A DNA stretch of 64,000 bases from Jiangella ureilytica (GTDB lineage Bacteria > Actinomycetota > Actinomycetes > Jiangellales > Jiangellaceae). The stretch is from positions 1 to 64,000 of the forward strand of contig NZ_SMKL01000010.1 of NCBI RefSeq assembly GCF_004348545.1, read 5' to 3'. The translations under genes and the position numbers were made by a program. The notes under the pieces were generated by a model. That model worked only from the letters and a program-made list of their open reading frames with translations, did not search any database and had not been told where the DNA came from. Positions 1 to 64,000 of the stretch are shown here, piece after piece (the first letter of the stretch is position 1; the number at the start of each line of letters is the position of its first letter).

Positions 1-2
1 AT

Positions 3-230
3 GACCGGGCGGTGTGTGTCCCGGCGGCCGACGGCAACGCCGGCTGTGAGACCGACCATCACACGCCGGACGAGCAGCCGGGGCCCGACCTGCCGGACAC
101 CGGTGCTGATATCACCGGGTGGTTCCTCACCGGCGGGATGGCGCTGCTGATCGGCGGCCTGGTCCTCGCCGCCACGCAGCGGCGGCGGCCGCTCGGCGGG
201 CCGGGAGGCCCGGCGAACCTGTCCTCCTAG
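3..230 (+). CDS. LPXTG-anchored surface protein, C-terminal end (5' truncated)
   Basis: The reading frame is already open at the window edge, so only the last 75 or so residues of a longer protein are seen; a GTG at 12 is probably internal. The end shows a classic sortase sorting signal: LPDTG followed by a hydrophobic stretch (about 20 residues rich in L, I, G, A) and a basic tail with RRR. By family knowledge, sortase cuts between T and G and links the protein to peptidoglycan. The upstream segment is acidic and proline-rich, typical of the stalk before the anchor. What the missing ectodomain does cannot be told. A strong hairpin follows at 249-282. Confidence 0.75.
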   Translation, partial: DRAVCVPAADGNAGCETDHHTPDEQPGPDLPDTGADITGWFLTGGMALLIGGLVLAATQRRRPLGGPGGPANLSS

Positions 231-248
231 GACGGGACCACCATGACG

Positions 249-282
249 GTGCCCCGCCCCTCGAGCGCGAGGGGCGGGGCAC
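249..282 (+). terminator. Hairpin terminator after the surface-protein gene
   Basis: A perfect 15-bp inverted repeat (GTGCCCCGCCCCTCG, loop AGCG, then its complement) starts 19 bases after the stop codon at 230. There is no T-run, as is common in high-GC actinobacteria. Position and stability suggest transcription termination. Confidence 0.7.
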
Positions 283-533
283 CCGTACGTAGTGGCCTGC
301 GACTCGGTCGCGTGGACTGCCGGCTCCAGCTGGGTCGCCTTCGGTGGCCCCTGGCGACCGACCTCTGTGCCGAACGCGTGGAAGATCATCGGGATGCGGA
401 CCAGCACCTCCGGCAGGCCGGCGCCCTTGCGCTGCAGCCCGTACAGTGCGGGGCAGGCACCGTTCATGTCGACCGCCGGCGCGTGTGGGACCGACGGGAC
501 GCGGCCATGCTCGAAGCGGCGGGCCTGCCCTCG
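283..533 (-). other. Region without a supported gene; possible gene remnant on the minus strand
   Basis: No complete gene is supported between the terminator and the TetR start at 578. On the minus strand one frame after a TGA at 534-536 has strongly GC-biased third positions and includes the residues ALYGLQRKGAGLPEVLVRIP, which looks like real protein sequence. It has no good start (an ATG at 467 lacks a ribosome site) and runs into the terminator hairpin. It may be a decayed gene end or chance. Confidence 0.2.
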
Positions 534-577
534 TCACGCTAGATTGGCTGCTCCGGAACTAGCTTGAGGGTGTTGCC

Positions 578-1165
578 ATGCGCGATTCGGTGGCGGGCGG
601 GCTCGCCGCCCCGGTGCAGGCGCGGGAGCGGATGCTGGCCGCGAGTTACGACTTGTTCTCTCGCCGGGGCATCCGAGCGGTCGGGGTGGACGAGGTGATC
701 GCACGCTCCGGTGTGGCGAAGGCGACGTTCTACCGGCACTTCCCGTCGAAGAACGACCTCGTCCTCGCCTTCCTGGAACGGCGCGAGCAGGAGTGGACCA
801 TCGGCCTGGTCCGTTCGGAGTCCGAACGGCGTGGGACCACGCCGGAAGAGCGGCTGCTGGCCATCTTCGACGTCTTCGCCGACTGGTTCGTCAGCGACGA
901 CTTCGACGGATGCTCATTCATCAACGTGCTGCTGGAGATGGGATCGGCACATCCGCTGGGCGAGGCCAGCATCGAGTACTTGGAGAACATCCGCGCCATC
1001 GTGCGGGAGCGAGCCGAACAGGCGGGTCTGCGTGAGTCCGAAGAGTTCGCACGCTCCTGGCACATCCTGATGAAGGGCTCGATCGTCTCCGCCGCAGAGG
1101 GCGACGTGGACGCCGCCCGACGCGCCAAGGCCATGGCCCGGTGCCTGATCGAGCAGCATCGCTGA
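578..1165 (+). CDS. TetR/AcrR family transcriptional regulator
   Basis: A 195-residue protein of normal TetR length. The N-terminal helix-turn-helix lies at about residues 19-70, with the typical GVDEVIARSGVAKATFYRHF pattern. The C-terminal ligand/dimer domain carries a GCSFINVLLEMG segment like that of TetR_C regulators of the YxaF/LmrA type. Such proteins usually repress a nearby gene and release DNA on binding a small molecule. A GAGG lies 5-8 bases before the ATG. It is convergent with the GAF-ANTAR gene, so its target is not obvious; the unannotated 283-577 stretch may hold its operator. Family assignment is firm, the role is unknown. Confidence 0.9.
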   Translation: MRDSVAGGLAAPVQARERMLAASYDLFSRRGIRAVGVDEVIARSGVAKATFYRHFPSKNDLVLAFLERREQEWTIGLVRSESERRGTTPEERLLAIFDVFADWFVSDDFDGCSFINVLLEMGSAHPLGEASIEYLENIRAIVRERAEQAGLRESEEFARSWHILMKGSIVSAAEGDVDAARRAKAMARCLIEQHR

Positions 1166-1186
1166 GGCCGCGGAGAGGACTCCGCG

Positions 1187-1957
1187 TCAGGCAGCACCAG
1201 GGGGCACCCGCCGCTTGTCGATGATGTACGTGGCGATCTTGACGAGCTTGGTGTTCGTGGTCTGGCTCATGCGTACGAGCAGCGCGAAAGCTTGGTCGTC
1301 GCTGAGGTTGTGGCGTTCCATCAGGATCCCCTTGGCTTGACCGATGATGTCGCGGCTGGCGACCGCGCGGGTGAGGTCGGCGATGCGCAGGGCGTCGGCA
1401 ATGGCCACCGCGGCGTGTGTGGCGAGGAGCATCCCGATCTCCTCGGAGTCGTCGTCGGCGAAGGCTCCGGGGTGGCGGGAGTACAGGTTGAGACCGCCGA
1501 GGTCGCCATCTTTGACGTAGAGCTGGAACGCCATCATGCTGCGCACACCCAGCTCGACCGCTCGCGCGGCGAAACGCGGCCAGCGCGGCTCGTCGGCCAG
1601 ATCTGCGGAATGCACGGTGTGCCGTTGGTAGAGCACATCCAGACACGGTCCCTCGTCGAGATCGATCTGTGCGCGGTCGACCGCTGCGACCAGATCGTCG
1701 GAGAAGATGGGCGTGCGCATGGTCGCACGGCCTTCGACGACGGAGATGCCGGCGTACTGAGCGCCGGGAACGATACTCACGGCGGCGTGCACGATGCTGC
1801 GCAGGGCGTCGCCGACCTCGGGTTGTTCCTGGAGGTGCCGCGCCATCCGGCCCATCTGGTGCGCGACGTCGGCCGGTGTGGACGGGTCCGCGTGCGTGAC
1901 GGTGGACGTACGATCATCCAATCGTCGCGCAGCGACATGCTCTTGGCCCGTCGTCAT
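1187..1957 (-). CDS. GAF and ANTAR domain response regulator (RNA-binding antiterminator)
   Basis: About 256 residues. A GAF sensor domain spans roughly residues 45-180, and an ANTAR domain fills the end (about 190-245), seen as SRDIIGQAKGILMERHNLSDDQAF. ANTAR domains bind two-hexaloop RNA hairpins and prevent termination; GAF-ANTAR proteins are very common in actinobacteria. The ATG at 1957 is preferred over the GTG at 1966 because GAGGGGG lies nine bases ahead of it. No kinase or ANTAR target is adjacent. The GAF ligand is unknown. Confidence 0.9.
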   Translation of the reverse strand: MTTGQEHVAARRLDDRTSTVTHADPSTPADVAHQMGRMARHLQEQPEVGDALRSIVHAAVSIVPGAQYAGISVVEGRATMRTPIFSDDLVAAVDRAQIDLDEGPCLDVLYQRHTVHSADLADEPRWPRFAARAVELGVRSMMAFQLYVKDGDLGGLNLYSRHPGAFADDDSEEIGMLLATHAAVAIADALRIADLTRAVASRDIIGQAKGILMERHNLSDDQAFALLVRMSQTTNTKLVKIATYIIDKRRVPPGAA

Positions 1958-2431
1958 CGCACACACCCCCCTCGGGTCGCTCCTGTGACCTTGAAGCAGT
2001 TTCCCCGGTCACGCGATGCCAAACGACCTTGAACGGCGCGCCTTGGCCGGGACCACGGCTGCCGCGTCGTGCATCACCTACGTAGGACCGGCTACAGCCG
2101 TGAGTGAAATCCGCCCGTCGGGGAACTGGCGGGCTCAAGGACGCCGGTTCGCTCGAGAGGACCGGCCGCCCAGGCCCCGGCGTCAAGATGGCCGCGCCGG
2201 GGCCGTCATCACCGGCTCAGTGCCGGAGACCTCCCGCGAACGGGTATGGCGCCGGCGTTGCTCTCGCAGTGTTCCACGGTTCGAGCGGCGCCGCCGGGGG
2301 AGGCGTGAACAGGGGGGCGCAGGAGTTTCGCCTCGCACCAATGGACCGCGCCCGGGCCGGGATCGAGAACGCGTGGCGAACGCGGCGGTACGGCAACCGG
2401 GTCGTGGTTCCGTGGCCGGCTTCGCCTCCGT
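1958..2431. other. Intergenic region with one hairpin
   Basis: No gene with convincing codon bias or start was found between the GAF-ANTAR start and the Nei stop. A perfect 10-bp inverted repeat, GGCCCCGGCG at 2173-2182 pairing with 2195-2204 across a 12-base loop, could be a terminator for the glycosylase gene or an RNA structure. The several open frames crossing here are proline/arginine-rich and look like chance. Confidence 0.35.
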
Positions 2432-3208
2432 TCAGGACGGCTGCTCGACGGGACAGTGGTATGCCGTACGACCCCCCACTTTGCTCGTGACGACCGGGGC
2501 GCCGCAGTCGCGGCAGCGCTCCTGCTTGTAGACCTTGCGTGCCTCGCTCTCGGGCAGGCTCAGCCGGTCCGGCTCATCGACGGTGATGATCCGGCCGTCC
2601 TCCACTGCCCGGGACATCATCTGTCGCAGCACAACCCACAGGTCCCCGACCTCGGACTCCGACATCGCTCGCGCCGAACGCGTCGGCGCGACTCCGACGG
2701 CATGCAGCGCCTCGCTGCGAAAGACGTTGCCGGCACCTGCGATGACTGTCTGATCGAGGAGGACCGCGCCGATCGGCCCTCGCGCACGTGCCAGGGCTCG
2801 GAGCACGCGGGTCAGGTCGGCGTCTGGACGGAGTGGGTCAGGGCCGAACCGGGACATCAGCTCAGCCACACCGAGCGGGTCGAGGATCTCGCACGTCGAC
2901 GGCGCGATGAGGTCCCACGCGACGTCGTCGCCGGCCAGCCGGAGCCGCACCTGGGGCAGCGGCGGTGCGGACGGATCGGTGCTGCGAATCCACTTGCCCT
3001 GCATGCCGAGGTGGACATGCACGGATCGGCTGCTGGACAGATGAAGGAACAGATGCTTCCCGTAAGCCTCCGCCAGTTCCAGCACCGCGCCGTCGACGGC
3101 AGCCGCTCCATCGGTGAACCGCCTCTGGGGGGAGGAGGCACGAAGGGCCCGGCCCTGCAGCTCGCTCATCTCGCGCGCCAGGCGGTGGATGGTGTGGCCC
3201 TCAGGCAT
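2432..3208 (-). CDS. nei: Fpg/Nei family DNA glycosylase (endonuclease VIII-like)
   Basis: Repairs oxidised bases by glycosylase/lyase action. The start MPEGHTIHRLA gives the catalytic Pro2 and Glu3 and the HTIHR signature of Nei rather than Fpg. The middle has the H2TH domain with LLDQTVIAGAGNVFRSEALH. The C-terminal zinc finger shows Cys232, Cys235 and Cys252, but the expected fourth cysteine (CPxC) is absent: the chain ends CPVEQPS, with His251 as a possible replacement ligand. Length 258 is close to normal. It appears to be transcribed alone. Activity is likely; the exact base preference cannot be read. Confidence 0.9.
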   Translation of the reverse strand: MPEGHTIHRLAREMSELQGRALRASSPQRRFTDGAAAVDGAVLELAEAYGKHLFLHLSSSRSVHVHLGMQGKWIRSTDPSAPPLPQVRLRLAGDDVAWDLIAPSTCEILDPLGVAELMSRFGPDPLRPDADLTRVLRALARARGPIGAVLLDQTVIAGAGNVFRSEALHAVGVAPTRSARAMSESEVGDLWVVLRQMMSRAVEDGRIITVDEPDRLSLPESEARKVYKQERCRDCGAPVVTSKVGGRTAYHCPVEQPS

Positions 3209-3304
3209 CGGCTCCGGTCCTCACGTCTCCCACACGAGTATTCCAGGCCTCCGGCCCTCTGCGGGCCGTAGTGATCTCGGGTGTGCAGCGGCTGCCGTCG
3301 AGGA

Positions 3305-3604
3305 TCAGCAGCTGTGGTCGCAGATCAGAGCGCCGAGCGAGATGCCGCCCGCACGCCGGTCCGCCGCCGCACCGAGGGCCACGAGGTCGAGCAGGTCGTC
3401 GCCGCGACGACGGTGAGCGCGACTCCGGCGAGCACCACCACTCCGCCGGCGACGAGGGCGGCGGACGGCGACGGCGACCCAGGCGATGACCGGCAGGGAC
3501 CCCGACGCTGAGACGGGTTCCACGTCGGACGGTCCGATCCCGAGGAACAGCGCCGTGCCCGGGGTCACGCTCTCGCCGCTGACTCGGACCGTACCCAGGG
3601 CCAT
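3305..3604 (-). CDS. Possible small membrane protein, perhaps frameshifted
   Basis: The ATG at 3604 has GAGAGG seven bases ahead and lies 31 bases after the peptidase stop. The first part reads normally and enters a hydrophobic run (LPVIAWVAVAV), but then turns into an arginine-rich stretch. One frame over, the same DNA encodes AALVAGGVVVLAGVALTVV, a good membrane helix. The join falls in a repetitive GCCGTC/GCCGCC tract around 3450-3485. A one-base slip would therefore restore a two-helix or long single-helix protein. No family is recognised; this may also be a chance frame. The rest of the 3209-3635 interval shows nothing else. Confidence 0.3.
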   Translation of the reverse strand: MALGTVRVSGESVTPGTALFLGIGPSDVEPVSASGSLPVIAWVAVAVRRPRRRRSGGARRSRAHRRRGDDLLDLVALGAAADRRAGGISLGALICDHSC

Positions 3605-3635
3605 GGTCTGCCTCTCGTGGCAGGGGTCAGCGGCG

Positions 3636-5240
3636 TTAGTCGGCCGGCTGGCCGAATTCGGGATCGAACGGGATGCGGTCGGACGGGCAGACCGTCCCGG
3701 ACGGTGGCGTGACGAGGCCGACCAGGTATCGGCCGGTGGCCTCGATCACGCAGGTGCTGGGGTCCCGGCGGCTGAGATGGCCGTAGCCGTCGTGGATCAG
3801 CAGGACCGCGTTGCCGAGTCGCCGGTCCGCGAGGCGGGCGCTGGCGAGCGGCGTGTTGGGGTCGAACCGGGTGCCGATGAGCAGGATCGGATTCGGGGTG
3901 GTGGCGTTCCACGGCCCGGTGTGACGGTCCGGGCTCGCCGCCGGCCAGGACGCGCAGGGCGCGTTGATCCAGCCCACGACGGGTCCGGCGACGCGGCTGA
4001 CCATCTCCAGACGTCCGACGGCCGACGGCCACGCGGCGGGGTGTCGCCGTGCCGGGGTGTCGGCGCACACGAGCGCCACGCCCTGCTCCTGGAGCGTCAG
4101 CCGGGCCTCGTCGGAGGTGGCACCTGCGGCGATGTTCGCGATCGCCGAGCCGTCGCCCTGGAAGGCGGCTTCGAGCAAGGCCGCGACCTGGGGCCAGAGA
4201 GCGGGATTGGGCAGGCCGACGAACTTGAGCGCCGTCAGCGTCTCGCCGTAGGTCAGCACACCGGGCGGATCGGCGTCGGGGGCGGGGATCGGAGCGTGGC
4301 GAAGGCGGTCGAGCAGTAGCTCGACACGTGCCGCCACCGGGCCGTGCCCGGCCAGCGCGCACCGGTCCGGGCCGGCCGTCTCGCAGAGCTCCAGGAATCG
4401 CCTGAACACCTGGTCGGTGCCGCGGAGACTGCTGGCCAGCACCGGCCCCAGGCCGGCGGCGGCCGCGGCCGAGTCGACGAGGCCGTCGAGCGCCATGGCC
4501 CGGACCCGGTTCGGGAACAGGTTGGCGTAGGTCTGGCCGATGTGGGTGCCGTAGGACTCGCCCAGGTAGCTCAGCCGTTGGTCGCCGACCAGCCGGCGGA
4601 GGTGGTCGAGGTCGCGGGCGGTGTCGACCGTGGAGATGTGGGCCAGGAGATCGCCGTTGAGCTCACCGCAGCGATGGGCGAGCGCGACCGTCTTGGCGAA
4701 GTAGCGCCGTTCCTCGGCGCCGGTGGTGGGCACCGGCAGGCCCTCCCAGAAGCCGGCGCGGGCGGCAGCGTCGTCGAAGCAGCTCACCGGGGCGCTGCCA
4801 CCGGAGCCGCGGATGTCCCAGCCGACGATGTCGAAGCGGCCCTGCGTCAAAGCGTCCAAGGAGTCGCCGCGCTCGGCGACGGCGCCCACCCCGGAGCCAC
4901 CGGGACCGCCGGGATTGAAGAACAGCGACCCGATCCGCTCCTCGGGGTCGCTCGCGAGATGCCGGATCACCGAGAGCGAGATCGTCGCTCCGCTCGGACG
5001 GTCCCAGTCCAGCGGTACCGGGACGCTCGCGCACTCGAGGCGGGGGCCGCAGGCGGTCCACCCGACCTGCCGGTGCCCCGAGGTGTCCACAGCGGACGGG
5101 GATCGGGCGTCCGCACTCGCCGGCATCGCGGTCGCCACCATGGCGACGGTGACGATCGCGACGGACCAGCGACTGATCCGGCCGGAGTGGCGTCGATGGC
5201 GCGGAACGCCGGACTCGTCGCGGCTCACGGTTGGTCCCAT
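3636..5240 (-). CDS. Secreted alpha/beta-hydrolase peptidase (TAP-like, S33 family)
   Basis: About 534 residues. The ATG at 5240 is chosen because GGGAGG lies right before it; the frame is open further upstream without a ribosome site. An N-terminal signal peptide or anchor spans about residues 22-46, ending MPASADA. The alpha/beta fold shows GGPGGSG (111-117, oxyanion hole), the nucleophile Ser229 in GESYG, then a TAP-like C-terminal domain with Asp in GTRFDPNTP and His in HDGYGHL. The family includes Streptomyces tripeptidyl aminopeptidases that trim N-termini of extracellular proteins. It is monocistronic apart from the doubtful small frame downstream. Confidence 0.88.
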   Translation of the reverse strand: MGPTVSRDESGVPRHRRHSGRISRWSVAIVTVAMVATAMPASADARSPSAVDTSGHRQVGWTACGPRLECASVPVPLDWDRPSGATISLSVIRHLASDPEERIGSLFFNPGGPGGSGVGAVAERGDSLDALTQGRFDIVGWDIRGSGGSAPVSCFDDAAARAGFWEGLPVPTTGAEERRYFAKTVALAHRCGELNGDLLAHISTVDTARDLDHLRRLVGDQRLSYLGESYGTHIGQTYANLFPNRVRAMALDGLVDSAAAAAGLGPVLASSLRGTDQVFRRFLELCETAGPDRCALAGHGPVAARVELLLDRLRHAPIPAPDADPPGVLTYGETLTALKFVGLPNPALWPQVAALLEAAFQGDGSAIANIAAGATSDEARLTLQEQGVALVCADTPARRHPAAWPSAVGRLEMVSRVAGPVVGWINAPCASWPAASPDRHTGPWNATTPNPILLIGTRFDPNTPLASARLADRRLGNAVLLIHDGYGHLSRRDPSTCVIEATGRYLVGLVTPPSGTVCPSDRIPFDPEFGQPAD

Positions 5241-5430
5241 GATCCCTCCCCGGGTGCAGGACTGAACGTGATCGTCACGGTCGCAGTCCGCGCCCGGATC
5301 CGTAAGGCGGGTATCTCGCGGTTCCATGGGACGGGTTTCTGGTACCGGATCGGCGGGGGTCACCCGCCCGACGTGCCGGCGACGGCTGCGAGCCTGGATA
5401 CGTCCAGCCTCGGATTCCCAGGGAGTCGTC

Positions 5431-5553
5431 ATGGCCGGCCACATCGAGAAGGACCAGCGGGGCGAGCGTCCGACTGCCGCCGCGGCGGGCATGGCCGGGC
5501 CGGAGGCCCTCGTCCGAGGCGCGGCACTGGTGCCGTCGTCGTCGCGGGCGTAG
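5431..5553 (+). CDS. Possible 40-residue peptide in the peptidase-kinase gap
   Basis: In the 411-base gap between the peptidase start (5240) and the kinase (5653), an ATG at 5431 with AGGGAG five bases ahead opens a short frame, MAGHIEKDQRGERPTAAAAG onward, ending at 5553. It has no recognisable domain and is alanine/arginine-rich, so it could be chance. Nothing else was seen in the gap; promoters for both flanking genes must lie there. Confidence 0.25.
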   Translation: MAGHIEKDQRGERPTAAAAGMAGPEALVRGAALVPSSSRA

Positions 5554-5652
5554 CCTGCGTGTGATCCTTCCCCGCATGGGACGCGCCCGGCGCGCCGGTC
5601 ATCGGATCGTCGAACCGCCCGGGCGCGCGCGGGCGGAGGTCGCGAGGGGCAG

Positions 5653-7401
5653 GTGGCCATGCTCGACGACCGCCATCATCCGACGAGCAGCATCGGCATC
5701 GCCGCCAAGCCTCTGGTGCTGCGGGCGATCGCGGTGGCCGGCCTGGCCGCGGTCATTGCGTCGGCGGCCCTGGCGGCGGCGACCGGCCATGCGGTCCTGC
5801 ATGCCACCCTGATGTGCTGGATCGTGCTGTCGTACGTCCTCAGCGGCGTGCTCGCCTGGTGGCACCGGCCGGACAGCCGCATCGGCGCGCTGATGATCCT
5901 TGCCGGCTTCGCCACCTTCCTCGCGACGCTGTCGTGGGCCGGCGGCCAGGTGCCGCACGCGATCGGTCAGGCCTTCGACCTGGTTCCGGTGGCACTGATC
6001 CTCCACGTGTTCCTGGCGTATCCGACCGGGCGCCTCCGCGGGCGGCTCGAGCGGGTGCTGCTGACGGTGGGCTACACGGCGGCGATCGGCGCGCAACTGG
6101 CCGTCATGCTCCTGGGTGGTCTGGGTCCGGGGCAGGTGCTGACCATGACGGACGAAGCCGCATGGGCCGGCGTGCTGCACGACGTCGAGCTGGTCGTGAT
6201 CAGTGGCGTCGCGATCGGGGGTGTCGTCGTGCTCGCCACTCGCAGGAGGGCCGAGGGCCAGCCGCTGCGCCGGTCCTTGTCGCTGCTCATCGACTCGTTC
6301 GCGCTCGGCTTCATCATGATCGCGTTCCTGTTGCTCGCGGGCGTGTTCGAGGGCAGGCCGTTCCCTGTGGTGCAAGCGGTCGCGCTCGCGGCTCTCGGGT
6401 TGGCCCCGATCGCGTTCGTCGCCGGCTTGCTGACCGCCCGCCTCGCCCGTACCGCCGTCGGTGACCTGCTTCTGGCGTTGCGGGCGCCGCCGGTGGATCT
6501 GCGCGAACCGCTCGCTCGAGCACTGCGAGATCCGTCCCTGACGATCGCCTACTGGCTGCCGCAGTTCGGGAGCTGGGCCGACCAGGACGGACGGCCCGTC
6601 GTCCTGCCACCGGACGACGGCCGGAGCGCGGTGACGCTGATCGGTACGGGCGTCGAACCCATGGCCGCGCTGGTGCACGACCCGGCACTGAACGACGAGC
6701 CGGAACTGCTCGACGCGGTGCGCGCCGCCGCTTGGATCGCCCTCGAGAACGGCCGGCTGCGCGCCGAGCAACGGGCCCACCTCGACGAACTGCGTGGATC
6801 GCGGGCGCGTGTGATCGAGGCCGGCCAGAAGGAACGACAGCGATTGGAGCGCGACCTGCACGACGGAGCACAGCAGCGGCTCGTCGCCCTGTCCCTCGAC
6901 CTCGGCCTGCTGGAGAGTCGGCTGGACACCGACTCGGCGGCACGCCCGGTGCTCGCTCAGGCCAAGCGCGAGATCGCACTGTCGCTGGACGAACTCCGCG
7001 ACCTCGCCCGTGGGCTGCATCCGGCCGTTCTCAGCGCGCACGGCCTTGACGTCGCGCTGGAGTCCCTGGCCGCTCGGGCCGCGGTGCCCGTCCGGCTGAT
7101 GGTCGACGTCGGCGGCCGCCTCGCCGAGCAGGTCGAGGTGGCCGCGTACTACGTCGTCTGCGAAAGCCTCGCCAACGTCGCGAAACACGCCCAGGCGACC
7201 GCAGCCATCGTGGACGTCGTCCGCAAGGACGGTTGTGTCGTCGTCGAGGTCGTCGACGACGGCATCGGCGGCGCGGACACCGAACGAGGCACCGGGCTGC
7301 GTGGGCTGGCCGACCGCGTCGAGGCCCTCGACGGACGCCTGCGCGTGTGGACTCCGCTGCGGGCCGGCACGCGGGTGCGGGCGGAGATCCCGTGCGGGTA
7401 G
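5653..7401 (+). CDS. Membrane sensor histidine kinase, NarL/DesK type
   Basis: 582 residues. The first 270 or so contain seven to eight hydrophobic segments, so sensing is likely within or near the membrane. A linker leads to a HisKA_3 dimerisation domain with the phospho-acceptor His403 in ERDLHDGAQQRL, followed by an HATPase_c domain (about 490-582) with the N box ESLANVAKHA, the G1 box DDGIGG and GTGLRGLADRV. The GTG start at 5653 has GAGGGG ahead of it. It overlaps the response regulator by 10 bases, so the two form a cognate pair. The signal is unknown. Confidence 0.93.
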   Translation: MAMLDDRHHPTSSIGIAAKPLVLRAIAVAGLAAVIASAALAAATGHAVLHATLMCWIVLSYVLSGVLAWWHRPDSRIGALMILAGFATFLATLSWAGGQVPHAIGQAFDLVPVALILHVFLAYPTGRLRGRLERVLLTVGYTAAIGAQLAVMLLGGLGPGQVLTMTDEAAWAGVLHDVELVVISGVAIGGVVVLATRRRAEGQPLRRSLSLLIDSFALGFIMIAFLLLAGVFEGRPFPVVQAVALAALGLAPIAFVAGLLTARLARTAVGDLLLALRAPPVDLREPLARALRDPSLTIAYWLPQFGSWADQDGRPVVLPPDDGRSAVTLIGTGVEPMAALVHDPALNDEPELLDAVRAAAWIALENGRLRAEQRAHLDELRGSRARVIEAGQKERQRLERDLHDGAQQRLVALSLDLGLLESRLDTDSAARPVLAQAKREIALSLDELRDLARGLHPAVLSAHGLDVALESLAARAAVPVRLMVDVGGRLAEQVEVAAYYVVCESLANVAKHAQATAAIVDVVRKDGCVVVEVVDDGIGGADTERGTGLRGLADRVEALDGRLRVWTPLRAGTRVRAEIPCG

Positions 7402-8036
7402 CGATCGCCGAGGACAGCGTGCTGCTGCGAGAAGGGCTGGCGCGGTTGATCGGCGACGCCGGCTTCGAGGTCGTGGCCCGGTGTGGAGACGCGGACGAGC
7501 TTCGCGATGCGATGCGCGCCCCGTTGCCGGACGTCGCCATCGTCGACATCCGGCTGCCCCCGACCCACAGCGACGAAGGACTCAGGGCGGCCTTGGACAT
7601 CCGTGCGGGCCATCCCACCGTGGGCGTGCTGGTGCTGTCGCAGTACGTCGAGCTCGGGTTGGCGATGAGGCTGCTCGCCGACTCGGCGGAGGGCGTGGGA
7701 TATCTCCTCAAGGACCGCATCAGCGACGTGCCGGACTTCATCGGTGCGCTGCGGCGGGTGGCTGCGGGCGGCTCGGCGATCGACCCCGTGATCGTCTCGA
7801 CTCTGCTGTCGAAGCGCCGCGACGGCGATCCGCTGGCGCGGCTCACGCCCCGTGAGCGGGAGGTGCTCGAGCTGATGGCCGCGGGGAACTCCAATCAGGG
7901 CATCGCCGACCGGCTCGTGATCACCCTGCGGGCCGTCGAGAAATACGTGTCGAGCATCTTCGACAAGCTCGGCATCCCCTCGAGCGGCAGCGACTCCCGG
8001 CGCGTCCTGGCCGTGCTGCTGTACCTGCGCTCGTGA
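7392..8036 (+). CDS. Response regulator, NarL/FixJ (LuxR HTH) type
   Basis: About 214 residues, starting at GTG 7392 inside the end of the kinase gene, consistent with translational coupling. The receiver domain has the acidic pair E7/D8, the phospho-acceptor Asp52 in AIVDIRLPP and the conserved Lys in LLKDRI. The LuxR-type HTH is at about 148-200, RLTPREREVLELMAAGNSNQ onward, with the recognition helix near AVEKYVSSIFDKL. It should be phosphorylated by the upstream kinase and control nearby or distant promoters; the CPBP protease cassette just downstream is a candidate target. Confidence 0.93.
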   Translation: MRVAIAEDSVLLREGLARLIGDAGFEVVARCGDADELRDAMRAPLPDVAIVDIRLPPTHSDEGLRAALDIRAGHPTVGVLVLSQYVELGLAMRLLADSAEGVGYLLKDRISDVPDFIGALRRVAAGGSAIDPVIVSTLLSKRRDGDPLARLTPREREVLELMAAGNSNQGIADRLVITLRAVEKYVSSIFDKLGIPSSGSDSRRVLAVLLYLRS

Positions 8037-8153
8037 TCATGGGCCCGCGGCCACACCAGAAACCCGGCCCCTGAATCGACGAGTTACCCGCCTTACCCGC
8101 GATGACGTCGGCTGCGAGCGTGGTGGCATCCCACCGCGCGCGAGGAGCCGCTC

Positions 8154-8309
8154 GTGAAGACCCGTGTCATCCAGGACGAGCCCGACCACGAATCGCCCGG
8201 GGCCGAACCGGTCCCCGCCGACCCGGGTCAGCCGCCTGCCGAGGCCGAGCCCGAGCGTCCGGCCGAACCACCCGCCGACGGGCGGTCGTCGCCACCGGAA
8301 CCCAGCTGA
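8154..8309 (+). CDS. Small acidic proline-rich protein
   Basis: A 51-residue frame starting at GTG 8154 with GAGGAG seven bases ahead. It begins VKTRVIQDEPDHESPGAEP and continues as a Pro/Glu/Ala-rich, presumably disordered chain ending SSPPEPS. It stops 18 bases before the CPBP protease start, so the two are probably co-transcribed and coupled. No known domain is recognised. The strong ribosome site and third-position GC support a real gene. It could be a partner or substrate of the downstream membrane protease, which is only inference. Confidence 0.55.
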   Translation: MKTRVIQDEPDHESPGAEPVPADPGQPPAEAEPERPAEPPADGRSSPPEPS

Positions 8310-8327
8310 GTCTCGGAGGAGAACCCC

Positions 8328-9188
8328 ATGTCCGGTCTCGTCTCGTGGATGCGCCGACATCGTCTCGCCGCATTCTTCGTCCTCGCCTACGCCCTGACAT
8401 GGTCGACGTGGCCGTTCCAGGCCGCGGGCCTCATGTCCGAGCCGATCATCGTGTCCACCGGCGCACTGATCGCCGCCCTGATCGTCATCGGTGTCACCGA
8501 GGGCCGGCCGGGCTGGCGGGACCTGGGACGAAGGATCGTGCGGTGGCGCGTCGCCTGGTACTGGTACGTGGTGGCGCTCGGGCTGCCGCTGCTGGTCCGC
8601 CTGGTCGCGACCGAGACGAACGTGGCACTCGGGGCAGCGGGCGTGCAGTGGGCCGAACTGTCATGGTCCGGGTTCGCCGCGGTGTTCGCGCTGCGGCTGG
8701 TGAACCCGCTCGAGGCACCGGTATCGGAAGAGCCCGCCTGGCGTGGTTACGCGCTGCCGCGCCAGCAGTCCACTCGGTCACCACTGGCCTCCGCGGTGAT
8801 CCTCGGCGTCCTGGTCGCCGGCTGGCACCTCCCGCTCGCTGTCAGCGGCGACCTGGGGCTGATCGGACTGCCCACAACGTTCTTCATCACCATCGTCTAC
8901 GTCTGGCTGTTCAACCACGCCGACGGCAGCGTCCTGCTGACGCTCGTCTTCCACGCGATGGAGGGAAGCATCTCCTACGGCGACCTCGGCTTCAGCGGAG
9001 CGGACGCGGAGCGCATGAACTGGATCTACGGGGTCTGCTGGTGGATCGTGGCTCTGGCGCTGATCGTCTTCGACCGGAGCGCCTGGCACGTGGCGCCCGG
9101 GTCGGCCCGATACCCAGTGCCCGCGTCCTCCGATCGGAGCGGACCGGGCTCGGACCGCACACCGACGACGATCGAGACCCGAGCGTAG
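8328..9188 (+). CDS. CPBP family intramembrane metalloprotease (CAAX/Abi type)
   Basis: 286 residues with about eight hydrophobic segments. The conserved motifs are in order: motif 1 EEPAWRGYALP (Glu134-Glu135, Arg139), motif 2 with His167 in AGWHLPL, and a later FNHADGS / VFHAMEG pair. These residues are the proposed metal-binding and catalytic set of the family. Members mature proteins or confer bacteriocin self-immunity. The start has GGAGGAG upstream. The C-terminal 35 residues are a soluble, Pro/Ser-rich tail. It sits directly after the small acidic protein; the substrate is unknown. Confidence 0.88.
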   Translation: MSGLVSWMRRHRLAAFFVLAYALTWSTWPFQAAGLMSEPIIVSTGALIAALIVIGVTEGRPGWRDLGRRIVRWRVAWYWYVVALGLPLLVRLVATETNVALGAAGVQWAELSWSGFAAVFALRLVNPLEAPVSEEPAWRGYALPRQQSTRSPLASAVILGVLVAGWHLPLAVSGDLGLIGLPTTFFITIVYVWLFNHADGSVLLTLVFHAMEGSISYGDLGFSGADAERMNWIYGVCWWIVALALIVFDRSAWHVAPGSARYPVPASSDRSGPGSDRTPTTIETRA

Positions 9189-9236
9189 GCGTCGTCGCGC
9201 GACGCACCGTTCCGACAGGCGACCGGGCGTCCGCGT

Positions 9237-9437
9237 TCATGGCCGGGGCGCCGTGGGCCCCCGCGCCGCCATCGTGGCGGGTGGTGGGCCGACCGGCAGC
9301 CTCAGCCGCCGCAGGCGCAGGCGCAGGCGCCAGGGCTCGCGTGCCGCGAGTGCGGCGGCGAGATGCCGCCGCTCCGGCGTGTCGGATTGGCGGACGAGCA
9401 GGTCGTGCTGGACCGCCACCATGTACAGGGTGTCCAT
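9237..9437 (-). CDS. Small basic hypothetical protein downstream of osmC-like gene
   Basis: 66 residues. The ATG at 9437 is preceded by AAGAGGAA, a good ribosome site, and it lies 68 bases after the OsmC-like gene on the same strand, so co-transcription is likely. The N-terminus MDTLYMVAVQHDLLVRQSD resembles short helical proteins common in actinobacteria, and the second half holds an LRLRLRRLRL tract encoded by a CGCAGG hexamer repeat (about 9308-9331). No function is known. It fills most of the 9189-9505 interval. Confidence 0.5.
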   Translation of the reverse strand: MDTLYMVAVQHDLLVRQSDTPERRHLAAALAAREPWRLRLRLRRLRLPVGPPPATMAARGPTAPRP

Positions 9438-9505
9438 GGATTCCTCTTCTCGATGGTGGTGCCGGCGCGATGGTCGAGTGCTCGCGCCGGCGTCCGGCAG
9501 GCGCG

Positions 9506-10075
9506 TCAGTCGGTGTCGACCTCGATGGCGACCGGGACCTGCCCGCTGATGACGTCGTAGACGGCGGACCGGGCACGGGACTGCTCGACGATCTCGCGCA
9601 GCTTCTCGGCGGGCGCATCGCCCTTGACGGTGAGCCGGACGGTGATCCGCTGGTAGCCGTTCCGGACGGTCGGGTCGAGCCCGAGGATGCCGTTGAGGTC
9701 GATGTCACCGGACACCGTGGATCGGACCTGCGTCAGCTGGATCCCGCGGGCGGCGGCGATGTTGGCCAGCCCCGCGGTGAGGCAGGACGCGAGCGCATGC
9801 AGGACGAACTCCACCGGGGTGGGTCCGTTGTCGCGTCCGACCAGCACGGCGGGGTGGTCGGCGTCGAACTGGAAGACACGCTCGTGCGTGCGCTCCTCGC
9901 CGGCGCCGAAGTATTCGTTGATCGTGCCGCGGCTGTGCGTGCCGGAGATCCACTCGTTCCGGGCACGGAACTGGAACGCGGCCGCCGCCGGTGCAGCCTT
10001 GACCGCGTCCAGCGTGGCGAACAGGGCGGCGGTGTCGACCCCGTTGCGGGTCGAGTCGTCGAGTGCCGTGGTCAT
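9506..10075 (-). CDS. OsmC family protein
   Basis: About 189 residues. The ATG at 10075 has AAGGAG ten bases ahead. OsmC/Ohr proteins use two cysteines to reduce organic hydroperoxides. Here the domain is clear (GPTPVEFVLHALASCLTAGL, with the conserved Cys), and the first cysteine of Ohr-type enzymes is not obvious: the strand segment holds NEYFGAGEERTH. This fits the YhfA-like OsmC branch rather than a full peroxidase. It follows the broken FAD monooxygenase gene on the same strand, 76 bases away. Confidence 0.85.
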   Translation of the reverse strand: MTTALDDSTRNGVDTAALFATLDAVKAAPAAAAFQFRARNEWISGTHSRGTINEYFGAGEERTHERVFQFDADHPAVLVGRDNGPTPVEFVLHALASCLTAGLANIAAARGIQLTQVRSTVSGDIDLNGILGLDPTVRNGYQRITVRLTVKGDAPAEKLREIVEQSRARSAVYDVISGQVPVAIEVDTD

Positions 10076-10151
10076 GTGCTGGTTCTCCTTCGATCGGGCA
10101 CCGCGCGGGCGCACGGTGCGGACAGGGCGCTCGCACTCGATGGCGAGCAGC

Positions 10152-11344
10152 TCAGGCCCGGGCGAGCTCACGCTCACCGGGGAGGGGTCGTGCGGCCAGC
10201 TCGGCCGACTGCTGGTCGATGGCCTGCCCGAGTTGCTTCTGCAGCTCGACGAACTCGGGTACCGGGGGATAGGCGGCCAGCGCACAGGTCAGCTCGAACA
10301 CGTCACGGAAGATCTGGTCGCGTGCGGACCGGTAGCCGGCCAGCGCGGCCGGTTCGTCCCGCCGACCCGACAGCGCAGCGTGCAGTGCGCCGGCGAGCAA
10401 CTCGGCGTCCCGGTACGCATCGCTCAGCCCATAGCCGGTCACCGCGTCCCGATGGACGGCGGCGTCTCCGACCAGCGCCCATCCCGGGCGGACGATTCGC
10501 GCACCAGGTTGGGCATGCGCAGCATGCCGGTCACGGGCGACGTGCGGCGGCCGCTGAGCAGACGCGCTGCCAGCTCGGGAGCGGCACGCTCCAGGAGCGC
10601 GGTGAAGGCCGCCGCGCGGGACGGCACCTGGCGGCGCGCGGCCTGCGCGTCGCGGGTCGGCGTACACACCCATACGCAGGCCTGACCGTGGTGGGTCGGG
10701 AACACGCCGGCGAGCGCCCGGTCAGCGGCGACGAGCTCGATGCCGTTCCACGGCAGGCCGTCGAAGTAGGCGTACTGTGCCGCACCGCCGTCGCCTCGAT
10801 GCTCGACCACCTTCGCGCCTACCGACCGGGCCACTCTGGACCCCAGCCCGTCCGCGCCGACCACGAACCGGGCGTCGAGCTCGACCGGGGCACCGGCGTC
10901 ATCGTGTCCATAGACCCCGAAGGCCCGTCCGCGATCATCCAGGCGCACGCCGTCGACGTTCACCCCGAACCGGACGTCGGCACCGGCGGCCGCCGCTGCC
11001 TCGGCCAGCACCGTGTCCAGCACGTTACGGCGGGGTGCGACCAGAACGTCCACGCCTGCCTTGTCCTTGACGCGACGGGTGACGGCTTCACCGGCAGTGG
11101 TGAACGTGACCTGGCGGATCGCCGGCGCACCGGTGGCCAGCACCTCATCGAGCAGGCCCCACCGGTGCAGCGCCAGCACGCCTGTCCGGGCGAGCTGGTG
11201 GGTCGACAGGGTGTCGGCCGGGAACACGACCCGGTCGACGACGACCACGTCGTGACCGAGCCGAGCGAGCAGCATCGCGGCGGCCGCGCCGGCGGCGCGA
11301 GCGCCGACGACGACCACGTCGTGGCGGTGGCGGTGCCTTGGCAT
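10152..11344 (-). pseudogene. FAD-dependent monooxygenase, interrupted by a one-base frameshift
   Basis: The N-terminal frame starts at ATG 11344 (GGGGGA ahead) with the dinucleotide-binding motif VVVGARAAGAAAAMLLARLG and runs normally to RMPNLVRE near 10499. The second FAD motif, PGWALVGDAA, and the rest of the protein continue in the next frame to 10152. One missing base at about 10496-10503 (CTGGTGCG then CGAATC) explains both. Joined, the protein would be about 397 residues, normal for UbiH/PHBH-like hydroxylases. It is divergent from the LuxR-ATPase regulator at 11512, which may control it. A sequencing error is as likely as true decay. Confidence 0.8.
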
Positions 11345-11511
11345 CGTGGTGAGTCCCCCTGGGCGTCGACGTCCGGCGGCCACTGCCGCCGTTTCGTCCT
11401 TGGAGACGAGCCTCGGTGGTCCCGGGCAGGGACACATCCGTGCGATCCACGGGTCTTTGCACGGACGCCGTGTCAGTACCGCGGGACGCCGGGCTGGAGC
11501 ACAATGCCTGA

Positions 11512-14052
11512 ATGGCAGGTCGCGAGGGTGGGCTAGGGGAGCAGCTGGCCCGCACCGGCGTGACCGAGCGCGAAGCGGAGGTGCTGGCCGCGGTCTCCGA
11601 GCGACTGCGCAACCGTGAGATTGCCGAGCGGCTGCACGTCTCGGTACGGACCGTGGAGAGCCACATCGCCGCGCTCATGCGCAAGCTCGGCGTCACCGAC
11701 CGCGCGGCGCTGGCCGAGATCGGTGTGGAGCTGCGCCGCGGCAGCGTCGATGGAGCGCTGCCCACGCCGCTCACCAGCCTCGTCGGCCGGACGAACGAAC
11801 TGGGCGAGCTGGCCGAGCTGCTCGGCACGCACCGCCTGGTGACACTCCTCGGGCCCGCCGGGGTGGGCAAGACCAGGCTCGCCCTGCACCTGACTGCGCA
11901 CCGGGCCGCGCAGGGGCCCGACGGTGCCCGACTCGCTGAGCTGGCATCGGCTGGGCCGGGCCTGGTCGGCGACACCGTAGCGCGGGCGTTGGGTGTCGTG
12001 CCGCAGCCGGGATGGTCGCTGCGCGACATCCTGCGCGAGGTGGCCGGCGGGATGCGCTGCCTGCTGCTGCTGGACAACTGCGAGCACGTCATCGCGGAGG
12101 CCGCCGAGATCGTCGCCGATCTCCTCACCGCGGGCAGGCTGCTGCGCGTGATCGCCACGAGCCGCGAACCGCTCGGCGTGCCCGGGGAGGTCACGTACCA
12201 GGTGCGTCCCCTGCCGACGCCTGCGCCGCAGGCCGCCGCCTCGGCCGCCGTCGCCGGAGCCTTCGACGCCGTTCGGCTGTTCGTCGAGCGCGCGGGCACG
12301 GTCGCACCCGGCTTCACGCTCACCGACGCCAACGCCGCGAGCGTCGCCGCGCTGTGCCAGCGCCTCGACGGGCTACCGCTCGCGATCGAGCTGGCCGCGT
12401 CCCGGGTTCGCAGCTTCGAGCCGGCCGACCTGGTCGATCACCTCGACCAACGCTTCGAACTCCTCTCCGGCGGAGCCCGGACCGCACCGCCGCGACAGCA
12501 GACGCTGCGCGGCGCCATCGACTGGAGCTACGAACTGCTGGACGACGCCGAACGGACGGTGTTCGACCGGCTCGGCGTGTTCCCCGCCGACTTCGACTAC
12601 GCGGCCGCCGAGGCGGTGTGCCGGGCGGACGGGCGTGGTGCGACGTCCATGATCGCGTTGCTGCCGAGTCTGGTGGACAAGTCCCTGGTGTCGACCATGG
12701 AGCGCGCGACGCGGCGCTACCGGTTGTTGGAGACGATCCGGTTGTACGCGGCCGAGCGCCTGACCGCTTCCGGAGCCGAACCCGCGACCAGGCGGCGGCA
12801 CGCCTCGCACTTCCTCGCTCTCGCCGAACAGGGCGCCGAGCGACTGCGCACCACGGACCAGCGGGTGTGGCTCGACCGGTTGAGCACGGAGCAGCCGAAT
12901 CTACGGGCCGCGCTCGACCACTGCATCGTCACCGGCGACATCGAATGCACCTGGCGGTGGATCGCCGCCCTGGAGCGGTTCTGGGACACCACCGGACAGC
13001 GCCGCGAGGCTCAGGCCTGGATCCAGCGAGTGCTGGCGATGGGTCACCCGCCCGCGGCTCGCGCGGCCGTGGCCGGAGTCGCCGCTGCCAGTGCGATCCT
13101 GCAACCATCGGACTCTCGAGCCGCCTTCGACCTGGCCCGCCGGGCCGCTGAGCTCGCCGTCGGCCTGGACGCGAAGACCCGGGCGCGGGCGGCGCGGGCC
13201 GTCGGCATGGGCGCGATCTGGGTCCAGGCGGATCTGGTGCTGCCCGCGTTGAACGAGGCGCTGATGCTGCTGGGCGACGATCATCCCTGGGAGACCGCAC
13301 TCACCATGCAGGCTCTGGCGCAGGCGTCCGGCGACCTCGCCGAGGCTCTTGCCTGGGGGCGACGCAGCGTGGCGTTGTTCCGTCGGGTCGGCGATCAGAT
13401 GTACGCGGCCAACGCGCTGTTCATCATGGCGCAGCGTGCGATGTACGCCGGCATCGCCGATGACGAGGTGCACGCGTGGCTGACGGAGAGTCAGGCCCTC
13501 GCCGCGGCAGCCGGCAGCGAAGGGGATCGGGTGCACGCGACGGTCGGCTTCGGGCAGCTCGCCTGGCTGCGTGGCGACCGGGAGCGTGCTTCCCAGCTGA
13601 TGGCGGGCTGCCTTCCGACGCTGCGCCGGCTCGGCGATCAGCGCTGCACGGGCCGAGCACTGTACATCCTCGGAGAACGGGCCTACGAGCAGCGCAGACT
13701 GGCCGACGCCGAGCGGTTGCTGAGCGCGAGCGTCGCCGCCATCGCGCTGGCCGGCCAGTCGTTCGTGCTCGTGCGAGCGCTGGAGTCCCTGGCCTCCGTG
13801 TACTCCGCGCAAGGTCGCTGGCGCCCTGCGGCCGTCATCCTCGGCACCGCGCGCACCGCACGTGAGTCGGCCAGCGCGCACATGCGGCCGATTCAGCCAC
13901 CGGACGAGGAGTTGCGCCGGTCGCTGGTGCGGGTTCTGGGGAGAGCAGAGTTCGATGCCGCCCGCGCCGAAGGCGAACGCCTGTCACCCACGCAGGCGCT
14001 GCGGATCGCGTCGCCCGACAAGCTCGACGAGGCGGCCGGGTCGATCGACTAG
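11512..14052 (+). CDS. Large regulator: N-terminal LuxR HTH, NB-ARC-like ATPase, TPR-like repeats
   Basis: 846 residues. The order is unusual compared with LAL/MalT proteins: the LuxR HTH is at the N-terminus (about 15-68, TEREAEVLAAVSERLRNREI then TVESHIAALMRKLGV). An AAA/NB-ARC-type ATPase follows, with Walker A GPAGVGKTR near residue 117 and Walker B LLLLDNCEH, and then a long helical region with TPR-like character to about 810. Such ATP-switch regulators activate transcription on sensing a small ligand. It is divergent from the FAD monooxygenase pseudogene with 167 bases between them, so it probably controls the monooxygenase-OsmC cluster. Confidence 0.85.
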   Translation: MAGREGGLGEQLARTGVTEREAEVLAAVSERLRNREIAERLHVSVRTVESHIAALMRKLGVTDRAALAEIGVELRRGSVDGALPTPLTSLVGRTNELGELAELLGTHRLVTLLGPAGVGKTRLALHLTAHRAAQGPDGARLAELASAGPGLVGDTVARALGVVPQPGWSLRDILREVAGGMRCLLLLDNCEHVIAEAAEIVADLLTAGRLLRVIATSREPLGVPGEVTYQVRPLPTPAPQAAASAAVAGAFDAVRLFVERAGTVAPGFTLTDANAASVAALCQRLDGLPLAIELAASRVRSFEPADLVDHLDQRFELLSGGARTAPPRQQTLRGAIDWSYELLDDAERTVFDRLGVFPADFDYAAAEAVCRADGRGATSMIALLPSLVDKSLVSTMERATRRYRLLETIRLYAAERLTASGAEPATRRRHASHFLALAEQGAERLRTTDQRVWLDRLSTEQPNLRAALDHCIVTGDIECTWRWIAALERFWDTTGQRREAQAWIQRVLAMGHPPAARAAVAGVAAASAILQPSDSRAAFDLARRAAELAVGLDAKTRARAARAVGMGAIWVQADLVLPALNEALMLLGDDHPWETALTMQALAQASGDLAEALAWGRRSVALFRRVGDQMYAANALFIMAQRAMYAGIADDEVHAWLTESQALAAAAGSEGDRVHATVGFGQLAWLRGDRERASQLMAGCLPTLRRLGDQRCTGRALYILGERAYEQRRLADAERLLSASVAAIALAGQSFVLVRALESLASVYSAQGRWRPAAVILGTARTARESASAHMRPIQPPDEELRRSLVRVLGRAEFDAARAEGERLSPTQALRIASPDKLDEAAGSID

Positions 14053-14199
14053 GGGCGGCCATCGCGCTCTTCGCGCGGCTCTCGTCTGCGGAACGGATCA
14101 TTGACTCCGCCGTCGGCGTGGCCGCCGTGACCGACGCCTTCGCCGACCCCGGCAACGCCGCACCTGTGACGTGATGAAGCCCAGCTCCGAGCGGGGCCA

Positions 14200-14715
14200 T
14201 CAGACCTGCGTCTCGCCTGTACTCGTCGATGCGGTCGTGCGCTCCGCGACAGAGCTGCCATGGATGGTGCCCCGCTCGATCCCGGCCTCGATGAGGTCGA
14301 GCATGTCGTCGACGCCCCGCCTGGAGGCGTCCGGATCGGCGGGCCCGGGCCAGCTGACGAACTCGTAGGTGAGGTCCACGTCGCCGTCGGGTGCGTCGGC
14401 CAGGGTGACGGTGACCAGCTCGCGTGGTTCGTCGAACCGGAGGACGACCCGGTGCGGCGGATCGAGCTCGGCATAGGTGAAGCCGAAGGGGATCTCGGTC
14501 CCGTCGGTGTCGGAGATCATCACCGCGTCCAACCGCCCGCCCGGCCGGGCGTCGACCCGCATCCGGTCGGCGGGCGTGTGGTAGCCGGGCACGACGAACC
14601 ACTGCTCGAGGTTGCGGGGCTCGACGAAGGCGGCGTAGACGAGCTTGGCGCTGGTGTGGAGGCGGCGGTGCACGGTGAACCCGCCGCTGGAGCCTTCTGG
14701 GGGTGTCTCGGACAT
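14200..14715 (-). CDS. SRPBCC (AHSA1-like) domain protein
   Basis: About 171 residues; the ATG at 14715 has AAAGGAG ahead. The Bet v1-like START fold is seen in TVHRRLHTSAKLVYAAFVEP and the WF(V) segment after it, the G-G-R/TEIPFGFTY strands and a C-terminal helix near DDMLDLIEAGIERG. These proteins bind hydrophobic ligands or act as Hsp90 co-chaperone-like factors; no catalytic residue can be assigned. It is 20 bases downstream of the dihydrofolate-reductase-like gene and clearly in the same operon, a pairing often seen in actinobacteria. Confidence 0.85.
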   Translation of the reverse strand: MSETPPEGSSGGFTVHRRLHTSAKLVYAAFVEPRNLEQWFVVPGYHTPADRMRVDARPGGRLDAVMISDTDGTEIPFGFTYAELDPPHRVVLRFDEPRELVTVTLADAPDGDVDLTYEFVSWPGPADPDASRRGVDDMLDLIEAGIERGTIHGSSVAERTTASTSTGETQV

Positions 14716-14735
14716 GGGTGCTCCTTTCGGGCTGG

Positions 14736-15299
14736 TCAGCTGCCGGGGTTGCGGAGGGTGAGGACGACGACGCCGGAGGCGAGCGTCCGGGTACCTGTCA
14801 GGTCGAGCTTCTTGGTGAGGCCCTGATGGAGCACGAGATCGCTCTCGTCGCCGACACCGGCCAGATGGGGGTGGACCCACAGGTGCAGCTCGTCGAGCAG
14901 GTCCGCCTCGAGCAGAGCCTTGGCCACCGGACCGTAGCCGTGCATGAGGATGGGTGCGTCGTCCTCGGCGCGCAGCGCGCGGATGCTCTGGACCAGCTCG
15001 CCGTCGAGGACCTCGGTGTTGGCCCACGCCGGTTGCCCGAGCGTGGTCGACGCGACGAGCTTGGGCATGGCGTTGATCGCGTCGGCGTACGCGCCGTCCC
15101 TGTCCGGCCATGTGGCCGCGTACACCTCGTAGGTCTTGCGGCCCATGAGCAGCGCGCCCGCGGCACGCAACTGCTCCAGGGCCAGCGCGTCGGACTCGTC
15201 GTCGACGTAGTCGTAGTGCCACTTCTCCATGTGGTTGACCACGCCGTCCAGGCTGACGAACGCGGAGGCGCTGATGGTCCTGCCGATACGTGCGGTCAC
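14736..15299 (-). CDS. Dihydrofolate reductase / RibD C-terminal-like protein
   Basis: About 187 residues. GTG 15299 is chosen for AAGGAG ten bases ahead; the frame is open upstream but through non-coding-looking DNA. The RibD_C fold is seen: ISASAFVSLDGVV at the start, LLMGRKTYEVYAATWP in the nucleotide-binding loop, and a late HLWVHPHLAG strand with a G-rich turn before it. It most likely binds NADPH and reduces an unknown substrate; members are not true folate enzymes. It heads the operon with the SRPBCC gene. The stretch upstream (15377-15481) carries repeated CTGTKTC motifs that look regulatory. Confidence 0.85.
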   Translation of the reverse strand: MTARIGRTISASAFVSLDGVVNHMEKWHYDYVDDESDALALEQLRAAGALLMGRKTYEVYAATWPDRDGAYADAINAMPKLVASTTLGQPAWANTEVLDGELVQSIRALRAEDDAPILMHGYGPVAKALLEADLLDELHLWVHPHLAGVGDESDLVLHQGLTKKLDLTGTRTLASGVVVLTLRNPGS

Positions 15300-15376
15300 T
15301 GCCTCTACTCCTTCTCGTGGCGACCTGCCGCCGCCTTCGCGTGAGCCGGCGGAGGCGAGGCGCAGGCCTTCCGAAT

Positions 15377-15481
15377 CTGTGTCCGCCGGCCAACTGTTTC
15401 CGACTGAAGCCAACTGTGTCCTATGGATACTGTTTCCGCAAGACTCAATTTTGCCGGCGCTTGCCGTCGGAGCTGTGTCGA
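15377..15481. promoter_or_regulatory. Cluster of CTGTKTC direct repeats in an AT-richer intergenic patch
   Basis: Five copies of CTGTGTC/CTGTTTC start at 15377, 15394, 15414, 15430 and 15473, four of them followed by C or CG and three preceded by CAA or ATA. Spacing is 17, 20, 16 and 43 bases. The patch is visibly less GC-rich than its surroundings and lies 80-180 bases upstream of the dihydrofolate-reductase-like start, so it is probably the operon's promoter and binding sites for a regulator. The rest of 15300-15633 holds only the hairpin at 15568-15595. Confidence 0.45.
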
Positions 15482-15567
15482 GATCGACGCGACGTCGGCG
15501 TGGTCTTCGGATCAGATAGAGCATCTCGCCGAGGCGAGCTGTGAGAGACAACGTCGGGCAATGTGAA

Positions 15568-15595
15568 CCCCCACCAGCATGTCCGCTGGTGGGGG
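15568..15595 (-). terminator. Hairpin after the secernin-like peptidase gene
   Basis: A perfect 11-bp stem, CCCCCACCAGC with loop ATGTCC and GCTGGTGGGGG, lies 38 bases beyond the stop at 15634. It is a likely factor-independent terminator without a T-run for the gntR-peptidase operon. Confidence 0.65.
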
Positions 15596-15633
15596 CTGGC
15601 CGAGTGCGCTCCTCGCGCAGCAGGAACCCGGCG

Positions 15634-16980
15634 TCAGGACGACTCGAGCAGGCCGGCGATGCCCGCGGCGGGTGGCGATGCCGGCGAGGCGCCGTCGCCG
15701 TTGGCGGTGATGGTGTGCTCGTGCTGCAGCTGCGCGACAGTGAGCTCGAGGATCAGCCGGTCGCGGCGCTCCATGACCTCCGCCATCAGCAGGGTCAGCT
15801 CGTCGGGGCCGAGCCGGCCGCCGGCGGGCAGCCGCCGCTGGATCGGCGCCCAGGCCGCCTGGGCCATGGGGGTGAGCAGGACCGGCCCGCGGTCGGTGAC
15901 GTACTGGAGTTCGCGCATGGCCCACCAGGCGGAGTCGTGGCTGGGATGCTCGTCGCCGGTCTCCAGTACCGGGGGCAGCGGCTGCCCGACGGTGATCGGC
16001 AGGAAGATGCCCGTGCAGGGCGTGGCCATGCTGGTCCAGGCGACGGGCGGCAGCGCATCGGCCGCCAGCTCCACCACCATGCTCGCGGCGGTCGACCCCT
16101 GCGCGATGCCGGGGTGCAGGCAGACGGTGCGCTGCAGCGGCGTCCCGTCGGGCGGCGGGGCGTTCACAGTGCCGGACGCGAAGTGGTCGCGCAGGTAGCG
16201 CATGAGGTCCGGCACGCTGAACTCGTCGTTGCCGGCGAGCAGGCGGCAGCCGACGCCGTAGCGCGGCTCCGTCCACGGACGCGACTCGCGGTCCTCGTAA
16301 GCGGCGCGGAAGTCGAGCTTCGTCGCCGCGGGCGCGGTCCAGTACCCCATCTCGCGCGCGTGTTCCTCCAGGCCATCGGAGCACTCGTCCCAGTCGTCCT
16401 CGATCGTCACGAGATTCGCGATGACGGCGCCGCGGGTGGTCCGGCGGGCCACCCAGTGCCGCCGCGAGGTCTCGATGACCCAGGCCTCGGTGGCGTCGGC
16501 GACGATGAAGCTGTTGTGGTAGCGGCGGTCCGTACCGTAAGCGGCGGAGCCGCCCTGGCCGTGGCGCTCCAGCAGCTCGGTGATGACGCGCTTGGCCTCC
16601 GCCGCGGTGGCACCGCGCTCCAGGCCGAGGCGGACGAGGTCCATGCCGAGCAGTCCGGTCTCCGGCACCGGATCGTGCGTGTAGATGGCCTCGTTGCCGA
16701 TCGCCACCCCGGCCTCGTTGACGCCGTGCTCGAAGCCCCACAGCCACCAGGGCCGGCTTCCGAGGACGGCGAGCGTGCGCGGCGCCTGGGGGATGGTGAG
16801 GTACTGGCACCGCACCGTGGATCCGGGCTCGTGCACGGCGGCCGGCACGTGGGTGAGGGGCTGGCACTCGAGGCCCGGCCGGTCGCTGTTCTTGGCGAAG
16901 ATCGCGCGGCGGTCGCCGGGCGGTCCGGTGAAGGCCACCATGGTGTCGCACGACGACAGGTAGCGGGAGTGATCGGCCAC
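15634..16980 (-). CDS. Secernin-like peptidase, family C69
   Basis: 448 residues. The N-terminal segment SSCDTMVAF gives the catalytic cysteine (Cys11), followed by the family signature AKNSDRPGLECQP and later VNEAGVAIGNEAI. C69 enzymes are N-terminal-nucleophile hydrolases; bacterial members are dipeptidases, while secernins have unclear roles. Having the cysteine ten residues in suggests processing, as in other Ntn hydrolases, or a secernin-type unprocessed form. The GTG start has GAGGAGG nine bases ahead. It lies 31 bases after the GntR gene and shares its operon, so it is probably controlled together with the facing ABC transporter. Confidence 0.85.
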   Translation of the reverse strand: MADHSRYLSSCDTMVAFTGPPGDRRAIFAKNSDRPGLECQPLTHVPAAVHEPGSTVRCQYLTIPQAPRTLAVLGSRPWWLWGFEHGVNEAGVAIGNEAIYTHDPVPETGLLGMDLVRLGLERGATAAEAKRVITELLERHGQGGSAAYGTDRRYHNSFIVADATEAWVIETSRRHWVARRTTRGAVIANLVTIEDDWDECSDGLEEHAREMGYWTAPAATKLDFRAAYEDRESRPWTEPRYGVGCRLLAGNDEFSVPDLMRYLRDHFASGTVNAPPPDGTPLQRTVCLHPGIAQGSTAASMVVELAADALPPVAWTSMATPCTGIFLPITVGQPLPPVLETGDEHPSHDSAWWAMRELQYVTDRGPVLLTPMAQAAWAPIQRRLPAGGRLGPDELTLLMAEVMERRDRLILELTVAQLQHEHTITANGDGASPASPPAAGIAGLLESS

Positions 16981-17011
16981 GGCTCGGGTCCTCCTCGAAG
17001 GCGGGGATGGG

Positions 17012-17878
17012 TCAGGCGGTCGTGCTCGGCTCGACCGGCGGCTGCTGCCGGGTCTGCCGGGTGAGTCCGGGCTCGAAGACGTCCGTCGGGGCCGGGCCCG
17101 CCGGGACGGCGTCGAGGTAGAAGGCGTTCTTGTCGGCGGCGCCCCAGACGTTCGTGCTCTGCACCGACTCGGTGGCCGACAGCAGTCCGAGCAGCCCGGC
17201 CTCCGTCTCGCGCCAGCCGGCCTCCGTCGCCTTGCGGGCGGCGGCCTGGTCGCCGGCCACGACGGCGGCGAGCAGGTCGTCGTGCTGGTGAGCGAGCAGG
17301 TGCCCGGGGACGCCGAGCTTCAGGGCGAGGTAGCGGAAGCGCAGGACCAGCTGGTTGAGCCGCGTCATGACGTCGGCCTGCAGCTGATTGTCCTGGCCGC
17401 GCGCCAGGCCTACGTGGAACTGCCAGTCGCCGCGCACCCAGCCGTCGGAGGTCTCGCCGGCGCGGTCGGTCTCGGCGCCGTGGCGGGCCTGGGCCTGCAG
17501 CTGCTCCAGCCGGGCGTGCGCCAGCGGGTCGGCGGCGGCCTGCTCGGTGACCTGCGCCTCGAGACAGCCGAGCAGCCGGCAGGTGTCGCGGACGTCCTTG
17601 AGCGTCACCGGCGCGACCCGATAGCCCGATCGCGCCTGGACGGCGACGAGGTTCTCGAGCTTGAGCCGCAGCAGCGCCTCGCGGACCGGCGTCTTGCCCA
17701 GGCCAACGCGCTTGACCAGCTCGTTCTCGGTGAAGGCCGTGCCCGGCGGCATCTCGACGGTCACGATCGACCGGCGGATCGCCTGGTAGGCGTCGTCGGC
17801 GTTGGAACGGGCGATCCGCTCGGGCTCCATGCGTCGCCAGTGTAGGCCAGAATCCGGGGTGGTGACACGCTGGCTCAT
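17012..17878 (-). CDS. GntR family regulator (FCD-type C-terminal domain)
   Basis: About 288 residues. The winged HTH occupies about residues 25-95, with DDAYQAIRRSIVTVEMPPGT and KRVGLGKTPVREALLRL, the hallmark of the FadR subfamily. The C-terminal all-helical FCD domain follows, with candidate metal-binding histidines in WQFHVGLARG and HQHDDLL. Start choice is uncertain: ATG 17902 overlaps the operator and ATG 17830 lacks a ribosome site; ATG 17878 lies seven bases after a TATATT -10 box, which fits a leaderless transcript. It is divergent from the peptide ABC operon and most likely represses both directions until a peptide-derived ligand binds. Confidence 0.85.
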   Translation of the reverse strand: MSQRVTTPDSGLHWRRMEPERIARSNADDAYQAIRRSIVTVEMPPGTAFTENELVKRVGLGKTPVREALLRLKLENLVAVQARSGYRVAPVTLKDVRDTCRLLGCLEAQVTEQAAADPLAHARLEQLQAQARHGAETDRAGETSDGWVRGDWQFHVGLARGQDNQLQADVMTRLNQLVLRFRYLALKLGVPGHLLAHQHDDLLAAVVAGDQAAARKATEAGWRETEAGLLGLLSATESVQSTNVWGAADKNAFYLDAVPAGPAPTDVFEPGLTRQTRQQPPVEPSTTA

Positions 17879-17883
17879 GCCGG

Positions 17884-17916
17884 TTAATATATCAGTTCTC
17901 ATACCTGGTGTACCAG
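17884..17916. promoter_or_regulatory. Divergent promoter and GntR-type operator
   Basis: The inverted repeat CTGGT-GT-ACCAG at 17905-17916 matches the usual FadR-subfamily pattern (TGGT-n-ACCA). Next to it, TTAATATATC at 17883-17892 supplies AT-rich -10 candidates on both strands (TAATAT for the transporter, TATATT for the regulator). A protein bound at the palindrome would cover the -35 region of gntR and the 5' leader of the transporter transcript. Confidence 0.6.
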
Positions 17917-17928
17917 AGGGAGGACATC

Positions 17929-19482
17929 GTGCGTCGCGTCATGAAGCTCGTGGTTTCAGCGCTCCTCGTGGGCGTGGTCACCGCCTGCAATGCCGGCGGC
18001 ACGTCGCCGGCGGGCGGGGAGGACGGGCCGTTCACGCTCGTCTGGGGCAAGGAGACCGATCCGGCCGGCATCAACCCGCTCAAAGCCGGCGACATCCACG
18101 CCTTCGAGATCTTCAGCCTGGTCTACGAACCGCTGACCCAGCCGTCGGAGGACCTCGACGTCGGTCCGGGGCTGGCGGAGACATGGGAGGAGACGTCGCC
18201 CACGACGTGGCGGTTCACGCTGCGCGACGACGTCGCGTTCTCCAACGGGCGCGAGCTCACCTCGGCCGACGTCGTCGGGACCTGGGCGGCGCTGAAGGAG
18301 CTCGACGTGCGCACTGGGTCGTTCCCGAACGTCGACACGATGACGGCCGTCGACCCGCTCACCTTCGACGTCCAGCTCACCGCGCCGATGCCGGACCTGC
18401 CCTCCCGCATGGAGCTGTTCTGGGTGCTGCCGGCCGAGGAGCTGGCCGCCGGGACGTTCAACCCGGACGAGGACCTGCTGGGCACCGGCCCGTTCGTCGC
18501 AGGCGAGCACGTGTCCGGGGTGTCGTGGACCTTCGAGGCGAACCCGCACTACTGGCGGGACGACCTGCGCCAGGTCGACCGGGTGGAGATCAAGTTCATC
18601 CCGGACGACGCCTCCCGCCTGGCCGCGCTGCGCACCGGAGAGATCGACTTCACCATGTCGTCGAACCCCGACGTGCGGACCATCCTGGAGGGCGACCCGG
18701 CCCTCGAGGTGACCGTGCAGGAGACGACCGACCTCTACTACCTCTCGCTGAACTCCACGTGGACCGGCTCGCCGTTCCTGGACCAGCGGGTCCGGCAGGC
18801 GGTCGCGCTGGCCATCGACCGGCAGCAGATCATCGACACCGCGCTCGGCGGCATCGGCGAGCTCACCGCCATCACGCCGCGGGCGTTCGCCGACGCCTGC
18901 GACCCGGCCGGCGTTCTGGGTGCCGAGGGCCGCGACGTGGACGGGGCGAAGGCGCTGCTGGCCGACGCCGGTGTGGACGAGCTCGACTTCCGGCTCACGG
19001 TGGTGCCCGCGTTCGGCGCTCTGCGCGGCCCGCAGATCGCCCAGGTGATCCAGCAGAACCTCCAGGAGATCGGCCTCCAGGCGGAGGTCGGCGTGCTGGA
19101 CGGCGGGGCGTGGCTCGAGGAGACGTTCACCAACGGCACCTTCGACGCCACGCTGAACTGGTTCACCGGCGGCGGCTCCACATCGCACCTGCTCTCCTAC
19201 ATGGACCCCGAGCGCGCACCGATCCTGGCGCACCTGGTCGGCGACGACCCTGCCACGATCGGGCTGGTCCGCGAGGCTCTGGCGCTGCCGCCCGGCGAGG
19301 AGCGCGCCGCGGCCGTCGCCGCCGCCTGCGAGAACCTCAACGAGCAGGCGTTCTTCATCCCGCTGGCCACCAAGCCGACGGTGATCGTCCACCGCACCGA
19401 CCGCGTCGAGCCGGTCCTCAACCCGATCGAGCCGGTGCAGATGACCTTCCGCCGGCTGGCCGAGTTCGGCCGGGCGTCGTGA
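17929..19482 (+). CDS. Peptide ABC transporter solute-binding lipoprotein (family 5), first of seven
   Basis: 517 residues from GTG 17929, which has AGGGAGG six bases ahead; ATG 17941 is the alternative. A short signal peptide ends in a lipobox with Cys near residue 16 (VVTACNAGG), so the protein is membrane-anchored outside the cell. The SBP_bac_5 fold is clear (FTLRDDVAFSNGRELTSADV, GTGPFV, QAVALAIDRQQI). It binds peptides or similar compounds and passes them to the permeases encoded next. It differs from the six other lipoproteins here in lacking their CSDG and IVCA cysteines. This is the only one in an operon with permeases and ATPases. Confidence 0.93.
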   Translation: MRRVMKLVVSALLVGVVTACNAGGTSPAGGEDGPFTLVWGKETDPAGINPLKAGDIHAFEIFSLVYEPLTQPSEDLDVGPGLAETWEETSPTTWRFTLRDDVAFSNGRELTSADVVGTWAALKELDVRTGSFPNVDTMTAVDPLTFDVQLTAPMPDLPSRMELFWVLPAEELAAGTFNPDEDLLGTGPFVAGEHVSGVSWTFEANPHYWRDDLRQVDRVEIKFIPDDASRLAALRTGEIDFTMSSNPDVRTILEGDPALEVTVQETTDLYYLSLNSTWTGSPFLDQRVRQAVALAIDRQQIIDTALGGIGELTAITPRAFADACDPAGVLGAEGRDVDGAKALLADAGVDELDFRLTVVPAFGALRGPQIAQVIQQNLQEIGLQAEVGVLDGGAWLEETFTNGTFDATLNWFTGGGSTSHLLSYMDPERAPILAHLVGDDPATIGLVREALALPPGEERAAAVAAACENLNEQAFFIPLATKPTVIVHRTDRVEPVLNPIEPVQMTFRRLAEFGRAS

Positions 19483-20450
19483 GCGGCGGCCTCGGGCACG
19501 CCGGCCTGGTGCTGGCCCGGGCGGTCGCGACGATGCTGGCCGTCACCGTCCTCGTCTTCTTCGCTCTGCACGCGGTGCCGGGCGGGTTCGAGTCGGTGTA
19601 CCTGGGCACGAGCGCCAGTGAGACCAGCCACGCCACGGTGCGCGCGGCGCTGGGCCTGGACCGGCCGCTGCTGGAGCAGTACGTGAGCTGGGTGGGCGGG
19701 ATCGTCACCGGCGACCTCGGCACGTCGCTGCTCAGCTCGCGGCCGATCGTCGACGAGCTGGCGGTGCGGCTGCCCGCCACCGCCCAGCTGGCCGTCCTGG
19801 CCACGGTCATCTCGGTCCCGGCCGGCGCGGCGCTGGGGATCGCGGCCGGGGTCGCGAACCTGCGCGGGCGAGCGAGCGGGCTGGGCCGGGTGGCCGGCGC
19901 GCTGTCGGCCAGCGTGCCCGACTTCGTGGTCGCGACGGTCCTGGTGTTCGTGGCGTCGCAGGCCGGCTGGCGCATCGTCGGCTCGTCGTACGTCCCGTTC
20001 GCCGAGGACCCGGTCGGCAGCACCGTCCGGATGCTGCTGCCGGCGCTCTCGCTGAGCTTCTTCGCCACCGGCATCGTCGCCCGCACCACCCGCGACGCCG
20101 TGCTGGCCGTCCGCGCGGAGCCGTTCATGACGATGGCGATCGCGCGGGGCGAGTCGACCTGGCAGATCGTGCGCCGGCACGTGCTCCGCAACGTCGCCAA
20201 CCCGATCGTCACCGTCGGCGCCGTGAACGTCGGCTACCTCCTCGGAGGAGCGTTGATCATCGAGCGCGTCTTCGCCATCCCCGGCGTGGGGGAGTACGCC
20301 GTCAACGCCGTCAACTCGCGGGACTACCCGGTCGTGATGGCGACGGTGGTCCTCGGCGCGGCTGCGTTCGTCGTCGCGAACGTGCTCGCCGATCTCGCCG
20401 GCGGGTTCGTCGACCCGCGGCTCGGCGCCCGGCGGAGGGCGGCCCGATGA
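19479..20450 (+). CDS. Peptide ABC transporter permease, DppB/OppB type
   Basis: 323 residues starting at GTG 19479, overlapping the stop of the binding-protein gene (GTGA). About six membrane segments are seen. The first helix and the extracytoplasmic loop with GTSASETSHATVRAALGLDRP are typical of DppB. The cytoplasmic EAA loop reads ARGESTWQIVRRHVLRNVAN, with the conserved G near its centre, and docks onto the ATPases. It forms the channel with the following permease. Confidence 0.95.
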   Translation: MSGGLGHAGLVLARAVATMLAVTVLVFFALHAVPGGFESVYLGTSASETSHATVRAALGLDRPLLEQYVSWVGGIVTGDLGTSLLSSRPIVDELAVRLPATAQLAVLATVISVPAGAALGIAAGVANLRGRASGLGRVAGALSASVPDFVVATVLVFVASQAGWRIVGSSYVPFAEDPVGSTVRMLLPALSLSFFATGIVARTTRDAVLAVRAEPFMTMAIARGESTWQIVRRHVLRNVANPIVTVGAVNVGYLLGGALIIERVFAIPGVGEYAVNAVNSRDYPVVMATVVLGAAAFVVANVLADLAGGFVDPRLGARRRAAR

Positions 20451-21292
20451 CGCGCGCCGTGCTGACCGGGCGTACCGGGCGCGGGGGCGACGGCGTCACC
20501 GTCGTCGCCGTGGTCGTGCTGGCCGTGCTGGTGGTGAGCGGGTTGGCCGGGCGGTTCGGCGTGTTCGGCGACCCGGCGGAGCTGGGCGAGCGGCTTGCCG
20601 CGCCCTCGCTGCGCGCTCCGCTCGGCACCGACGACCTCGGCCGGTCGATGCTGCCCCGGGTGGCGGAGGCCATCGGCAACACGCTGCTACTGGCGCTGGT
20701 CGCGGTGGCACTGGCGACGGTCGGCGCCACGCTGCTCGCGGTCGCAGCCGGCTATCTCAAGGGGACGGTCGACCGGGTGGTCGTCGCGCTGGCCGACGTC
20801 CTGTTCTCCTTCCCGGGACTGCTGTTCGCCATCCTGGTGGCCGCCGTCCTCGGGCCGGGCCGGCCGGCTGCGGTGGCGGCGATCGTGCTGGTGACCCTTC
20901 CGCTCATGGTGCGGGTGTTCCGGCAGGCGGCGATGGCGGTCGCCGAGCGCGACTTCGTGGTCAGCGCCGAGATCAGCGGCGTGCCCGCCTGGCGGATCAT
21001 GGCCGTGCACGTCGTCCCGAACATCGCCGGGCCGATCGTCGTGCAGGCCACGTTCGCGGTGTCCGTCGCGATGCTGGTCGAGAGTGCACTGAGCTTCCTC
21101 GGCCTGGGCGTGCAGCCGCCGGCGGCCTCGCTGGGCTCGCTGGTGTCCGGCGGGCTCAACGCGCTGTCGATCGCGCCCTGGCTGGTGTTCGTGCCGGGAG
21201 CCGTGCTGGTGGCCGCGATCACCGCCACCAACCTCGTGGGCGATGGCCTGCGCGACCGTCTCGACCCGAGAGAAGTGAGGGCACTGCGATGA
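20447..21292 (+). CDS. Peptide ABC transporter permease, DppC/OppC type
   Basis: 281 residues, ATGA overlap with the preceding gene. An N-terminal helix is followed by the DppC-type segment PLGTDDLGRSMLPRV, then five helices. The EAA loop is SGVPAWRIMAVHVVPNIAGP. It pairs with the DppB-type subunit. The tight overlaps on both sides show one transcript and coupled translation. Confidence 0.95.
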   Translation: MTRAVLTGRTGRGGDGVTVVAVVVLAVLVVSGLAGRFGVFGDPAELGERLAAPSLRAPLGTDDLGRSMLPRVAEAIGNTLLLALVAVALATVGATLLAVAAGYLKGTVDRVVVALADVLFSFPGLLFAILVAAVLGPGRPAAVAAIVLVTLPLMVRVFRQAAMAVAERDFVVSAEISGVPAWRIMAVHVVPNIAGPIVVQATFAVSVAMLVESALSFLGLGVQPPAASLGSLVSGGLNALSIAPWLVFVPGAVLVAAITATNLVGDGLRDRLDPREVRALR

Positions 21293-22269
21293 CCCTGCTC
21301 GACGTGCGCGACCTGGCCGTGCGCTACGACACACCGCACGGCGTCAGCCAGGCGCTCGACGGCGCCTCGCTCACCGTCGCGGCGGGTGAGCTCGTCGCCG
21401 TCGTCGGCGAGTCCGGCTCCGGCAAGAGCACGCTCGGCATGGCGGTGCTGGGGCTTCTCCCGGCGAGCGCGCAGCGCGTGGCAGGGGACCTGCTGGTGGA
21501 CGGCTCGAGCGTGTTCGGCCTGGCCCCGGCGGAGCTGCGCGGCCTGCGTCGCACCCGGCTCGGCCTGGTGCTCCAAGACGCGGCCGGCTCGCTCGACCCG
21601 ACACGCCGCATCGGCCGCCAGCTCGCCGAGCACCTGGACCGGCCCGGCCACGCGGCCGTGCTGAGCCGTCTGGAGCAGGTGCGGCTGCCCGACGTGGAGC
21701 GCGTCGCGCGCAGCTACCCGCACCAACTCTCCGGCGGGATGGCGCAGCGTGTCGCGATCGCCATCGCGCTGGCCCGGTCGCCAGGACTGCTCGTGGCCGA
21801 CGAGCCCACGGCCGCGCTCGACACCGAGATCAAGCACGACGTGCTGCGCCTGCTGGCGGACTCCTGCCGTGAGCGACGCACGGCGCTGCTCGTCCTCACC
21901 CACGACCTCACCGGCATCGCGGCGTACTGCACCCGCCTGGTCGTCATGTACGGCGGCCGCGTGGTCGAGACCGGCCCGCCGGAGGAGGTGCTGGAACGAC
22001 CTCGGCACCCGTACACGCGGGGGCTGCTCCACGCCGTCCCAGGGCAGGAGACCGTAGGCGGCACGCTGCGGTCGATCGCCGGATCGCCGCCGGTTCTCAC
22101 CGGGCCGTCGGCCGGCTGCGCGTTCGCCCCGCGGTGTGAGTTCCGCATCGACCGGTGCGGCGGCGTGCGGCCCGAGCCATCGGACGATGCCGCCCGCGTC
22201 CTCTGCCACCGCGACGGCGAGCTCGACGCCGTCGTGACGCTGCACGAGGCCCCGGAGGTGAGCCGATGA
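21289..22269 (+). CDS. Peptide ABC transporter ATPase, DppD/OppD type
   Basis: 326 residues, ATGA overlap at the start. Walker A is GESGSGKST, the Q-loop lies in VLQDAAGSLDP, the ABC signature is LSGGMAQRV, and Walker B is LLVADEPTAALD, followed by the H-loop in LTHDLTG. The C-terminal oligopeptide domain carries four cysteines (GCAFAPRCEFRIDRC and a later LCHRDG), the pattern that holds an iron-sulfur cluster in some Dpp/Opp ATPases. It should form a heterodimer with the next ATPase. Confidence 0.95.
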   Translation: MTLLDVRDLAVRYDTPHGVSQALDGASLTVAAGELVAVVGESGSGKSTLGMAVLGLLPASAQRVAGDLLVDGSSVFGLAPAELRGLRRTRLGLVLQDAAGSLDPTRRIGRQLAEHLDRPGHAAVLSRLEQVRLPDVERVARSYPHQLSGGMAQRVAIAIALARSPGLLVADEPTAALDTEIKHDVLRLLADSCRERRTALLVLTHDLTGIAAYCTRLVVMYGGRVVETGPPEEVLERPRHPYTRGLLHAVPGQETVGGTLRSIAGSPPVLTGPSAGCAFAPRCEFRIDRCGGVRPEPSDDAARVLCHRDGELDAVVTLHEAPEVSR

Positions 22270-23051
22270 CCACGCCCGTCCCCACCGCTGAGCTCCGCGG
22301 CGTCGACCTGGACTACCGGTCCGGGCCGCCCTGGGCGCGGCAGCTCAAGCGCGCCGTCAGCGGCGTGAACCTCACAGTCGCGCCCGGTGAGACCGTCGGG
22401 CTGGTTGGGCAGTCGGGCTCGGGCAAGACCAGCGTCGGCCGGTTGCTCCTCGGCCTGCTGCGGCCGACCGCCGGCGCGGTGCTGTTCGAGGGCCGCCCCA
22501 TCGACGACGAGCGACGCCGGCACCGCGGCCGTCTGCAGGCGGTGCTGCAGAACCCGTCGTGGTCGCTGAACCCGCGGCTGCGCTGCGAGACGTCCGTCGC
22601 CGAGCCGCTCACCGTCGCCGGGACGGTGCCGGCCGACGAGCGGCACCGGCGGGTCCTGCACATGCTCGAACAGGTCGGCCTCGACCCGGGCGTGGCCGGC
22701 CGGTTCCCGCATCAGCTCTCGGGCGGGCAGCAGCAACGCGTGGCCATCGCCCGCGCCCTGGTCTCCCATCCGGCGCTCGTGGTGTTCGACGAGGCCGTGA
22801 GCGCGCTCGACGTGTCCGTGCAGGCGCAGATCCTCAACCTGGTCCGGCGGCTGCAGGACGAGGTCGGTTTCGCAGCGCTGTTCATCTCGCACGACCTCGC
22901 CGCCGCCCGGTACGTCTCGCACCGCGTCGCCGTCATGTGGCAGTCGGAGATCGTCGAGGTGGCCGACGCGACGGCGCTGTACCACCATGCGGACCACCCG
23001 TACACCCGGTCGTTGTTCGGGCTCGAGCCCGGTGCCGCGGGCCGTCACTGA
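22266..23051 (+). CDS. Peptide ABC transporter ATPase, DppF/OppF type
   Basis: 261 residues from ATG 22266 (ATGA overlap). Walker A GQSGSGKTS, signature LSGGQQQRV, Walker B LVVFDEAVSALD and H-loop ISHDLA are all intact. It is shorter than the usual 320 residues because it ends soon after the HPYTRSLFG motif and lacks the C-terminal cysteine domain of its partner. Glu follows Asp in Walker B, so it should hydrolyse ATP. This completes the only full transporter in the window and is probably the shared engine for the orphan binding proteins further right. Confidence 0.94.
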   Translation: MTTPVPTAELRGVDLDYRSGPPWARQLKRAVSGVNLTVAPGETVGLVGQSGSGKTSVGRLLLGLLRPTAGAVLFEGRPIDDERRRHRGRLQAVLQNPSWSLNPRLRCETSVAEPLTVAGTVPADERHRRVLHMLEQVGLDPGVAGRFPHQLSGGQQQRVAIARALVSHPALVVFDEAVSALDVSVQAQILNLVRRLQDEVGFAALFISHDLAAARYVSHRVAVMWQSEIVEVADATALYHHADHPYTRSLFGLEPGAAGRH

Positions 23052-23064
23052 AGAGGGAGGGACC

Positions 23065-23871
23065 ATGCCGGAGATCGAACGGGACGGCACGCGGATCCAC
23101 TACGACGACGTGGGCAGCGGCGAGGCGCTGCTGCTCATGCACGGCGGGATCGCCAGCGCCGAGTACTGGCGGCTGGCCGGCTACACCGACGCGCTGGCCG
23201 GGGACTTCCGGCTGCTGATGCCGGATTTCCGCGGACACGGGCGAAGCTCGCTGTTCCGCGACCCGTCGCGGTACGGGATCCCGCACGACGTCGCCGACGT
23301 GCTGGCCGTGCTCGACGCCGCCGGGGTGGAGCAGGCGACGGCGTGCGGCTGGTCGTGGGGCGGCACCGTGGGGCTGGCGCTGGCCGCGACACACCCGGAC
23401 CGCGTGCGCGGCGTCGTGGCCATCGGGTCGTCGGGCCGGCACGGCCGGTTCACGGACCTGCCTGCCGGCTTCGGCCGGTTCGCCGACACCGCCGCCCGGA
23501 TCCGCGCCGAAGGGCTGGCGCCCGCCGCGTCGGACGTGGAGCGGCTGGGTGGGCGGGCCTGGCTGCGGGAGACCTTCCTGGGCGCCGACGCGGCGGCGAT
23601 CCACGCGTGGTACCTGGGCCAGTTGACGGCGCCGCCGCTCCGCCGGTCGCTGGCGCAGCTGCGGCAGCCGGTCCGGTTCATCGCCGGTGAGGACGAGGTC
23701 GCGGTCCTGGACTTCCCCGACCCGTTGTTGCCGCCGCAGGCCGAGCTGCGGGTCCTGGTCGGCGAGAACCATGTGTCGACCTTCCTCCGCCTCGACGTCG
23801 TGGTCCCGGCGCTGCGGCAGCTGGCGTCGTCGGCGCCGACGACGCCGGCTGCCGACGTCCGTTCCGGATGA
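23065..23871 (+). CDS. Alpha/beta-fold hydrolase in the transporter operon
   Basis: 268 residues from ATG 23065, with GAGGGAGGG directly upstream; 13 bases after the ATPase stop. The fold is seen as HYDDVGSGEALLLMHGG, the nucleophile elbow GWSWGGT (Ser near 95), RFIAGEDEVAV around the acid, and the His in GENHVSTF. No signal peptide, so it acts inside on imported compounds. It resembles prolyl-iminopeptidase-like or esterase members; the substrate cannot be decided from sequence. Confidence 0.85.
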   Translation: MPEIERDGTRIHYDDVGSGEALLLMHGGIASAEYWRLAGYTDALAGDFRLLMPDFRGHGRSSLFRDPSRYGIPHDVADVLAVLDAAGVEQATACGWSWGGTVGLALAATHPDRVRGVVAIGSSGRHGRFTDLPAGFGRFADTAARIRAEGLAPAASDVERLGGRAWLRETFLGADAAAIHAWYLGQLTAPPLRRSLAQLRQPVRFIAGEDEVAVLDFPDPLLPPQAELRVLVGENHVSTFLRLDVVVPALRQLASSAPTTPAADVRSG

Positions 23872-23947
23872 CGAGGACCGGCGCCACCGCCGATGTGACA
23901 CTGGAGCCTCGAGCCGTCCCGGCCGGGCGGCCTGAGCGATCGGGCGG

Positions 23948-25369
23948 GTGGTACGGGTGGGCCAGGACGATGCGACGGCGGCAGCGAACGAGCCGCCGGT
24001 CCCCCCGGCGCTCGCCGCGTTCATGGCGACGGGATGGGCCGACGGCGACGACCCGGGTGAGCTCGCGCCGGTGGCAGCCTGGGCCGCGAAGCGCAGGGCG
24101 GCGCTGACCGAGCGGTTCCCCGGCGAGCGGCTGGTCGTCCCGGCCGGTGCGCCCACGAGCCGCAACGTCGACGTCGACCACCGGTTCCGCGCCGACAGCG
24201 CCCACGTGTACCTGACCGGAAACCAGGCCAGCGACGCGGTCCTGCTGATGGACGACGGCACGGCGACGCTGTTCGTGCGGCCGCGGGCGCCGCGGTCGGA
24301 GCAGGAGTTCTGGCGCGACCGCCGCTACGGCGAGTTCTGGGCCGGGCGCCGCCCGAGCCTGGCCGAGACGCAGCACCGGCTCGGCCTGGACTGCCGGCAC
24401 CTCGACGAGCTGCCCGCGGCGCTCGCGTCCGGGCCGCCGGCCCGGCTGCTGCGTGGCGTCGACCCCAGGGTGGACGCGCTGGCCGGCACCCTGTCCGACG
24501 CGCCGGGGCGGGACGCGGAGCTCGCCGCGGCGATCTCGCAGCTGCGGCTGGTCAAGGACTCCTGGGAGGTCGAGCAGCTGCGCGCGGCCTGCGCCGCCAC
24601 CGCGCGCGGCTTCGAGGACTGCCTGCGGGAGTGGCCGCAGGTCCTCGCGCACGGCGAGCGCTGGATCGAGGGGACGTTCTGGCGCCGTGCGCGGGTCGAG
24701 GGCAACGACGTCGGGTACACCTCGATCGTGGCCTCCGGGCCGCACGCGACGACGTTGCACTGGATCGACGACGACGGCCCGGTGCGGCCGGGTGAGCTCC
24801 TTCTGCTGGACATGGGCGTCGAGACCCGGTCGCTGTACACCGCGGACATCAGCCGGACCCTGCCGGTATCGGGCCGCTTCACCGGCCTGCAGCGCGACCT
24901 GTACACGCTCGTGCTGCGGGCGCAGGACGCCGGCATCGCCGCCGTACGGCCGGGCGCGCGGTTCCGGGCCTACCACGAGGCGGCCATGACGGTGCTGGCG
25001 CACGGGCTCGCCGACCTCGGCCTGCTGCCGGTCAGTGCCGAGCAGGCCCTCGACCCGGAGTCGGCGCTCTACCGGCGCTGGACGCTGCACGGCAGCGGCC
25101 ACATGCTCGGCCTCGACGTGCACGACTGCACGACGGCGCCCGCCGCCGCGTACGCCGACGGGACGCTCGAGGCCGGCAACGTGCTGACTGTCGAGCCGGG
25201 GCTCTACCTGCAGGCCGACGACCTGCTGGTACCCGAGGAGCTGCGCGGCATCGGCATCCGCGTCGAGGACGACCTCCTCGTCACCGACGCGGGCGCGGAG
25301 AACCTGTCCGCCGCCCTGCCGCGCGAGCCCGGTGCCGTCGAGACCTGGATGGCCGGGCTGCTGCGTTGA
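23948..25369 (+). CDS. Xaa-Pro peptidase (M24B, creatinase/aminopeptidase P fold)
   Basis: 473 residues, probably from GTG 23948 (weak ribosome site; GTG 23957 also possible). An AMP_N-like N-terminal domain (about 40-170) has the GAPTSRNVDVDHRFRADSAH pattern of prokaryotic aminopeptidase P. The pita-bread domain supplies the five metal ligands: Asp in LLLDMGVE, Asp in TADISRT, His in HGSGHMLGLDVHD, Glu in VEPGLY and Glu in IRVEDD. It releases residues before proline from imported peptides. It ends the transporter operon, 12 bases from the convergent S9 peptidase gene. Confidence 0.9.
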   Translation: MVRVGQDDATAAANEPPVPPALAAFMATGWADGDDPGELAPVAAWAAKRRAALTERFPGERLVVPAGAPTSRNVDVDHRFRADSAHVYLTGNQASDAVLLMDDGTATLFVRPRAPRSEQEFWRDRRYGEFWAGRRPSLAETQHRLGLDCRHLDELPAALASGPPARLLRGVDPRVDALAGTLSDAPGRDAELAAAISQLRLVKDSWEVEQLRAACAATARGFEDCLREWPQVLAHGERWIEGTFWRRARVEGNDVGYTSIVASGPHATTLHWIDDDGPVRPGELLLLDMGVETRSLYTADISRTLPVSGRFTGLQRDLYTLVLRAQDAGIAAVRPGARFRAYHEAAMTVLAHGLADLGLLPVSAEQALDPESALYRRWTLHGSGHMLGLDVHDCTTAPAAAYADGTLEAGNVLTVEPGLYLQADDLLVPEELRGIGIRVEDDLLVTDAGAENLSAALPREPGAVETWMAGLLR

Positions 25370-25381
25370 CGAAACTCGTCC

Positions 25382-27355
25382 TCACCGAGCCCGCAGGTGC
25401 CGCTCGAACCAGCTGAGCATGCGGGCGGCGAGGTCGACGCGGGCCGGCAGGCGGCGCACGCCGTGGCCCTCCTCGGGGTAGACGACGAGTTCGGTCTCGA
25501 CGCCGTGGTCGCGCAGGGCGGTGTGGAACTCCGCGGCCTGGGTGGGCGGGGTGCAGCGGTCGCGGGCTCCGGCGACCAGCAACGTCGGCGTGCGGACGGC
25601 GCGGGCGTGCCTGACGGGGCTGCGCTCGTGGTAGCGGCCGCCGGCGGCGTAGGGGTCGTCGTCGAGGAAGAGGGCGTCGAAGTGGCCGATGTTAGACGTG
25701 AGGTGCTGGCTGTACCAGTTCGTCACCGGGGCGACGGCGACGGCGGCGGCGAACCGGCGGTCCTGGGTGACCAGCCAGCACGACATGAAGCCGCCGTAGC
25801 TGCCACCGGTGACACCCAGCCGGGCCGGGTCGGCGATGCCGCGTGCCACCAGGTCGTCGACACCGGACAGGATGTCGTGGGTGTCGGCGCCGCCCATGTC
25901 GCCGTAGACGGCGCCGGCGAACTCCTGGCCGCGTCCGGACGACCCGCGCGGGTTCGGGTGCAGGACGGCGAAGCCGCGGCTGACGAGTAGCGGGGTGTAG
26001 TCGTAGCCCATGCGCCAGCGGTTGCGGTACGCCCACACCGGACCGCCGTGCACCAGCACGACCAGCGGGAACGGGCCGTCGCCGGCAGGACGGCACAGCA
26101 CGCCCTCGATCTCCAGCCCGTCCGGGGCGGTCCACCTCACCGCCGCCGCGGTCCCGGCCACCGACGCCAGCCACTCCGCACCCGGATCAGTCAGCGCGGC
26201 CAGCTCGGCCGGGGCGCCGCCGGGCGCGACGAGCGTGACGGCGGGCGGCCGGTCATAGCGCTCGAGCAGGAGCGCCGCCGTGCCGTCGGGCGCGAACGCG
26301 GCCTCGGGGTAGCGCGCGCCGGAGGACGCGTCGGTGGCGAGCAGCTCGGTGCGGGCCCCGGTCTCGGTGTCGTAGACGCCTGCGACGGTGTCCATCCCGC
26401 GCACGCCCACGTAGCCCAGGCGCCGGTCGTCGAGCCACTGCAGCCCGGTGACGTCGACGCCGCCGGTGTCGGCCGCCACGACCGCTCCGGACGCCGGGTC
26501 GACCAGCCTCAGGTCGCCGGCGACGATCCACCGGTCGCTGGACAGCGCCTCGACGACCGCGATGCGGCGCCCGCCCGGCGAGCCGGCCGGCCAGCCGAGC
26601 TGGGACTGCGGCTTGTACACGACCTCGGCGCCGCCGCCGGTCACGTCCACCGCCACAAGGGCGGCGGTGTACCAGGCGCCCTCGCCGGGGTCGCCCTCGG
26701 ACGCGACGGCGACGATGCTGTCCGGGCCCAGCCAGGCCGCCTCCCAGACGTTCAGCCCGTGCGGCGACACCCGCCGCACCGTCGCTCCCGCGACGTCGTA
26801 GACCCAGGCGCTGCGCCAGGCCGACTCCTCGCCGCCGTCAACGGTGGGCAGCCAGCCCGGGCCGTCGTCGGACCGCACGGAGTGCGTCCCGGAGCCCTGG
26901 CCGCCGGCGAGGTCGGCGCCCAGACCCGCGACGCCCAGCAGGATCCGACCGCCGTCGGGCGACCAGGCGCAGTACTCCACCGTGCCGTCGGGTCGCGGCG
27001 CCGAGACGGCCTCGCCCAGCCCGTCCCGCAGCAGGTACAGGCCGAACACGCCCTCGTCGGCCCGGTCGGACAGAAACGCGATCGTGTTCCCGTCCGGCGA
27101 CCAGCGGGGGCAGCGGTCATTGCCGGGGCCGCCGGTCAGCACGCGCAGGCCGTCGCCGTCCGCCACCGCGACCCTGGTCGACCCCAGGCCCTCCAACTTC
27201 TCCAGGACGGTGCCGGTGACGGCGACGGCGCGGCCATCGGGCCGCAGCGAGGGCTCCGCTACGCCGGTCACGCGGCCGAACCCGGGCTCCAGCCAGCGCC
27301 GGAAGAACTCCTCGACGTTGCGGTAGGTGTCGCCGTCGCGGATGTCGCGGTCCAT
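25382..27355 (-). CDS. S9 family prolyl-oligopeptidase-like peptidase (first copy)
   Basis: 657 residues from ATG 27355, with GGAG five bases ahead; a GTG at 27361 overlaps the upstream stop. A beta-propeller (about 40-400) shows WSPDGNTIAFLSD and WSPDGGRI blades of the TolB/WD40-like type, and the C-terminal alpha/beta domain has Ser519 in GGSYGG, Asp in GARDRCTPP and His in EEGHGV. No signal peptide is present. S9 enzymes cut short peptides, often after Pro or at the N-terminus. It is the last gene of a three-gene operon (lipoprotein, amidohydrolase, S9). Confidence 0.92.
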   Translation of the reverse strand: MDRDIRDGDTYRNVEEFFRRWLEPGFGRVTGVAEPSLRPDGRAVAVTGTVLEKLEGLGSTRVAVADGDGLRVLTGGPGNDRCPRWSPDGNTIAFLSDRADEGVFGLYLLRDGLGEAVSAPRPDGTVEYCAWSPDGGRILLGVAGLGADLAGGQGSGTHSVRSDDGPGWLPTVDGGEESAWRSAWVYDVAGATVRRVSPHGLNVWEAAWLGPDSIVAVASEGDPGEGAWYTAALVAVDVTGGGAEVVYKPQSQLGWPAGSPGGRRIAVVEALSSDRWIVAGDLRLVDPASGAVVAADTGGVDVTGLQWLDDRRLGYVGVRGMDTVAGVYDTETGARTELLATDASSGARYPEAAFAPDGTAALLLERYDRPPAVTLVAPGGAPAELAALTDPGAEWLASVAGTAAAVRWTAPDGLEIEGVLCRPAGDGPFPLVVLVHGGPVWAYRNRWRMGYDYTPLLVSRGFAVLHPNPRGSSGRGQEFAGAVYGDMGGADTHDILSGVDDLVARGIADPARLGVTGGSYGGFMSCWLVTQDRRFAAAVAVAPVTNWYSQHLTSNIGHFDALFLDDDPYAAGGRYHERSPVRHARAVRTPTLLVAGARDRCTPPTQAAEFHTALRDHGVETELVVYPEEGHGVRRLPARVDLAARMLSWFERHLRAR

Positions 27356-27357
27356 GG

Positions 27358-28695
27358 TCACTCCGGTGCCGAGATGATCGGACGGACGGGCAGAGCGTCG
27401 CGGTCGACGACGACGCCGTCCTTCATGACGTCCACGATGCGGCGGTAGTTCCGCACGTCGTCGAGCGGGTCCCCGTCGAGGATGAGCAGGTCGGCCCGCT
27501 TGCCGGGTTCCAGGGTGCCCAGCTCGTCGCCGACGTGGTACGCCTCCGCGGTGTAGCGGGTGGCGGACAGCAGCGCCTCCATCGGCGCCATCCCGAGCTC
27601 GGTCACCGCCTCGAGCCAGTAGAAGTGACCTTCGCCGAAGTGCTGCGAGTGGTCGACGACGCCACGCAGCCGGGCCAGCGCCGGATGCCTGCGCAGCCGG
27701 GGCCCCATCAGCGCGCCGTCGACGGTGAGCAGCAGGCGGGCGCCCGCGTCGATCAGCCGGCGGTCGTTGCCGGCGGCGGCCGGGCTGAGGCCGACCGTCC
27801 GCCACCACTCGGGGCCGTGCTCCTGGACCCAGGCCCGGTACCGCTTCGTCGGCACGATCGCGGCGATCGGCAGGCCGCGGCCGGCAATGGCCGCGACGAG
27901 GTCGTCGGGCATCGGCTCCTTGCCGGTGATGTTGCCGTGTTGGAGCAGGTCGGCACCCGCCTCGATCTCCATCCGCAGGCTCTCGACGGTGATGGTGTGG
28001 GCCTGGACGGTGATGCCGGCCCGGTGCCCCTCCTCGACGATCGCCCGCTGCGCCGTCTCGGAGAACAACAGCACCGGGGTCGTGTGTCCGCAGGCGCCGT
28101 ACTTGATGAAGTCGACGTCCGAGCGCTCGATGTACTCCCGGACCCGCCGGCGGATGCCGTCGGCGGTCAGCCACATCAGGTCCTGGCCGACGCCCTGCTC
28201 CCATTCCCGGTTGACCCGGTCGACGATCTCCGGCCCGAGGAAGTCGCCCGGCGACTGGAAGTCGGAGGAGAACGGCCCGCCGAAGCCGATGATGTTGCCG
28301 GCGACGAACATCCGGCTGCCGACGATCTCGCCGCGGTTGATCCGGTCGCGCACGGCGGTCAGCGGCCGGAGCGGACCCCAGGTGTCGAACACCGTGGTGA
28401 TGCCGGCCTTCAGCGCGACCTGCGCCGCCTCCTCGACGACCTGGTCGTAGCGGCCCTCGTGCTCGAGGATGACGTCCGGGAACGCGGAGAACAGGTGCGC
28501 GTTCGCGTCCATCAGGCCGGGGACGACGTGCCGCCCGGTGGCGTCGATCATCGTCGCCGAGCCGGGGAGCACCGTCTCGCGGGCCGGTGTCACCGACACG
28601 ATCCGCTCGCCGTCGATCAGCACGACGGCGTCGCGCAGCGGCGGGCGCCCGGTGCCGTCGACGACGGTGGCGCCGGCGATGGCCGTGAGTGTCAT
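27358..28695 (-). CDS. Amidohydrolase / metal-dependent dipeptidase-like (first of three paralogues)
   Basis: 445 residues; ATG 28695 has AGGAGGG ahead. A typical amidohydrolase with N-terminal beta domain, the TIM barrel and a GTLEPGKRADLLILDGDPL ending. Carboxylated-lysine candidate Lys198 (DFIKY), His in VQAHT, His in LLQHGN and Asp in LLTVDG are all in place. The first metal motif, normally HxH, is Asn65-x-His67 in MDANAHL. The closest functional group known to me is the Xaa-Pro/Xaa-Arg dipeptidase-like branch; other amide substrates are possible. It sits between its lipoprotein and S9 neighbours. Confidence 0.9.
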   Translation of the reverse strand: MTLTAIAGATVVDGTGRPPLRDAVVLIDGERIVSVTPARETVLPGSATMIDATGRHVVPGLMDANAHLFSAFPDVILEHEGRYDQVVEEAAQVALKAGITTVFDTWGPLRPLTAVRDRINRGEIVGSRMFVAGNIIGFGGPFSSDFQSPGDFLGPEIVDRVNREWEQGVGQDLMWLTADGIRRRVREYIERSDVDFIKYGACGHTTPVLLFSETAQRAIVEEGHRAGITVQAHTITVESLRMEIEAGADLLQHGNITGKEPMPDDLVAAIAGRGLPIAAIVPTKRYRAWVQEHGPEWWRTVGLSPAAAGNDRRLIDAGARLLLTVDGALMGPRLRRHPALARLRGVVDHSQHFGEGHFYWLEAVTELGMAPMEALLSATRYTAEAYHVGDELGTLEPGKRADLLILDGDPLDDVRNYRRIVDVMKDGVVVDRDALPVRPIISAPE

Positions 28696-28718
28696 GAGAG
28701 CCCTCCTGTCGTTCGCCG

Positions 28719-30326
28719 TCACTGCTCGAGCACCCGAAGGCTGGTCGCCACGGGCCCGCGGTACTGGATCTCCGCCTCGGCCCCGCGGAGGAACCAGGGT
28801 TCGCTGGCGTTGGACACCGGCACGAGGTCGAGCTCGCCGATGATCGCCCGTTCCGCCTCGTTCCAGGCCGCGCAGGCGTCGGGCGGCGTCATCGTGATCG
28901 CCTCGGCGGCGAGCCGGTCGTACTCCGGGTTGTCCAGGTGCATGATGTTGAGGCCGTCCGGCGGCACCGGGCCGGACAGGTAGGGGACCATCTGGCTGGG
29001 CAGGATGAACTCCCAGCCGGAGAGGTAGACGTCCCAGTTGCTCGTCTGGTAGAGCACCTCGGTGGCCGCCGTGGAGCTGTAGCCGGGCAGTTCGACCTGC
29101 ACGCCGATCGCCTCCCACTGCTGGGCGAGGTACTCCGCGGTCGGCCGCTGGTACTCCGACGTGACGGTGAAGTACACCAGGTCGATCGCCAGCGGGCGGC
29201 CGTCCTTGGTCCGCGTGCCGTCGGGGCCGCGGACCCAGCCGGCCTCGTCGAGCAGCGACTCGGCCGCCGCCACGTCGTACTCGGGCACCAGGCCGTCGGC
29301 AGTGTCGGCCGCGCAGACCGAGAAGTCGAACGGCAGCAGGCCGGTCGCGGCGCTGCCGTGGCCGCCCGTGCTGACCTTGACCACCTCGGCGAGGTCGATC
29401 GCGCTCACGAGGGCCTCCCGGACCCGACGATCGGCGAGGATCCGCTCCGCGGAGTGGTTGAACGACAGCCACGAGCCGCTGGTCTCCCAGTCGACGCGCT
29501 CCAGCGGCGCCGCGTCGAGCCTGTCCACGTCGGGGCCGGTGACCTGGGCGAGGTTCAGCTCGCCCGCGAGCAGCAGGTTGGCCGTGGTGGTCGCGCTCTC
29601 GATGAACCGCACCACCACGGTCTTCGGCACCCCGGGCTCCGCGGTCGTCGCGCCCTCGGGTCCCCAGGCGTAGTCGTCGCGCCGCGTGAACGTGGCGCTC
29701 TGACCGGGCACCACCTCGGTGAGCACGAACGGGCCGGTGCCGTCGGAGCCGGCCTTCAGCAGCTCGCGGTCGCGCATGCCGTTGGCGCAGACGATGGGCA
29801 GCCGGCCGATGGTCTCGAGCAGGAACCCGTACGGCTCCGCCGTCGTGACCTCCACCGTGCCGGACGTGTCGTCGCCGGTCGCCGTCACCGGGACCGTCGG
29901 CGTGTGGAAGCCGTACATGGCCGACTGGTTCGCCGGGTCGCTGACGTAGGCGATCGCGTCGGCGACCTGGCCGGCGGTCAGCGGCGAGCCGTCGGAGCAG
30001 GTGACGTCGTCGCGGAGGGTGAACGCGGCCGACGACGCGTCGACCGTCCACTCCGCGGCCAGGCCGGTCACGAACTCGCCGTTGGAGCGCTGGTTCACCA
30101 GCGAGTCGTAGACGAGGTAGTTCAGGGCGGTGATCCCGGCGCCGGTGGCCGGGTACGGGTCCCAGCTGTCCGGCGCGTAGTTGAACGCGATGGTCAGGGT
30201 GCCGTCCGTGGCGTAGCTCGCTTCGCCGGGGGAGGCGGACGAGCCGGACGGGCCGGACGACGCGCCGCACGCGGCGACGAGCACGGTCGTCAGCAGGGCG
30301 AGCGGCGGCAATGGCGACCGCGGCAT
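28719..30326 (-). CDS. Orphan peptide-binding lipoprotein (family 5), second
   Basis: 535 residues with a lipobox (VLVAACGAS, Cys near 20). It belongs with the five other orphan binding proteins here: they share DDVTCSDG, LPIVCA-G, TGPFVLT, DDYAWGP and NLLL-GE-N. Four conserved cysteines (CSDG, IVCA, one near 350, and one in ACAAWNEAE) probably form two disulfides outside the cell. No permease or ATPase is next to it, so it must use another transporter, most simply the one at 19479-23051. First gene of the operon with the amidohydrolase and S9 peptidase; the ATG has AGGAGG ahead. Confidence 0.92.
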   Translation of the reverse strand: MPRSPLPPLALLTTVLVAACGASSGPSGSSASPGEASYATDGTLTIAFNYAPDSWDPYPATGAGITALNYLVYDSLVNQRSNGEFVTGLAAEWTVDASSAAFTLRDDVTCSDGSPLTAGQVADAIAYVSDPANQSAMYGFHTPTVPVTATGDDTSGTVEVTTAEPYGFLLETIGRLPIVCANGMRDRELLKAGSDGTGPFVLTEVVPGQSATFTRRDDYAWGPEGATTAEPGVPKTVVVRFIESATTTANLLLAGELNLAQVTGPDVDRLDAAPLERVDWETSGSWLSFNHSAERILADRRVREALVSAIDLAEVVKVSTGGHGSAATGLLPFDFSVCAADTADGLVPEYDVAAAESLLDEAGWVRGPDGTRTKDGRPLAIDLVYFTVTSEYQRPTAEYLAQQWEAIGVQVELPGYSSTAATEVLYQTSNWDVYLSGWEFILPSQMVPYLSGPVPPDGLNIMHLDNPEYDRLAAEAITMTPPDACAAWNEAERAIIGELDLVPVSNASEPWFLRGAEAEIQYRGPVATSLRVLEQ

Positions 30327-30391
30327 GGCGATCCTCCTTCAGCAGCGTGGCTGGCCCCTGACTGTAGGGACGGCGACGGCGCCCGGATATG

Positions 30392-30407
30392 CTCTGCGGC
30401 CGCAAAG
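30392..30407. promoter_or_regulatory. Palindrome in the promoter region of the second lipoprotein operon
   Basis: CTCTGCGGCCGCAAAG pairs in 14 of 16 positions with itself, with a perfect 10-bp core TGCGGCCGCA. It lies 66 bases upstream of the lipoprotein start in the 132-base intergenic region, where an operator would be expected. No matching copy was noticed elsewhere in the window. Confidence 0.3.
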
Positions 30408-30458
30408 ACGGCGGCCCGATTCGCGCGATCCGCGAACCGGTGGGCCGGGTCCGGCGGC

Positions 30459-31493
30459 TCAGTCGGCCGGGCGGCCCATCACGTCGCGCAGGACCCGCAG
30501 CGTGTTGCCGCCCAGCACCTTGCGCACGTCGTCCTCGGCGAAGCCGCGCCGCAGCATCGCCTCGGTGACCTTCGGCAGGTCCGACGGCCGGGCGACCTCA
30601 GCCGGCGCCGTGCCGGTGGGGAGGCCCGGCGGAAGGATCCAGCCGCCGAACACCTGCTGGTAGTAGTCGTCGATGAAGTCCGGCCCGAGGCCGACGTGGT
30701 CGATGCCGGCGGTCTCGGCGACGTGCTCGATGTGGTCCACGACGCGGTCCGCCGTCGGTGTGGTGGCGTCGATGAAGAACGGGATGGCCGCCGCGATGCC
30801 GACGACGCCGCCGAGCTCGGCGATCCGCTTGACCTGGGCGTCGCCGAGGTTGCGATGGCTGTCCGTGAGCGCGAGGCAGGCCGAATGGGTGGCCAGCAGC
30901 GGCCGGGTGGCGCGGTCGAGCACGTCCTCGACGCCGGCCAGGCCGAGGTGGCTGATGTCGAAGACGACGCCCAGCCGCTCCATCGCGGTGAAGACCTCGA
31001 CTCCCTCGGGCGTGAGCCCGCCGCGCGACGTGTCGTCCAGGCCGCTGCCGTCGGCGAGGAACGTGCGGCCGAAGTGCGCGAGCGAGACCACCCGCACGCC
31101 GACCCGGGCCAGCGTGTGGATCAGCGCCGGATCCTGCCCGATCGCGTGCGCCCCCTCCAGCGCGATGACCAGCGCGACCCGTCCGCTCGCCACCGCGGCG
31201 TCGACGTCGGCTCCGGTCAGGCAGAGCGCCACGTCGTCGGCGTGCTCGTCGGCGAGCCGGTGGATCCGCTCGATCAGCAGGAGGGTCCGGCGCAGCGCGC
31301 CCTCGGACTGGAACTGCTCCTCGATGCAGATGGGCAGCACCTGCACGTCGACGCCGCCCGCCCGCAGCTCCGGCAGCCAGAAGTCGGCGAAGTGGCCAGG
31401 CTGCTCACGCCGGTCGAAGTGGTCCACCAGCAGGATGAGGTCGTTGTGGGTGTCGACGACGACGGCGTCGCGGTGCAGGTCGGCTGCGTCCAT
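30459..31493 (-). CDS. Membrane dipeptidase-like (M19), zinc ligands intact
   Basis: 344 residues from ATG 31493 with GGAGG eleven bases ahead. The M19 TIM-barrel has its full binuclear zinc set: His16-x-Asp18 in DTHNDL, the bridging Glu in ALEGAH, His in DISHLG and His in THSAC. M19 enzymes split dipeptides and tolerate a D-residue at the C-terminal side; some also open beta-lactams. There is no signal peptide, so it acts in the cytoplasm. It follows the S15 peptidase by 19 bases in one operon. This is the only one of three M19 genes here with intact metal ligands. Confidence 0.92.
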   Translation of the reverse strand: MDAADLHRDAVVVDTHNDLILLVDHFDRREQPGHFADFWLPELRAGGVDVQVLPICIEEQFQSEGALRRTLLLIERIHRLADEHADDVALCLTGADVDAAVASGRVALVIALEGAHAIGQDPALIHTLARVGVRVVSLAHFGRTFLADGSGLDDTSRGGLTPEGVEVFTAMERLGVVFDISHLGLAGVEDVLDRATRPLLATHSACLALTDSHRNLGDAQVKRIAELGGVVGIAAAIPFFIDATTPTADRVVDHIEHVAETAGIDHVGLGPDFIDDYYQQVFGGWILPPGLPTGTAPAEVARPSDLPKVTEAMLRRGFAEDDVRKVLGGNTLRVLRDVMGRPAD

Positions 31494-31512
31494 CGTGGGG
31501 TGGTCCTCCAGG

Positions 31513-33408
31513 TCAGAGCCGGCCGGCGACGACCGGCAGGAGCAGGTGGGACGGGTACTCCCGGTCGTGGTGAACCAGCTGCTCGGCCGCGACCGGCGGG
31601 CCGGGCTCGCCGCCGCGGTTGGCGTTGCGGTCGTACTTGGGGAAGTCGGCGGAGGAGATGTCGAGGCGAATGCGGTGACCGGCGGCGAACCGGTTGGCAG
31701 TGGCGCACATGTCGATCTCCAGACGGTACACGCGGCCCGGCTCCAGTAGTTCCGGCTCGCCGTCGAGGTCACGGTAGCGGGCCCGCAGCAGGCCGCTCTG
31801 CAGCTGGATCGCGCGTCCGTCGGGGAACACGTCGCAGAGCCGGGCCACGAAGTCGGTGTCGACCGCGCTCGAGGCGGCGTACAGGACCAGCCGCAGCGGG
31901 CCCACCACGTCGACGTCGTCCAGCAGCACATCCGTCGTGTAGGTGAGCACGTCGGCGCGGCGCTGGACGGCGTTGACGTCGACGCTGCCGGGCGGGTAGC
32001 GATAGGACACGATGCTGCCCCCGACGGTCGGCGTGGGATCGTCGGGGTCGTAGACGTACCGGTCGGGGACGGTGGCCGCGCCGGGGGCGTCAGTCCTCAG
32101 CGTGCCGCGCGGGCCGAGGTGCAGCGCCACCGTCCGCGCGCCCGGGACGGGCCACGCGCCGGCGCTGCGCCACTCGTTCGCGCCCATCAGGTAGTAGACG
32201 ACCGCCGGCCACTCGTCGATCCGGCCCTCGCGGACGGCGTCGTACCAGCGCAGCACCGCCTCGGCGTTCGTCGGCGTGCCGTACGCGTGGTGCAGCTCCG
32301 GGTGCTCGGCCATGCCCTCGTGGTAGCCGGGCTGGTTGTGCGCGCTGGGCGCGACGAACAGCCGGCTGCCGGTGCGCACCGGCTCCGGCGCGGCCCGCAT
32401 CAGCAGCTCCCAGGTCGCCAAGGCGTCGTTGAGTCCCCAGTCGTACCAGCCGGTGCGCAGCAGCACCGGCGCGTGGAAGGACCGGACCAGCTCGGCAGGG
32501 TCCGGATGCGGCAGCGTGTGCGCATCGTGGGAGATGCGCTGCCCGAACACCGACGGCAGCGACTCGACGTCGACGGTGGTGACCGCCGGCGACCCGGTGG
32601 CGACGCGGACGAAGGCGGCCCGCTCGGCGCAGCTCATCGCGCAGTACAGCTCCCACAGCCTCCGCTGGCGTTCACCGGGCGAGAGCGACCGCAGCTGCGG
32701 GTAGCGCTCCAGCAGCCGCTCCGGGACCGGCTGGTACAGCGGCTCGTTGAAGTACCCGCCGGCCAGCGTCTCGGCGGCGACGTGCTCCTCCATCTCGGTG
32801 AGATGCAGGGCGACCTTGCCCTCGCCCTTGCCGACGACCCGCGCATAGGCGTCGAGGAACATGTAGTAGTGCGCGGTGTTGACGGCGACGCCCAGGCCGC
32901 TCACCTCCGGCACGATGGTGGACATCGCCGGATGCATGGCCATCTGCCACTGCGTCTGGCCCACGTACGACCCGCCGCACGCGCCGACGAACCCGTCGGA
33001 CCAGTCCTGCCGGGCGATCCACTCGACGAGGTCGTAGCCGTCGTCGGGCTCGTACATGTAGTAGTCCCAGATGTCCGGCTCGCTGTCGCCGGTGCCGCGC
33101 ACGTCCTGGGAGACGACGGCGTAGCCGCGGCGCGCGAAGGACAGGAAGGCGCCGGCGATCGGATCGGCGCCGCGGCCGTACGGCGTCCGCATGGCGACGA
33201 CCGGCGCCGGCAGCTCCGGCGGCAGCCACACGTCGGTGGCCAGCCGGACGCCGTCGCGCATCGTCACCAGCTCGGTGCGCACGTCGATCTGCGCGACGGC
33301 GAACCGCGGCGGTGTCAGCAGGGCGCTGCGCCGCAGTGCCCGGGCCAGCTCCGGCGCGGTCTCGGTGAGAAGGGGCGAAAGGCTCCCGGCGACGGTGTCG
33401 GCGCTCAT
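31513..33408 (-). CDS. S15 family peptidase / CocE-NonD hydrolase (first copy)
   Basis: About 631 residues from ATG 33408; the ribosome site is weak, and the longer frame to 33510 looks non-coding. The alpha/beta domain shows TPYGRG, DVRGTGDSE and the nucleophile Ser147 in CGGSYVG; Asp lies in GWYDWGLND and His in APSAHNQPG. A PepX_C jelly-roll domain fills the end (from about 440) with FPDGRAIQLQSG and GHRIRLDISS. Members are Xaa-Pro dipeptidyl peptidases, cocaine-type esterases or glutaryl-acylases. Paired with the M19 dipeptidase in a two-gene operon. Confidence 0.9.
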   Translation of the reverse strand: MSADTVAGSLSPLLTETAPELARALRRSALLTPPRFAVAQIDVRTELVTMRDGVRLATDVWLPPELPAPVVAMRTPYGRGADPIAGAFLSFARRGYAVVSQDVRGTGDSEPDIWDYYMYEPDDGYDLVEWIARQDWSDGFVGACGGSYVGQTQWQMAMHPAMSTIVPEVSGLGVAVNTAHYYMFLDAYARVVGKGEGKVALHLTEMEEHVAAETLAGGYFNEPLYQPVPERLLERYPQLRSLSPGERQRRLWELYCAMSCAERAAFVRVATGSPAVTTVDVESLPSVFGQRISHDAHTLPHPDPAELVRSFHAPVLLRTGWYDWGLNDALATWELLMRAAPEPVRTGSRLFVAPSAHNQPGYHEGMAEHPELHHAYGTPTNAEAVLRWYDAVREGRIDEWPAVVYYLMGANEWRSAGAWPVPGARTVALHLGPRGTLRTDAPGAATVPDRYVYDPDDPTPTVGGSIVSYRYPPGSVDVNAVQRRADVLTYTTDVLLDDVDVVGPLRLVLYAASSAVDTDFVARLCDVFPDGRAIQLQSGLLRARYRDLDGEPELLEPGRVYRLEIDMCATANRFAAGHRIRLDISSADFPKYDRNANRGGEPGPPVAAEQLVHHDREYPSHLLLPVVAGRL

Positions 33409-33545
33409 GCTCCGATGGTGCCGCCACGGGCGGCCGCGGTCGTCGTCGCCGGCGCAGAGCCTGCGACGGTCCCTTCGTGGCCGGCGACGAACCGGCCGCT
33501 CCCGATTCACCCGGCTGGCGGGCGCCGGAGGTCGTTCGCGACCGG

Positions 33546-33957
33546 TCAGCGCGTCGTCGCCTCGTCGGAGGACGGCGGGATGGTCGGTCGCGTCACAGGC
33601 ACAACGGTGAGAAGACCGGTGAGCCCGTTGACGTCATCGGGATTCGTCGTGAACAGGGGCAGCTCCTCAGCGATCGCGGTGGCGGCGATCATCAGGCCGG
33701 CCACGCGACGTCTCGGCTTGCGGCCGGCGCTGATGACAGCTGCACAGACGCGCCCGTAGACGCGAGCCGTCTCCGCGTCGAACGGAATCGGGTCGAACTC
33801 GTTCTCGGCACGCTGGAGAACGTCGAGCCTTCGGGCGCGCTCAGCGTATTCGCCGTACTCGGCCTGCGCGTCGTCGTGCGGATTTCATGGGGACGCTCCT
33901 CGGGTCCACCCACCTGCGCACGATCATGATGGTGGTGTCCAGCAGCCCCGGTCGTAC
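33546..33957 (-). pseudogene. Decayed VapC-type PIN toxin gene
   Basis: Minus-strand translation of 33887-33546 gives a PIN-domain C-terminal half: HDDAQAEYGEYAERARRLDV, then FDPIPFDAETARVYGRV, RRRVAGLMIAATAIAEELPL and FTTNPDDVNGL. This frame begins after a TGA and has no start. Upstream in another frame, 33948-33889 encodes GLLDTTIMIVRRWVDPRSVP, which matches a PIN N-terminus with its first acidic residue. The region between, expected to hold the second acidic residue (TLAEL-like), is missing, so about 50 bases were deleted with a frame change. No antitoxin gene is left; the TetR gene begins at once upstream. Confidence 0.7.
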
Positions 33958-34656
33958 TCAACGCGCATGGGGATCGTGCATGTCCTGGTCGGCCGCAGCC
34001 TCCTGGCCGGCCCGGAACGCCTCGAGAGACACATCGGGAGCGCTCCGGGACTGGTCGAGCATGAGCGCGAGGCCGTCCGCGAGCGACTCGGTCAGGTCGA
34101 GGTCGAGGTCGTAGGTCGCGGTGGCGGCGATGCCGTTGATCAGGCACTGGGTCAGCGTCACCATGCGCTCCAGCGGGAGGGGCGGGACGGGCCGGCCGGC
34201 CATGCTGGCCACCAGGACGTCGCGCACGATGTCGCGAGCCTCGTCGTTGAGCTCGACCAGCCGCGGTCCGAGGGAGTCGTCGCGCATGGCCTCGGCGACG
34301 AACTCGTAGCCGGCGATCGTCCACGCCTTCTCCGGCTGCAGCTCGGCCCAGACGATCTCGGCGACCGTGGTGACCGGAAGCCTGTCGTGGACGCCGCGCA
34401 GTGCCGCCTCGAGCCGCCGCCCGCGGGCCAGCATGCGCCGCTCGGTGACCGCCAGGAACAGCTGCGCCTTGCTGGCGAAGTTCGAGTAGAGGGCACCGAT
34501 GGTGTAGCCGGCCTCTGCCGCGATCTCGTTGATGGAGGCGCCGCGGTAGCCCTTCGCGACGAACACCTCTTCCGCGGCGACCAGCACGTTCTCGCGGGTG
34601 ACCGACCGGACGCGCTTCGGGGCGGCGCCGGTGCCGCGTTGGGTCCGGGTGCTCAT
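33958..34656 (-). CDS. TetR family regulator next to the PucR gene
   Basis: 232 residues. HTH at about 20-70, with ASINEIAAEAGYTIGALYSN and FASKAQLFLAVTERR, very like the other TetR at 36567. The C-terminal domain is of the common TetR_C type. It is divergent from the PucR gene over a 12-bp inverted repeat at 34700-34728 that covers candidate promoters in both directions, so it likely represses itself and pucR. The ligand is unknown. Confidence 0.9.
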   Translation of the reverse strand: MSTRTQRGTGAAPKRVRSVTRENVLVAAEEVFVAKGYRGASINEIAAEAGYTIGALYSNFASKAQLFLAVTERRMLARGRRLEAALRGVHDRLPVTTVAEIVWAELQPEKAWTIAGYEFVAEAMRDDSLGPRLVELNDEARDIVRDVLVASMAGRPVPPLPLERMVTLTQCLINGIAATATYDLDLDLTESLADGLALMLDQSRSAPDVSLEAFRAGQEAAADQDMHDPHAR

Positions 34657-34674
34657 CCGCTCCGCGCCTCCTCG

Positions 34675-34753
34675 TTGACAGGGTGTTCAGCCCGGGTGGA
34701 TAGTGACGCTATTTAGTAGCGCCACTATATCGCTCCGTTGCGATAGATCAACC
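34675..34753. promoter_or_regulatory. Divergent promoters with a 12-bp inverted-repeat operator
   Basis: ATAGTGACGCTA (34700-34711) and TAGCGCCACTAT (34717-34728) pair in 11 of 12 positions around TTTAG. Plus strand: TTGACA at 34675, 18 bases, GATAGT at 34699. Minus strand: TTGATC (complement of 34746-34751), 16 bases, TATAGT (complement of 34724-34729). Both -10 boxes lie within the palindrome, so one bound TetR dimer could silence both genes. Confidence 0.65.
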
Positions 34754-34777
34754 GCTCGAGTGGGAGGTGATCCCGCC

Positions 34778-36424
34778 GTGACCACTGGCGTCGCGCGCGC
34801 CGCCGAGCCCGGCGGCCCGAGTCCCGACCGATCGCTCACCAGTCTGGCCCGGGTGCTCGACGAGCTCGGGACGACGCTGCTCAACCTCGTCGTGGGGGAG
34901 GGCAGGCTGTCCTCGTCGGTCGGCGGGGTGGGCATCCACGACCCGCACGACGACTCGCCGCTGCCGCCCGCGTCGCTGGTCCTCGGGGTCGGCGTGCACG
35001 AGCCGCACCAGGTGGCGGCGCTACTGCTGCAGCTGGGCAAGGCCGACGCCGTCGGGCTCATCGTCCGCACGCCGCTGGTGATCGACGAGACCATCCGGAT
35101 GGCCTCCGACGTCTCCGGCGTCGCCCTGCTGGCGCTGGCGCGCGGGGCGTCGTGGACGCAGGTGGCGGCGCTGCTGCGTTCGGTCCTCGCCGAGACCGAG
35201 GTCGGCGGCGGCCGTGCCGACTCCGTCATCGAGATGCCGGCCGGCGACCTGTTCACCCTGGCCAACGCCGTCAGCGCGCTGGTCGACGCGCCCATCACCA
35301 TCGAGGACCTCGACTCGCGGCTCATCGCGTTCTCCAGCGGCCAGGACGACCTGGACCCGCTGCGGTTCGAGACCATCCTCGGCCGGCGCTGCCCGGCGCG
35401 GTTCCGGACCATGCTCGAGGAGCGCGGCGTGTTCACCGCCATCTACCGCAGCGCGGAGCCGATCCGGGTCGAGATGCCCGACGTGCTCCCGCGCATCGCG
35501 GTCGCGATCCGCGCGGGCGACGAGGTGCTCGGCTCGATGTGGGCGGTGACGGAGGCGCTGACCGACCAACGGCGGACGGCGTTCACCGAGGCCGCCGCGC
35601 TGGTGGCGCTGCACATGCTGCGGCAGCGAGCCGGCGCCGACGTACACCGCCGGCTGCGCACCGACCTGGTCGCGACGGTGCTCGGTGGCGGTGCGAGCGC
35701 GGGTGAGGCGGCCCGCCAGCTGGACCTCGCCGCGGGCCCGGCCGTCGTCCTGGCGCTGTGCACCCTGCCCGCGGACCCGCCCGTGCCGGCCGCCCGCGCC
35801 GAGGCGGACCTGCAGCGCAGCTCCGACGCGTTCGCCCTGCACCTGGCCACCGTCCATCCGGGCTCGGCCTGTGGCCTGGTCCGCGGTGTCGTGTACGGCA
35901 TCCTCCCCGTTCCCGCCGACGCCGAGGACGGCGAGGATCGCGCCGTCCGCATCGCCCACGCGTTCCTCCAGCGGACCGGCGAGCGGATCGCCTTCGGCAT
36001 CGGCATCGGCCGGACGGTGCGCACCGTCGCCGACCTCGCCCAGTCGCGTCTCGACGCCGACCGCGCCCTGCGCGTCGTCCGGTCCGGCCGTGCCGCCGGG
36101 CCGGTCGTGCGCATCTCCGACGTCTACGCGGCGGCGCTGTTGCTGGAGCTGTCCGACCTCGTCGCCATGGACATCGGGCTACCCGACGGGCCGATCCGCC
36201 GGCTCATCGAGTACGACGCGGAGCACCACTCGCACCTGGCGCTGAGTCTGCGCGCCTGGCTCGACGCCTTCGGCGACGTCAACGCCGCGGCGACCGCCGT
36301 GCACGTGCACCCGAGCACGTTCCGTTACCGCCTGCGCCGGCTCACCGAGGTCGGTGGCCTGAATCTCGACGACGGTGACCAGCGGTTCACCGCGATGCTG
36401 CAGCTCCGCCTCCTCGACGTCTGA
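34778..36424 (+). CDS. PucR/CdaR family transcriptional regulator
   Basis: 548 residues from GTG 34778, with GGGAGGTGA seven bases ahead. An N-terminal PucR-like domain (about 25-140) with GVGVHEPHQVAALLLQLGKA is followed by a GGDEF-like/GAF-like middle and the C-terminal HTH_30, AAATAVHVHPSTFRYRLRRL. PucR-type proteins are usually activators of catabolic operons for nitrogen-rich compounds and amino acids. Its central place between opposing peptide-hydrolase operons suggests it activates some of them; the ligand is not known. Confidence 0.9.
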   Translation: MTTGVARAAEPGGPSPDRSLTSLARVLDELGTTLLNLVVGEGRLSSSVGGVGIHDPHDDSPLPPASLVLGVGVHEPHQVAALLLQLGKADAVGLIVRTPLVIDETIRMASDVSGVALLALARGASWTQVAALLRSVLAETEVGGGRADSVIEMPAGDLFTLANAVSALVDAPITIEDLDSRLIAFSSGQDDLDPLRFETILGRRCPARFRTMLEERGVFTAIYRSAEPIRVEMPDVLPRIAVAIRAGDEVLGSMWAVTEALTDQRRTAFTEAAALVALHMLRQRAGADVHRRLRTDLVATVLGGGASAGEAARQLDLAAGPAVVLALCTLPADPPVPAARAEADLQRSSDAFALHLATVHPGSACGLVRGVVYGILPVPADAEDGEDRAVRIAHAFLQRTGERIAFGIGIGRTVRTVADLAQSRLDADRALRVVRSGRAAGPVVRISDVYAAALLLELSDLVAMDIGLPDGPIRRLIEYDAEHHSHLALSLRAWLDAFGDVNAAATAVHVHPSTFRYRLRRLTEVGGLNLDDGDQRFTAMLQLRLLDV

Positions 36425-36488
36425 GGCATGCACCGGTGGTAGAGCGGGAGAACGCCCGGTGAGGTACGCGCTTCGGCCCGAAGACCTC

Positions 36489-36551
36489 TTGACGGGCCGG
36501 CTCGATAACGCCATTATCAGATAACGTCATTATCGCGATAACGACGCTATC
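36489..36551 (+). promoter_or_regulatory. Promoter with three tandem 15-bp operator copies
   Basis: GATAACGCCATTATC (36504-36518), GATAACGTCATTATC (36520-36534) and GATAACGACGCTATC (36537-36551) are tandem, each partly palindromic (GATAA...TTATC). TTGACG at 36489 and CATTAT at 36512 (17 apart) form a promoter overlapping the first copy. The array ends 15 bases before the TetR ATG. The third copy resembles the left arm of the 34700 palindrome (GATAGTGACGCTATT). Confidence 0.65.
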
Positions 36552-36566
36552 GAACGGCGGGCACCG

Positions 36567-37148
36567 ATGGGCACAGATCTGGCGAGGAGCAAGGGCCGGC
36601 GGCGGGCGGCGACGCGGGAACAGGTGCTCACGTCCGCCGAGACGGGGTTCCTGGAGCGGGGGTTCCACGGAGCCTCGGTGGAGTGGCTGGCGTCCCGGGC
36701 GGGATACACGACCGGCGCGATCTACTCCAGCTTCCGCGACAAGGCCGGCCTGTTCCTCGCGGTGCTCGAACGGCGGCACCAGGCCCAGATCGAGCTGTGG
36801 CGCGCCGCGGCCGCCGCCGACGACGCCGAGCACGCCGTCGTCGCGCTCGTCAAGGGCCAGATCGAGGACCCGATGTACCTGCGGTGGTTCATCGCGTACC
36901 ACGAGTTCCTGGCGTCGTCCATGCGCGACCCGGAGCTCAGGTCGACGCTGCGCACGCAGTTCCGCCACTTCTCGCACGAGTTCGAGGTGGCCATGCAGCC
37001 GCTGGCCAGCAGCAGCTCGCTGCCGGCCAAGGAGTTCGCCGAGCTGGTCCGGGCGGCCTCGAACGGGCTGGCCCTGTTCGAGGTCATCGAGCAGACCGAC
37101 GACCGCGCGGACCTGATGACCGCGCTGCTGGCCCGGCTCACCGGCTGA
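36567..37148 (+). CDS. TetR family regulator, likely autoregulated
   Basis: 193 residues. The HTH (about 18-63) reads ASVEWLASRAGYTTGAIYSS then FRDKAGLFLAVLERR, closely similar to the TetR at 33958. The C-terminal domain is of the TetR_C type with YLRWFIAYHEFLASS. Directly upstream are three tandem GATAACG...TATC boxes over its own promoter, so self-repression and control of the following lipoprotein-S9 operon (57 bases downstream) are likely. The ribosome site before the ATG is weak. Confidence 0.9.
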   Translation: MGTDLARSKGRRRAATREQVLTSAETGFLERGFHGASVEWLASRAGYTTGAIYSSFRDKAGLFLAVLERRHQAQIELWRAAAAADDAEHAVVALVKGQIEDPMYLRWFIAYHEFLASSMRDPELRSTLRTQFRHFSHEFEVAMQPLASSSSLPAKEFAELVRAASNGLALFEVIEQTDDRADLMTALLARLTG

Positions 37149-37205
37149 TCTCGCTCAGAACGTCGCTCGACCCGGTTCGATCCCCTACGTGGTGAGGAGC
37201 CAACG

Positions 37206-38729
37206 ATGATGCTCGCGCGCGCGATCCCAGCGGTGTGCGCCGGCTTGCCGATCGCCCTGGTTGCGGCCTGCGGCAGCACCGCCGACCAGGCGGCGAGCGA
37301 CGGCGGGGCGTTCGTTCTCGCCGTCACCGACGACACACAGAACCTCGATCCGCACGGACCGGCCAGCTCGGTCGGTCTGGTCATCCAGACGTCCAGGCTG
37401 CTCTACGACCCGCTGGTCAACGTGGCGGCCGACGGCGCCGTCCTCCCCGGGATCGCGCAGACGTGGACGGAGTCCGGCTCGGCGGTCACGTTCACCCTGC
37501 GCGACGACGTCACCTGCAGTGACGGCACGCCGATGACCGCGGCGATCGTCAAGGACAACCTCGACTACGTCCTCGACCCGGCGAACGAGTCGGCGGTGCG
37601 GGGGATCCGGGTCCCGGCCGACGCCGTGGTGTCCGCCGACGATGCGCACACGCTGACGGTGTCGACGTCGGCTCCGTCGGAGTTCCTGCTCGCGCAGCTG
37701 TCAGGCCTCGGCATCGTGTGTCCCGGTGGCCTGGGCGATCGCACGACGCTCGTCCGTGGCGCCGACGGCACCGGTCCTTACACCATCAGTGAGGCCGTGC
37801 CCGGCAGCGAGTACCGCCTCACCCGCAGGGACGGCTACGCGTGGGGCCCGGACGGCGAGCCCGGCGGCCCGCTCCCGGAGTCGCTGGTGGTGCGCATCGT
37901 CGAGAACGAGTCGACGACGGCGAACCTCCTGCTCGACGGCGAGGTCGACGCCGCGGAGATCCGCGGGCCGGACCGGGAGCGGCTGAACGCGGCCGGCCTG
38001 ACGCCGATCGCCTTCCGCGAGCCCGTGGGGCAGGTCTGGTTCAACCAGAGGGCCGGCCGGCTCTTCGAGGACGAGGCGCTGCGGGTCGCCGTCCTGCAGA
38101 GCATGGACCTCGACGAGGCGGCCCGAGTGGCGACCCGAGGGACGGGCGTGACGTCGCAGGGCCTGCTGTCCGAGCCGCTGGTCTGCGGCGGCGTCGACCC
38201 GTCCGCCGCGCTGCCCGGCCACGACCCCGCGGCCGCCGAAGCCGTCCTGGCCGGCCGCCCGCTCGCGGTGACGCTCATGTACCCGACCTCGCTCGGATCG
38301 GATGTGAAGGCCGCCATCGAGCTGGTGGCCGCCGGCCTCGGTGACGCCGGGATCGCCACGACGCTCAAGCCGGTCACCGACGCGCAGCTGGGCCCGACGC
38401 TGTTCGAGACCGGGGACTGGGACATCTTCTGGGGCAAGACCGATGTCCAGATCCCCACGCAGCTGCTGCCCTACGTCTCCGGCGCCGAACCGCCGGACGG
38501 CTCCAACTTCGCCGGCGTCGACAACGCCACGATGGACGCCTTCGCCGAGTCGATGGGCTCCGGCGACACCTGTGCCGCGTGGAACGAGGCGGAGCTGGCG
38601 CTGTACGACGCCGCATCCGTGGTCCCGCTCGCCGACGTCGAGGTGCCGATCTTCGCCAACGGCGCCTCCTTCGAGGTGATCGGCACGCAGGGCGGGCTGA
38701 TCGTGCCGACGTCGATCCGGGTGGAGTGA
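37206..38729 (+). CDS. Orphan peptide-binding lipoprotein (family 5), third
   Basis: 507 residues with a lipobox (ALVAACGST, Cys near 22); GTGAGGAG lies before the ATG. It has the shared orphan-group features: DDVTCSDG, GIVCPGGLGD, TGPYT, GYAWGPDG, TTANLLLDGEV. It is the most divergent of the six orphans, with shorter loops. No transporter subunits adjoin. It is first in an operon with the second S9 peptidase (GTGA overlap or 8-base gap) and, after 139 bases, the second amidohydrolase. Confidence 0.92.
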   Translation: MMLARAIPAVCAGLPIALVAACGSTADQAASDGGAFVLAVTDDTQNLDPHGPASSVGLVIQTSRLLYDPLVNVAADGAVLPGIAQTWTESGSAVTFTLRDDVTCSDGTPMTAAIVKDNLDYVLDPANESAVRGIRVPADAVVSADDAHTLTVSTSAPSEFLLAQLSGLGIVCPGGLGDRTTLVRGADGTGPYTISEAVPGSEYRLTRRDGYAWGPDGEPGGPLPESLVVRIVENESTTANLLLDGEVDAAEIRGPDRERLNAAGLTPIAFREPVGQVWFNQRAGRLFEDEALRVAVLQSMDLDEAARVATRGTGVTSQGLLSEPLVCGGVDPSAALPGHDPAAAEAVLAGRPLAVTLMYPTSLGSDVKAAIELVAAGLGDAGIATTLKPVTDAQLGPTLFETGDWDIFWGKTDVQIPTQLLPYVSGAEPPDGSNFAGVDNATMDAFAESMGSGDTCAAWNEAELALYDAASVVPLADVEVPIFANGASFEVIGTQGGLIVPTSIRVE

Positions 38730-38737
38730 GCGGCCGC

Positions 38738-40681
38738 ATGGACATCACACTCGGGCGGCCGGCCGCGGACCTCGCCGGGATGACGCCGGTCGACGCCCTG
38801 GACCTGGCGCTGGTCAACGACGCGGGGCTCGTGCCGGGCCAGGACCTCGGCTTCTACTGCCTGGTGCGGACGACCCGCGACCTGGAGGAGGTCCGCAGCC
38901 TCTGGCTGTTCGGCCGGGACGGCTCAGACCGCCGCCAGGTCGCCCCTGAGCTGGTCGATCCGCGCTACGCCGCGGCGTCGCCGGACGGGCGGTTCCTCGC
39001 CGTACTGGCGGCGGTCGACGGCCGCGACCAGCTCTACCTGGTGCCGCTCGACGGCGGGCCGGCCCGGCCGCTGACCGCCCTGCCGCAGGGGGTGTCGGGG
39101 CGGCCGGCCTGGTCGCCGGACGCGCGGTCGATCGCGTTCGCGGCCGGCCCGGCCGAGCGTCCCGGCCGGCTGCCGTACCGGGTCGAGCGCTCACCGTACC
39201 GTTTCGACGGCCTGGGCCACCTGGACGACGTCGTCACCGATCTCTACGTGGTCGACGTCGCGGACGCCGCGGTGCGCCGGCTCACCCACGAGCGCTGCAT
39301 GGACGGCGATCCTCGCTGGTCGCCGGACGGGAGGTGGCTGTGCTACCTCGCCTCGTTCCCGCCGGACCGGGTCTGGACCGGCCTGCCCGAGCTGCGGGTG
39401 GTGTCCGTCGACGACGGCGTGGCCCGGACCCTGGCCGGCGGCTGGGGCGGCGTCTTCGCGGCGGAATGGTGCCCGGACGGGCGGCGCATCGCGTTCGTGG
39501 GTTGCCCAGAGGGCTACTTCCTCACGCAGCGGCTCGATCTGTGGACGCTCGACGTCGCGACGGGTGCGATCGAGTGCCGGACGGCGGGGGTCGCGGCCGG
39601 CATCGGGGTGCGGGTCCAGGCCGATCTTCCGGTGTGGGCGGACCTCTCCGCGCCGCGGATCCGGATCCGCGGCGACGACGCCTACCTCTCCGGCCAGGCC
39701 GGCGGCGACGTCCTCGTGGTCCGGGTGGCGCTGGGCGGCCCGGAGTCCGTCGTGCCGCTCACCTCACCCGGAGGCTCGGGCTACCTCCTGGACGTCTCCG
39801 GCGACGGCGCGGTGCTGTACGCCGCCACGTCGTTCGTCCGGCCGCCGGAGCTCATGCTCGGCGCCACCCGGATCACCAGCGACAACGACGACCTCGTCAC
39901 CCGTCTGGTGACTCCGGACGTGCGGCACCTCACGGCGACGGCCGCCGACGGCGTGCAGACCGACGTGTGGGCGCTGACGCCACCCGGTGACGGTCCATGG
40001 CCCACCGTCCTCTACATCCACGGCGGTCCGTACGGCGCGTTCGGCAGCACCTACATGATCGACTTCCAGCTGCTGGCAGGCGCCGGGTTCGCCGTCGTCG
40101 CGCACAACTTCCGCGGCTCGCACGGCTACGGCGCCGAGTTCTCGGAACTGATCCGTGGCGAGTGGGGGCCGGCCGGTGCGCTGGACCACCATGCGGCGGT
40201 CGACGAGGCGATCCGCGCCGGCATCGCCGATCCGGACCGGCTCGGCGTCTGCGGGTACTCCCACGGCGGCTTCGCGACCTGCTGGCTGGCCGGCACGTCC
40301 GGCCGGTTCAAGGCCGCGGTCGCGGAGAATCCGGTGACCAGCTGGACGACCAGCTACGGCACCAACGACTGGAACTGGTTCGTCGCCGAGGAGATGGGCG
40401 GTGCGCCCAGCGAGCTGCCGCAGCGCTATGCGGAACAGTCGCCGCTGACCTACGCGGCGGCGTGCACGACGCCGCTGCTGTTCGTCGTCGGCGAGAACGA
40501 CCTGCGCTGCCCGCCGAGCGAGTCCGAGCAGTACTACCACGAACTGCGGCGCCGAGGCGTGCCCACCGCGATGCTCAGGCTGCCGCACTGCTCCCACCTC
40601 GGCGCCTGGGACGGGCCGGTGGCGGCGAGGGTCGCGCAGAACGAGGCGCTGGTCGACTGGTTCACCCGGTATCTCGCCTGA
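38738..40681 (+). CDS. S9 family prolyl-oligopeptidase-like peptidase (second copy)
   Basis: 647 residues from ATG 38738 (GGAG eleven bases ahead); GTG 38726, overlapping the lipoprotein stop, would add four residues. Propeller blades show AASPDGRFLAVLA, WSPDARSIAFAAG and WSPDGRWLCYLAS. The catalytic domain has Ser508 in GYSHGG, Asp in GENDLRCPP and His in PHCSHLG. No signal peptide. It is distant from the first copy (the nucleophile motif differs), so the two probably accept different peptides. Confidence 0.92.
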   Translation: MDITLGRPAADLAGMTPVDALDLALVNDAGLVPGQDLGFYCLVRTTRDLEEVRSLWLFGRDGSDRRQVAPELVDPRYAAASPDGRFLAVLAAVDGRDQLYLVPLDGGPARPLTALPQGVSGRPAWSPDARSIAFAAGPAERPGRLPYRVERSPYRFDGLGHLDDVVTDLYVVDVADAAVRRLTHERCMDGDPRWSPDGRWLCYLASFPPDRVWTGLPELRVVSVDDGVARTLAGGWGGVFAAEWCPDGRRIAFVGCPEGYFLTQRLDLWTLDVATGAIECRTAGVAAGIGVRVQADLPVWADLSAPRIRIRGDDAYLSGQAGGDVLVVRVALGGPESVVPLTSPGGSGYLLDVSGDGAVLYAATSFVRPPELMLGATRITSDNDDLVTRLVTPDVRHLTATAADGVQTDVWALTPPGDGPWPTVLYIHGGPYGAFGSTYMIDFQLLAGAGFAVVAHNFRGSHGYGAEFSELIRGEWGPAGALDHHAAVDEAIRAGIADPDRLGVCGYSHGGFATCWLAGTSGRFKAAVAENPVTSWTTSYGTNDWNWFVAEEMGGAPSELPQRYAEQSPLTYAAACTTPLLFVVGENDLRCPPSESEQYYHELRRRGVPTAMLRLPHCSHLGAWDGPVAARVAQNEALVDWFTRYLA

Positions 40682-40769
40682 CGGCCGCGTTCGTCGGTGG
40701 CACGCACGGCCGAGCCGCCGGTTCCCTCTGCCTGACGAGGACTTCCCGGCGCCCGGCCGACACCATCGA

Positions 40770-40794
40770 GTGCACCGGCCCAGGGCCGGCGTAC
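40770..40794. promoter_or_regulatory. 25-bp palindrome ahead of the second amidohydrolase gene
   Basis: The core CCGGCCCAGGGCCGG (40775-40789) is a perfect palindrome around one base; extended to 25 bases, 10 of 12 arm positions still match (GTGCA on the left, CGTAC on the right). A one-base centre rules out an RNA hairpin of normal kind, so a protein-binding operator is more likely. It lies 26 bases before the ATG at 40821. Confidence 0.4.
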
Positions 40795-40820
40795 GTCCGG
40801 GCGACAGGGGAGAGGATCAC

Positions 40821-42170
40821 ATGAGTCTCAAGGCCATTGTGGGCGCGACGGTCATCGACGGCACCGGCGGGAAGCCGGTCCCCGACGCCGTCGTCCTCAT
40901 CGAGAACGACCGCGTTCGGTCGGTGTCGCCAGCGGCGGACACCGTCGTCCCGGAGCAGGCCGAGGTGATCGACGCCGCCGGACGGTACGTGATCCCCGGG
41001 CTGATGGACGCCAATGTGCACCTGTTCGCCGGGACCGTCCCCGACGTGCTGATCGAGTACGCCGGCCGGTATGCCGAGTTCGTCGAGGAGGCGGCACAGG
41101 TCACGTTGCGCGCCGGTGTCACGACGGTGTTCGACACGTGGGGTCCGTTGCGGCCGACGATGACGGTACGCGACGCGATCAACCGCGGCGAGACCGTCGG
41201 CAGCCGCATCTACGCCGGTGGGAACATCATCGGGCTCGGCGGCCCGCTGTCGCCGGACTTCTTCTCTCCCGGCGACGTGCTGGCGAAGGAGACCGTCGAT
41301 CGCATCAACCGGCAGTGGGAGGAGGGCGTCGGCGACGACCTGCTGTGGCTGACGCCTGAGCAGGTCCGGATGCGGGTCCGCGACTACATCGAGCGCTCCG
41401 GCGTCGACTTCATCAAGTACGCCGGCAGCGGGCACAAGGAGATGCAGTTCATCACGTTCTCCGAGCCGACGCAGCGGGCCATCGTCGAGGAGGGGCACCG
41501 GGCCGGCATCACCGTCCAAGCGCACACGACGACGGTGGAGAGCCTGCGGATGGAGATCGAGGCCGGCGCCGACCTGCTCCAGCACGGCGACGTGACCGGG
41601 CGCGAGGCGATGCCGGAGGAGACGCTCAAGACGATCGTCGACCGCGTGCTCCCGGTCGCGGCACTGGTCTGCACCGAGCGCTACCAGGCGTGGGTGAAGG
41701 AGAACGGCGGCGAGATCCTGAGCATCGTCCACGAGAAGAAGGACGAGAACGACCGCCGGCTCATCGAGGCCGGGGCACGGCTGCTGCTCACCACCGACGC
41801 GTTCGCCTGGGGGCCGCGCGTACTCGACCACCCGCTGCTGTCCAAGCTGCTGAAGAGCCCGGACACCCCGACCCAGCTGGGCGAGTCGCACGTGTACTGG
41901 CTCCAGGGCGCGCTCGAGCGCGGCATGGCGCCGATGGAGGCGCTGTTGTCGGCCACCCGCTACATCGCCGAGGCCTACCACGTCGCCGACGAGGTCGGCA
42001 CCCTCGAACCGGGCAAGCGTGCCGACCTGGTGATCCTCGAGGCCGACCCGCTGGCCGACGTGCAGAACTACACCCGCATCGTCGACGTGATCAAGGACGG
42101 CGCCGTCGTCGACCGCGACGCCCTCCCGCTGCGCCCCGTCCTCATCGAGCCCAGCACCACTGCTGCTTAG
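40821..42170 (+). CDS. Amidohydrolase / metal-dependent dipeptidase-like (second paralogue)
   Basis: 449 residues; ATG 40821 is preceded by GGGGAGAGG. Same architecture as the copies at 27358 and 58296: Asn65-x-His67 in MDANVHL, Lys199 in DFIKY, His in VQAHT, His in LLQHGD, Asp in LLTTDA. Its last 237 bases before the C-terminal tail (41904-42140) are identical but for one base to the copy at 58311-58547, much closer than the rest of the gene. It precedes the fourth lipoprotein by nine bases. Confidence 0.9.
   Translation: MSLKAIVGATVIDGTGGKPVPDAVVLIENDRVRSVSPAADTVVPEQAEVIDAAGRYVIPGLMDANVHLFAGTVPDVLIEYAGRYAEFVEEAAQVTLRAGVTTVFDTWGPLRPTMTVRDAINRGETVGSRIYAGGNIIGLGGPLSPDFFSPGDVLAKETVDRINRQWEEGVGDDLLWLTPEQVRMRVRDYIERSGVDFIKYAGSGHKEMQFITFSEPTQRAIVEEGHRAGITVQAHTTTVESLRMEIEAGADLLQHGDVTGREAMPEETLKTIVDRVLPVAALVCTERYQAWVKENGGEILSIVHEKKDENDRRLIEAGARLLLTTDAFAWGPRVLDHPLLSKLLKSPDTPTQLGESHVYWLQGALERGMAPMEALLSATRYIAEAYHVADEVGTLEPGKRADLVILEADPLADVQNYTRIVDVIKDGAVVDRDALPLRPVLIEPSTTAA
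41904..42140 (+). repeat. Inverted repeat arm shared with 58311-58547
   Basis: 237 bases inside the amidohydrolase gene match the complement of 58311-58547 with one mismatch (G at 42095). Sequence on either side diverges at once. The third paralogue (27358) is clearly different in the same segment. Confidence 0.85.
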
Positions 42171-42179
42171 GAGACCCCC

Positions 42180-43781
42180 ATGCGCTGGCTGCTCCTCCCA
42201 CTGGCCGCGGTGAGCCTGGTCGCCGCCGCCGGCTGCGGCGCGTCGTCGGGGCCATCGTCGTCCACCGGCGATTCCGGCGGTTCGGTGAGCTACGCCGACG
42301 GCGGTACGTTCACCATGGTCCGCAACGCCGATCCCGGCGGCTTCGATCCGTACCGCACCCGCCAGATCCTCGGGCTCTCGCAGCTGGCCTACGACTCGCT
42401 GGTGTACCAGCGTCTCGACGGCGAGTTCGTGTCCAACCTCGCCGAGGATTGGACGGTCGACGCGCAGCGGGCGACGTTCACGCTGCGCGACGACGTCACC
42501 TGCTCCGACGGCACGCCGATGACGGCCGGCCAGGTCGCCGCGGGCATCACGTTCGCCAGCGATCCGGCGAACCAGTCGCCGCAGTACGGCGTGAACACGC
42601 CGGCCGTGCCGGTCACCGCGACCGCCGACGACGCCGCCCGCACCGTCGAGGTCGAGGCGGGCGAGCCGTTCGGGTTCCTGCTGCACACGATCGGCCAGCT
42701 GCCCATCGTGTGCGCGGCCGGCATGGACGACCCGGACCAGCTGGCGACGTCGTCGGCCGGGACCGGGCCGTTCGTGCTCAGCGCCGTCGTGCCGGGCCAG
42801 AGCTACACCTTCACCAAGCGGGAGGGCTACGCGTGGGGTCCGGACGGGGCCGGCACCGACGCCCCGGGCACGCCGGACACCGTCGTGATCCGGATCGTCG
42901 AGAACGAGACGACGGCGGCGAACCTGCTGCTCTCGGGTGAGGTGAACGTCGCCCGCGTCACCGGCCAGGACCAGCAGCGGCTCCAGGCGCAGGACCTGCC
43001 GACCGCCGAGTGGAAGGTGCCCGGCGTCTGGCTCTCGTTCAACCACCTCGACAGCCGGCCGACCGCGGAGCCGGCCGTGCGCCGTGCCCTGGTGCACGCG
43101 CTGGACCTGGAAGAGCTGATCCGGGTCAACACCGGCGGGACCGGGACCGCCGCCACCAGCTTCACCGCGCTGGACCCCAAGGGCTGCCCGGACAACACCA
43201 TCGAGGGCCCGCTGCCGGAGCACGACGTCGAGGCGGCCGACGAGCTGCTGGACGAGGCCGGCTGGGTCCTCGGGTCCGACGGGATCCGCGTCAAGGACGG
43301 CACCCCGCTCACGGTGGAGATCACCTACATCACCGGGTTCTACCCGCTCGACAAGCCCACGGCCGAGCTGCTGGCGGAGAAGTGGCACGCCATCGGCGTG
43401 CAGGCGAACATCCGCGCCGAGGCGGTCGCGGCCGCCACGACGACGCTCTACGAGACCAGCAACTGGGACGTCTATCTCGGCGGGTACAGCTTCAACCTGC
43501 CCAGCCAGATGGTGCCGTATCTGTCCGGTACCACCCCGCCCAACGGCAACAACGTCGGGCACCTGCACAACGCCGAGTACGATCGGCTCGCCGCCCAAGC
43601 GGTCGCGCTGACTCCGCCGGAGGCGTGCATGTACTGGGATCAGGCCGAGCAGGCGATCCTGCGCGAGGTCGACGTCGTGCCGATCGCCGACAAGATCGAG
43701 TACTGGTACCTCAACGGCGCGGAGGTGGAGATGACCAGGTACGACACGCCGATCCCGACGACGATCCGGATGTTGGGGTGA
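42180..43781 (+). CDS. Orphan peptide-binding lipoprotein (family 5), fourth
   Basis: 533 residues. The signal peptide ends in a lipobox (VAAAGCGAS, Cys near 19). All shared orphan features are present: DDVTCSDG, SDPANQS, LPIVCAAGM, GYAWGPDGAGT, NLLLSGEVN and the ACMYWDQAE cysteine. It lies between the second amidohydrolase (9-base gap) and the DUF885 peptidase (1-base gap), so all three are one unit. No permease is near. Confidence 0.93.
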   Translation: MRWLLLPLAAVSLVAAAGCGASSGPSSSTGDSGGSVSYADGGTFTMVRNADPGGFDPYRTRQILGLSQLAYDSLVYQRLDGEFVSNLAEDWTVDAQRATFTLRDDVTCSDGTPMTAGQVAAGITFASDPANQSPQYGVNTPAVPVTATADDAARTVEVEAGEPFGFLLHTIGQLPIVCAAGMDDPDQLATSSAGTGPFVLSAVVPGQSYTFTKREGYAWGPDGAGTDAPGTPDTVVIRIVENETTAANLLLSGEVNVARVTGQDQQRLQAQDLPTAEWKVPGVWLSFNHLDSRPTAEPAVRRALVHALDLEELIRVNTGGTGTAATSFTALDPKGCPDNTIEGPLPEHDVEAADELLDEAGWVLGSDGIRVKDGTPLTVEITYITGFYPLDKPTAELLAEKWHAIGVQANIRAEAVAAATTTLYETSNWDVYLGGYSFNLPSQMVPYLSGTTPPNGNNVGHLHNAEYDRLAAQAVALTPPEACMYWDQAEQAILREVDVVPIADKIEYWYLNGAEVEMTRYDTPIPTTIRMLG

Positions 43782-43782
43782 C

Positions 43783-45486
43783 ATGGCCGCCCTGGACGAC
43801 CCGCTGACCGCGCTCGCCGACGAGTACTTCGACCTGCAGATGCGGGCCGACCCGCTCACGGCGACGGCGTTCGGCGTCGCCGGGTACGACGGCGAGGTGC
43901 CCGACCCGAGCCGTGAGGCCGACCAGCGGCGGATGGACCAGCTGGCCGCGCTGGCCGAGCGGCTGGCCGGCATCGACCCGGCGGGCCTGGACGAGCAGGA
44001 ACGGGTCACGCACGCGATGCTCGGCCGCCTGCTCCGCGACGGTCGCGCCGTCCTGGCCGCCGGCCTCGGCGCCGACGCGTTCGAGGTGGCGGTGACCGGC
44101 AGCATCGCGGGGGCGCAGTCGCTCGTGCTCTCGACGGTGCCGGCCGTCCGGCTCGCCGACGGCGTGGCCGTCGATGCCTACCTGCACCGTCTCGGCGGCC
44201 TGGCCGGCTACTTCGACACGCTGGTCGAGCGGTACCTGGAGGCGGCGGCGTCCGGCCGGGTCCCGACGGCCCTCGGAGTGCGGCAGGCCGTCGGGCAGGT
44301 CGACGCCTATCTCGAGCTGAGCCTGGACGACGACCCGCTGGCGCGCCCGGCCGGCGTGGCCGGCGGCGAGGTCGCCGACCGGGCGCGGGAGATGGTGGCG
44401 CGCATGGTGCGCCCGGCGCTGGTGCGCTTCCGCGACGCCCTCGCCGACGAGCTGCTGGCGGTGGGCCGCGGCGACGCCAGGGTCGGGCTGCGGCACGTCC
44501 CCGGCGGTGAGGACGCCTACCTGGCGCTCGTCCGCGCGCACACGACGACGGACCTGACGCCGGCAGTGATCCACGAGATCGGCATGGAGCGGCTGGCGGC
44601 GGTCCATACGGAGCTGGCCGAGCTGGGCGCTCGCGCGTTCGGGAGCGCCGACGTCGCCGCCGTGCTGGGCCGCCTGCGCGACGACCCGTCGCTGCGGTTC
44701 CGCGCGGCGGAGGAGATCCTGAGCTGCGTCCGGTCGGCGCTGGACCGGGCGATGGCGGAGGCGCCGCGCTGGTTCCGTCCGTACGACCTCGCGCCGTGCG
44801 ACGTCGAGGAGATGCACCCGGTCGAGGCCGAGGGCGCGACGCTCGCGTACTACCGGCCGCCCGCGGCCGACGGCTCCCGCCCGGGCGCGCACGTGGTCAA
44901 CACGCTGCTGCCCGGCACCCGCCCCCGGCACGAGTATGAGGCGCTGGCCTTCCACGAGAGCGTCCCCGGGCACCACCTGCAGCTCGCGCTCGGCCAGACA
45001 CTGACGGGCATCCCGGACTTCCGCCGGTTCGGCTACGTGGCGGCGCACTCCGAGGGGTGGGGCCTCTACACCGAGCGGCTCGCCGACGAGATGGGCCTCT
45101 ACACCAGCGACCTCATGCGCATGGGGATGCTGTCGTTCGAGGCCTGGCGGGCCTGCCGGCTGGTGGTCGACACCGGCATGCACCACCTGGGCTGGTCCCG
45201 GTCGCGGGCGGTCGCGTTCCTGCGCGACAACTCCGCGACCTCGCCGAGCAACGTCGTCAACGAGATCGACCGGTACATCGCCTGGCCCGGCCAGGCCCTG
45301 GCCTACCTGATCGGCCGGTTGCGCATCGGCGAGCTGCGCGCCGAGTCCGAGCGCAGGCTGGGCGAGCGGTTCGACGTCCGCGACTTCCACCACGAGGTGC
45401 TGGCCAGCGGCTCCGTCCCCCTCGACGTCCTCGACGGCATCATCGACCGCTGGATCGCATCGGTCGCCGAGACCAGCGCCGTGTGA
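43783..45486 (+). CDS. DUF885 family metallopeptidase-like protein
   Basis: 567 residues, all-helical by composition. DUF885 proteins resemble M32/M3-like zinc carboxypeptidases or oligopeptidases. The likely zinc motif is FHESVPGHHLQ (an HExxxGHH variant), followed by EGWGLYTERLADEMG with the third ligand Glu; both are the family's hallmarks. No signal peptide. The gene starts one base after the lipoprotein stop and ends three bases from the convergent S12 hydrolase stop. Substrate unknown, presumably peptides delivered by the partner lipoprotein. Confidence 0.88.
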   Translation: MAALDDPLTALADEYFDLQMRADPLTATAFGVAGYDGEVPDPSREADQRRMDQLAALAERLAGIDPAGLDEQERVTHAMLGRLLRDGRAVLAAGLGADAFEVAVTGSIAGAQSLVLSTVPAVRLADGVAVDAYLHRLGGLAGYFDTLVERYLEAAASGRVPTALGVRQAVGQVDAYLELSLDDDPLARPAGVAGGEVADRAREMVARMVRPALVRFRDALADELLAVGRGDARVGLRHVPGGEDAYLALVRAHTTTDLTPAVIHEIGMERLAAVHTELAELGARAFGSADVAAVLGRLRDDPSLRFRAAEEILSCVRSALDRAMAEAPRWFRPYDLAPCDVEEMHPVEAEGATLAYYRPPAADGSRPGAHVVNTLLPGTRPRHEYEALAFHESVPGHHLQLALGQTLTGIPDFRRFGYVAAHSEGWGLYTERLADEMGLYTSDLMRMGMLSFEAWRACRLVVDTGMHHLGWSRSRAVAFLRDNSATSPSNVVNEIDRYIAWPGQALAYLIGRLRIGELRAESERRLGERFDVRDFHHEVLASGSVPLDVLDGIIDRWIASVAETSAV

Positions 45487-45489
45487 GGC

Positions 45490-46863
45490 TCAGCGGGGCT
45501 CGGCGCCTGCCTCCACGCGGGGGTTCGCGCGGACGCCGTGGTGGAGGTACCGGGAGCCGTCGGCGAGGGTGTAGAAGAACACCGGCTCCCACTGCGTGGC
45601 CCCCTCCGGCCGGGTGGCGAAATGGCCCTCGGCCACCGGCACCAGCAGGTGCTCGCGGCTCAGCTCGGGGAGCAGGTCGCCGAGCAGGCCGTTGACCGTC
45701 ACCCGCATCGCCAGGGATCCGTCGCGCGCGAAGACGTCGGTGTCGAAGCCGGCACGGGAGTACCGGCCGACGTACGGCCGCAGGTCGACCGCAGGCGGGT
45801 CGGCGGGCGGGGCGAACGGCGCCGGCATGGTGACGTCCGCCAGTTCGGCGAACAGCTCGCGGTACATGCCTGCGGTGTCGCCGCCGTTGGTGAGCAGGCA
45901 CACGGCGACGTCCCGCTCCGGCAGCACCCGCAGGTAGGCGCGCTGGCCGACGGTGCCGCCGTCGTGGCCGACGAGGCGGTGGCCGTCCCAGTCGAAGCGG
46001 ATCCAGCCCAGCCCCCACGAGTCGCCGATGGCGGCCGGGTCGGGGACGTCGACCTGGTGCTCGGTCATCGCCGCCGCGGACGCCGTCGAGAGCAGCCGGG
46101 TGCCGTCCGGGGCGGCTCCGCCGGCCAGGTGCATCCGGGCGAAGGCCAGCACGTCGTGCACGCGCGCCGTGATCCGTCCGGCCGGACCCCCGCTGCGGGG
46201 CAGCGCCCACACTGTGGTCGGCGCCAGGGAACGGCCCGGCTCCCCGAGGTGGCCGACGGCGGCACGGTGCAGGATGGCGTCCTCGGGCAGCGTGACGGTG
46301 GCCATCAGCCCCAGCGGTGCCGCGATGCGCTCACGGATCGCGGCGTCCCACGTCAGCCCGGTGAGCACCTCGACGATCCGTCCGGCGACGGAGAAGCCGG
46401 AGTTGCAGTAGGAGAACGTGGCGTCCAGAGGGTGCGTCTGCGCAACGTCGGCCAGCCGCTCGACGTAGCGCTCGACGGCGTCGTCGCCGCGGCCGGTGTC
46501 GACGAACACGTCGCCGTCGATGCCGCTGGTGTGGGTGAGCAGGTGCCGGACGGTGACCGTGCGGGTGACTCCAGGGTCGGCGACGGCGAAGCCGGGCAGG
46601 ACGTCGACCACCGGGGTGTCGAGCGCGAGCCGCCCCTCGTCGACCAGCTGCATGATCAGTGTGGCGGTCCAGACCTTGGTGATGGAGCCTATCTGGAACA
46701 CCGAGTCCGGGGTGGCCGGGACCAGGGTGGCCCGGCTGAGCACACCGGCGGCGACGTCGACGATCTGCCCGTCCCGCAGCACGCCCAGCGTGGCGCCCGG
46801 CACGTCGAAGCGTCCGATCAGCTCGGTCAGCCAGGCCCGCAGCCGGGCGGCGTCCATGGTCAT
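45490..46863 (-). CDS. S12 serine hydrolase (beta-lactamase/D-aminopeptidase fold), copy 1
   Basis: 457 residues. The penicillin-binding fold shows Ser60-x-x-Lys63 in GSITK, the YCN motif (Tyr-x-Asn) in DATFSYCNSG, and HDGG as the third motif. Family S12 includes D-stereospecific aminopeptidases, D-Ala-D-Ala carboxypeptidases and class C beta-lactamases. There is no signal peptide, which argues against a defensive beta-lactamase. A C-terminal lipocalin-like domain (DLRPYVGRYSR onward) is present, as in D-aminopeptidases. Last gene of the seven-gene operon starting at 55027; ATGA overlap with copy 2. Confidence 0.9.
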   Translation of the reverse strand: MTMDAARLRAWLTELIGRFDVPGATLGVLRDGQIVDVAAGVLSRATLVPATPDSVFQIGSITKVWTATLIMQLVDEGRLALDTPVVDVLPGFAVADPGVTRTVTVRHLLTHTSGIDGDVFVDTGRGDDAVERYVERLADVAQTHPLDATFSYCNSGFSVAGRIVEVLTGLTWDAAIRERIAAPLGLMATVTLPEDAILHRAAVGHLGEPGRSLAPTTVWALPRSGGPAGRITARVHDVLAFARMHLAGGAAPDGTRLLSTASAAAMTEHQVDVPDPAAIGDSWGLGWIRFDWDGHRLVGHDGGTVGQRAYLRVLPERDVAVCLLTNGGDTAGMYRELFAELADVTMPAPFAPPADPPAVDLRPYVGRYSRAGFDTDVFARDGSLAMRVTVNGLLGDLLPELSREHLLVPVAEGHFATRPEGATQWEPVFFYTLADGSRYLHHGVRANPRVEAGAEPR

Positions 46864-48272
46864 CGTGCGGCCGCCTCGCCGGTGCGGCGGGCCAGGCGCT
46901 TGCCCAGGTAGACCAGCTCGTAGCCGTCCGGGCCGGGCTCGGAGAAGTGCAGGGCGGTGGCGCTGCCGGCGAACGCCGGGCCGTGTGACACCAGCGTGTC
47001 CTCCGCCGTGGGTACGGCACGGAACTCCTTGACGTCGGTCATGGTGGGGAAGGTCGCCCCGACGAGGTCGTCGGGCAGCGGGACGAGGCGCACGAGGACG
47101 CCGTCGCCGTCGGGTGAGGGGACGATCTCGACCCGCTGTGTCACCCGCTGGTACCTGCCGAGGAACGGGGCGAGGTCGACGTCCGTGCGCACGGCGCCGA
47201 TGACCGGCGGGGCCAGCGGCGACGGACCGGCCGGCAGGACGGCGTCGACCAGGTCGGCGAGCGGCGGCATGCCGGCGATGCTGTTCACGAACGCGGCCAG
47301 CGCGAGGTCGTCGTCGGGGGAGACGAGGGCGTAGGCGCAGCCGCCGGGGGAGCCGCCGCCGTGGGAGAAGACGCGCCGGCCGTCCTGCTCGTTGTACATC
47401 CAGCCCAGGCCGAACCCGCTGGCCGGCCCGGTCGGGTCGGCGCTGGTGGGCGTCCGCATCGCCTGCGCCGACGCCGCGCTCAGCACCCGCGCGTCGCCGC
47501 CACCGTCCGGCACCAGCCCGTCGGCCAGGTGCATGCGCAGGAACGTCAGCGTGTCATCCACGGTGGTGACGATGGTGGTGCCCGGCGCGGCCCACGCGCT
47601 CGGGTACATGAACTGCGGCGTCGGCTCGTGCCGGCCCGCCGCCGCCGGGAAGCTGCCGATCGCGGTCCGGTGCAGGATCGCCTCGCGCGGCGAGAACACC
47701 GTGCGGCGCAGACCGAGCGGCTCGATCACCCGCTCCTGGAGCAGCTCGTGGAACGTGCGGCCGCTCAGCCGGCGCAGCACGATCTCGGCGACGATCCAGC
47801 CGATGTTGTTGTACGACGACACCACGCCGGGCTCGGTGAGCTTCGGCGCCGCCGCGATCCGCGGCAGGTAGTCCTCGACGCCGTCCGGGTACTCGCGGGA
47901 GTCGACGAACAGGTCGCTGGTGTCGACGCCGTTGGAGTGGTTCATCAGGTGGCGCACCGTCAGCGTCTTGGCCACCTCGACGTCGGCGCCGAACTGGACC
48001 TCCGGGGCGTACGCGACCAGTGGCAGGTCGAGGTCCAGCGTGCCCTCCTCGACGAACGTCATGAGCAAGGTGGACAGCCAGACCTTGGTGATCGACCCGG
48101 TGAGGTAGCCGGTGTCCGCGGCGAACGGCTGGCCGGTGTTGAGGTTGGCCACGCCGGCGGCCGCGGTCGCCCGTACGCCGCCCTGCCAGGTGGCCACCAC
48201 CATGCCGGGCACGCCGTGCTTCTCGACGATCCGGTCGACTTCCTTCTGCAGCTCGCTCGGGCTCAGCGACAT
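46860..48272 (-). CDS. S12 serine hydrolase, copy 2
   Basis: 470 residues; GAGAGGACGAGAACG precedes the ATG. Ser60-x-x-Lys63 (GSITK), YNN in SSYNNIGW and HGGGSPGG are in place. It shares an N-terminal GVANLNTGQPF-like stretch with copy 3, so those two are probably a tandem duplication. The C-terminal beta domain begins near DLAPFLGRYQR. Cytoplasmic by lack of a signal peptide. Role as for copy 1; peptides ending or starting with D-residues are the best guess. Confidence 0.9.
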   Translation of the reverse strand: MSLSPSELQKEVDRIVEKHGVPGMVVATWQGGVRATAAAGVANLNTGQPFAADTGYLTGSITKVWLSTLLMTFVEEGTLDLDLPLVAYAPEVQFGADVEVAKTLTVRHLMNHSNGVDTSDLFVDSREYPDGVEDYLPRIAAAPKLTEPGVVSSYNNIGWIVAEIVLRRLSGRTFHELLQERVIEPLGLRRTVFSPREAILHRTAIGSFPAAAGRHEPTPQFMYPSAWAAPGTTIVTTVDDTLTFLRMHLADGLVPDGGGDARVLSAASAQAMRTPTSADPTGPASGFGLGWMYNEQDGRRVFSHGGGSPGGCAYALVSPDDDLALAAFVNSIAGMPPLADLVDAVLPAGPSPLAPPVIGAVRTDVDLAPFLGRYQRVTQRVEIVPSPDGDGVLVRLVPLPDDLVGATFPTMTDVKEFRAVPTAEDTLVSHGPAFAGSATALHFSEPGPDGYELVYLGKRLARRTGEAAAR

Positions 48273-48287
48273 CGTTCTCGTCCTCTC

Positions 48288-49709
48288 TCAGGCGGTCTTC
48301 GGGTAGTAGCGGAATCCGGTGTGCAGGCCGGCCCGGCGGGCGCCGTCGGCGGGCACGGCGGCGACCAGGCCCATGCGCCCGTAGAAGCCGCCCAGGGCCG
48401 ACTCGTCGGCGTCGGCGGGCGCGTACTGCCCGGGCGCGACGCCGCGGTAGGGCAGCGGCACCGGATCGGTCATACCGGTCGCGTAGGCGAGGCTCTGCGC
48501 CGCGTGGTCCTCGTCGTAGGGCTCGCTGTGGCGGGTGAGGACCAGCGCGTCGCCGTCCTTCTCGGCCACGATGCGGGTCTGGAACGCCCGGTACTCGCCG
48601 GCGACGGCGTCGTGGGCCGGCGTGGGCGTGACGTCGATCGGCGCGGTGACGGAGCGGCCGGTGAGCTCCTCGACCGCCGCGACGTGCAGCAGGTCGTTCA
48701 TCACCGCGCGGCCGCCACCGGTGGCGAAGCTGGCGATGACGGCGTCGTGCTCGGGCAGGATGCCGAAGCTGGAGACGCCGTTGGGCGAGCCGCCACCGTG
48801 CCACGGTGCCGTCGTGCCGGCGACGGGGAACAGCCACCAGCCCAGCCCCATCGGCGGGCCCTGCGGCAGGCCGAGGTCGAACGTCGGGGTCCGCATCGCG
48901 TCGACCCACTCCGTCGACAGCACTCGGGCGCCGTTCGGAGCGATCCCGCCGGAGAGGTGCATGCGGCCGAACGCCATGAGGTCGTCGACGGTGACGATCA
49001 GCGTGGAGCCGCCGCCGGCCAGCGACTCGCCGAGGGTGAAGCGCGGGGTGGCGCGCAGCGCGCCGGTCTCCGGGTCGGTGTACGCGCCGATGGCGGTGCG
49101 GCGCAGGAACGCCTGGGTCTGCACGCCCGTCGCGTCGGCCATGCCGCACGGCTCGAACAGCTCACGCTCGATGGCCAGCTCGAACGGCAGCCCGGTCTGC
49201 TCCTCGAGGATCCGCCCGGCCAGCACGAAGCCGGGGTTGGTGTAGTGGAGGTACGTGCCCGGCTCGAACAGGACGCCCATGCGCGGCAGGTGCTCGGTGT
49301 AGGAGCGGCTGGCGTCGCGGCCGCGGACCGGGGTCGGGCACAGGCCGTCGCTGTCGATGCCGTTGGTGTGGTTGACCAGCATGCGCACGGTGACCGCGGC
49401 GGCCGCGTCCGGGTCGGCCAGCGTGAACTCGGGGACGTATCGCCGCGCCGGAGCGTCGAGGTCGACCGCGCCCCGCTCCACGAGCCGCAGCAGGGCGGTC
49501 GTCACCAGGACCTTCGTCACCGAGCCCAGCAGGAAGCCGGTGTCGGTGGTGAACGGCTGGCCGGTGTTGAGATTGGCGCTGCCGTGGGCGACGGCGACCC
49601 GCTCGCCCCCGACGGACACCGCGACGACGGCGCCGGCCACCTTCAGCTCGGCGGAGCGGGTCTCGAGGACGTGGGTGAGTCGGTCGCGCAGGGTGCCGAG
49701 ATCGGACAT
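48288..49709 (-). CDS. S12 serine hydrolase, copy 3
   Basis: 473 residues; GAGAGGAAGG lies before the ATG. Motifs: Ser63-x-x-Lys66 in GSVTK, YTN in LHYTNPGF, HGGGSPN. N-terminal GSANLNTGQPF closely resembles copy 2. The C-terminal part, from about 370, contains HDAVAGEYRAFQ. It lies 22 bases after the second M19 gene and 15 bases before copy 2. Confidence 0.9.
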   Translation of the reverse strand: MSDLGTLRDRLTHVLETRSAELKVAGAVVAVSVGGERVAVAHGSANLNTGQPFTTDTGFLLGSVTKVLVTTALLRLVERGAVDLDAPARRYVPEFTLADPDAAAAVTVRMLVNHTNGIDSDGLCPTPVRGRDASRSYTEHLPRMGVLFEPGTYLHYTNPGFVLAGRILEEQTGLPFELAIERELFEPCGMADATGVQTQAFLRRTAIGAYTDPETGALRATPRFTLGESLAGGGSTLIVTVDDLMAFGRMHLSGGIAPNGARVLSTEWVDAMRTPTFDLGLPQGPPMGLGWWLFPVAGTTAPWHGGGSPNGVSSFGILPEHDAVIASFATGGGRAVMNDLLHVAAVEELTGRSVTAPIDVTPTPAHDAVAGEYRAFQTRIVAEKDGDALVLTRHSEPYDEDHAAQSLAYATGMTDPVPLPYRGVAPGQYAPADADESALGGFYGRMGLVAAVPADGARRAGLHTGFRYYPKTA

Positions 49710-49731
49710 GGGCGTGCCTTCCTCTCTCAGA

Positions 49732-50895
49732 TCAGCCGTTGACGGTCTCGAGGACCCGGAGGAAGTTCTCGCCGAGGATGCCGGCGATCTGCTCGTCGGT
49801 GTAGCCGCGCGCGACCAGGCCGCGGGTGATGTTGACCAGGTCGCGGTAGTCGCGGAACCCCTCCAGGGTGGCGGTGACGTCGATGTGGTGCTCGGGCCGG
49901 AACCCGTTGGCGTTGAGCAGTGGCACGATGAAGCGCTGCTGAAGATCGTGCGAGTAGCCCAGCGGCCAGTCGGTGCCGATGCCGGCGTGCTCCCAGCCGA
50001 CCAGCGCGACGATGTGGTCGATGTGGTCGAGCGTCAGCTCGATGGTCGGCCGCGGGTGGCCGGGCGGGGCGAGGAACGCCGGCACCGTCACGACACCGAT
50101 GACGCCGCCGGTCGCGGCGATGGCCCGGAGCTCGTCGTCGCTCTTCGCGCGGTCGTGCCGGTACAGGGCCTCGGCGCAGGTGTGCGTCGCGAGCACCGGC
50201 TGCTCCGACGCGGCGCAGGCGTCCAGCGTGGTCTGCCGTCCGCTGTGTGCGGTGTCGACGATGACGCCGACCCGGTTGCAGCGCCGGACGAACTCCAGGC
50301 CGAAATGGCTCAGCCCGGCGTCGTACCGCTCGGTGCAGCCGGTGCCGACGAAGGTCATCGTGTTGTAGGCGCAGTCGGCGGTGTGCAGCACGCCGAGCTC
50401 GTGTGCGGCGTCGACGAGGTCCAGGTCGCCGAGGCGTAGGCGGTTGAACTGGCACATGCCCCACAGCGCGTGCTCACCGTCGGCGTGCGCCGCGCGGATG
50501 TCGTCGGCCCGCCGCACCGCCCGCAGCCAGGGCAGCGTGCGCGTCGTCGCCGTCAGCGACGCCGCCGCCTCCAGGATGGCCGCCCGGTCCGAGAGCGTGC
50601 AGCCGGTGAGCCCGGCGGTGGCGCCGGAGGCGTCGAACAACTCGCGGTACTCGGGAAACTCGCCGCGCATCGCCTTGCCGACGAGGAAGTCGAAGGCCAC
50701 ACTCGCCGCCTGCCCGGGCGCGGCGGCCGCGGCCGCCTCGTACTCCTTGACCAGGTCGTCGGTCCAGACGTCGGGCGAGAACGGGCCCTGGTAGGTCATG
50801 TCGACGATGACGCTGTCACGGTGCAGCCGGGCGGCGCGGGCCTCCTGCTCGGCGGTGAGGCCGAAGTCGAACGTGCCGTACGTCTGCTCCGTCAT
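49732..50895 (-). CDS. M19 dipeptidase-like protein with lost zinc ligands (second M19)
   Basis: 387 residues from ATG 50895 (ATGA overlap with the lipoprotein gene). The M19 barrel is recognisable from VIVDTAHSG, LATHTCAEAL, HAGIGTDWPLG and GILGENFLRVL. But where the first copy has DTHND, this has DMTYQ (residues 32-36), so the HxD zinc motif is gone, and the bridging Glu position (ALEG) reads CQFN. The two later His ligands remain. It may bind one metal, use another chemistry or have a non-catalytic role. An insertion of about 45 residues follows the first strand. Confidence 0.85.
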   Translation of the reverse strand: MTEQTYGTFDFGLTAEQEARAARLHRDSVIVDMTYQGPFSPDVWTDDLVKEYEAAAAAAPGQAASVAFDFLVGKAMRGEFPEYRELFDASGATAGLTGCTLSDRAAILEAAASLTATTRTLPWLRAVRRADDIRAAHADGEHALWGMCQFNRLRLGDLDLVDAAHELGVLHTADCAYNTMTFVGTGCTERYDAGLSHFGLEFVRRCNRVGVIVDTAHSGRQTTLDACAASEQPVLATHTCAEALYRHDRAKSDDELRAIAATGGVIGVVTVPAFLAPPGHPRPTIELTLDHIDHIVALVGWEHAGIGTDWPLGYSHDLQQRFIVPLLNANGFRPEHHIDVTATLEGFRDYRDLVNITRGLVARGYTDEQIAGILGENFLRVLETVNG

Positions 50896-52490
50896 GACGT
50901 CTCCTCGAGGACGCGGATGCTGGTCGGGATCGGGAACGAGAACCCGGACACCTCCGCCTCGGCACCGCGCAGGTAGTAGAAGGAGGGCCGGAAGGCGATC
51001 GGCAGCGTGTTGACGTCGCGGAACAGCGCCTGCTCGGCCTGGTTCCAGAAGGTGCACGACTCCGGCGCGGTCAGCGTCTGCGCCTGCGCCACCAGCGACA
51101 GGTAGTCCTCGTTCTGGATACCGGAGACGTTGACGCCGTCGGGCGGGACCGGGCCGGAGGCGTATGGGATCCACTGGCTGGGCAGGTAGAAGCCGTAGCC
51201 GAGCACGAAGACGTCCCAGTTGCCGGCGGCGCCGAGTGCGACCTCGGTGTAGCCGTTGGGCCCGTCCAGGTTGAGGTCCACGGTCACGCCGAGCTGCTCC
51301 CACCGGTCGGCCACCAGCTCGGCCGTCGGCTGGTCGTACCGGTTGGTCGTGGGGATCGCGTGCAGGTCGATCGTGAGCGGCGTGCCGTCCTTCGCCCGCA
51401 TGCCGTCCGGGCCGCGCACCCAGCCGGCCTCGTCGAGCAGCGCCTCCGCGGCGGCGACGTCGAACTCGGGCAGCTGGCCGGACACGGTGTCGCCGTCGCA
51501 CACGTTCGGGTCGAGCGCGACCAGGCCGGTCGCCGCCGTGCCGGTCCCGCCGGTGGCGACGGGGACGAGCTCGTCGAGGTCGAGGGCCTGGGCGAGCGCG
51601 CGCCGGACGTCCTCGTCCTGCGTCACGCGGCCGTCGCGCTGGTTGAACCACAGCGCCACGCCGGAGTGGCCCTGGTCCTTGTCCAGGCCCTCGGCGTCCA
51701 GCCGCCGGTGGTCGTCGCCGGTGATCTGGGCGAAGTTCAGCTCGCCCGACAGCAGCAGGTTGGCTGCCGTCGTCTCGTCGGGGACGACGCGGACGACGAC
51801 GGTCTTCGGGGTGCCCGGCTCGTCGGTGCCGACGCCGTCGGGGCCCCACGCGTAGTCGTCGCGGCGGGTGAAGGTGAAGGTCTGCCCGGCGACCACGTCG
51901 GTGAGGACGAACGGCCCGGTGCCGTCGGAGCCGGCCTGCAGCATGGTCCGGTCCTGCATGCCCTTGGCGCAGACGATCGGCAGCACCCCGACGGTCTCGA
52001 GCAGGAAGCCGAACGGCTGCTCGGCCGTCACGGTCACCATGCGCGCGGCGTCGTCGCCGGTCGCGGTGACCGGGACGGTCGGCGTGTGCAGGCCATAGAG
52101 GACCGCGCCGTTGGCGGGGTCGCTGACGTAGGCGATGTCCGCTGCCACCTGCGACGCCGTGAGCGGCGAGCCGTCGGAGCACGTCACGTCGTCGCGCAGG
52201 GTGAAGGTCGCCGTCGTCGCGTCGACCGTCCACTCCTCGGCCAGACCGGAGACGAACTCGCCGTCCGGGGTCAGGTTGACCAGCGGGTCGTAGAGAAGGT
52301 CGTCGTAGCCGAGCGCGCCGGGGGAGTGGTACGGGTCGAAGGACACCGGGTCGGCGGGCGTCGACCGGGTGAAGGTGCCGTCGACGGCGTAGCGGACCTC
52401 GTCGTCCTGGCTCGCGGGCGAGTCCGACGACGCGCCGCAGCCGGTGACGAGGCAACCGGTGACGACGAGCAGTGCGAACGTTCTACGCAT
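50892..52490 (-). CDS. Orphan peptide-binding lipoprotein (family 5), fifth
   Basis: 532 residues from ATG 52490, with TGAGGAGA eight bases ahead; an in-frame GTG at 52505 is less likely. Lipobox at VTGCGASS. Shares DDVTCSDG, SDPANGA, LPIVCAKGM, DDYAWGPDGVGT, NLLLSGELN and SCTFWNQAE with the other orphans. Within an operon of four S12 and two M19 genes, so it probably brings in their substrate. Confidence 0.93.
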   Translation of the reverse strand: MRRTFALLVVTGCLVTGCGASSDSPASQDDEVRYAVDGTFTRSTPADPVSFDPYHSPGALGYDDLLYDPLVNLTPDGEFVSGLAEEWTVDATTATFTLRDDVTCSDGSPLTASQVAADIAYVSDPANGAVLYGLHTPTVPVTATGDDAARMVTVTAEQPFGFLLETVGVLPIVCAKGMQDRTMLQAGSDGTGPFVLTDVVAGQTFTFTRRDDYAWGPDGVGTDEPGTPKTVVVRVVPDETTAANLLLSGELNFAQITGDDHRRLDAEGLDKDQGHSGVALWFNQRDGRVTQDEDVRRALAQALDLDELVPVATGGTGTAATGLVALDPNVCDGDTVSGQLPEFDVAAAEALLDEAGWVRGPDGMRAKDGTPLTIDLHAIPTTNRYDQPTAELVADRWEQLGVTVDLNLDGPNGYTEVALGAAGNWDVFVLGYGFYLPSQWIPYASGPVPPDGVNVSGIQNEDYLSLVAQAQTLTAPESCTFWNQAEQALFRDVNTLPIAFRPSFYYLRGAEAEVSGFSFPIPTSIRVLEETS

Positions 52491-52517
52491 GAGAGGTCTC
52501 CTCACTCATCGGGGCGC

Positions 52518-54035
52518 TCACGACGCGGGCCGGAAGTCGGCGTCGAGGATGCTGAGCGCCTCGACGGACCCGCGCGGCCCCACGGCGAACCGGGCGAAGG
52601 GGCGCACGTAGGGCACGCCCAGCGGCCGGATCCGGAACACGTCGCCATGCCAGTGCTCGAGGCGGGCGGCGAACGCGCCCGCACCGGGGAACGCGAGCAG
52701 AAGACCGTCGTCGTCGGCGGTGATCCGGAGGCGTCCGTAGAGACGGTGGTGGTCCTCGTAGTCGCCGGCATACCGGTCCACCGCGAGGGTGGGCCGGGTG
52801 CCGCTCAGCCGGGCGGCGGTCAGCGCTGCCGCCTCCTCGTCGTGCGCCCGCTGGGCCGCGCGCTGACGGGTGGCCAGCTCCGCGCTCCAGCCGGTGAGTG
52901 GCCGGCCGAGCAGCTGGTCGAAGACCCACAGCGACACCGCCGTGTGGAAGGCGAACGGGTCGTAGCCATGGGCCGTGCGGTCGAAGCTCGCCCGGTCGCC
53001 GTTGGCGAGCACGGCCACGCCGAGCCGTCGGTCCGGGAGCAGCGAGACCTGGGCGGGGAAGCCGATGATGAGCCCGCCGTGCGACACGTGCGTCTCGCCG
53101 CGGTACCGCTCGTTGCGCCAGCCGAGCGCGTGGGTGGTGTTCTCGAACGGGAAGCGGGCGGTGTCGTGCGGGTTCTGCGGGCTGTGCATCTCGCGCAGCG
53201 TGTCGCGCCGGAGGATCGGCCGGCCGTCGTTCAGCTGCATGACCAGCCAGTTCGACAGGTCCGCAGCACTGGACACGACGGCGCCGGCGGCCGCGAGCGT
53301 GTCATAGCTCTGCCAGGGCATGCTGCGGGCCGGCCCGCCGCCGAGGCGGTGCGGCATCGCGACGTTGCCATCGTGCGCTTCGGTGCGCCGCACCTCGCCG
53401 GCCGGCGCGGTGCCGAAGAACGTGGCGGTGACGTGCTTGTCGTCCCAGTAGTCCAGGGCACTGGTGCCGCTGCGGGTCATGCCGAGCGGTTCGAAGATGC
53501 GGGTCCGGACCAGCTCCTGCCAGGTCGTGCCGGAGACGGCTTCGACGACCTGGCCGACGGCGCCGTACATGAGGTTGCTGTAGACGTACGAGGCGCGGAA
53601 CGGCTCGGCCTGGCGCTGGTAGCGCATCCGCCGCAGCGCCTCGTCTGCCCCCATGATCTCCAGGCCGGGCGCCCAGACGTCCACGTGGCCGGTCCGGTGC
53701 GCGAGCGCGTCGCGGACGGTGACGGCTCTGGTCAGCCACGGGTCGTGCAGCCGGAAGCCGGGGAGGTGGGCGGCCAGCGGGTCGTCCCAGCCCAGCCGCC
53801 CCTCGTCGACGAGGACGCCGGCCGCGGCGGCGGTGAACGCCTTGGACGTGGAGCCGAGCTGGAACAGCGTGTGCTCGTCGACGCGGTCGTCGCTGCCGGC
53901 CTCCTTGACGCCGTGGCCGCCGACGTGCAGTACGTCGGTCCCGTGCACGACGGCGACGGCGGCGCCGGGGATGCCCCAGTCGTGCAGGGCCTGCTCGACG
54001 TGCTCGTCCAGTCCGGTCAACGTCGTTGTGCCCAT
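52518..54035 (-). CDS. S12 serine hydrolase, copy 4
   Basis: 505 residues from ATG 54035 (GAGG ahead). Ser62-x-x-Lys65 in GSTSK, YSN in SYVYSNLMYG, and HGG in THVSHGGLIIG. It is clearly different from copies 1-3, with the AHRTGHVDVW segment typical of the ampC/EstB-like group and a C-terminal lipocalin-like domain (DRYAGDYEDHH). Second gene of the operon, 23 bases after the third M19 gene and 27 before the lipoprotein. Confidence 0.9.
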   Translation of the reverse strand: MGTTTLTGLDEHVEQALHDWGIPGAAVAVVHGTDVLHVGGHGVKEAGSDDRVDEHTLFQLGSTSKAFTAAAAGVLVDEGRLGWDDPLAAHLPGFRLHDPWLTRAVTVRDALAHRTGHVDVWAPGLEIMGADEALRRMRYQRQAEPFRASYVYSNLMYGAVGQVVEAVSGTTWQELVRTRIFEPLGMTRSGTSALDYWDDKHVTATFFGTAPAGEVRRTEAHDGNVAMPHRLGGGPARSMPWQSYDTLAAAGAVVSSAADLSNWLVMQLNDGRPILRRDTLREMHSPQNPHDTARFPFENTTHALGWRNERYRGETHVSHGGLIIGFPAQVSLLPDRRLGVAVLANGDRASFDRTAHGYDPFAFHTAVSLWVFDQLLGRPLTGWSAELATRQRAAQRAHDEEAAALTAARLSGTRPTLAVDRYAGDYEDHHRLYGRLRITADDDGLLLAFPGAGAFAARLEHWHGDVFRIRPLGVPYVRPFARFAVGPRGSVEALSILDADFRPAS

Positions 54036-54058
54036 TCGGAGCCCTCGCCTCCCCGCCG

Positions 54059-55027
54059 TCAGCGCCAGACCTGGCCGAAGACGCGCAGCCAGTTCTCGCC
54101 GAGGATGCCGCGCACGTCGTCGGCGCCGAACCCACGCTCGAACAGCCGCTCGGTGAGGCGCGGCAGGCCGGAGGCGTCCTCGAGCTCGGCGGGGTAGTGC
54201 CAGGGCGGCGGCGGGTAGCTCTCCCGTGACCACACGCCGTCGCGGATCAGCTGCTCGTAGACGTCCAGCGGCGGGTTCGGCGTCGTGTAGTCCAGGCCGA
54301 TCCCGACGTGCTCGGTGCCGACCAGGTCGGCGAGGTAGGCGATGTGGTCGATGTAGTCGTCGAGCGTGGGCTTGGCCGACGACACGACGAACGCGCCGTA
54401 GCCGTTGGCCCCGATGACGCCGCCGCCGGCCGCGAGGGCCCGGATGAGGTCGTCGGTCAGGTTGCGCCGGCTGTGGTGCACGGCGGCACAGTTCGAGTGC
54501 GACGCGATGACGGGCGCGGTGGAGGCCTCGACGGCGTCCAGGCTGGTCCGCAGGCCGGTGTGCGAGACGTCGACGATCATCCCGAGACGGTTCAGTTCGC
54601 CGACGACCTGGCGCCCGAACCGGCTGAGCCCGGCGTCGTTCGGCTCCTCGCACCCGTCGCCGACGGGGCTGCGGACGTTGTAGGTCAGCTGGACCACGCG
54701 CACGCCAAGCCGCCAGTACACCTCGACCAGGCCGGCGTCGTACTCGACCGGCTGCGTCCCCTGGAAGTGCAGGACCACGGCGAGCTTTCCGTCGCGCTTG
54801 GCGGCGCGGATGTCGTCGGCCGTGGTGGCGAGGACGAGGTCGTCGCGCTCGCGGAGGAACCGGTACGTGTCGCCCAGCAGGCCGACGGTGTCGCGGCAGC
54901 TCTCCCACGCGGCGACGCTGACGACGCAGGCGGTGGCGCCGCCGGCGATCCAGCTCGGGTACTGCTCACGCCACCACAGGGCCGGGCACGTGCCGTCGAT
55001 CACGATCGCGTCGGAGTGCAGGGTCAT
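54059..55027 (-). CDS. M19 dipeptidase-like protein with lost zinc ligands (third M19)
   Basis: 322 residues from ATG 55027 (GGGAG six bases ahead; GTG 55030 adjacent). M19 barrel with VDVSHTG, IASHSNC, HVGIGLDYT and GILGENWLRV. The HxD motif is replaced: DGTCP (residues 11-15) instead of DTHND, and the bridging Glu is Gln in LHFQGTQ. The changes parallel those in the second M19 copy (Thr for His, Gln for Glu), so this is a shared lineage and not random decay. First gene of the seven-gene operon behind the GntR operator at 55061. Confidence 0.87.
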   Translation of the reverse strand: MTLHSDAIVIDGTCPALWWREQYPSWIAGGATACVVSVAAWESCRDTVGLLGDTYRFLRERDDLVLATTADDIRAAKRDGKLAVVLHFQGTQPVEYDAGLVEVYWRLGVRVVQLTYNVRSPVGDGCEEPNDAGLSRFGRQVVGELNRLGMIVDVSHTGLRTSLDAVEASTAPVIASHSNCAAVHHSRRNLTDDLIRALAAGGGVIGANGYGAFVVSSAKPTLDDYIDHIAYLADLVGTEHVGIGLDYTTPNPPLDVYEQLIRDGVWSRESYPPPPWHYPAELEDASGLPRLTERLFERGFGADDVRGILGENWLRVFGQVWR

Positions 55028-55060
55028 CACTCGCTCCCGTTCGATCCGCCTGGTTGAACA

Positions 55061-55077
55061 TTAGGTGTAATACCTTA
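55061..55077. promoter_or_regulatory. GntR operator, copy A, over the M19/gntR divergent promoter
   Basis: TTAGGTGTAATACCTTA is a near-palindrome (AGGT-n5-ACCT). Its complement differs from copy B at 57282-57298 in only one of 17 bases. On the minus strand TTGACA (complement of 55087-55092) lies 17 bases ahead of TACACC, so the operator covers the -10 area of the operon promoter. This fits repression by the adjacent GntR protein. Confidence 0.75.
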
Positions 55078-55125
55078 CGTGTGTGGTGTCAAGCCTTTCT
55101 TCCGTGTCTGTGCGACAATGATCGG

Positions 55126-55827
55126 GTGAGTGAAGCGGTGACGGGTCTGGGTCAGGAGCTGGGCGGAGCCAAGCTGACGGCGTCGAGCCTGCGCGACCAG
55201 GCGCTGCGGGTGATCCGGGCACGGATCATCTCCGGCGAGCTGGCGCCGGGACGGCTGTATGCCCTCGGCGCGGTGGCGGAGCAGCTGGGCGTCTCGGTGA
55301 CGCCGGTGCGCGAGGCCGTCCTCGACCTCGCCCGCGAGGGCCTCGTCGAGCTGGCCCGCAACCGCGGCTTCCGGGTCCGCGAGATGACCGACGGCGACCT
55401 CGACGAGATCGTGGAGCTGCGGCGGATGATCGAGGTCTCAGCCGTGCGCACCATCGCCGAGCGCGGCCTGCTCGCCGACGCCGAGGCGGACCGCCTCCGC
55501 GAGATCGCCGCCGCCACCGAGAAGTGCGCCGCCGACGGCGACTGGGTCGGCTTCCTCGACAACGACCGCGACCTGCACATGGGCCTGCTCGCGCACCTCG
55601 GCAACGAGCGGCTGCTCACCATCGTCGGCTCATTGCGCGACCAGGGCCGGCTCTACGGCCTCGACCACGTCGCCGGCTCGGCCAGCCTCATGGAGTCCAC
55701 CCATGAGCACGACACCCTCATCGACGCCGTTGCCGCGGGGGAGGCCGACCTGGCAGCGGCCATCATGGATCGCCACCTGCGGCACACTCGCGGCATCTGG
55801 GCCGGTCACGCCGAACACTCCGGCTGA
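55126..55827 (+). CDS. GntR family regulator (FCD-type) of the D-peptide gene group
   Basis: 233 residues from GTG 55126; no clear Shine-Dalgarno, so possibly a leaderless or short-leader mRNA. The winged HTH (about 20-90) shows LRDQALRVIRARIISGELAP and VAEQLGVSVTPVREAVLDLA. The FCD domain has its usual metal-site pattern, with Asp in DNDRDLHMGLLAHL, and His in STHEHDTLI. It is divergent from the M19-S12 operon. The 17-bp operator occurs here and again at 57282, giving a clear local regulon. The ligand may be a D-amino acid or dipeptide, which is inference. Confidence 0.9.
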   Translation: MSEAVTGLGQELGGAKLTASSLRDQALRVIRARIISGELAPGRLYALGAVAEQLGVSVTPVREAVLDLAREGLVELARNRGFRVREMTDGDLDEIVELRRMIEVSAVRTIAERGLLADAEADRLREIAAATEKCAADGDWVGFLDNDRDLHMGLLAHLGNERLLTIVGSLRDQGRLYGLDHVAGSASLMESTHEHDTLIDAVAAGEADLAAAIMDRHLRHTRGIWAGHAEHSG

Positions 55828-55913
55828 AGCGGCCGCACTCCGGGTCGCCCTGCCCGTCCCCGCCTGCCGTCCCGACTGCGGTGATCCCGGGGCAACCGGG
55901 GTATCGATCGCCC

Positions 55914-55930
55914 CCGGGCATATCGCCCGG
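55914..55930. terminator. Short hairpin between convergent genes
   Basis: CCGGGC-ATATC-GCCCGG forms a 6-bp GC stem between the gntR stop (55827) and the oxidoreductase stop (55999). It could end transcription from either side. The rest of the gap shows nothing. Confidence 0.4.
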
Positions 55931-55998
55931 CAACTCCCCGTTGACCCCACGGCCACATGCCGGCGGGGACGGCGGGCAACGGGGGGTGCGGCGCGACG

Positions 55999-57246
55999 TC
56001 AGCGAAGCGGGTCGAAGGGCGCCAGTTCCGGTGGCAGCCGGCCGGTGACGATGCGCTCGGCCAGCAGCCGGCCGGTCGCTGGGCCGAGGGTGACGCCCCA
56101 CATGCCGTGGCCGCCGGTCACGAACACCCGCGGCGATCGGGTGGCGCCGACCAGCGGCAGGCCGTCGGGCGTGCAGGGGCGGGCGCCCACCCAGACGTCG
56201 CGCTGGTCGTCGACGTCTGCGCCGGTGAGCAGCGGGCGGACGGCGTCGGCGACGGCGCGGACGCGGCGGGCGTCGGGCGGGGCGTCGATGCGGCGGAACT
56301 CCATCATGCCGGCCAGCCGCAGCCGGCCGCCGATCGGCGTGCAGGCCACGCGTGCGGCCGGGAAGTACAGCGGCGTCGCCGGCAGCGGATCGACCGGCAC
56401 GCTGCAGCTGTAGCCCCGTCCGGCCATCACGACGCGGCGCACGCCGAACCGGCGGGCCAGTCGGCCGAGGGCCGCGCCGGTCGCGAGCACGACGGCATCG
56501 TAGGGCTCTGTCCCGGAGGGTATCCGCACCTCGACGTCCGCGCCGGTGTCGGCCACCGCGGTCACGGCGGCGGACTCGACACCGGTGCGGACGGTGCCGC
56601 CGCGGGCCGTGACGGACGCGGCCAGCGCGTGGACGAACCGGCCGGGGTCGACGTGGCGCTGGGCGTGCAGGCGGACCGCCGCGCCGACCGCTCCGGACAG
56701 TGCCGGCGCGGCCGCCCGCGCCTCGTCGCCCGTGAGCAGGTCGAACGCCGGCTCACGTCCGGCGGCGCGGAGGTGGTCCAGCTCGGCGAGCAGGACGTCG
56801 CGCTCCCGCTCGGTGCGATAGGCGGCGATGAGCGGACCCGCCCGGCCGCCCGCGCCGTCCGTACCCGCACCACCGGCCGCGAGCTGGTCGAAGGCCTCGA
56901 GCGCGAGCCGGTCCAGCGGGACGAACGTGCGCGCCCCGGCCGCCCAGCGGCGCTGGCTGCTGTGCCGGGCGAACCCCGTCAAGAACCGGAGCAGTTCCGG
57001 GTCCGGCCGCGGTGACACCGACACCGGCGACGCCGGGTTCAGCAGCGCACGCAGACCGAACGTCAGCACGCCGGGCGCGGGCAGCGGCGCGGTGAGGGCC
57101 GGCACGACCAGCCCGGCGTTGCCCCACGAGGCCCCGGCCGCGACACCGGTCCGGTCGAACACCGTGACGTCGACGTCGTGCTCCTGCAGGAACCAGGCGG
57201 TGGCCAAGCCGGTCACTCCGGCGCCGACGACGGCGACTCTGTTCAC
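55999..57246 (-). CDS. FAD-dependent amino acid oxidoreductase (DadA-like)
   Basis: 415 residues. N-terminal FAD motif VVGAGVTGLATAWFLQEHDV, then the DadA signature WGNAGLVVP, and a C-terminal WVGARPCTPDGLPLVGATR followed by GGHGMWGVTLGPATG, which are typical of D-amino acid dehydrogenases in the DAO superfamily. It would turn D-amino acids into keto acids with electrons going to the respiratory chain. Other amine substrates are possible. The promoter holds the GntR operator with a perfect TATAAT on this strand. Likely the last step for D-residues set free by the peptidases. Confidence 0.88.
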   Translation of the reverse strand: MNRVAVVGAGVTGLATAWFLQEHDVDVTVFDRTGVAAGASWGNAGLVVPALTAPLPAPGVLTFGLRALLNPASPVSVSPRPDPELLRFLTGFARHSSQRRWAAGARTFVPLDRLALEAFDQLAAGGAGTDGAGGRAGPLIAAYRTERERDVLLAELDHLRAAGREPAFDLLTGDEARAAAPALSGAVGAAVRLHAQRHVDPGRFVHALAASVTARGGTVRTGVESAAVTAVADTGADVEVRIPSGTEPYDAVVLATGAALGRLARRFGVRRVVMAGRGYSCSVPVDPLPATPLYFPAARVACTPIGGRLRLAGMMEFRRIDAPPDARRVRAVADAVRPLLTGADVDDQRDVWVGARPCTPDGLPLVGATRSPRVFVTGGHGMWGVTLGPATGRLLAERIVTGRLPPELAPFDPLR

Positions 57247-57281
57247 GACGGCACCCTCTCGACCGCGGACCGATTGGAATG

Positions 57282-57298
57282 TAAGGTATTATACCTAA
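57282..57298. promoter_or_regulatory. GntR operator, copy B, between oxidoreductase and cyclodeaminase genes
   Basis: TAAGGTATTATACCTAA has a perfect AGGTAT-T-ATACCT palindromic core. It contains TATAAT on the minus strand and TATTAT on the plus strand, so it lies exactly over the -10 boxes of both divergent genes. It matches copy A at 16 of 17 bases. Confidence 0.78.
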
Positions 57299-57313
57299 GG
57301 TTGAGGAGACGTG

Positions 57314-58309
57314 ATGACAGCGGACGTGATGGTCCTCTCGGCCGCCGACGTCGCGGCGTTGTTCGACCCGGAGACCGCCGTCGAGTCGCAGCGGGCGGCG
57401 TTCGAGGCGCTGGGGAAGGGCACGGCGGTGCAGCCGGACAAGCTGATGCTGCCGGCCGCGGACGACGGCGCCGTGGCGTTCTGCTACGCCGCCCGCCTGT
57501 CGACGGCGGACCCAGCGGTGTCCAAGTTCGGCAGCGTCACCCCGGCCAACGCGGCCGCGGGCCTGCCGACCATCGCCGCCCTCGTGGTCGTCCTCGACGC
57601 CGTCACCGGGCAGCCGGCCGCGGTCATGGACGGCACCGTCATCACCACGCGCCGCACCGCCGCCGCCAGCGCCGTGGCGATCGACGCGTTGGCCCGGGCC
57701 GACGCCGCCGAACTGGCCGTTGTGGGCTGCGGCGTCCAGGGCCACGAGCACGTCCGCATGCTGGCCCGGATCCGGCCGTTCCGGGCGGTCCGGCTGTGGG
57801 GACGGTCGGAGCGACGCCGCACCGCCGCGGCCCGCGATCTGGCCGCGGAGACCGGGCTGCCGGTTCGCGCGAGCGCCACCGCGCGCGAGGCGGTCGCCGG
57901 CGCGGACATCGTCGTGCTGTGCACGCTGAGCACGGAACCGCTGGTGGAACGGGGCTGGCTGGCGCCGGGCGCCACCGTCGTCTCGCTCGGGTCCATCGCG
58001 CCCGGCCGCTGCGAGGTCGGCCCGGACGTCGTCGCGGCCGCGCGCGTCGTGGTCGACGACCCGGCGACGGCGGCCGCGCACGCTGGCCCGATCGTGGCCG
58101 GGCTGCACGCCGGCACGCTCCTCCGTGACCAGCTGGTCGGCCTGGGTGACGTGCTCGTCGGCACCACGCCTGGCCGCACCGCGCCGGACGAGCTGGTCTT
58201 CTACAACAGCACCGGGCTCGGTGTGCAGGACGCCGCCGCGGCGGCCGCCGTCCTCGAGCGCGCCCGCCGCGCCGGTCTCGGCCACCGTCTGCCGCTCACC
58301 GGGTCGTGA
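57314..58309 (+). CDS. Ornithine cyclodeaminase / mu-crystallin family protein
   Basis: 331 residues; ATG 57314 has GAGGAG five bases ahead (GTG 57311 too close). The family shows Lys in PDKLMLP, the TTRRTAAASA anion-binding arginine segment, the NAD motif VVGCGVQGHEHV and YNSTGLGVQD near the end. Members include ornithine cyclodeaminase, L-alanine dehydrogenase and ketimine or pyrroline-carboxylate reductases. Beside a DadA-like enzyme, a reductase or dehydrogenase converting the imino/keto product back to an L-amino acid would fit, but the reaction is not readable. Its end overlaps the convergent amidohydrolase stop by 14 bases. Confidence 0.9.
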   Translation: MTADVMVLSAADVAALFDPETAVESQRAAFEALGKGTAVQPDKLMLPAADDGAVAFCYAARLSTADPAVSKFGSVTPANAAAGLPTIAALVVVLDAVTGQPAAVMDGTVITTRRTAAASAVAIDALARADAAELAVVGCGVQGHEHVRMLARIRPFRAVRLWGRSERRRTAAARDLAAETGLPVRASATAREAVAGADIVVLCTLSTEPLVERGWLAPGATVVSLGSIAPGRCEVGPDVVAAARVVVDDPATAAAHAGPIVAGLHAGTLLRDQLVGLGDVLVGTTPGRTAPDELVFYNSTGLGVQDAAAAAAVLERARRAGLGHRLPLTGS

Positions 58310-59630
58310 TGACGGGGCGCAGCGGGAGGGCGTCGCGGTCGACGACGGCGCCGTCTTTGATCACGTCGACGATGCGGGTGTAGTTCTGCACGTCGGCCAG
58401 CGGGTCGGCCTCGAGGATCACCAGGTCGGCACGCTTGCCCGGTTCGAGGGTGCCGACCTCGTCGGCGACGTGGTAGGCCTCGGCGATGTAGCGGGTGGCC
58501 GACAACAGCGCCTCCATCGGCGCCATGCCGCGCTCGAGCGCGCCCTGCAGCCAGAGGATGTGCGACTCGCCCAGCCGCGTCGGAGTGTCGGCCATGTCGC
58601 GGAACGGCGCGAAGGCCGGATGCCGCACGAGACGTGGCCCCCAGACGAACGCGTCGGTGGTGAGCAGCAGCCGGGCCCCGGCCTCGACGAGCCGCCGGTC
58701 GTTGCCGTCCATGTGCGCGTTGTACAGCCGGCGCATCATCGGGCTGCCGTGCTCGGCGACCCAGGCATGGTGGCGCTCAGTGAACAGCATCGCGGCGACT
58801 GGAAGCCCCCGGTCGACGATGGCCTTCAGCGTCTCCTCCGGCATCGGCTCCAAGCCGGTGATGTCGCCGTGCTGGAGCAGGTCGGCGCCGGCCTCGATCT
58901 CCATCCGCAGGCTCTCCACGGTCGTCGTGTGCGCCTGGACGGTGATGCCGGCCCGGTGCCCCTCCTCGACGATCGCCCGCTGTGCGGCCGCGGAGAAGGT
59001 GATGAACGCGGTCGCGTGCCCGCTGGCCGCGTACTTGAGGAAGTCCGGCCGGTGCCGGTCGACGTAGTCGCGGACCCGCGACCGCACCTGCTCCGGGGTG
59101 CGCCACAGCAGGTCGGCGCCGACACCGTGCTCCCACTGCCCGTTGATGCGCTCGACGGTGTCCGGCCCGAAGCCGTCGCCGGGTGAGAAGAAGTCCGGCG
59201 ACAGCGGCCCGCCGAAGCCGATGATGTTGCCGCCGACGTACATCCGGCTGCCGGCCGTGTCGCCGCGGTCGATCGCGTCACGGACGGCTTGCAGCGGACC
59301 CAGCGGGCCCCAGGTGTCGAAGACGGTGGTGATCCCGGCCCGCAGCGTGACCTGCGCCGCCTCCTCGACGAACGCGGCGTAGCCGCCCTCGTGCTCGATC
59401 AGGACGTCGGGCAGGGGGGCGCCGAACAGGTGGACGTTGGCGTCCATCAGCCCGGGGATCACGTACCGCCCGGCCGCGTCGATCACCTCGGCCTGCGCGG
59501 GCACGACGGTGTCCGCCGCCCGCGACACCGACCGGACGCGGTCGCCGTCGATGAGCACGACGGCGCCGGGCAGCGGCGCGCGCCCGGTGCCGTCGAGCAC
59601 GGTCGCGCCCGTGATCGCTCGCAGCATCAT
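58296..59630 (-). CDS. Amidohydrolase / metal-dependent dipeptidase-like (third paralogue)
   Basis: 444 residues; ATG 59630 (or 59627) follows GGAGGTGAG at the end of the S15 gene. Asn65-x-His67 in MDANVHL, Lys199 in DFLKY, His in VQAHT, His in LLQHGD and Asp in LLTTDA match the other two copies. The end of the gene is almost identical in DNA to the second copy (see repeat). Last gene of the operon that enters from the right edge. Confidence 0.9.
   Translation of the reverse strand: MMLRAITGATVLDGTGRAPLPGAVVLIDGDRVRSVSRAADTVVPAQAEVIDAAGRYVIPGLMDANVHLFGAPLPDVLIEHEGGYAAFVEEAAQVTLRAGITTVFDTWGPLGPLQAVRDAIDRGDTAGSRMYVGGNIIGFGGPLSPDFFSPGDGFGPDTVERINGQWEHGVGADLLWRTPEQVRSRVRDYVDRHRPDFLKYAASGHATAFITFSAAAQRAIVEEGHRAGITVQAHTTTVESLRMEIEAGADLLQHGDITGLEPMPEETLKAIVDRGLPVAAMLFTERHHAWVAEHGSPMMRRLYNAHMDGNDRRLVEAGARLLLTTDAFVWGPRLVRHPAFAPFRDMADTPTRLGESHILWLQGALERGMAPMEALLSATRYIAEAYHVADEVGTLEPGKRADLVILEADPLADVQNYTRIVDVIKDGAVVDRDALPLRPVITTR
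58311..58547 (-). repeat. Inverted repeat arm shared with 41904-42140
   Basis: Complement of this 237-base segment equals 41904-42140 except one base (a synonymous AAA/AAG lysine codon). Flanks differ at once on both sides. It lies 16 kb away in opposite orientation. Confidence 0.85.
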
Positions 59631-59634
59631 GGGC

Positions 59635-61479
59635 CTACTCACCTCCGGGCAGCACGGACAGGACGAGGCGGGACGGGCGCGCCGGATCGTGGTACACGGC
59701 CTGGTCGGCGCGGACCGGCGGGCCCGGTTCGCCGCCGCGGTTGGTGTTGCGGTCGAAGCGGGGGAAGTCCGACGACGTGACGTCGAGGCGGATGCGGTGC
59801 CCGGCGCGGAACCGGTTCGCCGTGGCCCACAGGTCGACGTCCAGCCGGTACACCCGGCCCGGCTCGAGCAGCGCGACCGCACCGCCGGGGTCGCGGAACC
59901 GGGTCCGCAGCGTGGCGCTCTGCAGCTGGATCGCCCGGCCGTCAGGGAACACGTCGCTCAGCCGTGCGCTGAAGTCCGTGTCCACCGCGCTGGACGACGC
60001 GTACAGGACCAGCCGGAGCGGCCCGGCCACGTCGAGGTCGCGCTCCAGCGGCTCGGTCGTGTACGTCAGCACGTCCGGGCGGGCCTGCACCTGCGCGACG
60101 TCGACACTGCCCGGTAGGTACACCGACGACACGAGACTGCCGCCCACCGTCGGGGTCGGGTCGGCTGGGTCGTACGTGTAGCGGTCCGGCGCCGACGGCG
60201 AGCCCGGCGGCCGGGTCGTCAGCACCCCGCCCGCGCCCAGGTACAGCTCCCGGACGGCCGCCTCGGGCGGCGGCCACGCCGGAGCGCTGCGCCACTCGTT
60301 GGCGCCCATCAGGTAGTAGACGACGGCCGGCCAGTCGTCCAGGCGGTCCTCGCGCACGGCCGTGTACCAGTGGTCGAGCAGGTCCAGGATCTGAGCGGTC
60401 CGGTAGACGCGGTCCAACTCCGGGTGATCGTCGCGACCCTCGTGGTAGCCGGGCTGATTGTGCGCCGCCGGGGTGATCAGCAGCCGGCTGCGAGACCGGA
60501 CCGGCTGCGGCGCCAGCCTGGTCAGCCGTTCCCAGGTGGCCAGCGTGTAGTCCAGGCCCCAGTCGTACCAGCCGGTGATGTTCAGCGCCGGCGTGCGCAG
60601 CGACGCGTACAGCTCGCCGTCGACGGCGCGGGGGAACAGGTAGCCGTCGCCGACCCGGTGCGGGAAGAGCCCCGACCAGCGACCGAGGTCCTGGTAGGTG
60701 ACGCGGTCGCCGCCGAGCGCCGTGGTGACCAGCGACGCCCGGCCGGCCGGGTCCGCCGTCCGGTAGCGCTCCCACAGCCACTCCTGCGCCGCGTCGGCCG
60801 GCAGCGTCCGCAGCTGCGGGTACCGGTCCAGCAGCGGCGCGGAGAACGGCGCGTCCATGGGCTCGTTGAACCACCCGCCAGCCAGCGTCTCCGCCCGCAT
60901 CCGCCGTTCGGTCTCCTCGTAGCCGAGCGCGAGCTGGTCCGCGCCCTTGCCGACCGAGCGCGAGTACGAGTTGACGAACAGGTAGCTGTTCGGCCCGCGG
61001 CCCGGGCGGCCGACGCCGAAGCCGGCCACCTCCGGCGCGAGGGCGGACATGGCCGGGTGCAGCGCCATGCACCACTGCATCCAGCCGGCGTAGGAGCCGC
61101 CGAGCGCGCCGACGAACCCGCTGTACCAGTCCTGCCGGGTGATCCAGTCGACCAGGTCGACGCTGTCCTCGCGCTCGTGGACCATGAAGTCCCAATGGTC
61201 CGGCTCGCTGTCCCCAGTGCCGCGGCAGTCCTGGGCCACCACGACGTAGCCGCGGCGGGCCAGCACGAGCAGACACTCGCCCAGCTGGTCCCGGCCGTAC
61301 GGGGTGCGGAGCGCGACGGCGGGCGCGGGCGTCGTGGGCGGCAGGTACACGTCGGTCGCCAGCAGGGTTCCGTCACGCACCGCCATCCGGACCGTCTCGC
61401 GACGGATCGCATCGGCATCGAACCGGGGTTCCGGCGTCCCGCTCGCCGTCGCCGCGAGCAGCCGCTCGAGCGTCCTCAC
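59635..61479 (-). CDS. S15 family peptidase / CocE-NonD hydrolase (second copy)
   Basis: 614 residues from GTG 61479, overlapping the lipoprotein stop (GTGA). TPYGRDQ, QDCRGTGDSE, the nucleophile Ser129 in LGGSYAG, Asp in GWYDWGLDYT and His in TPAAHNQPG are present, and the PepX_C domain ends with GHRIRLDVTSSDFPRFDRNTN. Clearly related to the first copy at 31513. Between a lipoprotein pair and the third amidohydrolase in a compact operon. No signal peptide. Confidence 0.92.
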   Translation of the reverse strand: MRTLERLLAATASGTPEPRFDADAIRRETVRMAVRDGTLLATDVYLPPTTPAPAVALRTPYGRDQLGECLLVLARRGYVVVAQDCRGTGDSEPDHWDFMVHEREDSVDLVDWITRQDWYSGFVGALGGSYAGWMQWCMALHPAMSALAPEVAGFGVGRPGRGPNSYLFVNSYSRSVGKGADQLALGYEETERRMRAETLAGGWFNEPMDAPFSAPLLDRYPQLRTLPADAAQEWLWERYRTADPAGRASLVTTALGGDRVTYQDLGRWSGLFPHRVGDGYLFPRAVDGELYASLRTPALNITGWYDWGLDYTLATWERLTRLAPQPVRSRSRLLITPAAHNQPGYHEGRDDHPELDRVYRTAQILDLLDHWYTAVREDRLDDWPAVVYYLMGANEWRSAPAWPPPEAAVRELYLGAGGVLTTRPPGSPSAPDRYTYDPADPTPTVGGSLVSSVYLPGSVDVAQVQARPDVLTYTTEPLERDLDVAGPLRLVLYASSSAVDTDFSARLSDVFPDGRAIQLQSATLRTRFRDPGGAVALLEPGRVYRLDVDLWATANRFRAGHRIRLDVTSSDFPRFDRNTNRGGEPGPPVRADQAVYHDPARPSRLVLSVLPGGE

Positions 61480-63083
61480 CGCAGCACCCGCATGCTCGTC
61501 GGGACGGGGAAGTTCGTGCTGCTGGTGCGCGCCTCGGCGTGCTGGAGGTAGAAGGGCCACGGCCGGTTCGAGATCGGCACCAGGTCCAGGTTGCGGAACA
61601 GCGCCTGCTCGGCCCGGCCCCAGTACTCGCAGGCCTCCGGCGGCGTCAGGGCCTGGGCCTGCGCGACCAGCTCCTCGTACTCGGCGTTGTGGAGGCCGGA
61701 CAGGTTGGTCCCGTCCGGCGGGACCGGCCCGGACAGGTACGGCACGGCCTGGTGCGGCAACCCGAAGCCGAACCCGCCGAGGTAGACGTCGTAGTCGCTG
61801 GTCTCGAACATGAACTGGTTCATCGTCGTGAAGGTGTCGGAGGTGAGCTCGACCCGGATGCCGAGCTCCTCCCACTTCTGCGCGACGAGTTCGGCGGCCG
61901 GCTGGTAGTCGGGCGTGATGGACGGGACGAAGTGCAGGTCGATCGTCAGCGGCACGCCGTCCTTGGCGCGGAGGCCGTCGGCGCCCGCGGCCCAGCCCGC
62001 CTCGTCGAGCAGCGCCTCGGACGCCGCGACGTCGAACCCGGGCAGCTGGCCGCTGACGGTGTCGCCCGGGCAGGCCTTGGGCTCGGCCGTGATCAGCCCG
62101 TCCGACAGGCTGCCCGTCTCTCCCGTCGACACCGCGACGAGCTCCTCGAAGTCCAGCGACTGGACCAGTGCCTGGCGCACCTTCTTGTCCTGGGTGACCC
62201 GCCCGTCCACCTGGTTGAACCACAGCCAGGCTCCGGACGACGGCACGACCACCTTGTCCAGGCCCTGGGCGTCCAGGCGCTGCCAGTCGCGTCCGGTGAT
62301 CAGGGCGAAGTTGATCTCGCCGGACAGCAGCAGGTTGGCCCGCGTCGACTCGTTCGTGACGATGCGCAGCACCACCTGCTTCGGCATTCCGGGCTGGTCG
62401 GTGCCGGCGCCGTCGGGCCCCCACGCGTAGTCGTCGCGGCGGGTGAACGTGTACGTCTGCCCGGGCACGACGTCGGTGAGCACGAACGGCCCGGTGCCGT
62501 CGGACTCGGTCCTCAGCAAGTCCGGGTCGGCCAGGCCGCGGGCGCACACGATCGGCAACTGCCCGACGGTGTGCAGCAGGAAGCCGAACGGCTCGGCGAC
62601 GGTCACCTCCACCGTGCGGGCCGCGTCGTCGCCGGTGGCCGTCAGCGAGACGGTCGGCGTGTAGACGCCGTACTGCGGCGACTGGTTGGCCGGGTCGCTC
62701 ACGAACGTGATCGCCGCCGCGACGTCGCTCGCGGTCAGTGGCGCGCCGTCGGAGCAGGTGACGTCCTCGCGCAGGGTGAACGTCGCGCCGTTGGCGTCGG
62801 CCGTCCACGTCTCGGCCAGCCCGGACACGAACTCGCCGTCCGGGGCGAGGTTGAGCAGCGAGTCGTAGGCCAGGTAGGCCTCGCCGAAGATCAGCTGGCT
62901 GTGGTAGGGGTCGAACGTGCCGGGATCGTCACGCAGCCCGATCGTGAACGTGGCGTCGATGGCGTAGCTCGCCGACCCGCCGGTGCTGCCGGTGTCGTCG
63001 TCCGACGTCGCGCCGCAGGCGGTGGCCAGGCAGGCGGCCGCGAAGGCGACGAGCAGGACGGCGGGCGTACGTGTCGCGGTCAT
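61476..63083 (-). CDS. Orphan peptide-binding lipoprotein (family 5), sixth
   Basis: 535 residues from ATG 63083 (ATGA overlap with the seventh). Lipobox at LATACGAT. Shares EDVTCSDG, SDPANQSPQYG, LPIVCARGL, DDYAWGPDGAGT, NLLLSGEINF, ACPGDTVSGQLP and ACEYWGRAE with its relatives. About 70 percent similar by eye to the seventh over the C-terminal third, pointing to tandem duplication. Confidence 0.93.
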   Translation of the reverse strand: MTATRTPAVLLVAFAAACLATACGATSDDDTGSTGGSASYAIDATFTIGLRDDPGTFDPYHSQLIFGEAYLAYDSLLNLAPDGEFVSGLAETWTADANGATFTLREDVTCSDGAPLTASDVAAAITFVSDPANQSPQYGVYTPTVSLTATGDDAARTVEVTVAEPFGFLLHTVGQLPIVCARGLADPDLLRTESDGTGPFVLTDVVPGQTYTFTRRDDYAWGPDGAGTDQPGMPKQVVLRIVTNESTRANLLLSGEINFALITGRDWQRLDAQGLDKVVVPSSGAWLWFNQVDGRVTQDKKVRQALVQSLDFEELVAVSTGETGSLSDGLITAEPKACPGDTVSGQLPGFDVAASEALLDEAGWAAGADGLRAKDGVPLTIDLHFVPSITPDYQPAAELVAQKWEELGIRVELTSDTFTTMNQFMFETSDYDVYLGGFGFGLPHQAVPYLSGPVPPDGTNLSGLHNAEYEELVAQAQALTPPEACEYWGRAEQALFRNLDLVPISNRPWPFYLQHAEARTSSTNFPVPTSMRVLR

Positions 63084-64000
63084 GAGAACACCCGGATGCT
63101 GGTCGGGATGGGGAAGTTGAAGCCGGCGATCTCGGCGTCGGCGTGCTGCAGGAACCAGGTGTTGGGCCGATTGGCGATGGGAGCGATGTCGAGGTTGCGC
63201 CACAGCGCCTGCTCGGCCCGGTCCCAGTAGGTGCACGCTTCGGGCGGGGTCAGTGCCTGCGCCTGGACGACGAGCTCCTCGTACTCCTCGTTGTGGATGC
63301 CGGCCAGGTTGGTGCCGTCCGGCGGGACCGGGCCGGTGTTGTAGGAGATCGCCTGGCTGGGCAGGCTGTAGCCGAACCCCTGCATGTAGACGTCGAAGTC
63401 ACCGGTCTCGAACATGACTCGGTTCAGACCCGTTCCGTCGTCGCCGGTCAGCTCCACCTGAACGCCGATGGCCTGCCACTGCGCGGCGATCAGCTCGGCG
63501 GTCGGCTCGTTGTACACCGACCCGGGCCCGAAGTAGTGCAGGTTCAGGGTGAGCGTCCGGCCGTCCTTCTCCCGGACGCCGTCGGCGCCCGCCACCCAGC
63601 CGGCGTCGTCGAGCAGTTCCTCGGCGGCGGCGACGTCGTACTCGGGCAACTGGCCGCTGACGGTGTCGCCGGGGCAGACCTGTGGCTCGATCGTGACCAG
63701 GCCGGTCGACGTGGTGCCGCGGCCACTGCCGTTGACCTTGATGACCTCTTCCAGGTCGAGCGTATGGACGAGCGCCCGCCGGACCCGCAGGTCGTCGGTG
63801 GCGCGGCCGTCCCGCTGGTTGAACCACAGCCACGCGCCGGAACCAGGGGTGTCCAGCCGGGTCAGGCCTTGGGCGTCCAGCCGCTGACCGTCCGGCCCGC
63901 TGATCAGGGCGAAGTTCACCTCGCCGGACAGCAGCAGGTTCGCCATCGTCGTCTCGTTGAGGCCGATCCGGAGGACCACCCGGGCCGGCGTCCCGGGTGC
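63080..64000 (-). CDS. Orphan peptide-binding lipoprotein (family 5), seventh (5' end outside window)
   Basis: The frame runs off the right edge at 64000, so about the C-terminal 306 residues are seen; a GTG at 63979 is probably internal. Recognised by NLLLSGEVNFALISG, VCPGDTVSGQLPEYDVAAAE, GPVPPDGTNLAGIHN and ACTYWDRAE. It is the most upstream gene seen in the operon with the sixth lipoprotein, S15 peptidase and third amidohydrolase. Signal peptide and promoter lie beyond the window. Confidence 0.92.
   Translation of the reverse strand, partial: APGTPARVVLRIGLNETTMANLLLSGEVNFALISGPDGQRLDAQGLTRLDTPGSGAWLWFNQRDGRATDDLRVRRALVHTLDLEEVIKVNGSGRGTTSTGLVTIEPQVCPGDTVSGQLPEYDVAAAEELLDDAGWVAGADGVREKDGRTLTLNLHYFGPGSVYNEPTAELIAAQWQAIGVQVELTGDDGTGLNRVMFETGDFDVYMQGFGYSLPSQAISYNTGPVPPDGTNLAGIHNEEYEELVVQAQALTPPEACTYWDRAEQALWRNLDIAPIANRPNTWFLQHADAEIAGFNFPIPTSIRVFS

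Follow-up and report, generated by a model that had tools for sequence, protein, structure and literature searches.

An island of about 61.5 kb lies at 15.6-77.1 kb of contig NZ_SMKL01000010.1 of the soil actinobacterium Jiangella ureilytica and extends past the window, the stretch of 64,000 nucleotides (positions 1 to 64,000) that was analysed. We consider it quite probable that this is a catabolic uptake island, in which the binding protein (SBP) SBP1 and the transporter T1 form one importer and six further SBPs, SBPa to SBPf, most likely dock on a common core, T2, encoded past the window end. SBPa to SBPf would bring T2 different but related ligands, which would be split after import by cytoplasmic hydrolases whose genes neighbor those of the SBPs. 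A 17-bp operator bound by the regulator GntRb probably places T2, the SBPd operon and the DAO/OCD genes under common control.

Gene calls and Pfam place seven SBP_bac_5 lipoprotein genes and one complete ABC transporter (T1) between 17.9 and 64 kb, as the original prediction had stated. Its estimate of about eighteen cytoplasmic hydrolases is close: 17 lie in 17929-64000 (one alpha/beta hydrolase, one M24, one DUF885, two S9, two S15, three amidohydrolases, three M19 and four S12), with the C69 enzyme immediately before them (15634) the count is 18, and the whole island has 21 from nine families, with 44 island proteins scanned with Pfam. The term cytoplasmic is reasonable because none of the hydrolases has a lipoprotein-like hydrophobic N-terminus (best 15-residue Kyte-Doolittle mean of at most 1.69 versus at least 2.05 for the SBPs, by a crude test that used a late start for S12f); the C69 enzyme and M19c fit a loose lipobox pattern but are without the hydrophobic stretch. 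SBPs and such hydrolases do occur together in operons, and the density is unusual as claimed. About 1 % of the genome holds 7 of its 28 SBP_bac_5 genes, 6 of 17 S12 genes (4 of these in the window), 3 of 4 M19 genes and all three molinate-hydrolase-type amidohydrolases found in the genome, a clustering of SBPs and hydrolases that exceeds chance. Of the 21 SBPs encoded elsewhere in the genome, 19 are no more than 1.6 kb from a permease; the count used 46 of 150 scored permease matches, including all those listed for contig C44, where both exceptions are located. A scan of the window with Rfam gave no match at or above the gathering score.

The left end of the island is a C69-family hydrolase identified by Pfam (15634..16980, minus strand), the first gene of a block common to this genome (G000) and that of a second species (G003). 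It is followed by the FCD-type regulator GntRa (17012..17830, minus), divergent to SBP1 (17908..19482, plus; Pfam SBP_bac_5) and T1 (19479..23051, plus). T1 is complete by Pfam, with two permeases (19479-20450 and 20447-21292) and two ATPases (21289-22269 and 22266-23051). On its 3' side are an alpha/beta hydrolase (23032-23871) and an M24 aminopeptidase-P-like enzyme (23948-25369), a pair spanning 23032..25369 on the plus strand. In three other genomes (G017, G018 and G019) SBP1-like genes, 38-39 % identical, adjoin T1-like permeases. This pairing suggests that SBP1 and T1 are a self-contained importer and that T1 has a dedicated SBP.

The remaining SBP genes of the window are embedded among hydrolases. 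Module a (25382..33408, minus) encodes S15a (31513-33408), M19a (30459-31493), SBPa (28719-30311), the amidohydrolase AHa (27358-28722) and S9a (25382-27361). The regulators TetRa (minus), PucRa (plus) and TetRb (plus) occupy 33958..37148 and precede module b (37206..40681, plus; SBPb 37206-38729, S9b 38726-40681) and module c (40821..45486, plus), which consists of the amidohydrolase AHb (40821-42170), SBPc (42180-43781) and DUF885 (43783-45486). Module d (45490..55030, minus) is composed of M19c (54059-55030), S12d (52518-54035), SBPd (50892-52490), M19b (49732-50895), S12c (48288-49709), S12b (46860-48272) and S12a (45490-46863). Beyond the FCD-type regulator GntRb (55126..55827, plus) lie a DAO-family oxidoreductase (55999-57246, minus) and an ornithine cyclodeaminase family protein, OCD (57311-58309, plus), together spanning 55999..58309. 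Module e (58296..63083, minus) comprises SBPe (61476-63083), S15b (59635-61479) and the amidohydrolase AHc (58296-59642). SBPf (63080-64687 on the contig, minus) is interrupted by the window end, leaving 63080..64000 inside.

SBPa to SBPf are paralogs of one family spread over 36 kb. SBPa to SBPe are 41-67 % identical to SBPf, with the nearest permease matches about 3-21 kb off; five of the six are mutually 55-68 % identical, whereas SBPb, at 37-41 %, is more remote. Five of the six and an extra G003 copy form one clade with 97 % SH-aLRT in a quickly built tree that drew a warning for long branches and in which the placement of SBPb was left unused. Assignment to SBP_bac_5 is based on PF00496 scores above the cut-off, a lipoprotein signal and, for SBPf only, a matching fold; the SBPf signal ends AGSAGC, which the lipobox pattern overlooked. 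By sequence and fold, the closest solved relative of SBPf is an SBP of Microbacterium hydrocarbonoxydans (PDB 6lu2, 6lu3, 6lu4; Z 35.1, rmsd 2.5 over 459 residues, 27 % identity; next Z 33.6). Its crystal ligands are propylparaben and a 4-hydroxybenzoate compound, apparently a hydrazide, small aromatics not transferable to SBPf at this distance. The GD..DP stretch of SBPs provides an aspartate for the peptide N-terminus. It is present in the SBPs of contigs C123 and C55 and missing from SBPa to SBPf, but because the majority of the genome's remaining SBPs are without it too, its absence was dropped as evidence on ligands.

The six orphan SBPs were predicted to be without neighboring permeases, which is correct inside the window, but permease genes resume 2.4 kb past SBPf. 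In continued numbering, S12e (64705-66093, minus) and TetRc (66194-66934, plus) are followed by a second complete transporter, T2 (67,082-71,079, plus), consisting of OppB, an OppC-OppD fusion and OppF, and then by S9c (71350-73545, minus), PucRb (73938-75578, plus) and S12f (75813-77066, plus). Gene starts come from a simple ORF caller; the T2B start was shifted to 67082, and those of S9c and S12f are probably 5' of the called positions, judging by G003. The claim of a single transporter therefore fails. The T2 operon itself contains no SBP gene.

To see which permeases accompany this SBP family elsewhere, we kept relatives of SBPa to SBPf with at least 37 % identity and more than 250 bits, resulting in 45 loci (46 genes) out of 78; of those left out, 3 belong to the J. 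anatolica copy of the island and 30 are under the cut-off (L074, L078, L082-L109). A T2-type permease is found within three genes in 42 of the 45 loci (43 of 46 genes). The three others are L035, L064 and L081; in L035 the sixth and seventh genes upstream are nevertheless of T2 type, and in L081 a T2F gene adjoins the SBP gene. A search of the genus gave 30 loci (14 relatives at 39-47 % identity, the 6 island SBPs and 10 distant SBPs); T2B is directly downstream in 13 of the 14 relatives, which are spread over 10 other genomes. The ordinary actinobacterial operon of the family has one SBP (two in L038) and a T2-type core with fused OppCD. S12 relatives are near 28 of the 42 ordinary operons (fused S9-S12 proteins counted as S12) and PucR near 13, while S9 is near none at the 37 % cut, the S9 matches there being about 30 % identical. 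Relatives of M19, S15 and OCD are near none of the 42 and those of the amidohydrolases and DUF885 near 2 each, so that the ordinary operon says little about these island enzymes.

A 17-bp near-palindrome, TARGGTATTAYACCYRA, derived from a search over 14 hand-chosen intergenic stretches, has three sites in the genome at up to 2 mismatches, all in the island: between module d and gntRb (55061..55077, minus), between DAO and OCD (57282..57298, plus) and before T2 (66932-66948). G003 has three sites at the same three places. One site each is present in G001, G004 and G011, with a divergent SBP-permease-ATPase operon on one side and, on the other, a gntRb relative (48-49 % identity) adjoining the site and then OCD and M19 genes. 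None was found in the 7 other Jiangella genomes at up to 2 mismatches, and a control with the motif reversed still matched 3 times over the 12 genomes, once in G003. This context suggests that GntRb is the protein binding the three operator-like sites. Just three promoters carry the site, limiting the candidate GntRb regulon to T2, module d and DAO/OCD. Modules a, b, c and e/f fall outside it, and TetR and PucR genes are found in the vicinity of modules other than d. The search for operators common to all modules brought out just the three GntRb-type sites; one 13-mer, present in the stretches before both pucR genes, may be coding sequence and was dropped.

The check for the same gene order in relatives was positive, with all six orphan SBPs kept intact in G003. 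Jiangella anatolica GTF31 has the same island. The orthologs are 91-96 % identical and 60-72 % of the differences fall at third codon positions. At the DNA level most orthologous blocks of the island match G003 at 89-94 % identity, two being at 84 and 87 %. The genes flanking the island have best G003 matches of 50 % and 38 % and G003 has other genes there, so the surroundings differ between the two species; no empty island site was found in this comparison. Recent foreign acquisition was considered and left undecided: the median third-position GC of the island is 0.95 versus 0.88 for the contig flanks, an excess matched by the region of contig C102 (0.97), and the DNA identity to G003 is below or equal to the 94 % of a gene neighboring the C102 operon, the operon itself being 86-87 % identical to its J. 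anatolica counterpart. Presumably an ordinary operon of SBP and T2-type core was copied, its SBP amplified and further hydrolases recruited. Judged by titles and abstract starts, none of the open-license papers listed for Jiangella (3, and 8 of 730) concerns the island.

That several SBPs share one core, as originally predicted, is plausible, but T1 is very improbable as that core. Within the window there is no transporter besides T1, which belongs to the same island; however, it is already paired with SBP1, to which SBPa to SBPf are just 22-29 % identical, and no T1-type permease is found within three genes of any of the 46 SBPa to SBPf relatives. T2 is likely to be the shared core instead, because the family pairs with T2-type permeases and the 17-bp site also precedes T2. 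Separate permease and ATPase sets for each lipoprotein were named as counter-evidence to a shared core; this is borne out in part, one further set being found just past 64 kb, not one per lipoprotein. Gene neighborhoods in other genomes bear on T2 through family membership, and the orphan SBPs could also be served by a second complete T2-type operon on C102, 62-69 % identical to that of the island. We find it unlikely that they use several cores (T2, that of C102 and perhaps others) with no fixed partner, although shared cores are known to take more than one SBP (PMC4206461): the C102 operon includes an SBP gene, and TARGGTATTAYACCYRA is absent from the 19.5 kb searched there, while T2 is without an SBP and has an operator in common with the SBPd module. 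Plain gene amplification, with redundant SBPs of overlapping ligands and no division of labor, agrees with the 55-78 % identity among the paralogs (five SBPs, three amidohydrolases, two S15 enzymes). We regard it as doubtful, since both species have every SBP in intact form and differ mostly at third positions, the modules hold different enzyme sets, and the copies are old, the five SBPs being far more divergent from each other than orthologs are across species.

What docking on T2 would bring into the cell is suggested by the enzymes. AHa, AHb and AHc have the subtype VIII motif of the amidohydrolase superfamily (Asn-x-His, Lys, His, His, Asp). Aligned with MolA, AHb matches at N65-x-H67, K199, H235 and H255 and at the aspartate in LLLTTDA, and AHa and AHc have metal-site residues in the same columns. 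AHb scores 314-315 bits with molinate hydrolase and phenylurea hydrolase B versus at most 99 bits with L-arginine carboxypeptidase and Xaa-Pro dipeptidase relatives, and S15a is nearest to cocaine esterase. Together with the closest solved SBP relative, these likenesses suggest that the ligands are, at least partly, other amides or esters. It is somewhat unlikely, in our view, that the substrates are not peptides at all but other amides, carbamates, ureas and esters (plant alkaloids, xenobiotics) taken up by a general scavenging locus. M24, M19, S9 and DUF885 are mostly peptidase families, and S12b, whose second motif YNN was seen in the sequence although the pattern scan overlooked it, has D-peptidase and DD-carboxypeptidases among its nearest solved relatives. 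Amino acid racemase genes are also part of related operons. By a comparison of coordinates by hand, 11 of 12 Jiangella genomes have a gene scoring above the TIGR01928 cut-off at a distance of 9-11 kb from their canonical SBP, most of the genomes listed having a second such gene elsewhere too. The C102 operon has a racemase gene and relatives of GNAT and M20, and all three are present in 15 of the 42 related loci. In the Geobacillus-type pathway from D- to L-amino acids, N-succinylamino acid racemase acts with a GNAT acyltransferase and an M20 deacylase. None of this trio is among the 44 island proteins scanned, and the island was not assigned to that pathway; the racemase in related operons hints at D- or N-acyl-amino-acid compounds. 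A more speculative and rather unlikely possibility is that the island is the native home of subtype VIII amidohydrolases, the SBP in the module of each enzyme capturing a single class of compound (N-acylated, tertiary-amide or D-amino-acid, for instance modified or non-ribosomal peptides) and T2 importing them all.

If so, natural substrates for enzymes that are mainly known as degraders of herbicides could be read from the ligands of the partner SBPs. More generally, the corrected transporter assignment leaves six paralogous SBPs, one core and one proposed regulator as a testable set, the ligand spectra of the six SBPs would show how SBP duplication and enzyme recruitment co-evolve, and three members of a hydrolase group mostly known from pesticide degradation appear in an apparently natural uptake context.

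Many SBPs per core is an already known principle. The Pseudomonas aeruginosa core DppBCDF works with five related SBPs, DppA1-DppA5, 83 % down to about 50 % identical, and four of the five SBP genes are near the core, with a dipeptidase and a regulator (PMC4206461). The features of such Opp/Dpp systems are found here in a complete core, SBPs without their own permeases and a family that pairs with this core type. In Pseudomonas, the four genes are just upstream of the core and use of di- and tripeptides was measured, whereas the island has six SBPs over 36 kb among 21 hydrolases, an OppC-OppD fusion in T2 and putative ligands only. The ordinary actinobacterial SBP-OppB-OppCD-OppF operon (42 loci, C102) has the same SBP family and fused core but mostly a single SBP, often followed by M20, GNAT and racemase, a trio that the island is without. 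Subtype VIII comprises molinate hydrolase MolA, phenylurea hydrolases PuhA/PuhB and piperine hydrolase PipM (PMC4407906, PMC12753220). Members of this subtype are Zn or Co dependent homotetramers hydrolysing tertiary amides, ureas or thiocarbamates. AHb resembles them in its best solved matches and its metal-site residues, a likeness read from sequence; in contrast to these enzymes, the island has three paralogs, each in an SBP-bearing module, with putative activities.

Gene calls and Pfam scans recovered all seven SBP_bac_5 lipoproteins predicted in the window, the seventh being interrupted by the window end, and put the number of hydrolases from 17.9 to 64 kb at 17, where about eighteen had been proposed. 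T1 (19479-23051), predicted to be the only transporter, is indeed the sole complete one in this stretch, but contig C11 (113.5 kb, in a genome of 6.35 Mb), of which the window is bases 1-64000, carries a second complete transporter, T2, past 64.0 kb. From 64.0 to 77.1 kb the island continues with S12e, TetRc, T2, S9c, PucRb and S12f in that order (gene calls, Pfam), T2 being composed of OppB (67082-68074), an OppC-OppD fusion (68078-70081) and OppF (70078-71079). Counting C69, the whole island encodes 21 hydrolases of nine families. ARAGORN additionally calls a 98-base tRNA-Ala at 25850-25947 (plus strand) within the S9a gene of the opposite strand; this call is probably false because no Rfam family reached the gathering score in the window.

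The original prediction assigned the six binding proteins without their own permease (SBPa to SBPf) to T1. The T1 operon starts with its own lipoprotein, SBP1 (17908), whose relatives in three genomes (G017, G018 and G019; 38-39 % identity) adjoin T1-like permeases. We fetched 78 loci with relatives of SBPa-f and left out the three J. anatolica island loci and 30 under 37 % identity or 250 bits, resulting in 46 SBP genes in 45 loci. A T2-type permease is found at most three genes away from 43 of these genes (42 of the 45 loci), while a T1-type permease is the best label within three genes for none of the 46. Among the 30 loci of a genus search, six hold island SBPs and 10 hold distant SBPs, leaving 14 with relatives at 39-47 % identity. 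For 13 of these 14 relatives, from 10 other Jiangella genomes, the OppB-type permease of the T2 kind is immediately downstream. The sole exception (L126) has an S9 gene next after the SBP, and in J. endophytica (L055) this gene is followed by the permease farther along. On these neighbourhood counts, the habitual partner of the SBPa-f family is the T2-type core, and the assignment to T1 is not supported. The island T2 operon contains no SBP of its own, and the ordinary single-SBP version of the operon is present elsewhere in the same genome, on contig C102. T2 is therefore the likely partner of SBPa-f, judging from family and place. Separate permease/ATPase sets for each lipoprotein were looked for just beyond 64 kb; one complete set was found, T2, rather than one per lipoprotein.

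Several ordinary operons have a hydrolase of about 1100 residues after the core (L140 7239-10547, corresponding to C102 92238-95546 in J. ureilytica; L036, L040, L044, L052, L056 and L067). The L056 protein, the one scanned with Pfam, is an S9-S12 fusion, whereas S9 and S12 are separate genes in the island. Contig C44 of J. ureilytica (45.3-78.6 kb; L145, L146) holds a further cluster of three SBP_bac_5 genes and two transporters, where the SBP at 77 kb has no permease within 17 kb among the matches listed.

Among named organisms, Jiangella anatolica GTF31 matches best, with much the same gene order on its contig (L032-L034). The search for this order in related genomes was successful: the block at 15.6-77.1 kb is retained in genome G003 in near-identical order and at 84-94 % DNA identity, while the flanking sequences differ on both sides. 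DAO, AHc and S12a are missing from the G003 version, which has one extra SBP and one extra S9 gene. In the genus search, SBPs above 650 bits are confined to two of 12 Jiangella genomes, with six in J. ureilytica and seven in G003. The island copies look to be kept by selection, since G003 has an ortholog of each SBP and of both transporters, with differences mostly at third positions.

SBP1 shares 22-29 % identity with the other six SBPs. Five of SBPa-f are mutually 55-68 % identical and, in a quick tree of 74 SBPs, form one clade with the extra G003 SBP (97 % SH-aLRT); SBPb, which shares 37-41 % identity with the others, stands apart on a long branch. Paralogy within the island extends to the amidohydrolases (65-78 % identity), S15 (58 %), PucR (53 %) and some S12 enzymes (S12a and S12f, 56 %).

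Shared sequences were sought among 14 island intergenic stretches, revealing a 17-bp near-palindrome, TARGGTATTAYACCYRA. With up to 3 mismatches, 0.03 matches are expected in the window compared to two sites present, with matches on both strands at one of the two. With up to 2 mismatches, the whole genome contains three occurrences: at 55061 between the M19c-S12d-SBPd operon and gntRb, at 57282 between DAO and the ornithine cyclodeaminase family gene OCD, and at 66932, about 130 bp before T2. G003 has three sites in identical places, G001, G004 and G011 have one apiece, and the motif was not found in the other seven of the 12 genomes searched at this threshold, bringing the total to 9 matches, all but one exact. 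The reversed motif, used as control, gave 3 matches over the 12 genomes, none in J. ureilytica and one in G003. In G001, G004 and G011 a divergent SBP-permease-ATPase operon borders one side of the site, and on the other side is a gntRb relative (48-49 % identity) with OCD-like and M19 genes after it; the diverging SBP-transporter operon in these three (L205, L206, L207) is a different one. The simplest reading is that the motif is a putative operator of GntRb, an FCD-type regulator according to Pfam, that would link the T2 core with amino acid enzymes and a single orphan-SBP module. Modules a, b, c and e/f are outside its coverage and have TetR and PucR genes close by. A loose inverted repeat, GGTGATACAGTACACC, at contig positions 66129-66144 in the S12e-TetRc gap, which separates tetRc from the divergent S12e/SBPf/SBPe operon, is possibly a TetRc operator.

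The proposal that peptides are imported agrees with part of the enzyme content, namely the S9, M24, M19 and DUF885 families and the solved relatives of S12b, which include alkaline D-peptidase, S12 peptidase and DD-carboxypeptidases, its two top solved matches being entries named IS11 and alpha/beta hydrolase. The amidohydrolases, S15a and the closest solved relative of SBPf point at least in part to other amides or esters. Molinate hydrolase and phenylurea hydrolase B are the best matches of AHb (314-315 bits), compared to 99 bits and less for L-arginine carboxypeptidase and Xaa-Pro dipeptidase relatives. All three island amidohydrolases carry the subtype VIII residues Asn-x-His, Lys, His, His, Asp, as defined in PMC12753220; the Asn-for-His change is also given in PMC4407906. 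Considering the best four candidates per genome, such enzymes occur at E of 1e-60 or better in three of 393 genomes sampled from the class, and five of the six genes sit in the two islands. The nearest relative of S15a is cocaine esterase. The predicted SBPf model (mean pLDDT 86.7) has as its top structural match (Z 35.1, against 33.6 for the next) a binding protein of Microbacterium hydrocarbonoxydans, which has been crystallized with propylparaben as well as with a 4-hydroxybenzoate compound, presumably a hydrazide.

The ordinary operons offer another indication. An M20 hydrolase, a GNAT protein and an enolase-family racemase are all present in at least 15 of 42 related loci, and at least two of them in at least 20; these counts, with families named from one representative each, are minima because locus flanks stop at 10 kb. 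The representative racemase exceeds the TIGR01928 cut-off. For the C102 gene, a 366-residue alignment to the solved N-acylamino acid racemase 1sja scores 549 bits. Of the 12 Jiangella genomes, all except G010 have a gene above this cut-off at a distance of 9-11 kb from the canonical SBP, and most of these 11 carry a second one elsewhere. The trio is absent from the island itself, and the argument is weakened because several of the island enzyme families are nearly absent near the 42 ordinary operons: M19, S15 and OCD relatives occur near none, amidohydrolase and DUF885 relatives near two each and DAO near one. Taken together, the imports would be small amide-linked compounds, most likely D-/N-acyl-amino-acid compounds, with plain L-peptides or other amides as possible alternatives. 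Next to an ordinary operon of Nonomuraea antri is a D-aminopeptidase gene (M55, DppA-like, ended by the contig edge; L065 3-749, minus strand), and in Conexibacter arvalis an M81 (MlrC-type) gene comes immediately after the SBP (L075 11476-12996).

That several binding proteins can serve a single core is an already established principle. The DppBCDF core of P. aeruginosa uses several, DppA1-A5, beside a dipeptidase and a regulator (PMC4206461), although DppA5 failed to complement in the screen of that study. Compared to this Dpp system, whose use of di- and tripeptides was measured, the Jiangella island has SBPs that differ in number and in how they are spread, and its linked enzymes are more varied.

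Follow-up and report, generated by a model that had tools for sequence, protein, structure and literature searches.

D-amino acids from cell walls and from non-ribosomal peptides are abundant in soil, and bacterial pathways devoted to D-peptides, from uptake through to oxidation, are, to our knowledge, poorly defined. Among the enzymes of M19 fold that invite comparison with the locus described here, Sco3058 and other bacterial proteins of renal-dipeptidase type have a full binuclear metal site; M19 structures have been solved with mimics of L-Leu-D-Ala and L-Ala-D-Ala bound. The Pseudomonas aeruginosa M19-fold 'amidohydrolase' 2I5G has lost the HxD ligands and carries Gln for Glu, and literature searches for 2I5G and for PA5396 returned no published function. 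For the IS11 carboxylesterase we know of no regulon of the kind reported below. This enzyme (7SPN) came from a screen on esters (PMC9972953). Pab87, a CubicO S12 peptidase of Pyrococcus abyssi, is D-selective, has an added C-terminal domain and adjoins peptide-transport genes, and the processing of environmental D-peptides has already been proposed for it (PMC2651629).

The window analyzed here is a 64,000-nucleotide stretch of the Jiangella ureilytica genome. Profile searches confirmed, at the level of family, the genes that the first-pass annotation had named between 49732 and 58309: two M19-like proteins, a family-5 solute-binding lipoprotein, a GntR/FCD regulator, a DadA-like oxidoreductase of DAO fold (DAO) and an OCD-like protein. 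The four S12 genes it had counted all exist; only S12a lies within that range, and the other three (45490-49709) form the tail of a minus-strand run headed by M19a, in which the start of M19b overlaps the stop of the lipoprotein gene SBPd. The DAO and OCD genes are outside this operon, as divergent neighbours with a promoter gap of their own. A scan for sigma-70 promoters found none.

Table 1 Features of the locus, with window coordinates, strand and supporting evidence
Feature	Position	Strand	Evidence or location
Operator 1, TTAGGTGTAATACCTTAC	55061..55078	+	gap M19a/GntR
Operator 2, TTAGGTATAATACCTTAC	57281..57298	-	gap DAO/OCD
M19a, M19-fold amidohydrolase of 2I5G type	54059..55027	-	Pfam PF01244 293 bits; alignments; model
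S12a serine hydrolase with C-terminal DUF3471	52518..54035	-	PF00144 199.9 bits, PF11954; STSK/YSN/HGG
SBPd, family-5 solute-binding lipoprotein	50892..52490	-	PF00496 187 bits; lipobox; 6lu2 nearest solved relative
M19b, diverged M19-fold protein	49732..50895	-	PF01244 218 bits
S12b serine hydrolase	48288..49709	-	PF00144; structure model
S12c serine hydrolase	46860..48272	-	PF00144 194 bits; SITK/YNN/HGG
S12d serine hydrolase	45490..46863	-	PF00144 214 bits; SITK/YCN/HDG
GntR/FCD transcriptional regulator, divergent from M19a	55126..55827	+	PF00392 and PF07729
DadA-like FAD oxidoreductase (DAO fold)	55999..57246	-	PF01266 189 bits
OCD/mu-crystallin family protein, imine-reductase-like	57314..58309	+	PF02423 212 bits
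M19c	30459..31493		full metal-ligand set

The palindromic operator TTAGGTRTAATACCTTAC occurs in the gap between M19a and the regulator gene and again in the gap between the DAO and OCD genes, a pair of which 0.00 are expected by chance in 64 kb (dinucleotide shuffles). At up to three mismatches the 6.35 Mb genome holds three such sites. The third is 3 kb beyond the window, directly before OppB of an OppB-OppCD-OppF operon, and the site before OppB is present in J. anatolica too. The same operator precedes the GntR cassette in J. asiatica, in two further Jiangella and in Phytoactinopolyspora alkaliphila; the GntR orthologues that head the cassette in relatives are 47-50% identical, and 72% in a Streptosporangiaceae MAG. 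The claim of a single GntR regulon holds because the DAO and OCD genes share the M19a/GntR operator. One palindrome thus stands at each member promoter and is kept across species, with the importer operon added to the membership, and we are confident that regulon and module belong together. No site was found at the amidohydrolase, S15, S9 and DUF885 units, which are thereby ruled out as members. The wider island includes three amidohydrolases of tertiary-amide (PipM/MolA/PuhB) type (PMC12753220), X-Pro-named members of the S15, S9 and M24 families, and CocE-like S15 genes.

From this arrangement we propose that the regulator, which has both the GntR helix-turn-helix and the FCD domain, binds the operator and controls itself, the M19a-S12a-SBPd-M19b-S12b-S12c-S12d operon, the divergent pair DAO and OCD, and the Opp transporter. 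SBPd and Opp would take up a short peptide or an amino-acid amide, which the cytoplasmic S12 hydrolases and the M19-fold amidohydrolases would cut. A residue set free in this way might then be oxidised by the DadA-like enzyme, giving an imino or keto acid. The OCD-like enzyme might reduce an imine, whether cyclic or free, to the L-amino acid, for a net inversion from D to L.

All four S12 proteins contain SxxK, YxN and HxG, catalytic residues that D-peptidases and esterases share and that do not discriminate between them. The model of S12b (pLDDT 78) predicts a beta-lactamase-fold domain and a C-terminal beta domain. Its top match, over both domains, is IS11 (Z 41.7, 442 residues, 26% identity), which likewise has no signal peptide; next come Pab87, Lip3 'DL-peptidase', SurE, ClbP and a D-amino-acid amidase. 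Pab87 has the same three catalytic motifs but is only 25% identical to S12b over 333 residues, and the CubicO motifs YAEAF/L, FFYLN and C-terminal ERY (PMC2651629) are absent from the S12 proteins here, ERY not being C-terminal. Strict CubicO membership is thus ruled out.

The M19a model resembles all solved M19 structures (Z 37-46), 2i5g most closely (Z 45.8, 35% identity). In alignments, the HxD and bridging Glu of the binuclear site are replaced by TxP and Gln in M19a, with HxD lost and Glu changed to Gln as in 2I5G, and by TxQ and Gln in M19b; the designation 'M19 dipeptidase' therefore cannot be assumed for either protein. M19a keeps the beta-site His/His/Asp and the Arg, which it has in common with Sco3058-type enzymes, and the second-site H155 and H176 and the catalytic D245 are invariant across 10 M19a-type proteins. 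M19c, elsewhere in the window, has the ligands complete. The M19a type is rare, present in 8 of 394 genomes of the class, and among the same genomes M19b was seen only in this one and in J. anatolica.

DadA D-amino acid dehydrogenase is the best NCBIfam profile for DAO, over its full length, yet the score of 199.5 bits falls short of the cut-off, 383 bits (NF001933), and judged by sequence the enzyme works at most like DadA. The OCD-like protein is closest among solved structures to the Delta1-pyrroline-2-carboxylate reductase 6t3e and an archaeal alanine dehydrogenase. Profiles for these two activities outscore ornithine cyclodeaminase (NF005762, 111 bits against a cut-off of 350), none being above its cut-off. 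At 29-35% identity it is not an orthologue of the OCD in the cassettes of relatives. The nearest solved relative of SBPd is labelled 'substrate binding protein' and is not a named peptide binder; we take it to come from a hydrazide-using Microbacterium, and a literature search on 6LU3 gave nothing.

Parts of the module recur in other lineages. An M19a-type gene is beside a DadA-like DAO in J. asiatica, where the same operator is placed to control SBP-opp-DAO and the DAO downstream of opp is 61% identical to ours. In Mycolicibacterium moriokaense an M19a-type gene adjoins OCD-DAO, and Bacillota MAGs have the order M19a-DAO-S12-SBP-OppB. Other-clade M19 control loci from related genomes had a DAO or OCD gene nearby in 0 of 17 cases (Fisher p = 0.0006 for DAO and 0.0019 for OCD), p-values that overstate independence because these loci form few orthologous groups, with metal ligands checked in two. 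J. anatolica keeps the regulon and lacks DAO at the corresponding place. In sister cassettes the last gene encodes a SolA/sarcosine-oxidase-type enzyme, and a creatininase-like gene is also present; a literature search for an OCD-dipeptidase-creatininase cluster was empty. At the DAO orthologues inspected elsewhere in the family a PucR regulator recurs and the other neighbours vary, making these neighbourhoods uninformative about substrate.

The first-pass annotation read the locus as import, hydrolysis and oxidation of D-peptides. The grouping and order of these steps gain independent support from the operator and from the co-location of M19a-type genes with DadA-like, OCD-like or S12 genes across lineages and phyla; D-specificity did not gain such support. 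Peptides with D-residues are nonetheless, in our estimate, the likeliest substrate, at somewhat below even probability. The matches of S12b to D-acting relatives, the L-Xaa-D-Ala mimics bound by M19 enzymes and the Pab87 precedent make them plausible; the esterase as top match, the missing half of the M19 metal site, the DadA score below cut-off, the non-orthologous OCD, the N-methyl type of the sister oxidase and J. anatolica without DAO count against them. Muropeptide recycling was set aside, as a non-exhaustive scan of the genes showed no muropeptide enzyme.

It is rather unlikely that the imported compounds are cyclic amides, N-alkylated peptides or peptides of proline type, from which the hydrolases would free secondary amino acids for oxidation to Delta1-imines, reduced or recycled by the OCD-like enzyme. 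The OCD-like protein, nearest to pyrroline-2-carboxylate reductase, is also hit by LhpI-type profiles, the sister-cassette oxidase exceeds the N-methyltryptophan-oxidase cut-off (280 against 257 bits) and with the creatininase-like gene fits N-methyl or cyclic substrates, and the tertiary-amide-type and X-Pro-named enzymes of the island point the same way; but the oxidase in the window is DadA-like rather than SolA-like (20-23% identity between types), and the island's amidohydrolase, S15 and S9 units are outside the regulon. General catabolism of ester or amide natural products or xenobiotics, with family-VIII-like carboxylesterases, import of small amides or conjugates and incidental stereochemistry, we regard as unlikely. 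IS11 as best match of S12b in sequence and structure, the unnamed relative of SBPd, and the CocE-like genes and molinate/phenylurea-hydrolase-type character of the three island amidohydrolases favour it, whereas the recurrence of M19a next to amino-acid oxidases and OCD-like enzymes in different phyla implies the release of an amino acid. Resistance to or catabolism of beta-lactams is very improbable, although the S12 family is part of the class C beta-lactamase superfamily and relatives carry a class-A-like gene in which the motifs SxxK, SDN and KTG are present. The S12 proteins score 55-82 bits against a class C cut-off of 415 (NF033085), which rules out that identity, and the class-A-like gene 86 against 200. 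None of the four S12 proteins has an obvious signal peptide, from which intracellular turnover had been argued; this speaks against periplasmic beta-lactam defence and not against ester or amide catabolism.

A wider idea, which we hold as doubtful, is that the M19a-type 'half-site' enzymes form an amidohydrolase class of their own, which may anchor a dispersed regulon for the catabolism of peptides containing D-residues or N-substituted ones. Its partners would be interchangeable: S12 hydrolases and a DadA-type oxidase in some lineages, a class-A-like hydrolase, creatininase and SolA-type oxidase elsewhere. The locus highlights a widespread M19-fold group without a known reaction, and its operator joins the importer and the hydrolases with the amino-acid oxidase and the imine-reductase-like enzyme in a single unit open to test.

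The operator, a palindrome shared by the M19a/GntR and DAO/OCD gaps, was first spotted by eye when these two short intergenic gaps were compared. Copies of TTAGGTATAATACCTTAC are found at 55061-55078, with one mismatch, and at 57281-57298, as an exact match; the 64-kb window has no further copies at ≤3 mismatches, and the expectation in shuffled sequence is 0.00. A scan of the whole genome (6.35 Mb, 168 contigs; the window is contig C11:1-64000) with TTAGGTRTAATACCTTAC returned one additional site with two mismatches, C11:66931-66948 (2931-2948 of stretch L035), and the reversed-pattern control gave one match. Located at the 3' terminus of a TetR-like gene, this third site precedes OppB by ~130 bases, and OppB leads an OppB-OppCD(fused)-OppF operon (L035:3082-7079) 3 kb beyond the window end. 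The window belongs to a Jiangella (Jiangellaceae). In J. anatolica, its nearest named relative (M19a 97% identical), all three sites are at the same places, the third with three mismatches. J. asiatica and two further Jiangella have the exact operator, and P. alkaliphila a copy with one mismatch, in the gap that separates SBP-OppBCDF from a divergently oriented GntR-OCD-M19a cassette. These sites are good evidence for a GntR regulon with an importer among its members, in which GntR would bind the operator. They now back the single regulon proposed in the first-pass annotation, a real unit whose grouping was essentially correct.

Genes of the regulon and related genes in the window, called from codon-position GC, start sites and Pfam
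Feature	Coordinates	Strand	Remarks
M19a (M19-fold amidohydrolase)	54059-55027	-	minus-strand run
S12a (S12 serine hydrolase)	52518-54035	-	minus-strand run
SBPd (family-5 solute-binding lipoprotein)	50892-52490	-	lipobox present; minus-strand run
M19b (diverged M19-fold protein)	49732-50895	-	start overlaps SBPd stop; minus-strand run
S12b	48288-49709	-	minus-strand run
S12c	46860-48272	-	minus-strand run
S12d	45490-46863	-	minus-strand run
GntR (GntR/FCD regulator)	55126-55827	+	divergent from M19a
DAO (DadA-like FAD oxidoreductase)	55999-57246	-	divergent from OCD
OCD (OCD/mu-crystallin family)	57314-58309	+	divergent from DAO
Third M19 gene	30459-31493	-	complete canonical ligand set
Amidohydrolase	27358-28695	-	subtype VIII motif
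Amidohydrolase	40821-42170	+	subtype VIII motif
Amidohydrolase	58296-59627	-	subtype VIII motif

The four S12 genes placed by that annotation in 49732-58309 exist, but three of them lie outside this range, since S12b, S12c and S12d span 45490-49709. All four proteins have the SxxK, YxN and HxG motifs, and none of the four carries a clear export signal, as had been claimed. Contig C11 carries six of the genome's 17 S12-family genes in a 31-kb stretch (45-77 kb), and four of the six are in the window. Over both domains, the S12b model (pLDDT 78) best matches the esterase IS11 (Z 41.7), followed by Pab87 (36.5), the 'DL-peptidase' Lip3 (34.8) and SurE (34.4). Because the catalytic residues are common to D-peptidases and esterases, stereospecificity is unreadable from sequence. 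For Pab87, D-Ala-p-nitroanilide is a better substrate than its L counterpart, and the enzyme also cleaves D-Ala off muropeptides; processing of environmental D-peptides by S12 enzymes has already been proposed for it (PMC2651629).

Neither M19a nor M19b has kept HxD, and Gln replaces the bridging Glu in both; Asp, Arg and the two second-site His residues are retained, which suggests a one-metal site. The nearest match to the predicted M19a structure (pLDDT 94) is 2i5g, which has the same HxD loss and Glu to Gln change; Sco3058-type dipeptidases follow, and for some of these there are structures with L-Xaa-D-Ala mimics. Of all parts of the system, this atypical M19 group is the one explained least. 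The third M19 gene belongs to a separate unit, S15-M19-SBP-amidohydrolase-S9.

DAO is DadA-like, scoring under the curated DadA cut-off, and the nearest relatives of OCD are Delta1-pyrroline-2-carboxylate reductase and archaeal alanine dehydrogenase. From what is known of these families, an oxidase of this kind paired with an imine reductase would turn a D- or imino acid into an L-amino acid.

A D-peptide function is the leading reading, which we hold tentatively. The nearest solved relative of SBPd, the oxidase and creatininase of the cassette and the neighbouring amidohydrolases are also compatible with N-alkyl or imino-acid substrates, or with small amides and esters. The nearest solved relative of SBPd is 6lu2, labelled 'substrate binding protein', which we take to be part of a hydrazide importer. 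The P. alkaliphila cassette DAO exceeds the N-methyltryptophan-oxidase cut-off (280 versus 257 bits) and is adjoined by the creatininase gene. Three amidohydrolases adjoin the regulon, without its operator, and carry the N-x-H...K...H...H...D motif of subtype VIII, in common with molinate hydrolase, the phenylurea hydrolase PuhB and the piperine hydrolase PipM (PMC12753220).

The three amidohydrolases of the window are mutually 65-78% alike, and every one of them has family-5 binding proteins and S15, S9 or DUF885 genes in its vicinity. The surrounding island (17908-63979) encodes seven of the genome's 28 family-5 binding proteins, at 18-64 kb of C11, along with two S15 and two S9 genes and one gene each for M24 and DUF885. 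The window has only one full Opp transporter, and several of the island's binding proteins probably share one transporter. An ARAGORN tRNA-Ala call (25850-25947, 98 bases) inside an S9 gene (25382-27355) is probably spurious.

Relative to 45490-58309, J. anatolica (stretch L039, 3582-15587) lacks S12d, DAO and the adjacent amidohydrolase, and has an additional binding-protein gene in place of S12d. Gene turnover in this region is thus rapid.

Genes of the M19a type are uncommon, occurring in 8 of 394 genomes of the class. A DAO is nearby at 8 of 15 M19a-type loci and an OCD-like gene at 7 of 15, and neither is nearby at any of 17 loci from other M19 clades in related genomes; these control loci are not mutually independent, and metal ligands were checked in only two of them. 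In M. moriokaense, PucR-M19a is adjoined by OCD-DAO; two Bacillota MAGs have M19a-DAO-S12-SBP-OppB, and a Streptosporangiaceae MAG has GntR, M19a, S15 and opp together. The cassette order in three other Jiangella and P. alkaliphila is GntR-OCD-M19a-class-A-like hydrolase-creatininase-DAO. At stretches L058, L059, L046/L047 and L048/L049 the final gene encodes a SolA-type oxidase and the cassette diverges from SBP-OppBCDF; the papers searched contained no description of this arrangement. J. asiatica has a second, DadA-like DAO downstream of opp, 61% identical to the window DAO. The window and cassette OCDs are not orthologous, which means that such modules have taken up OCD-type enzymes more than once.
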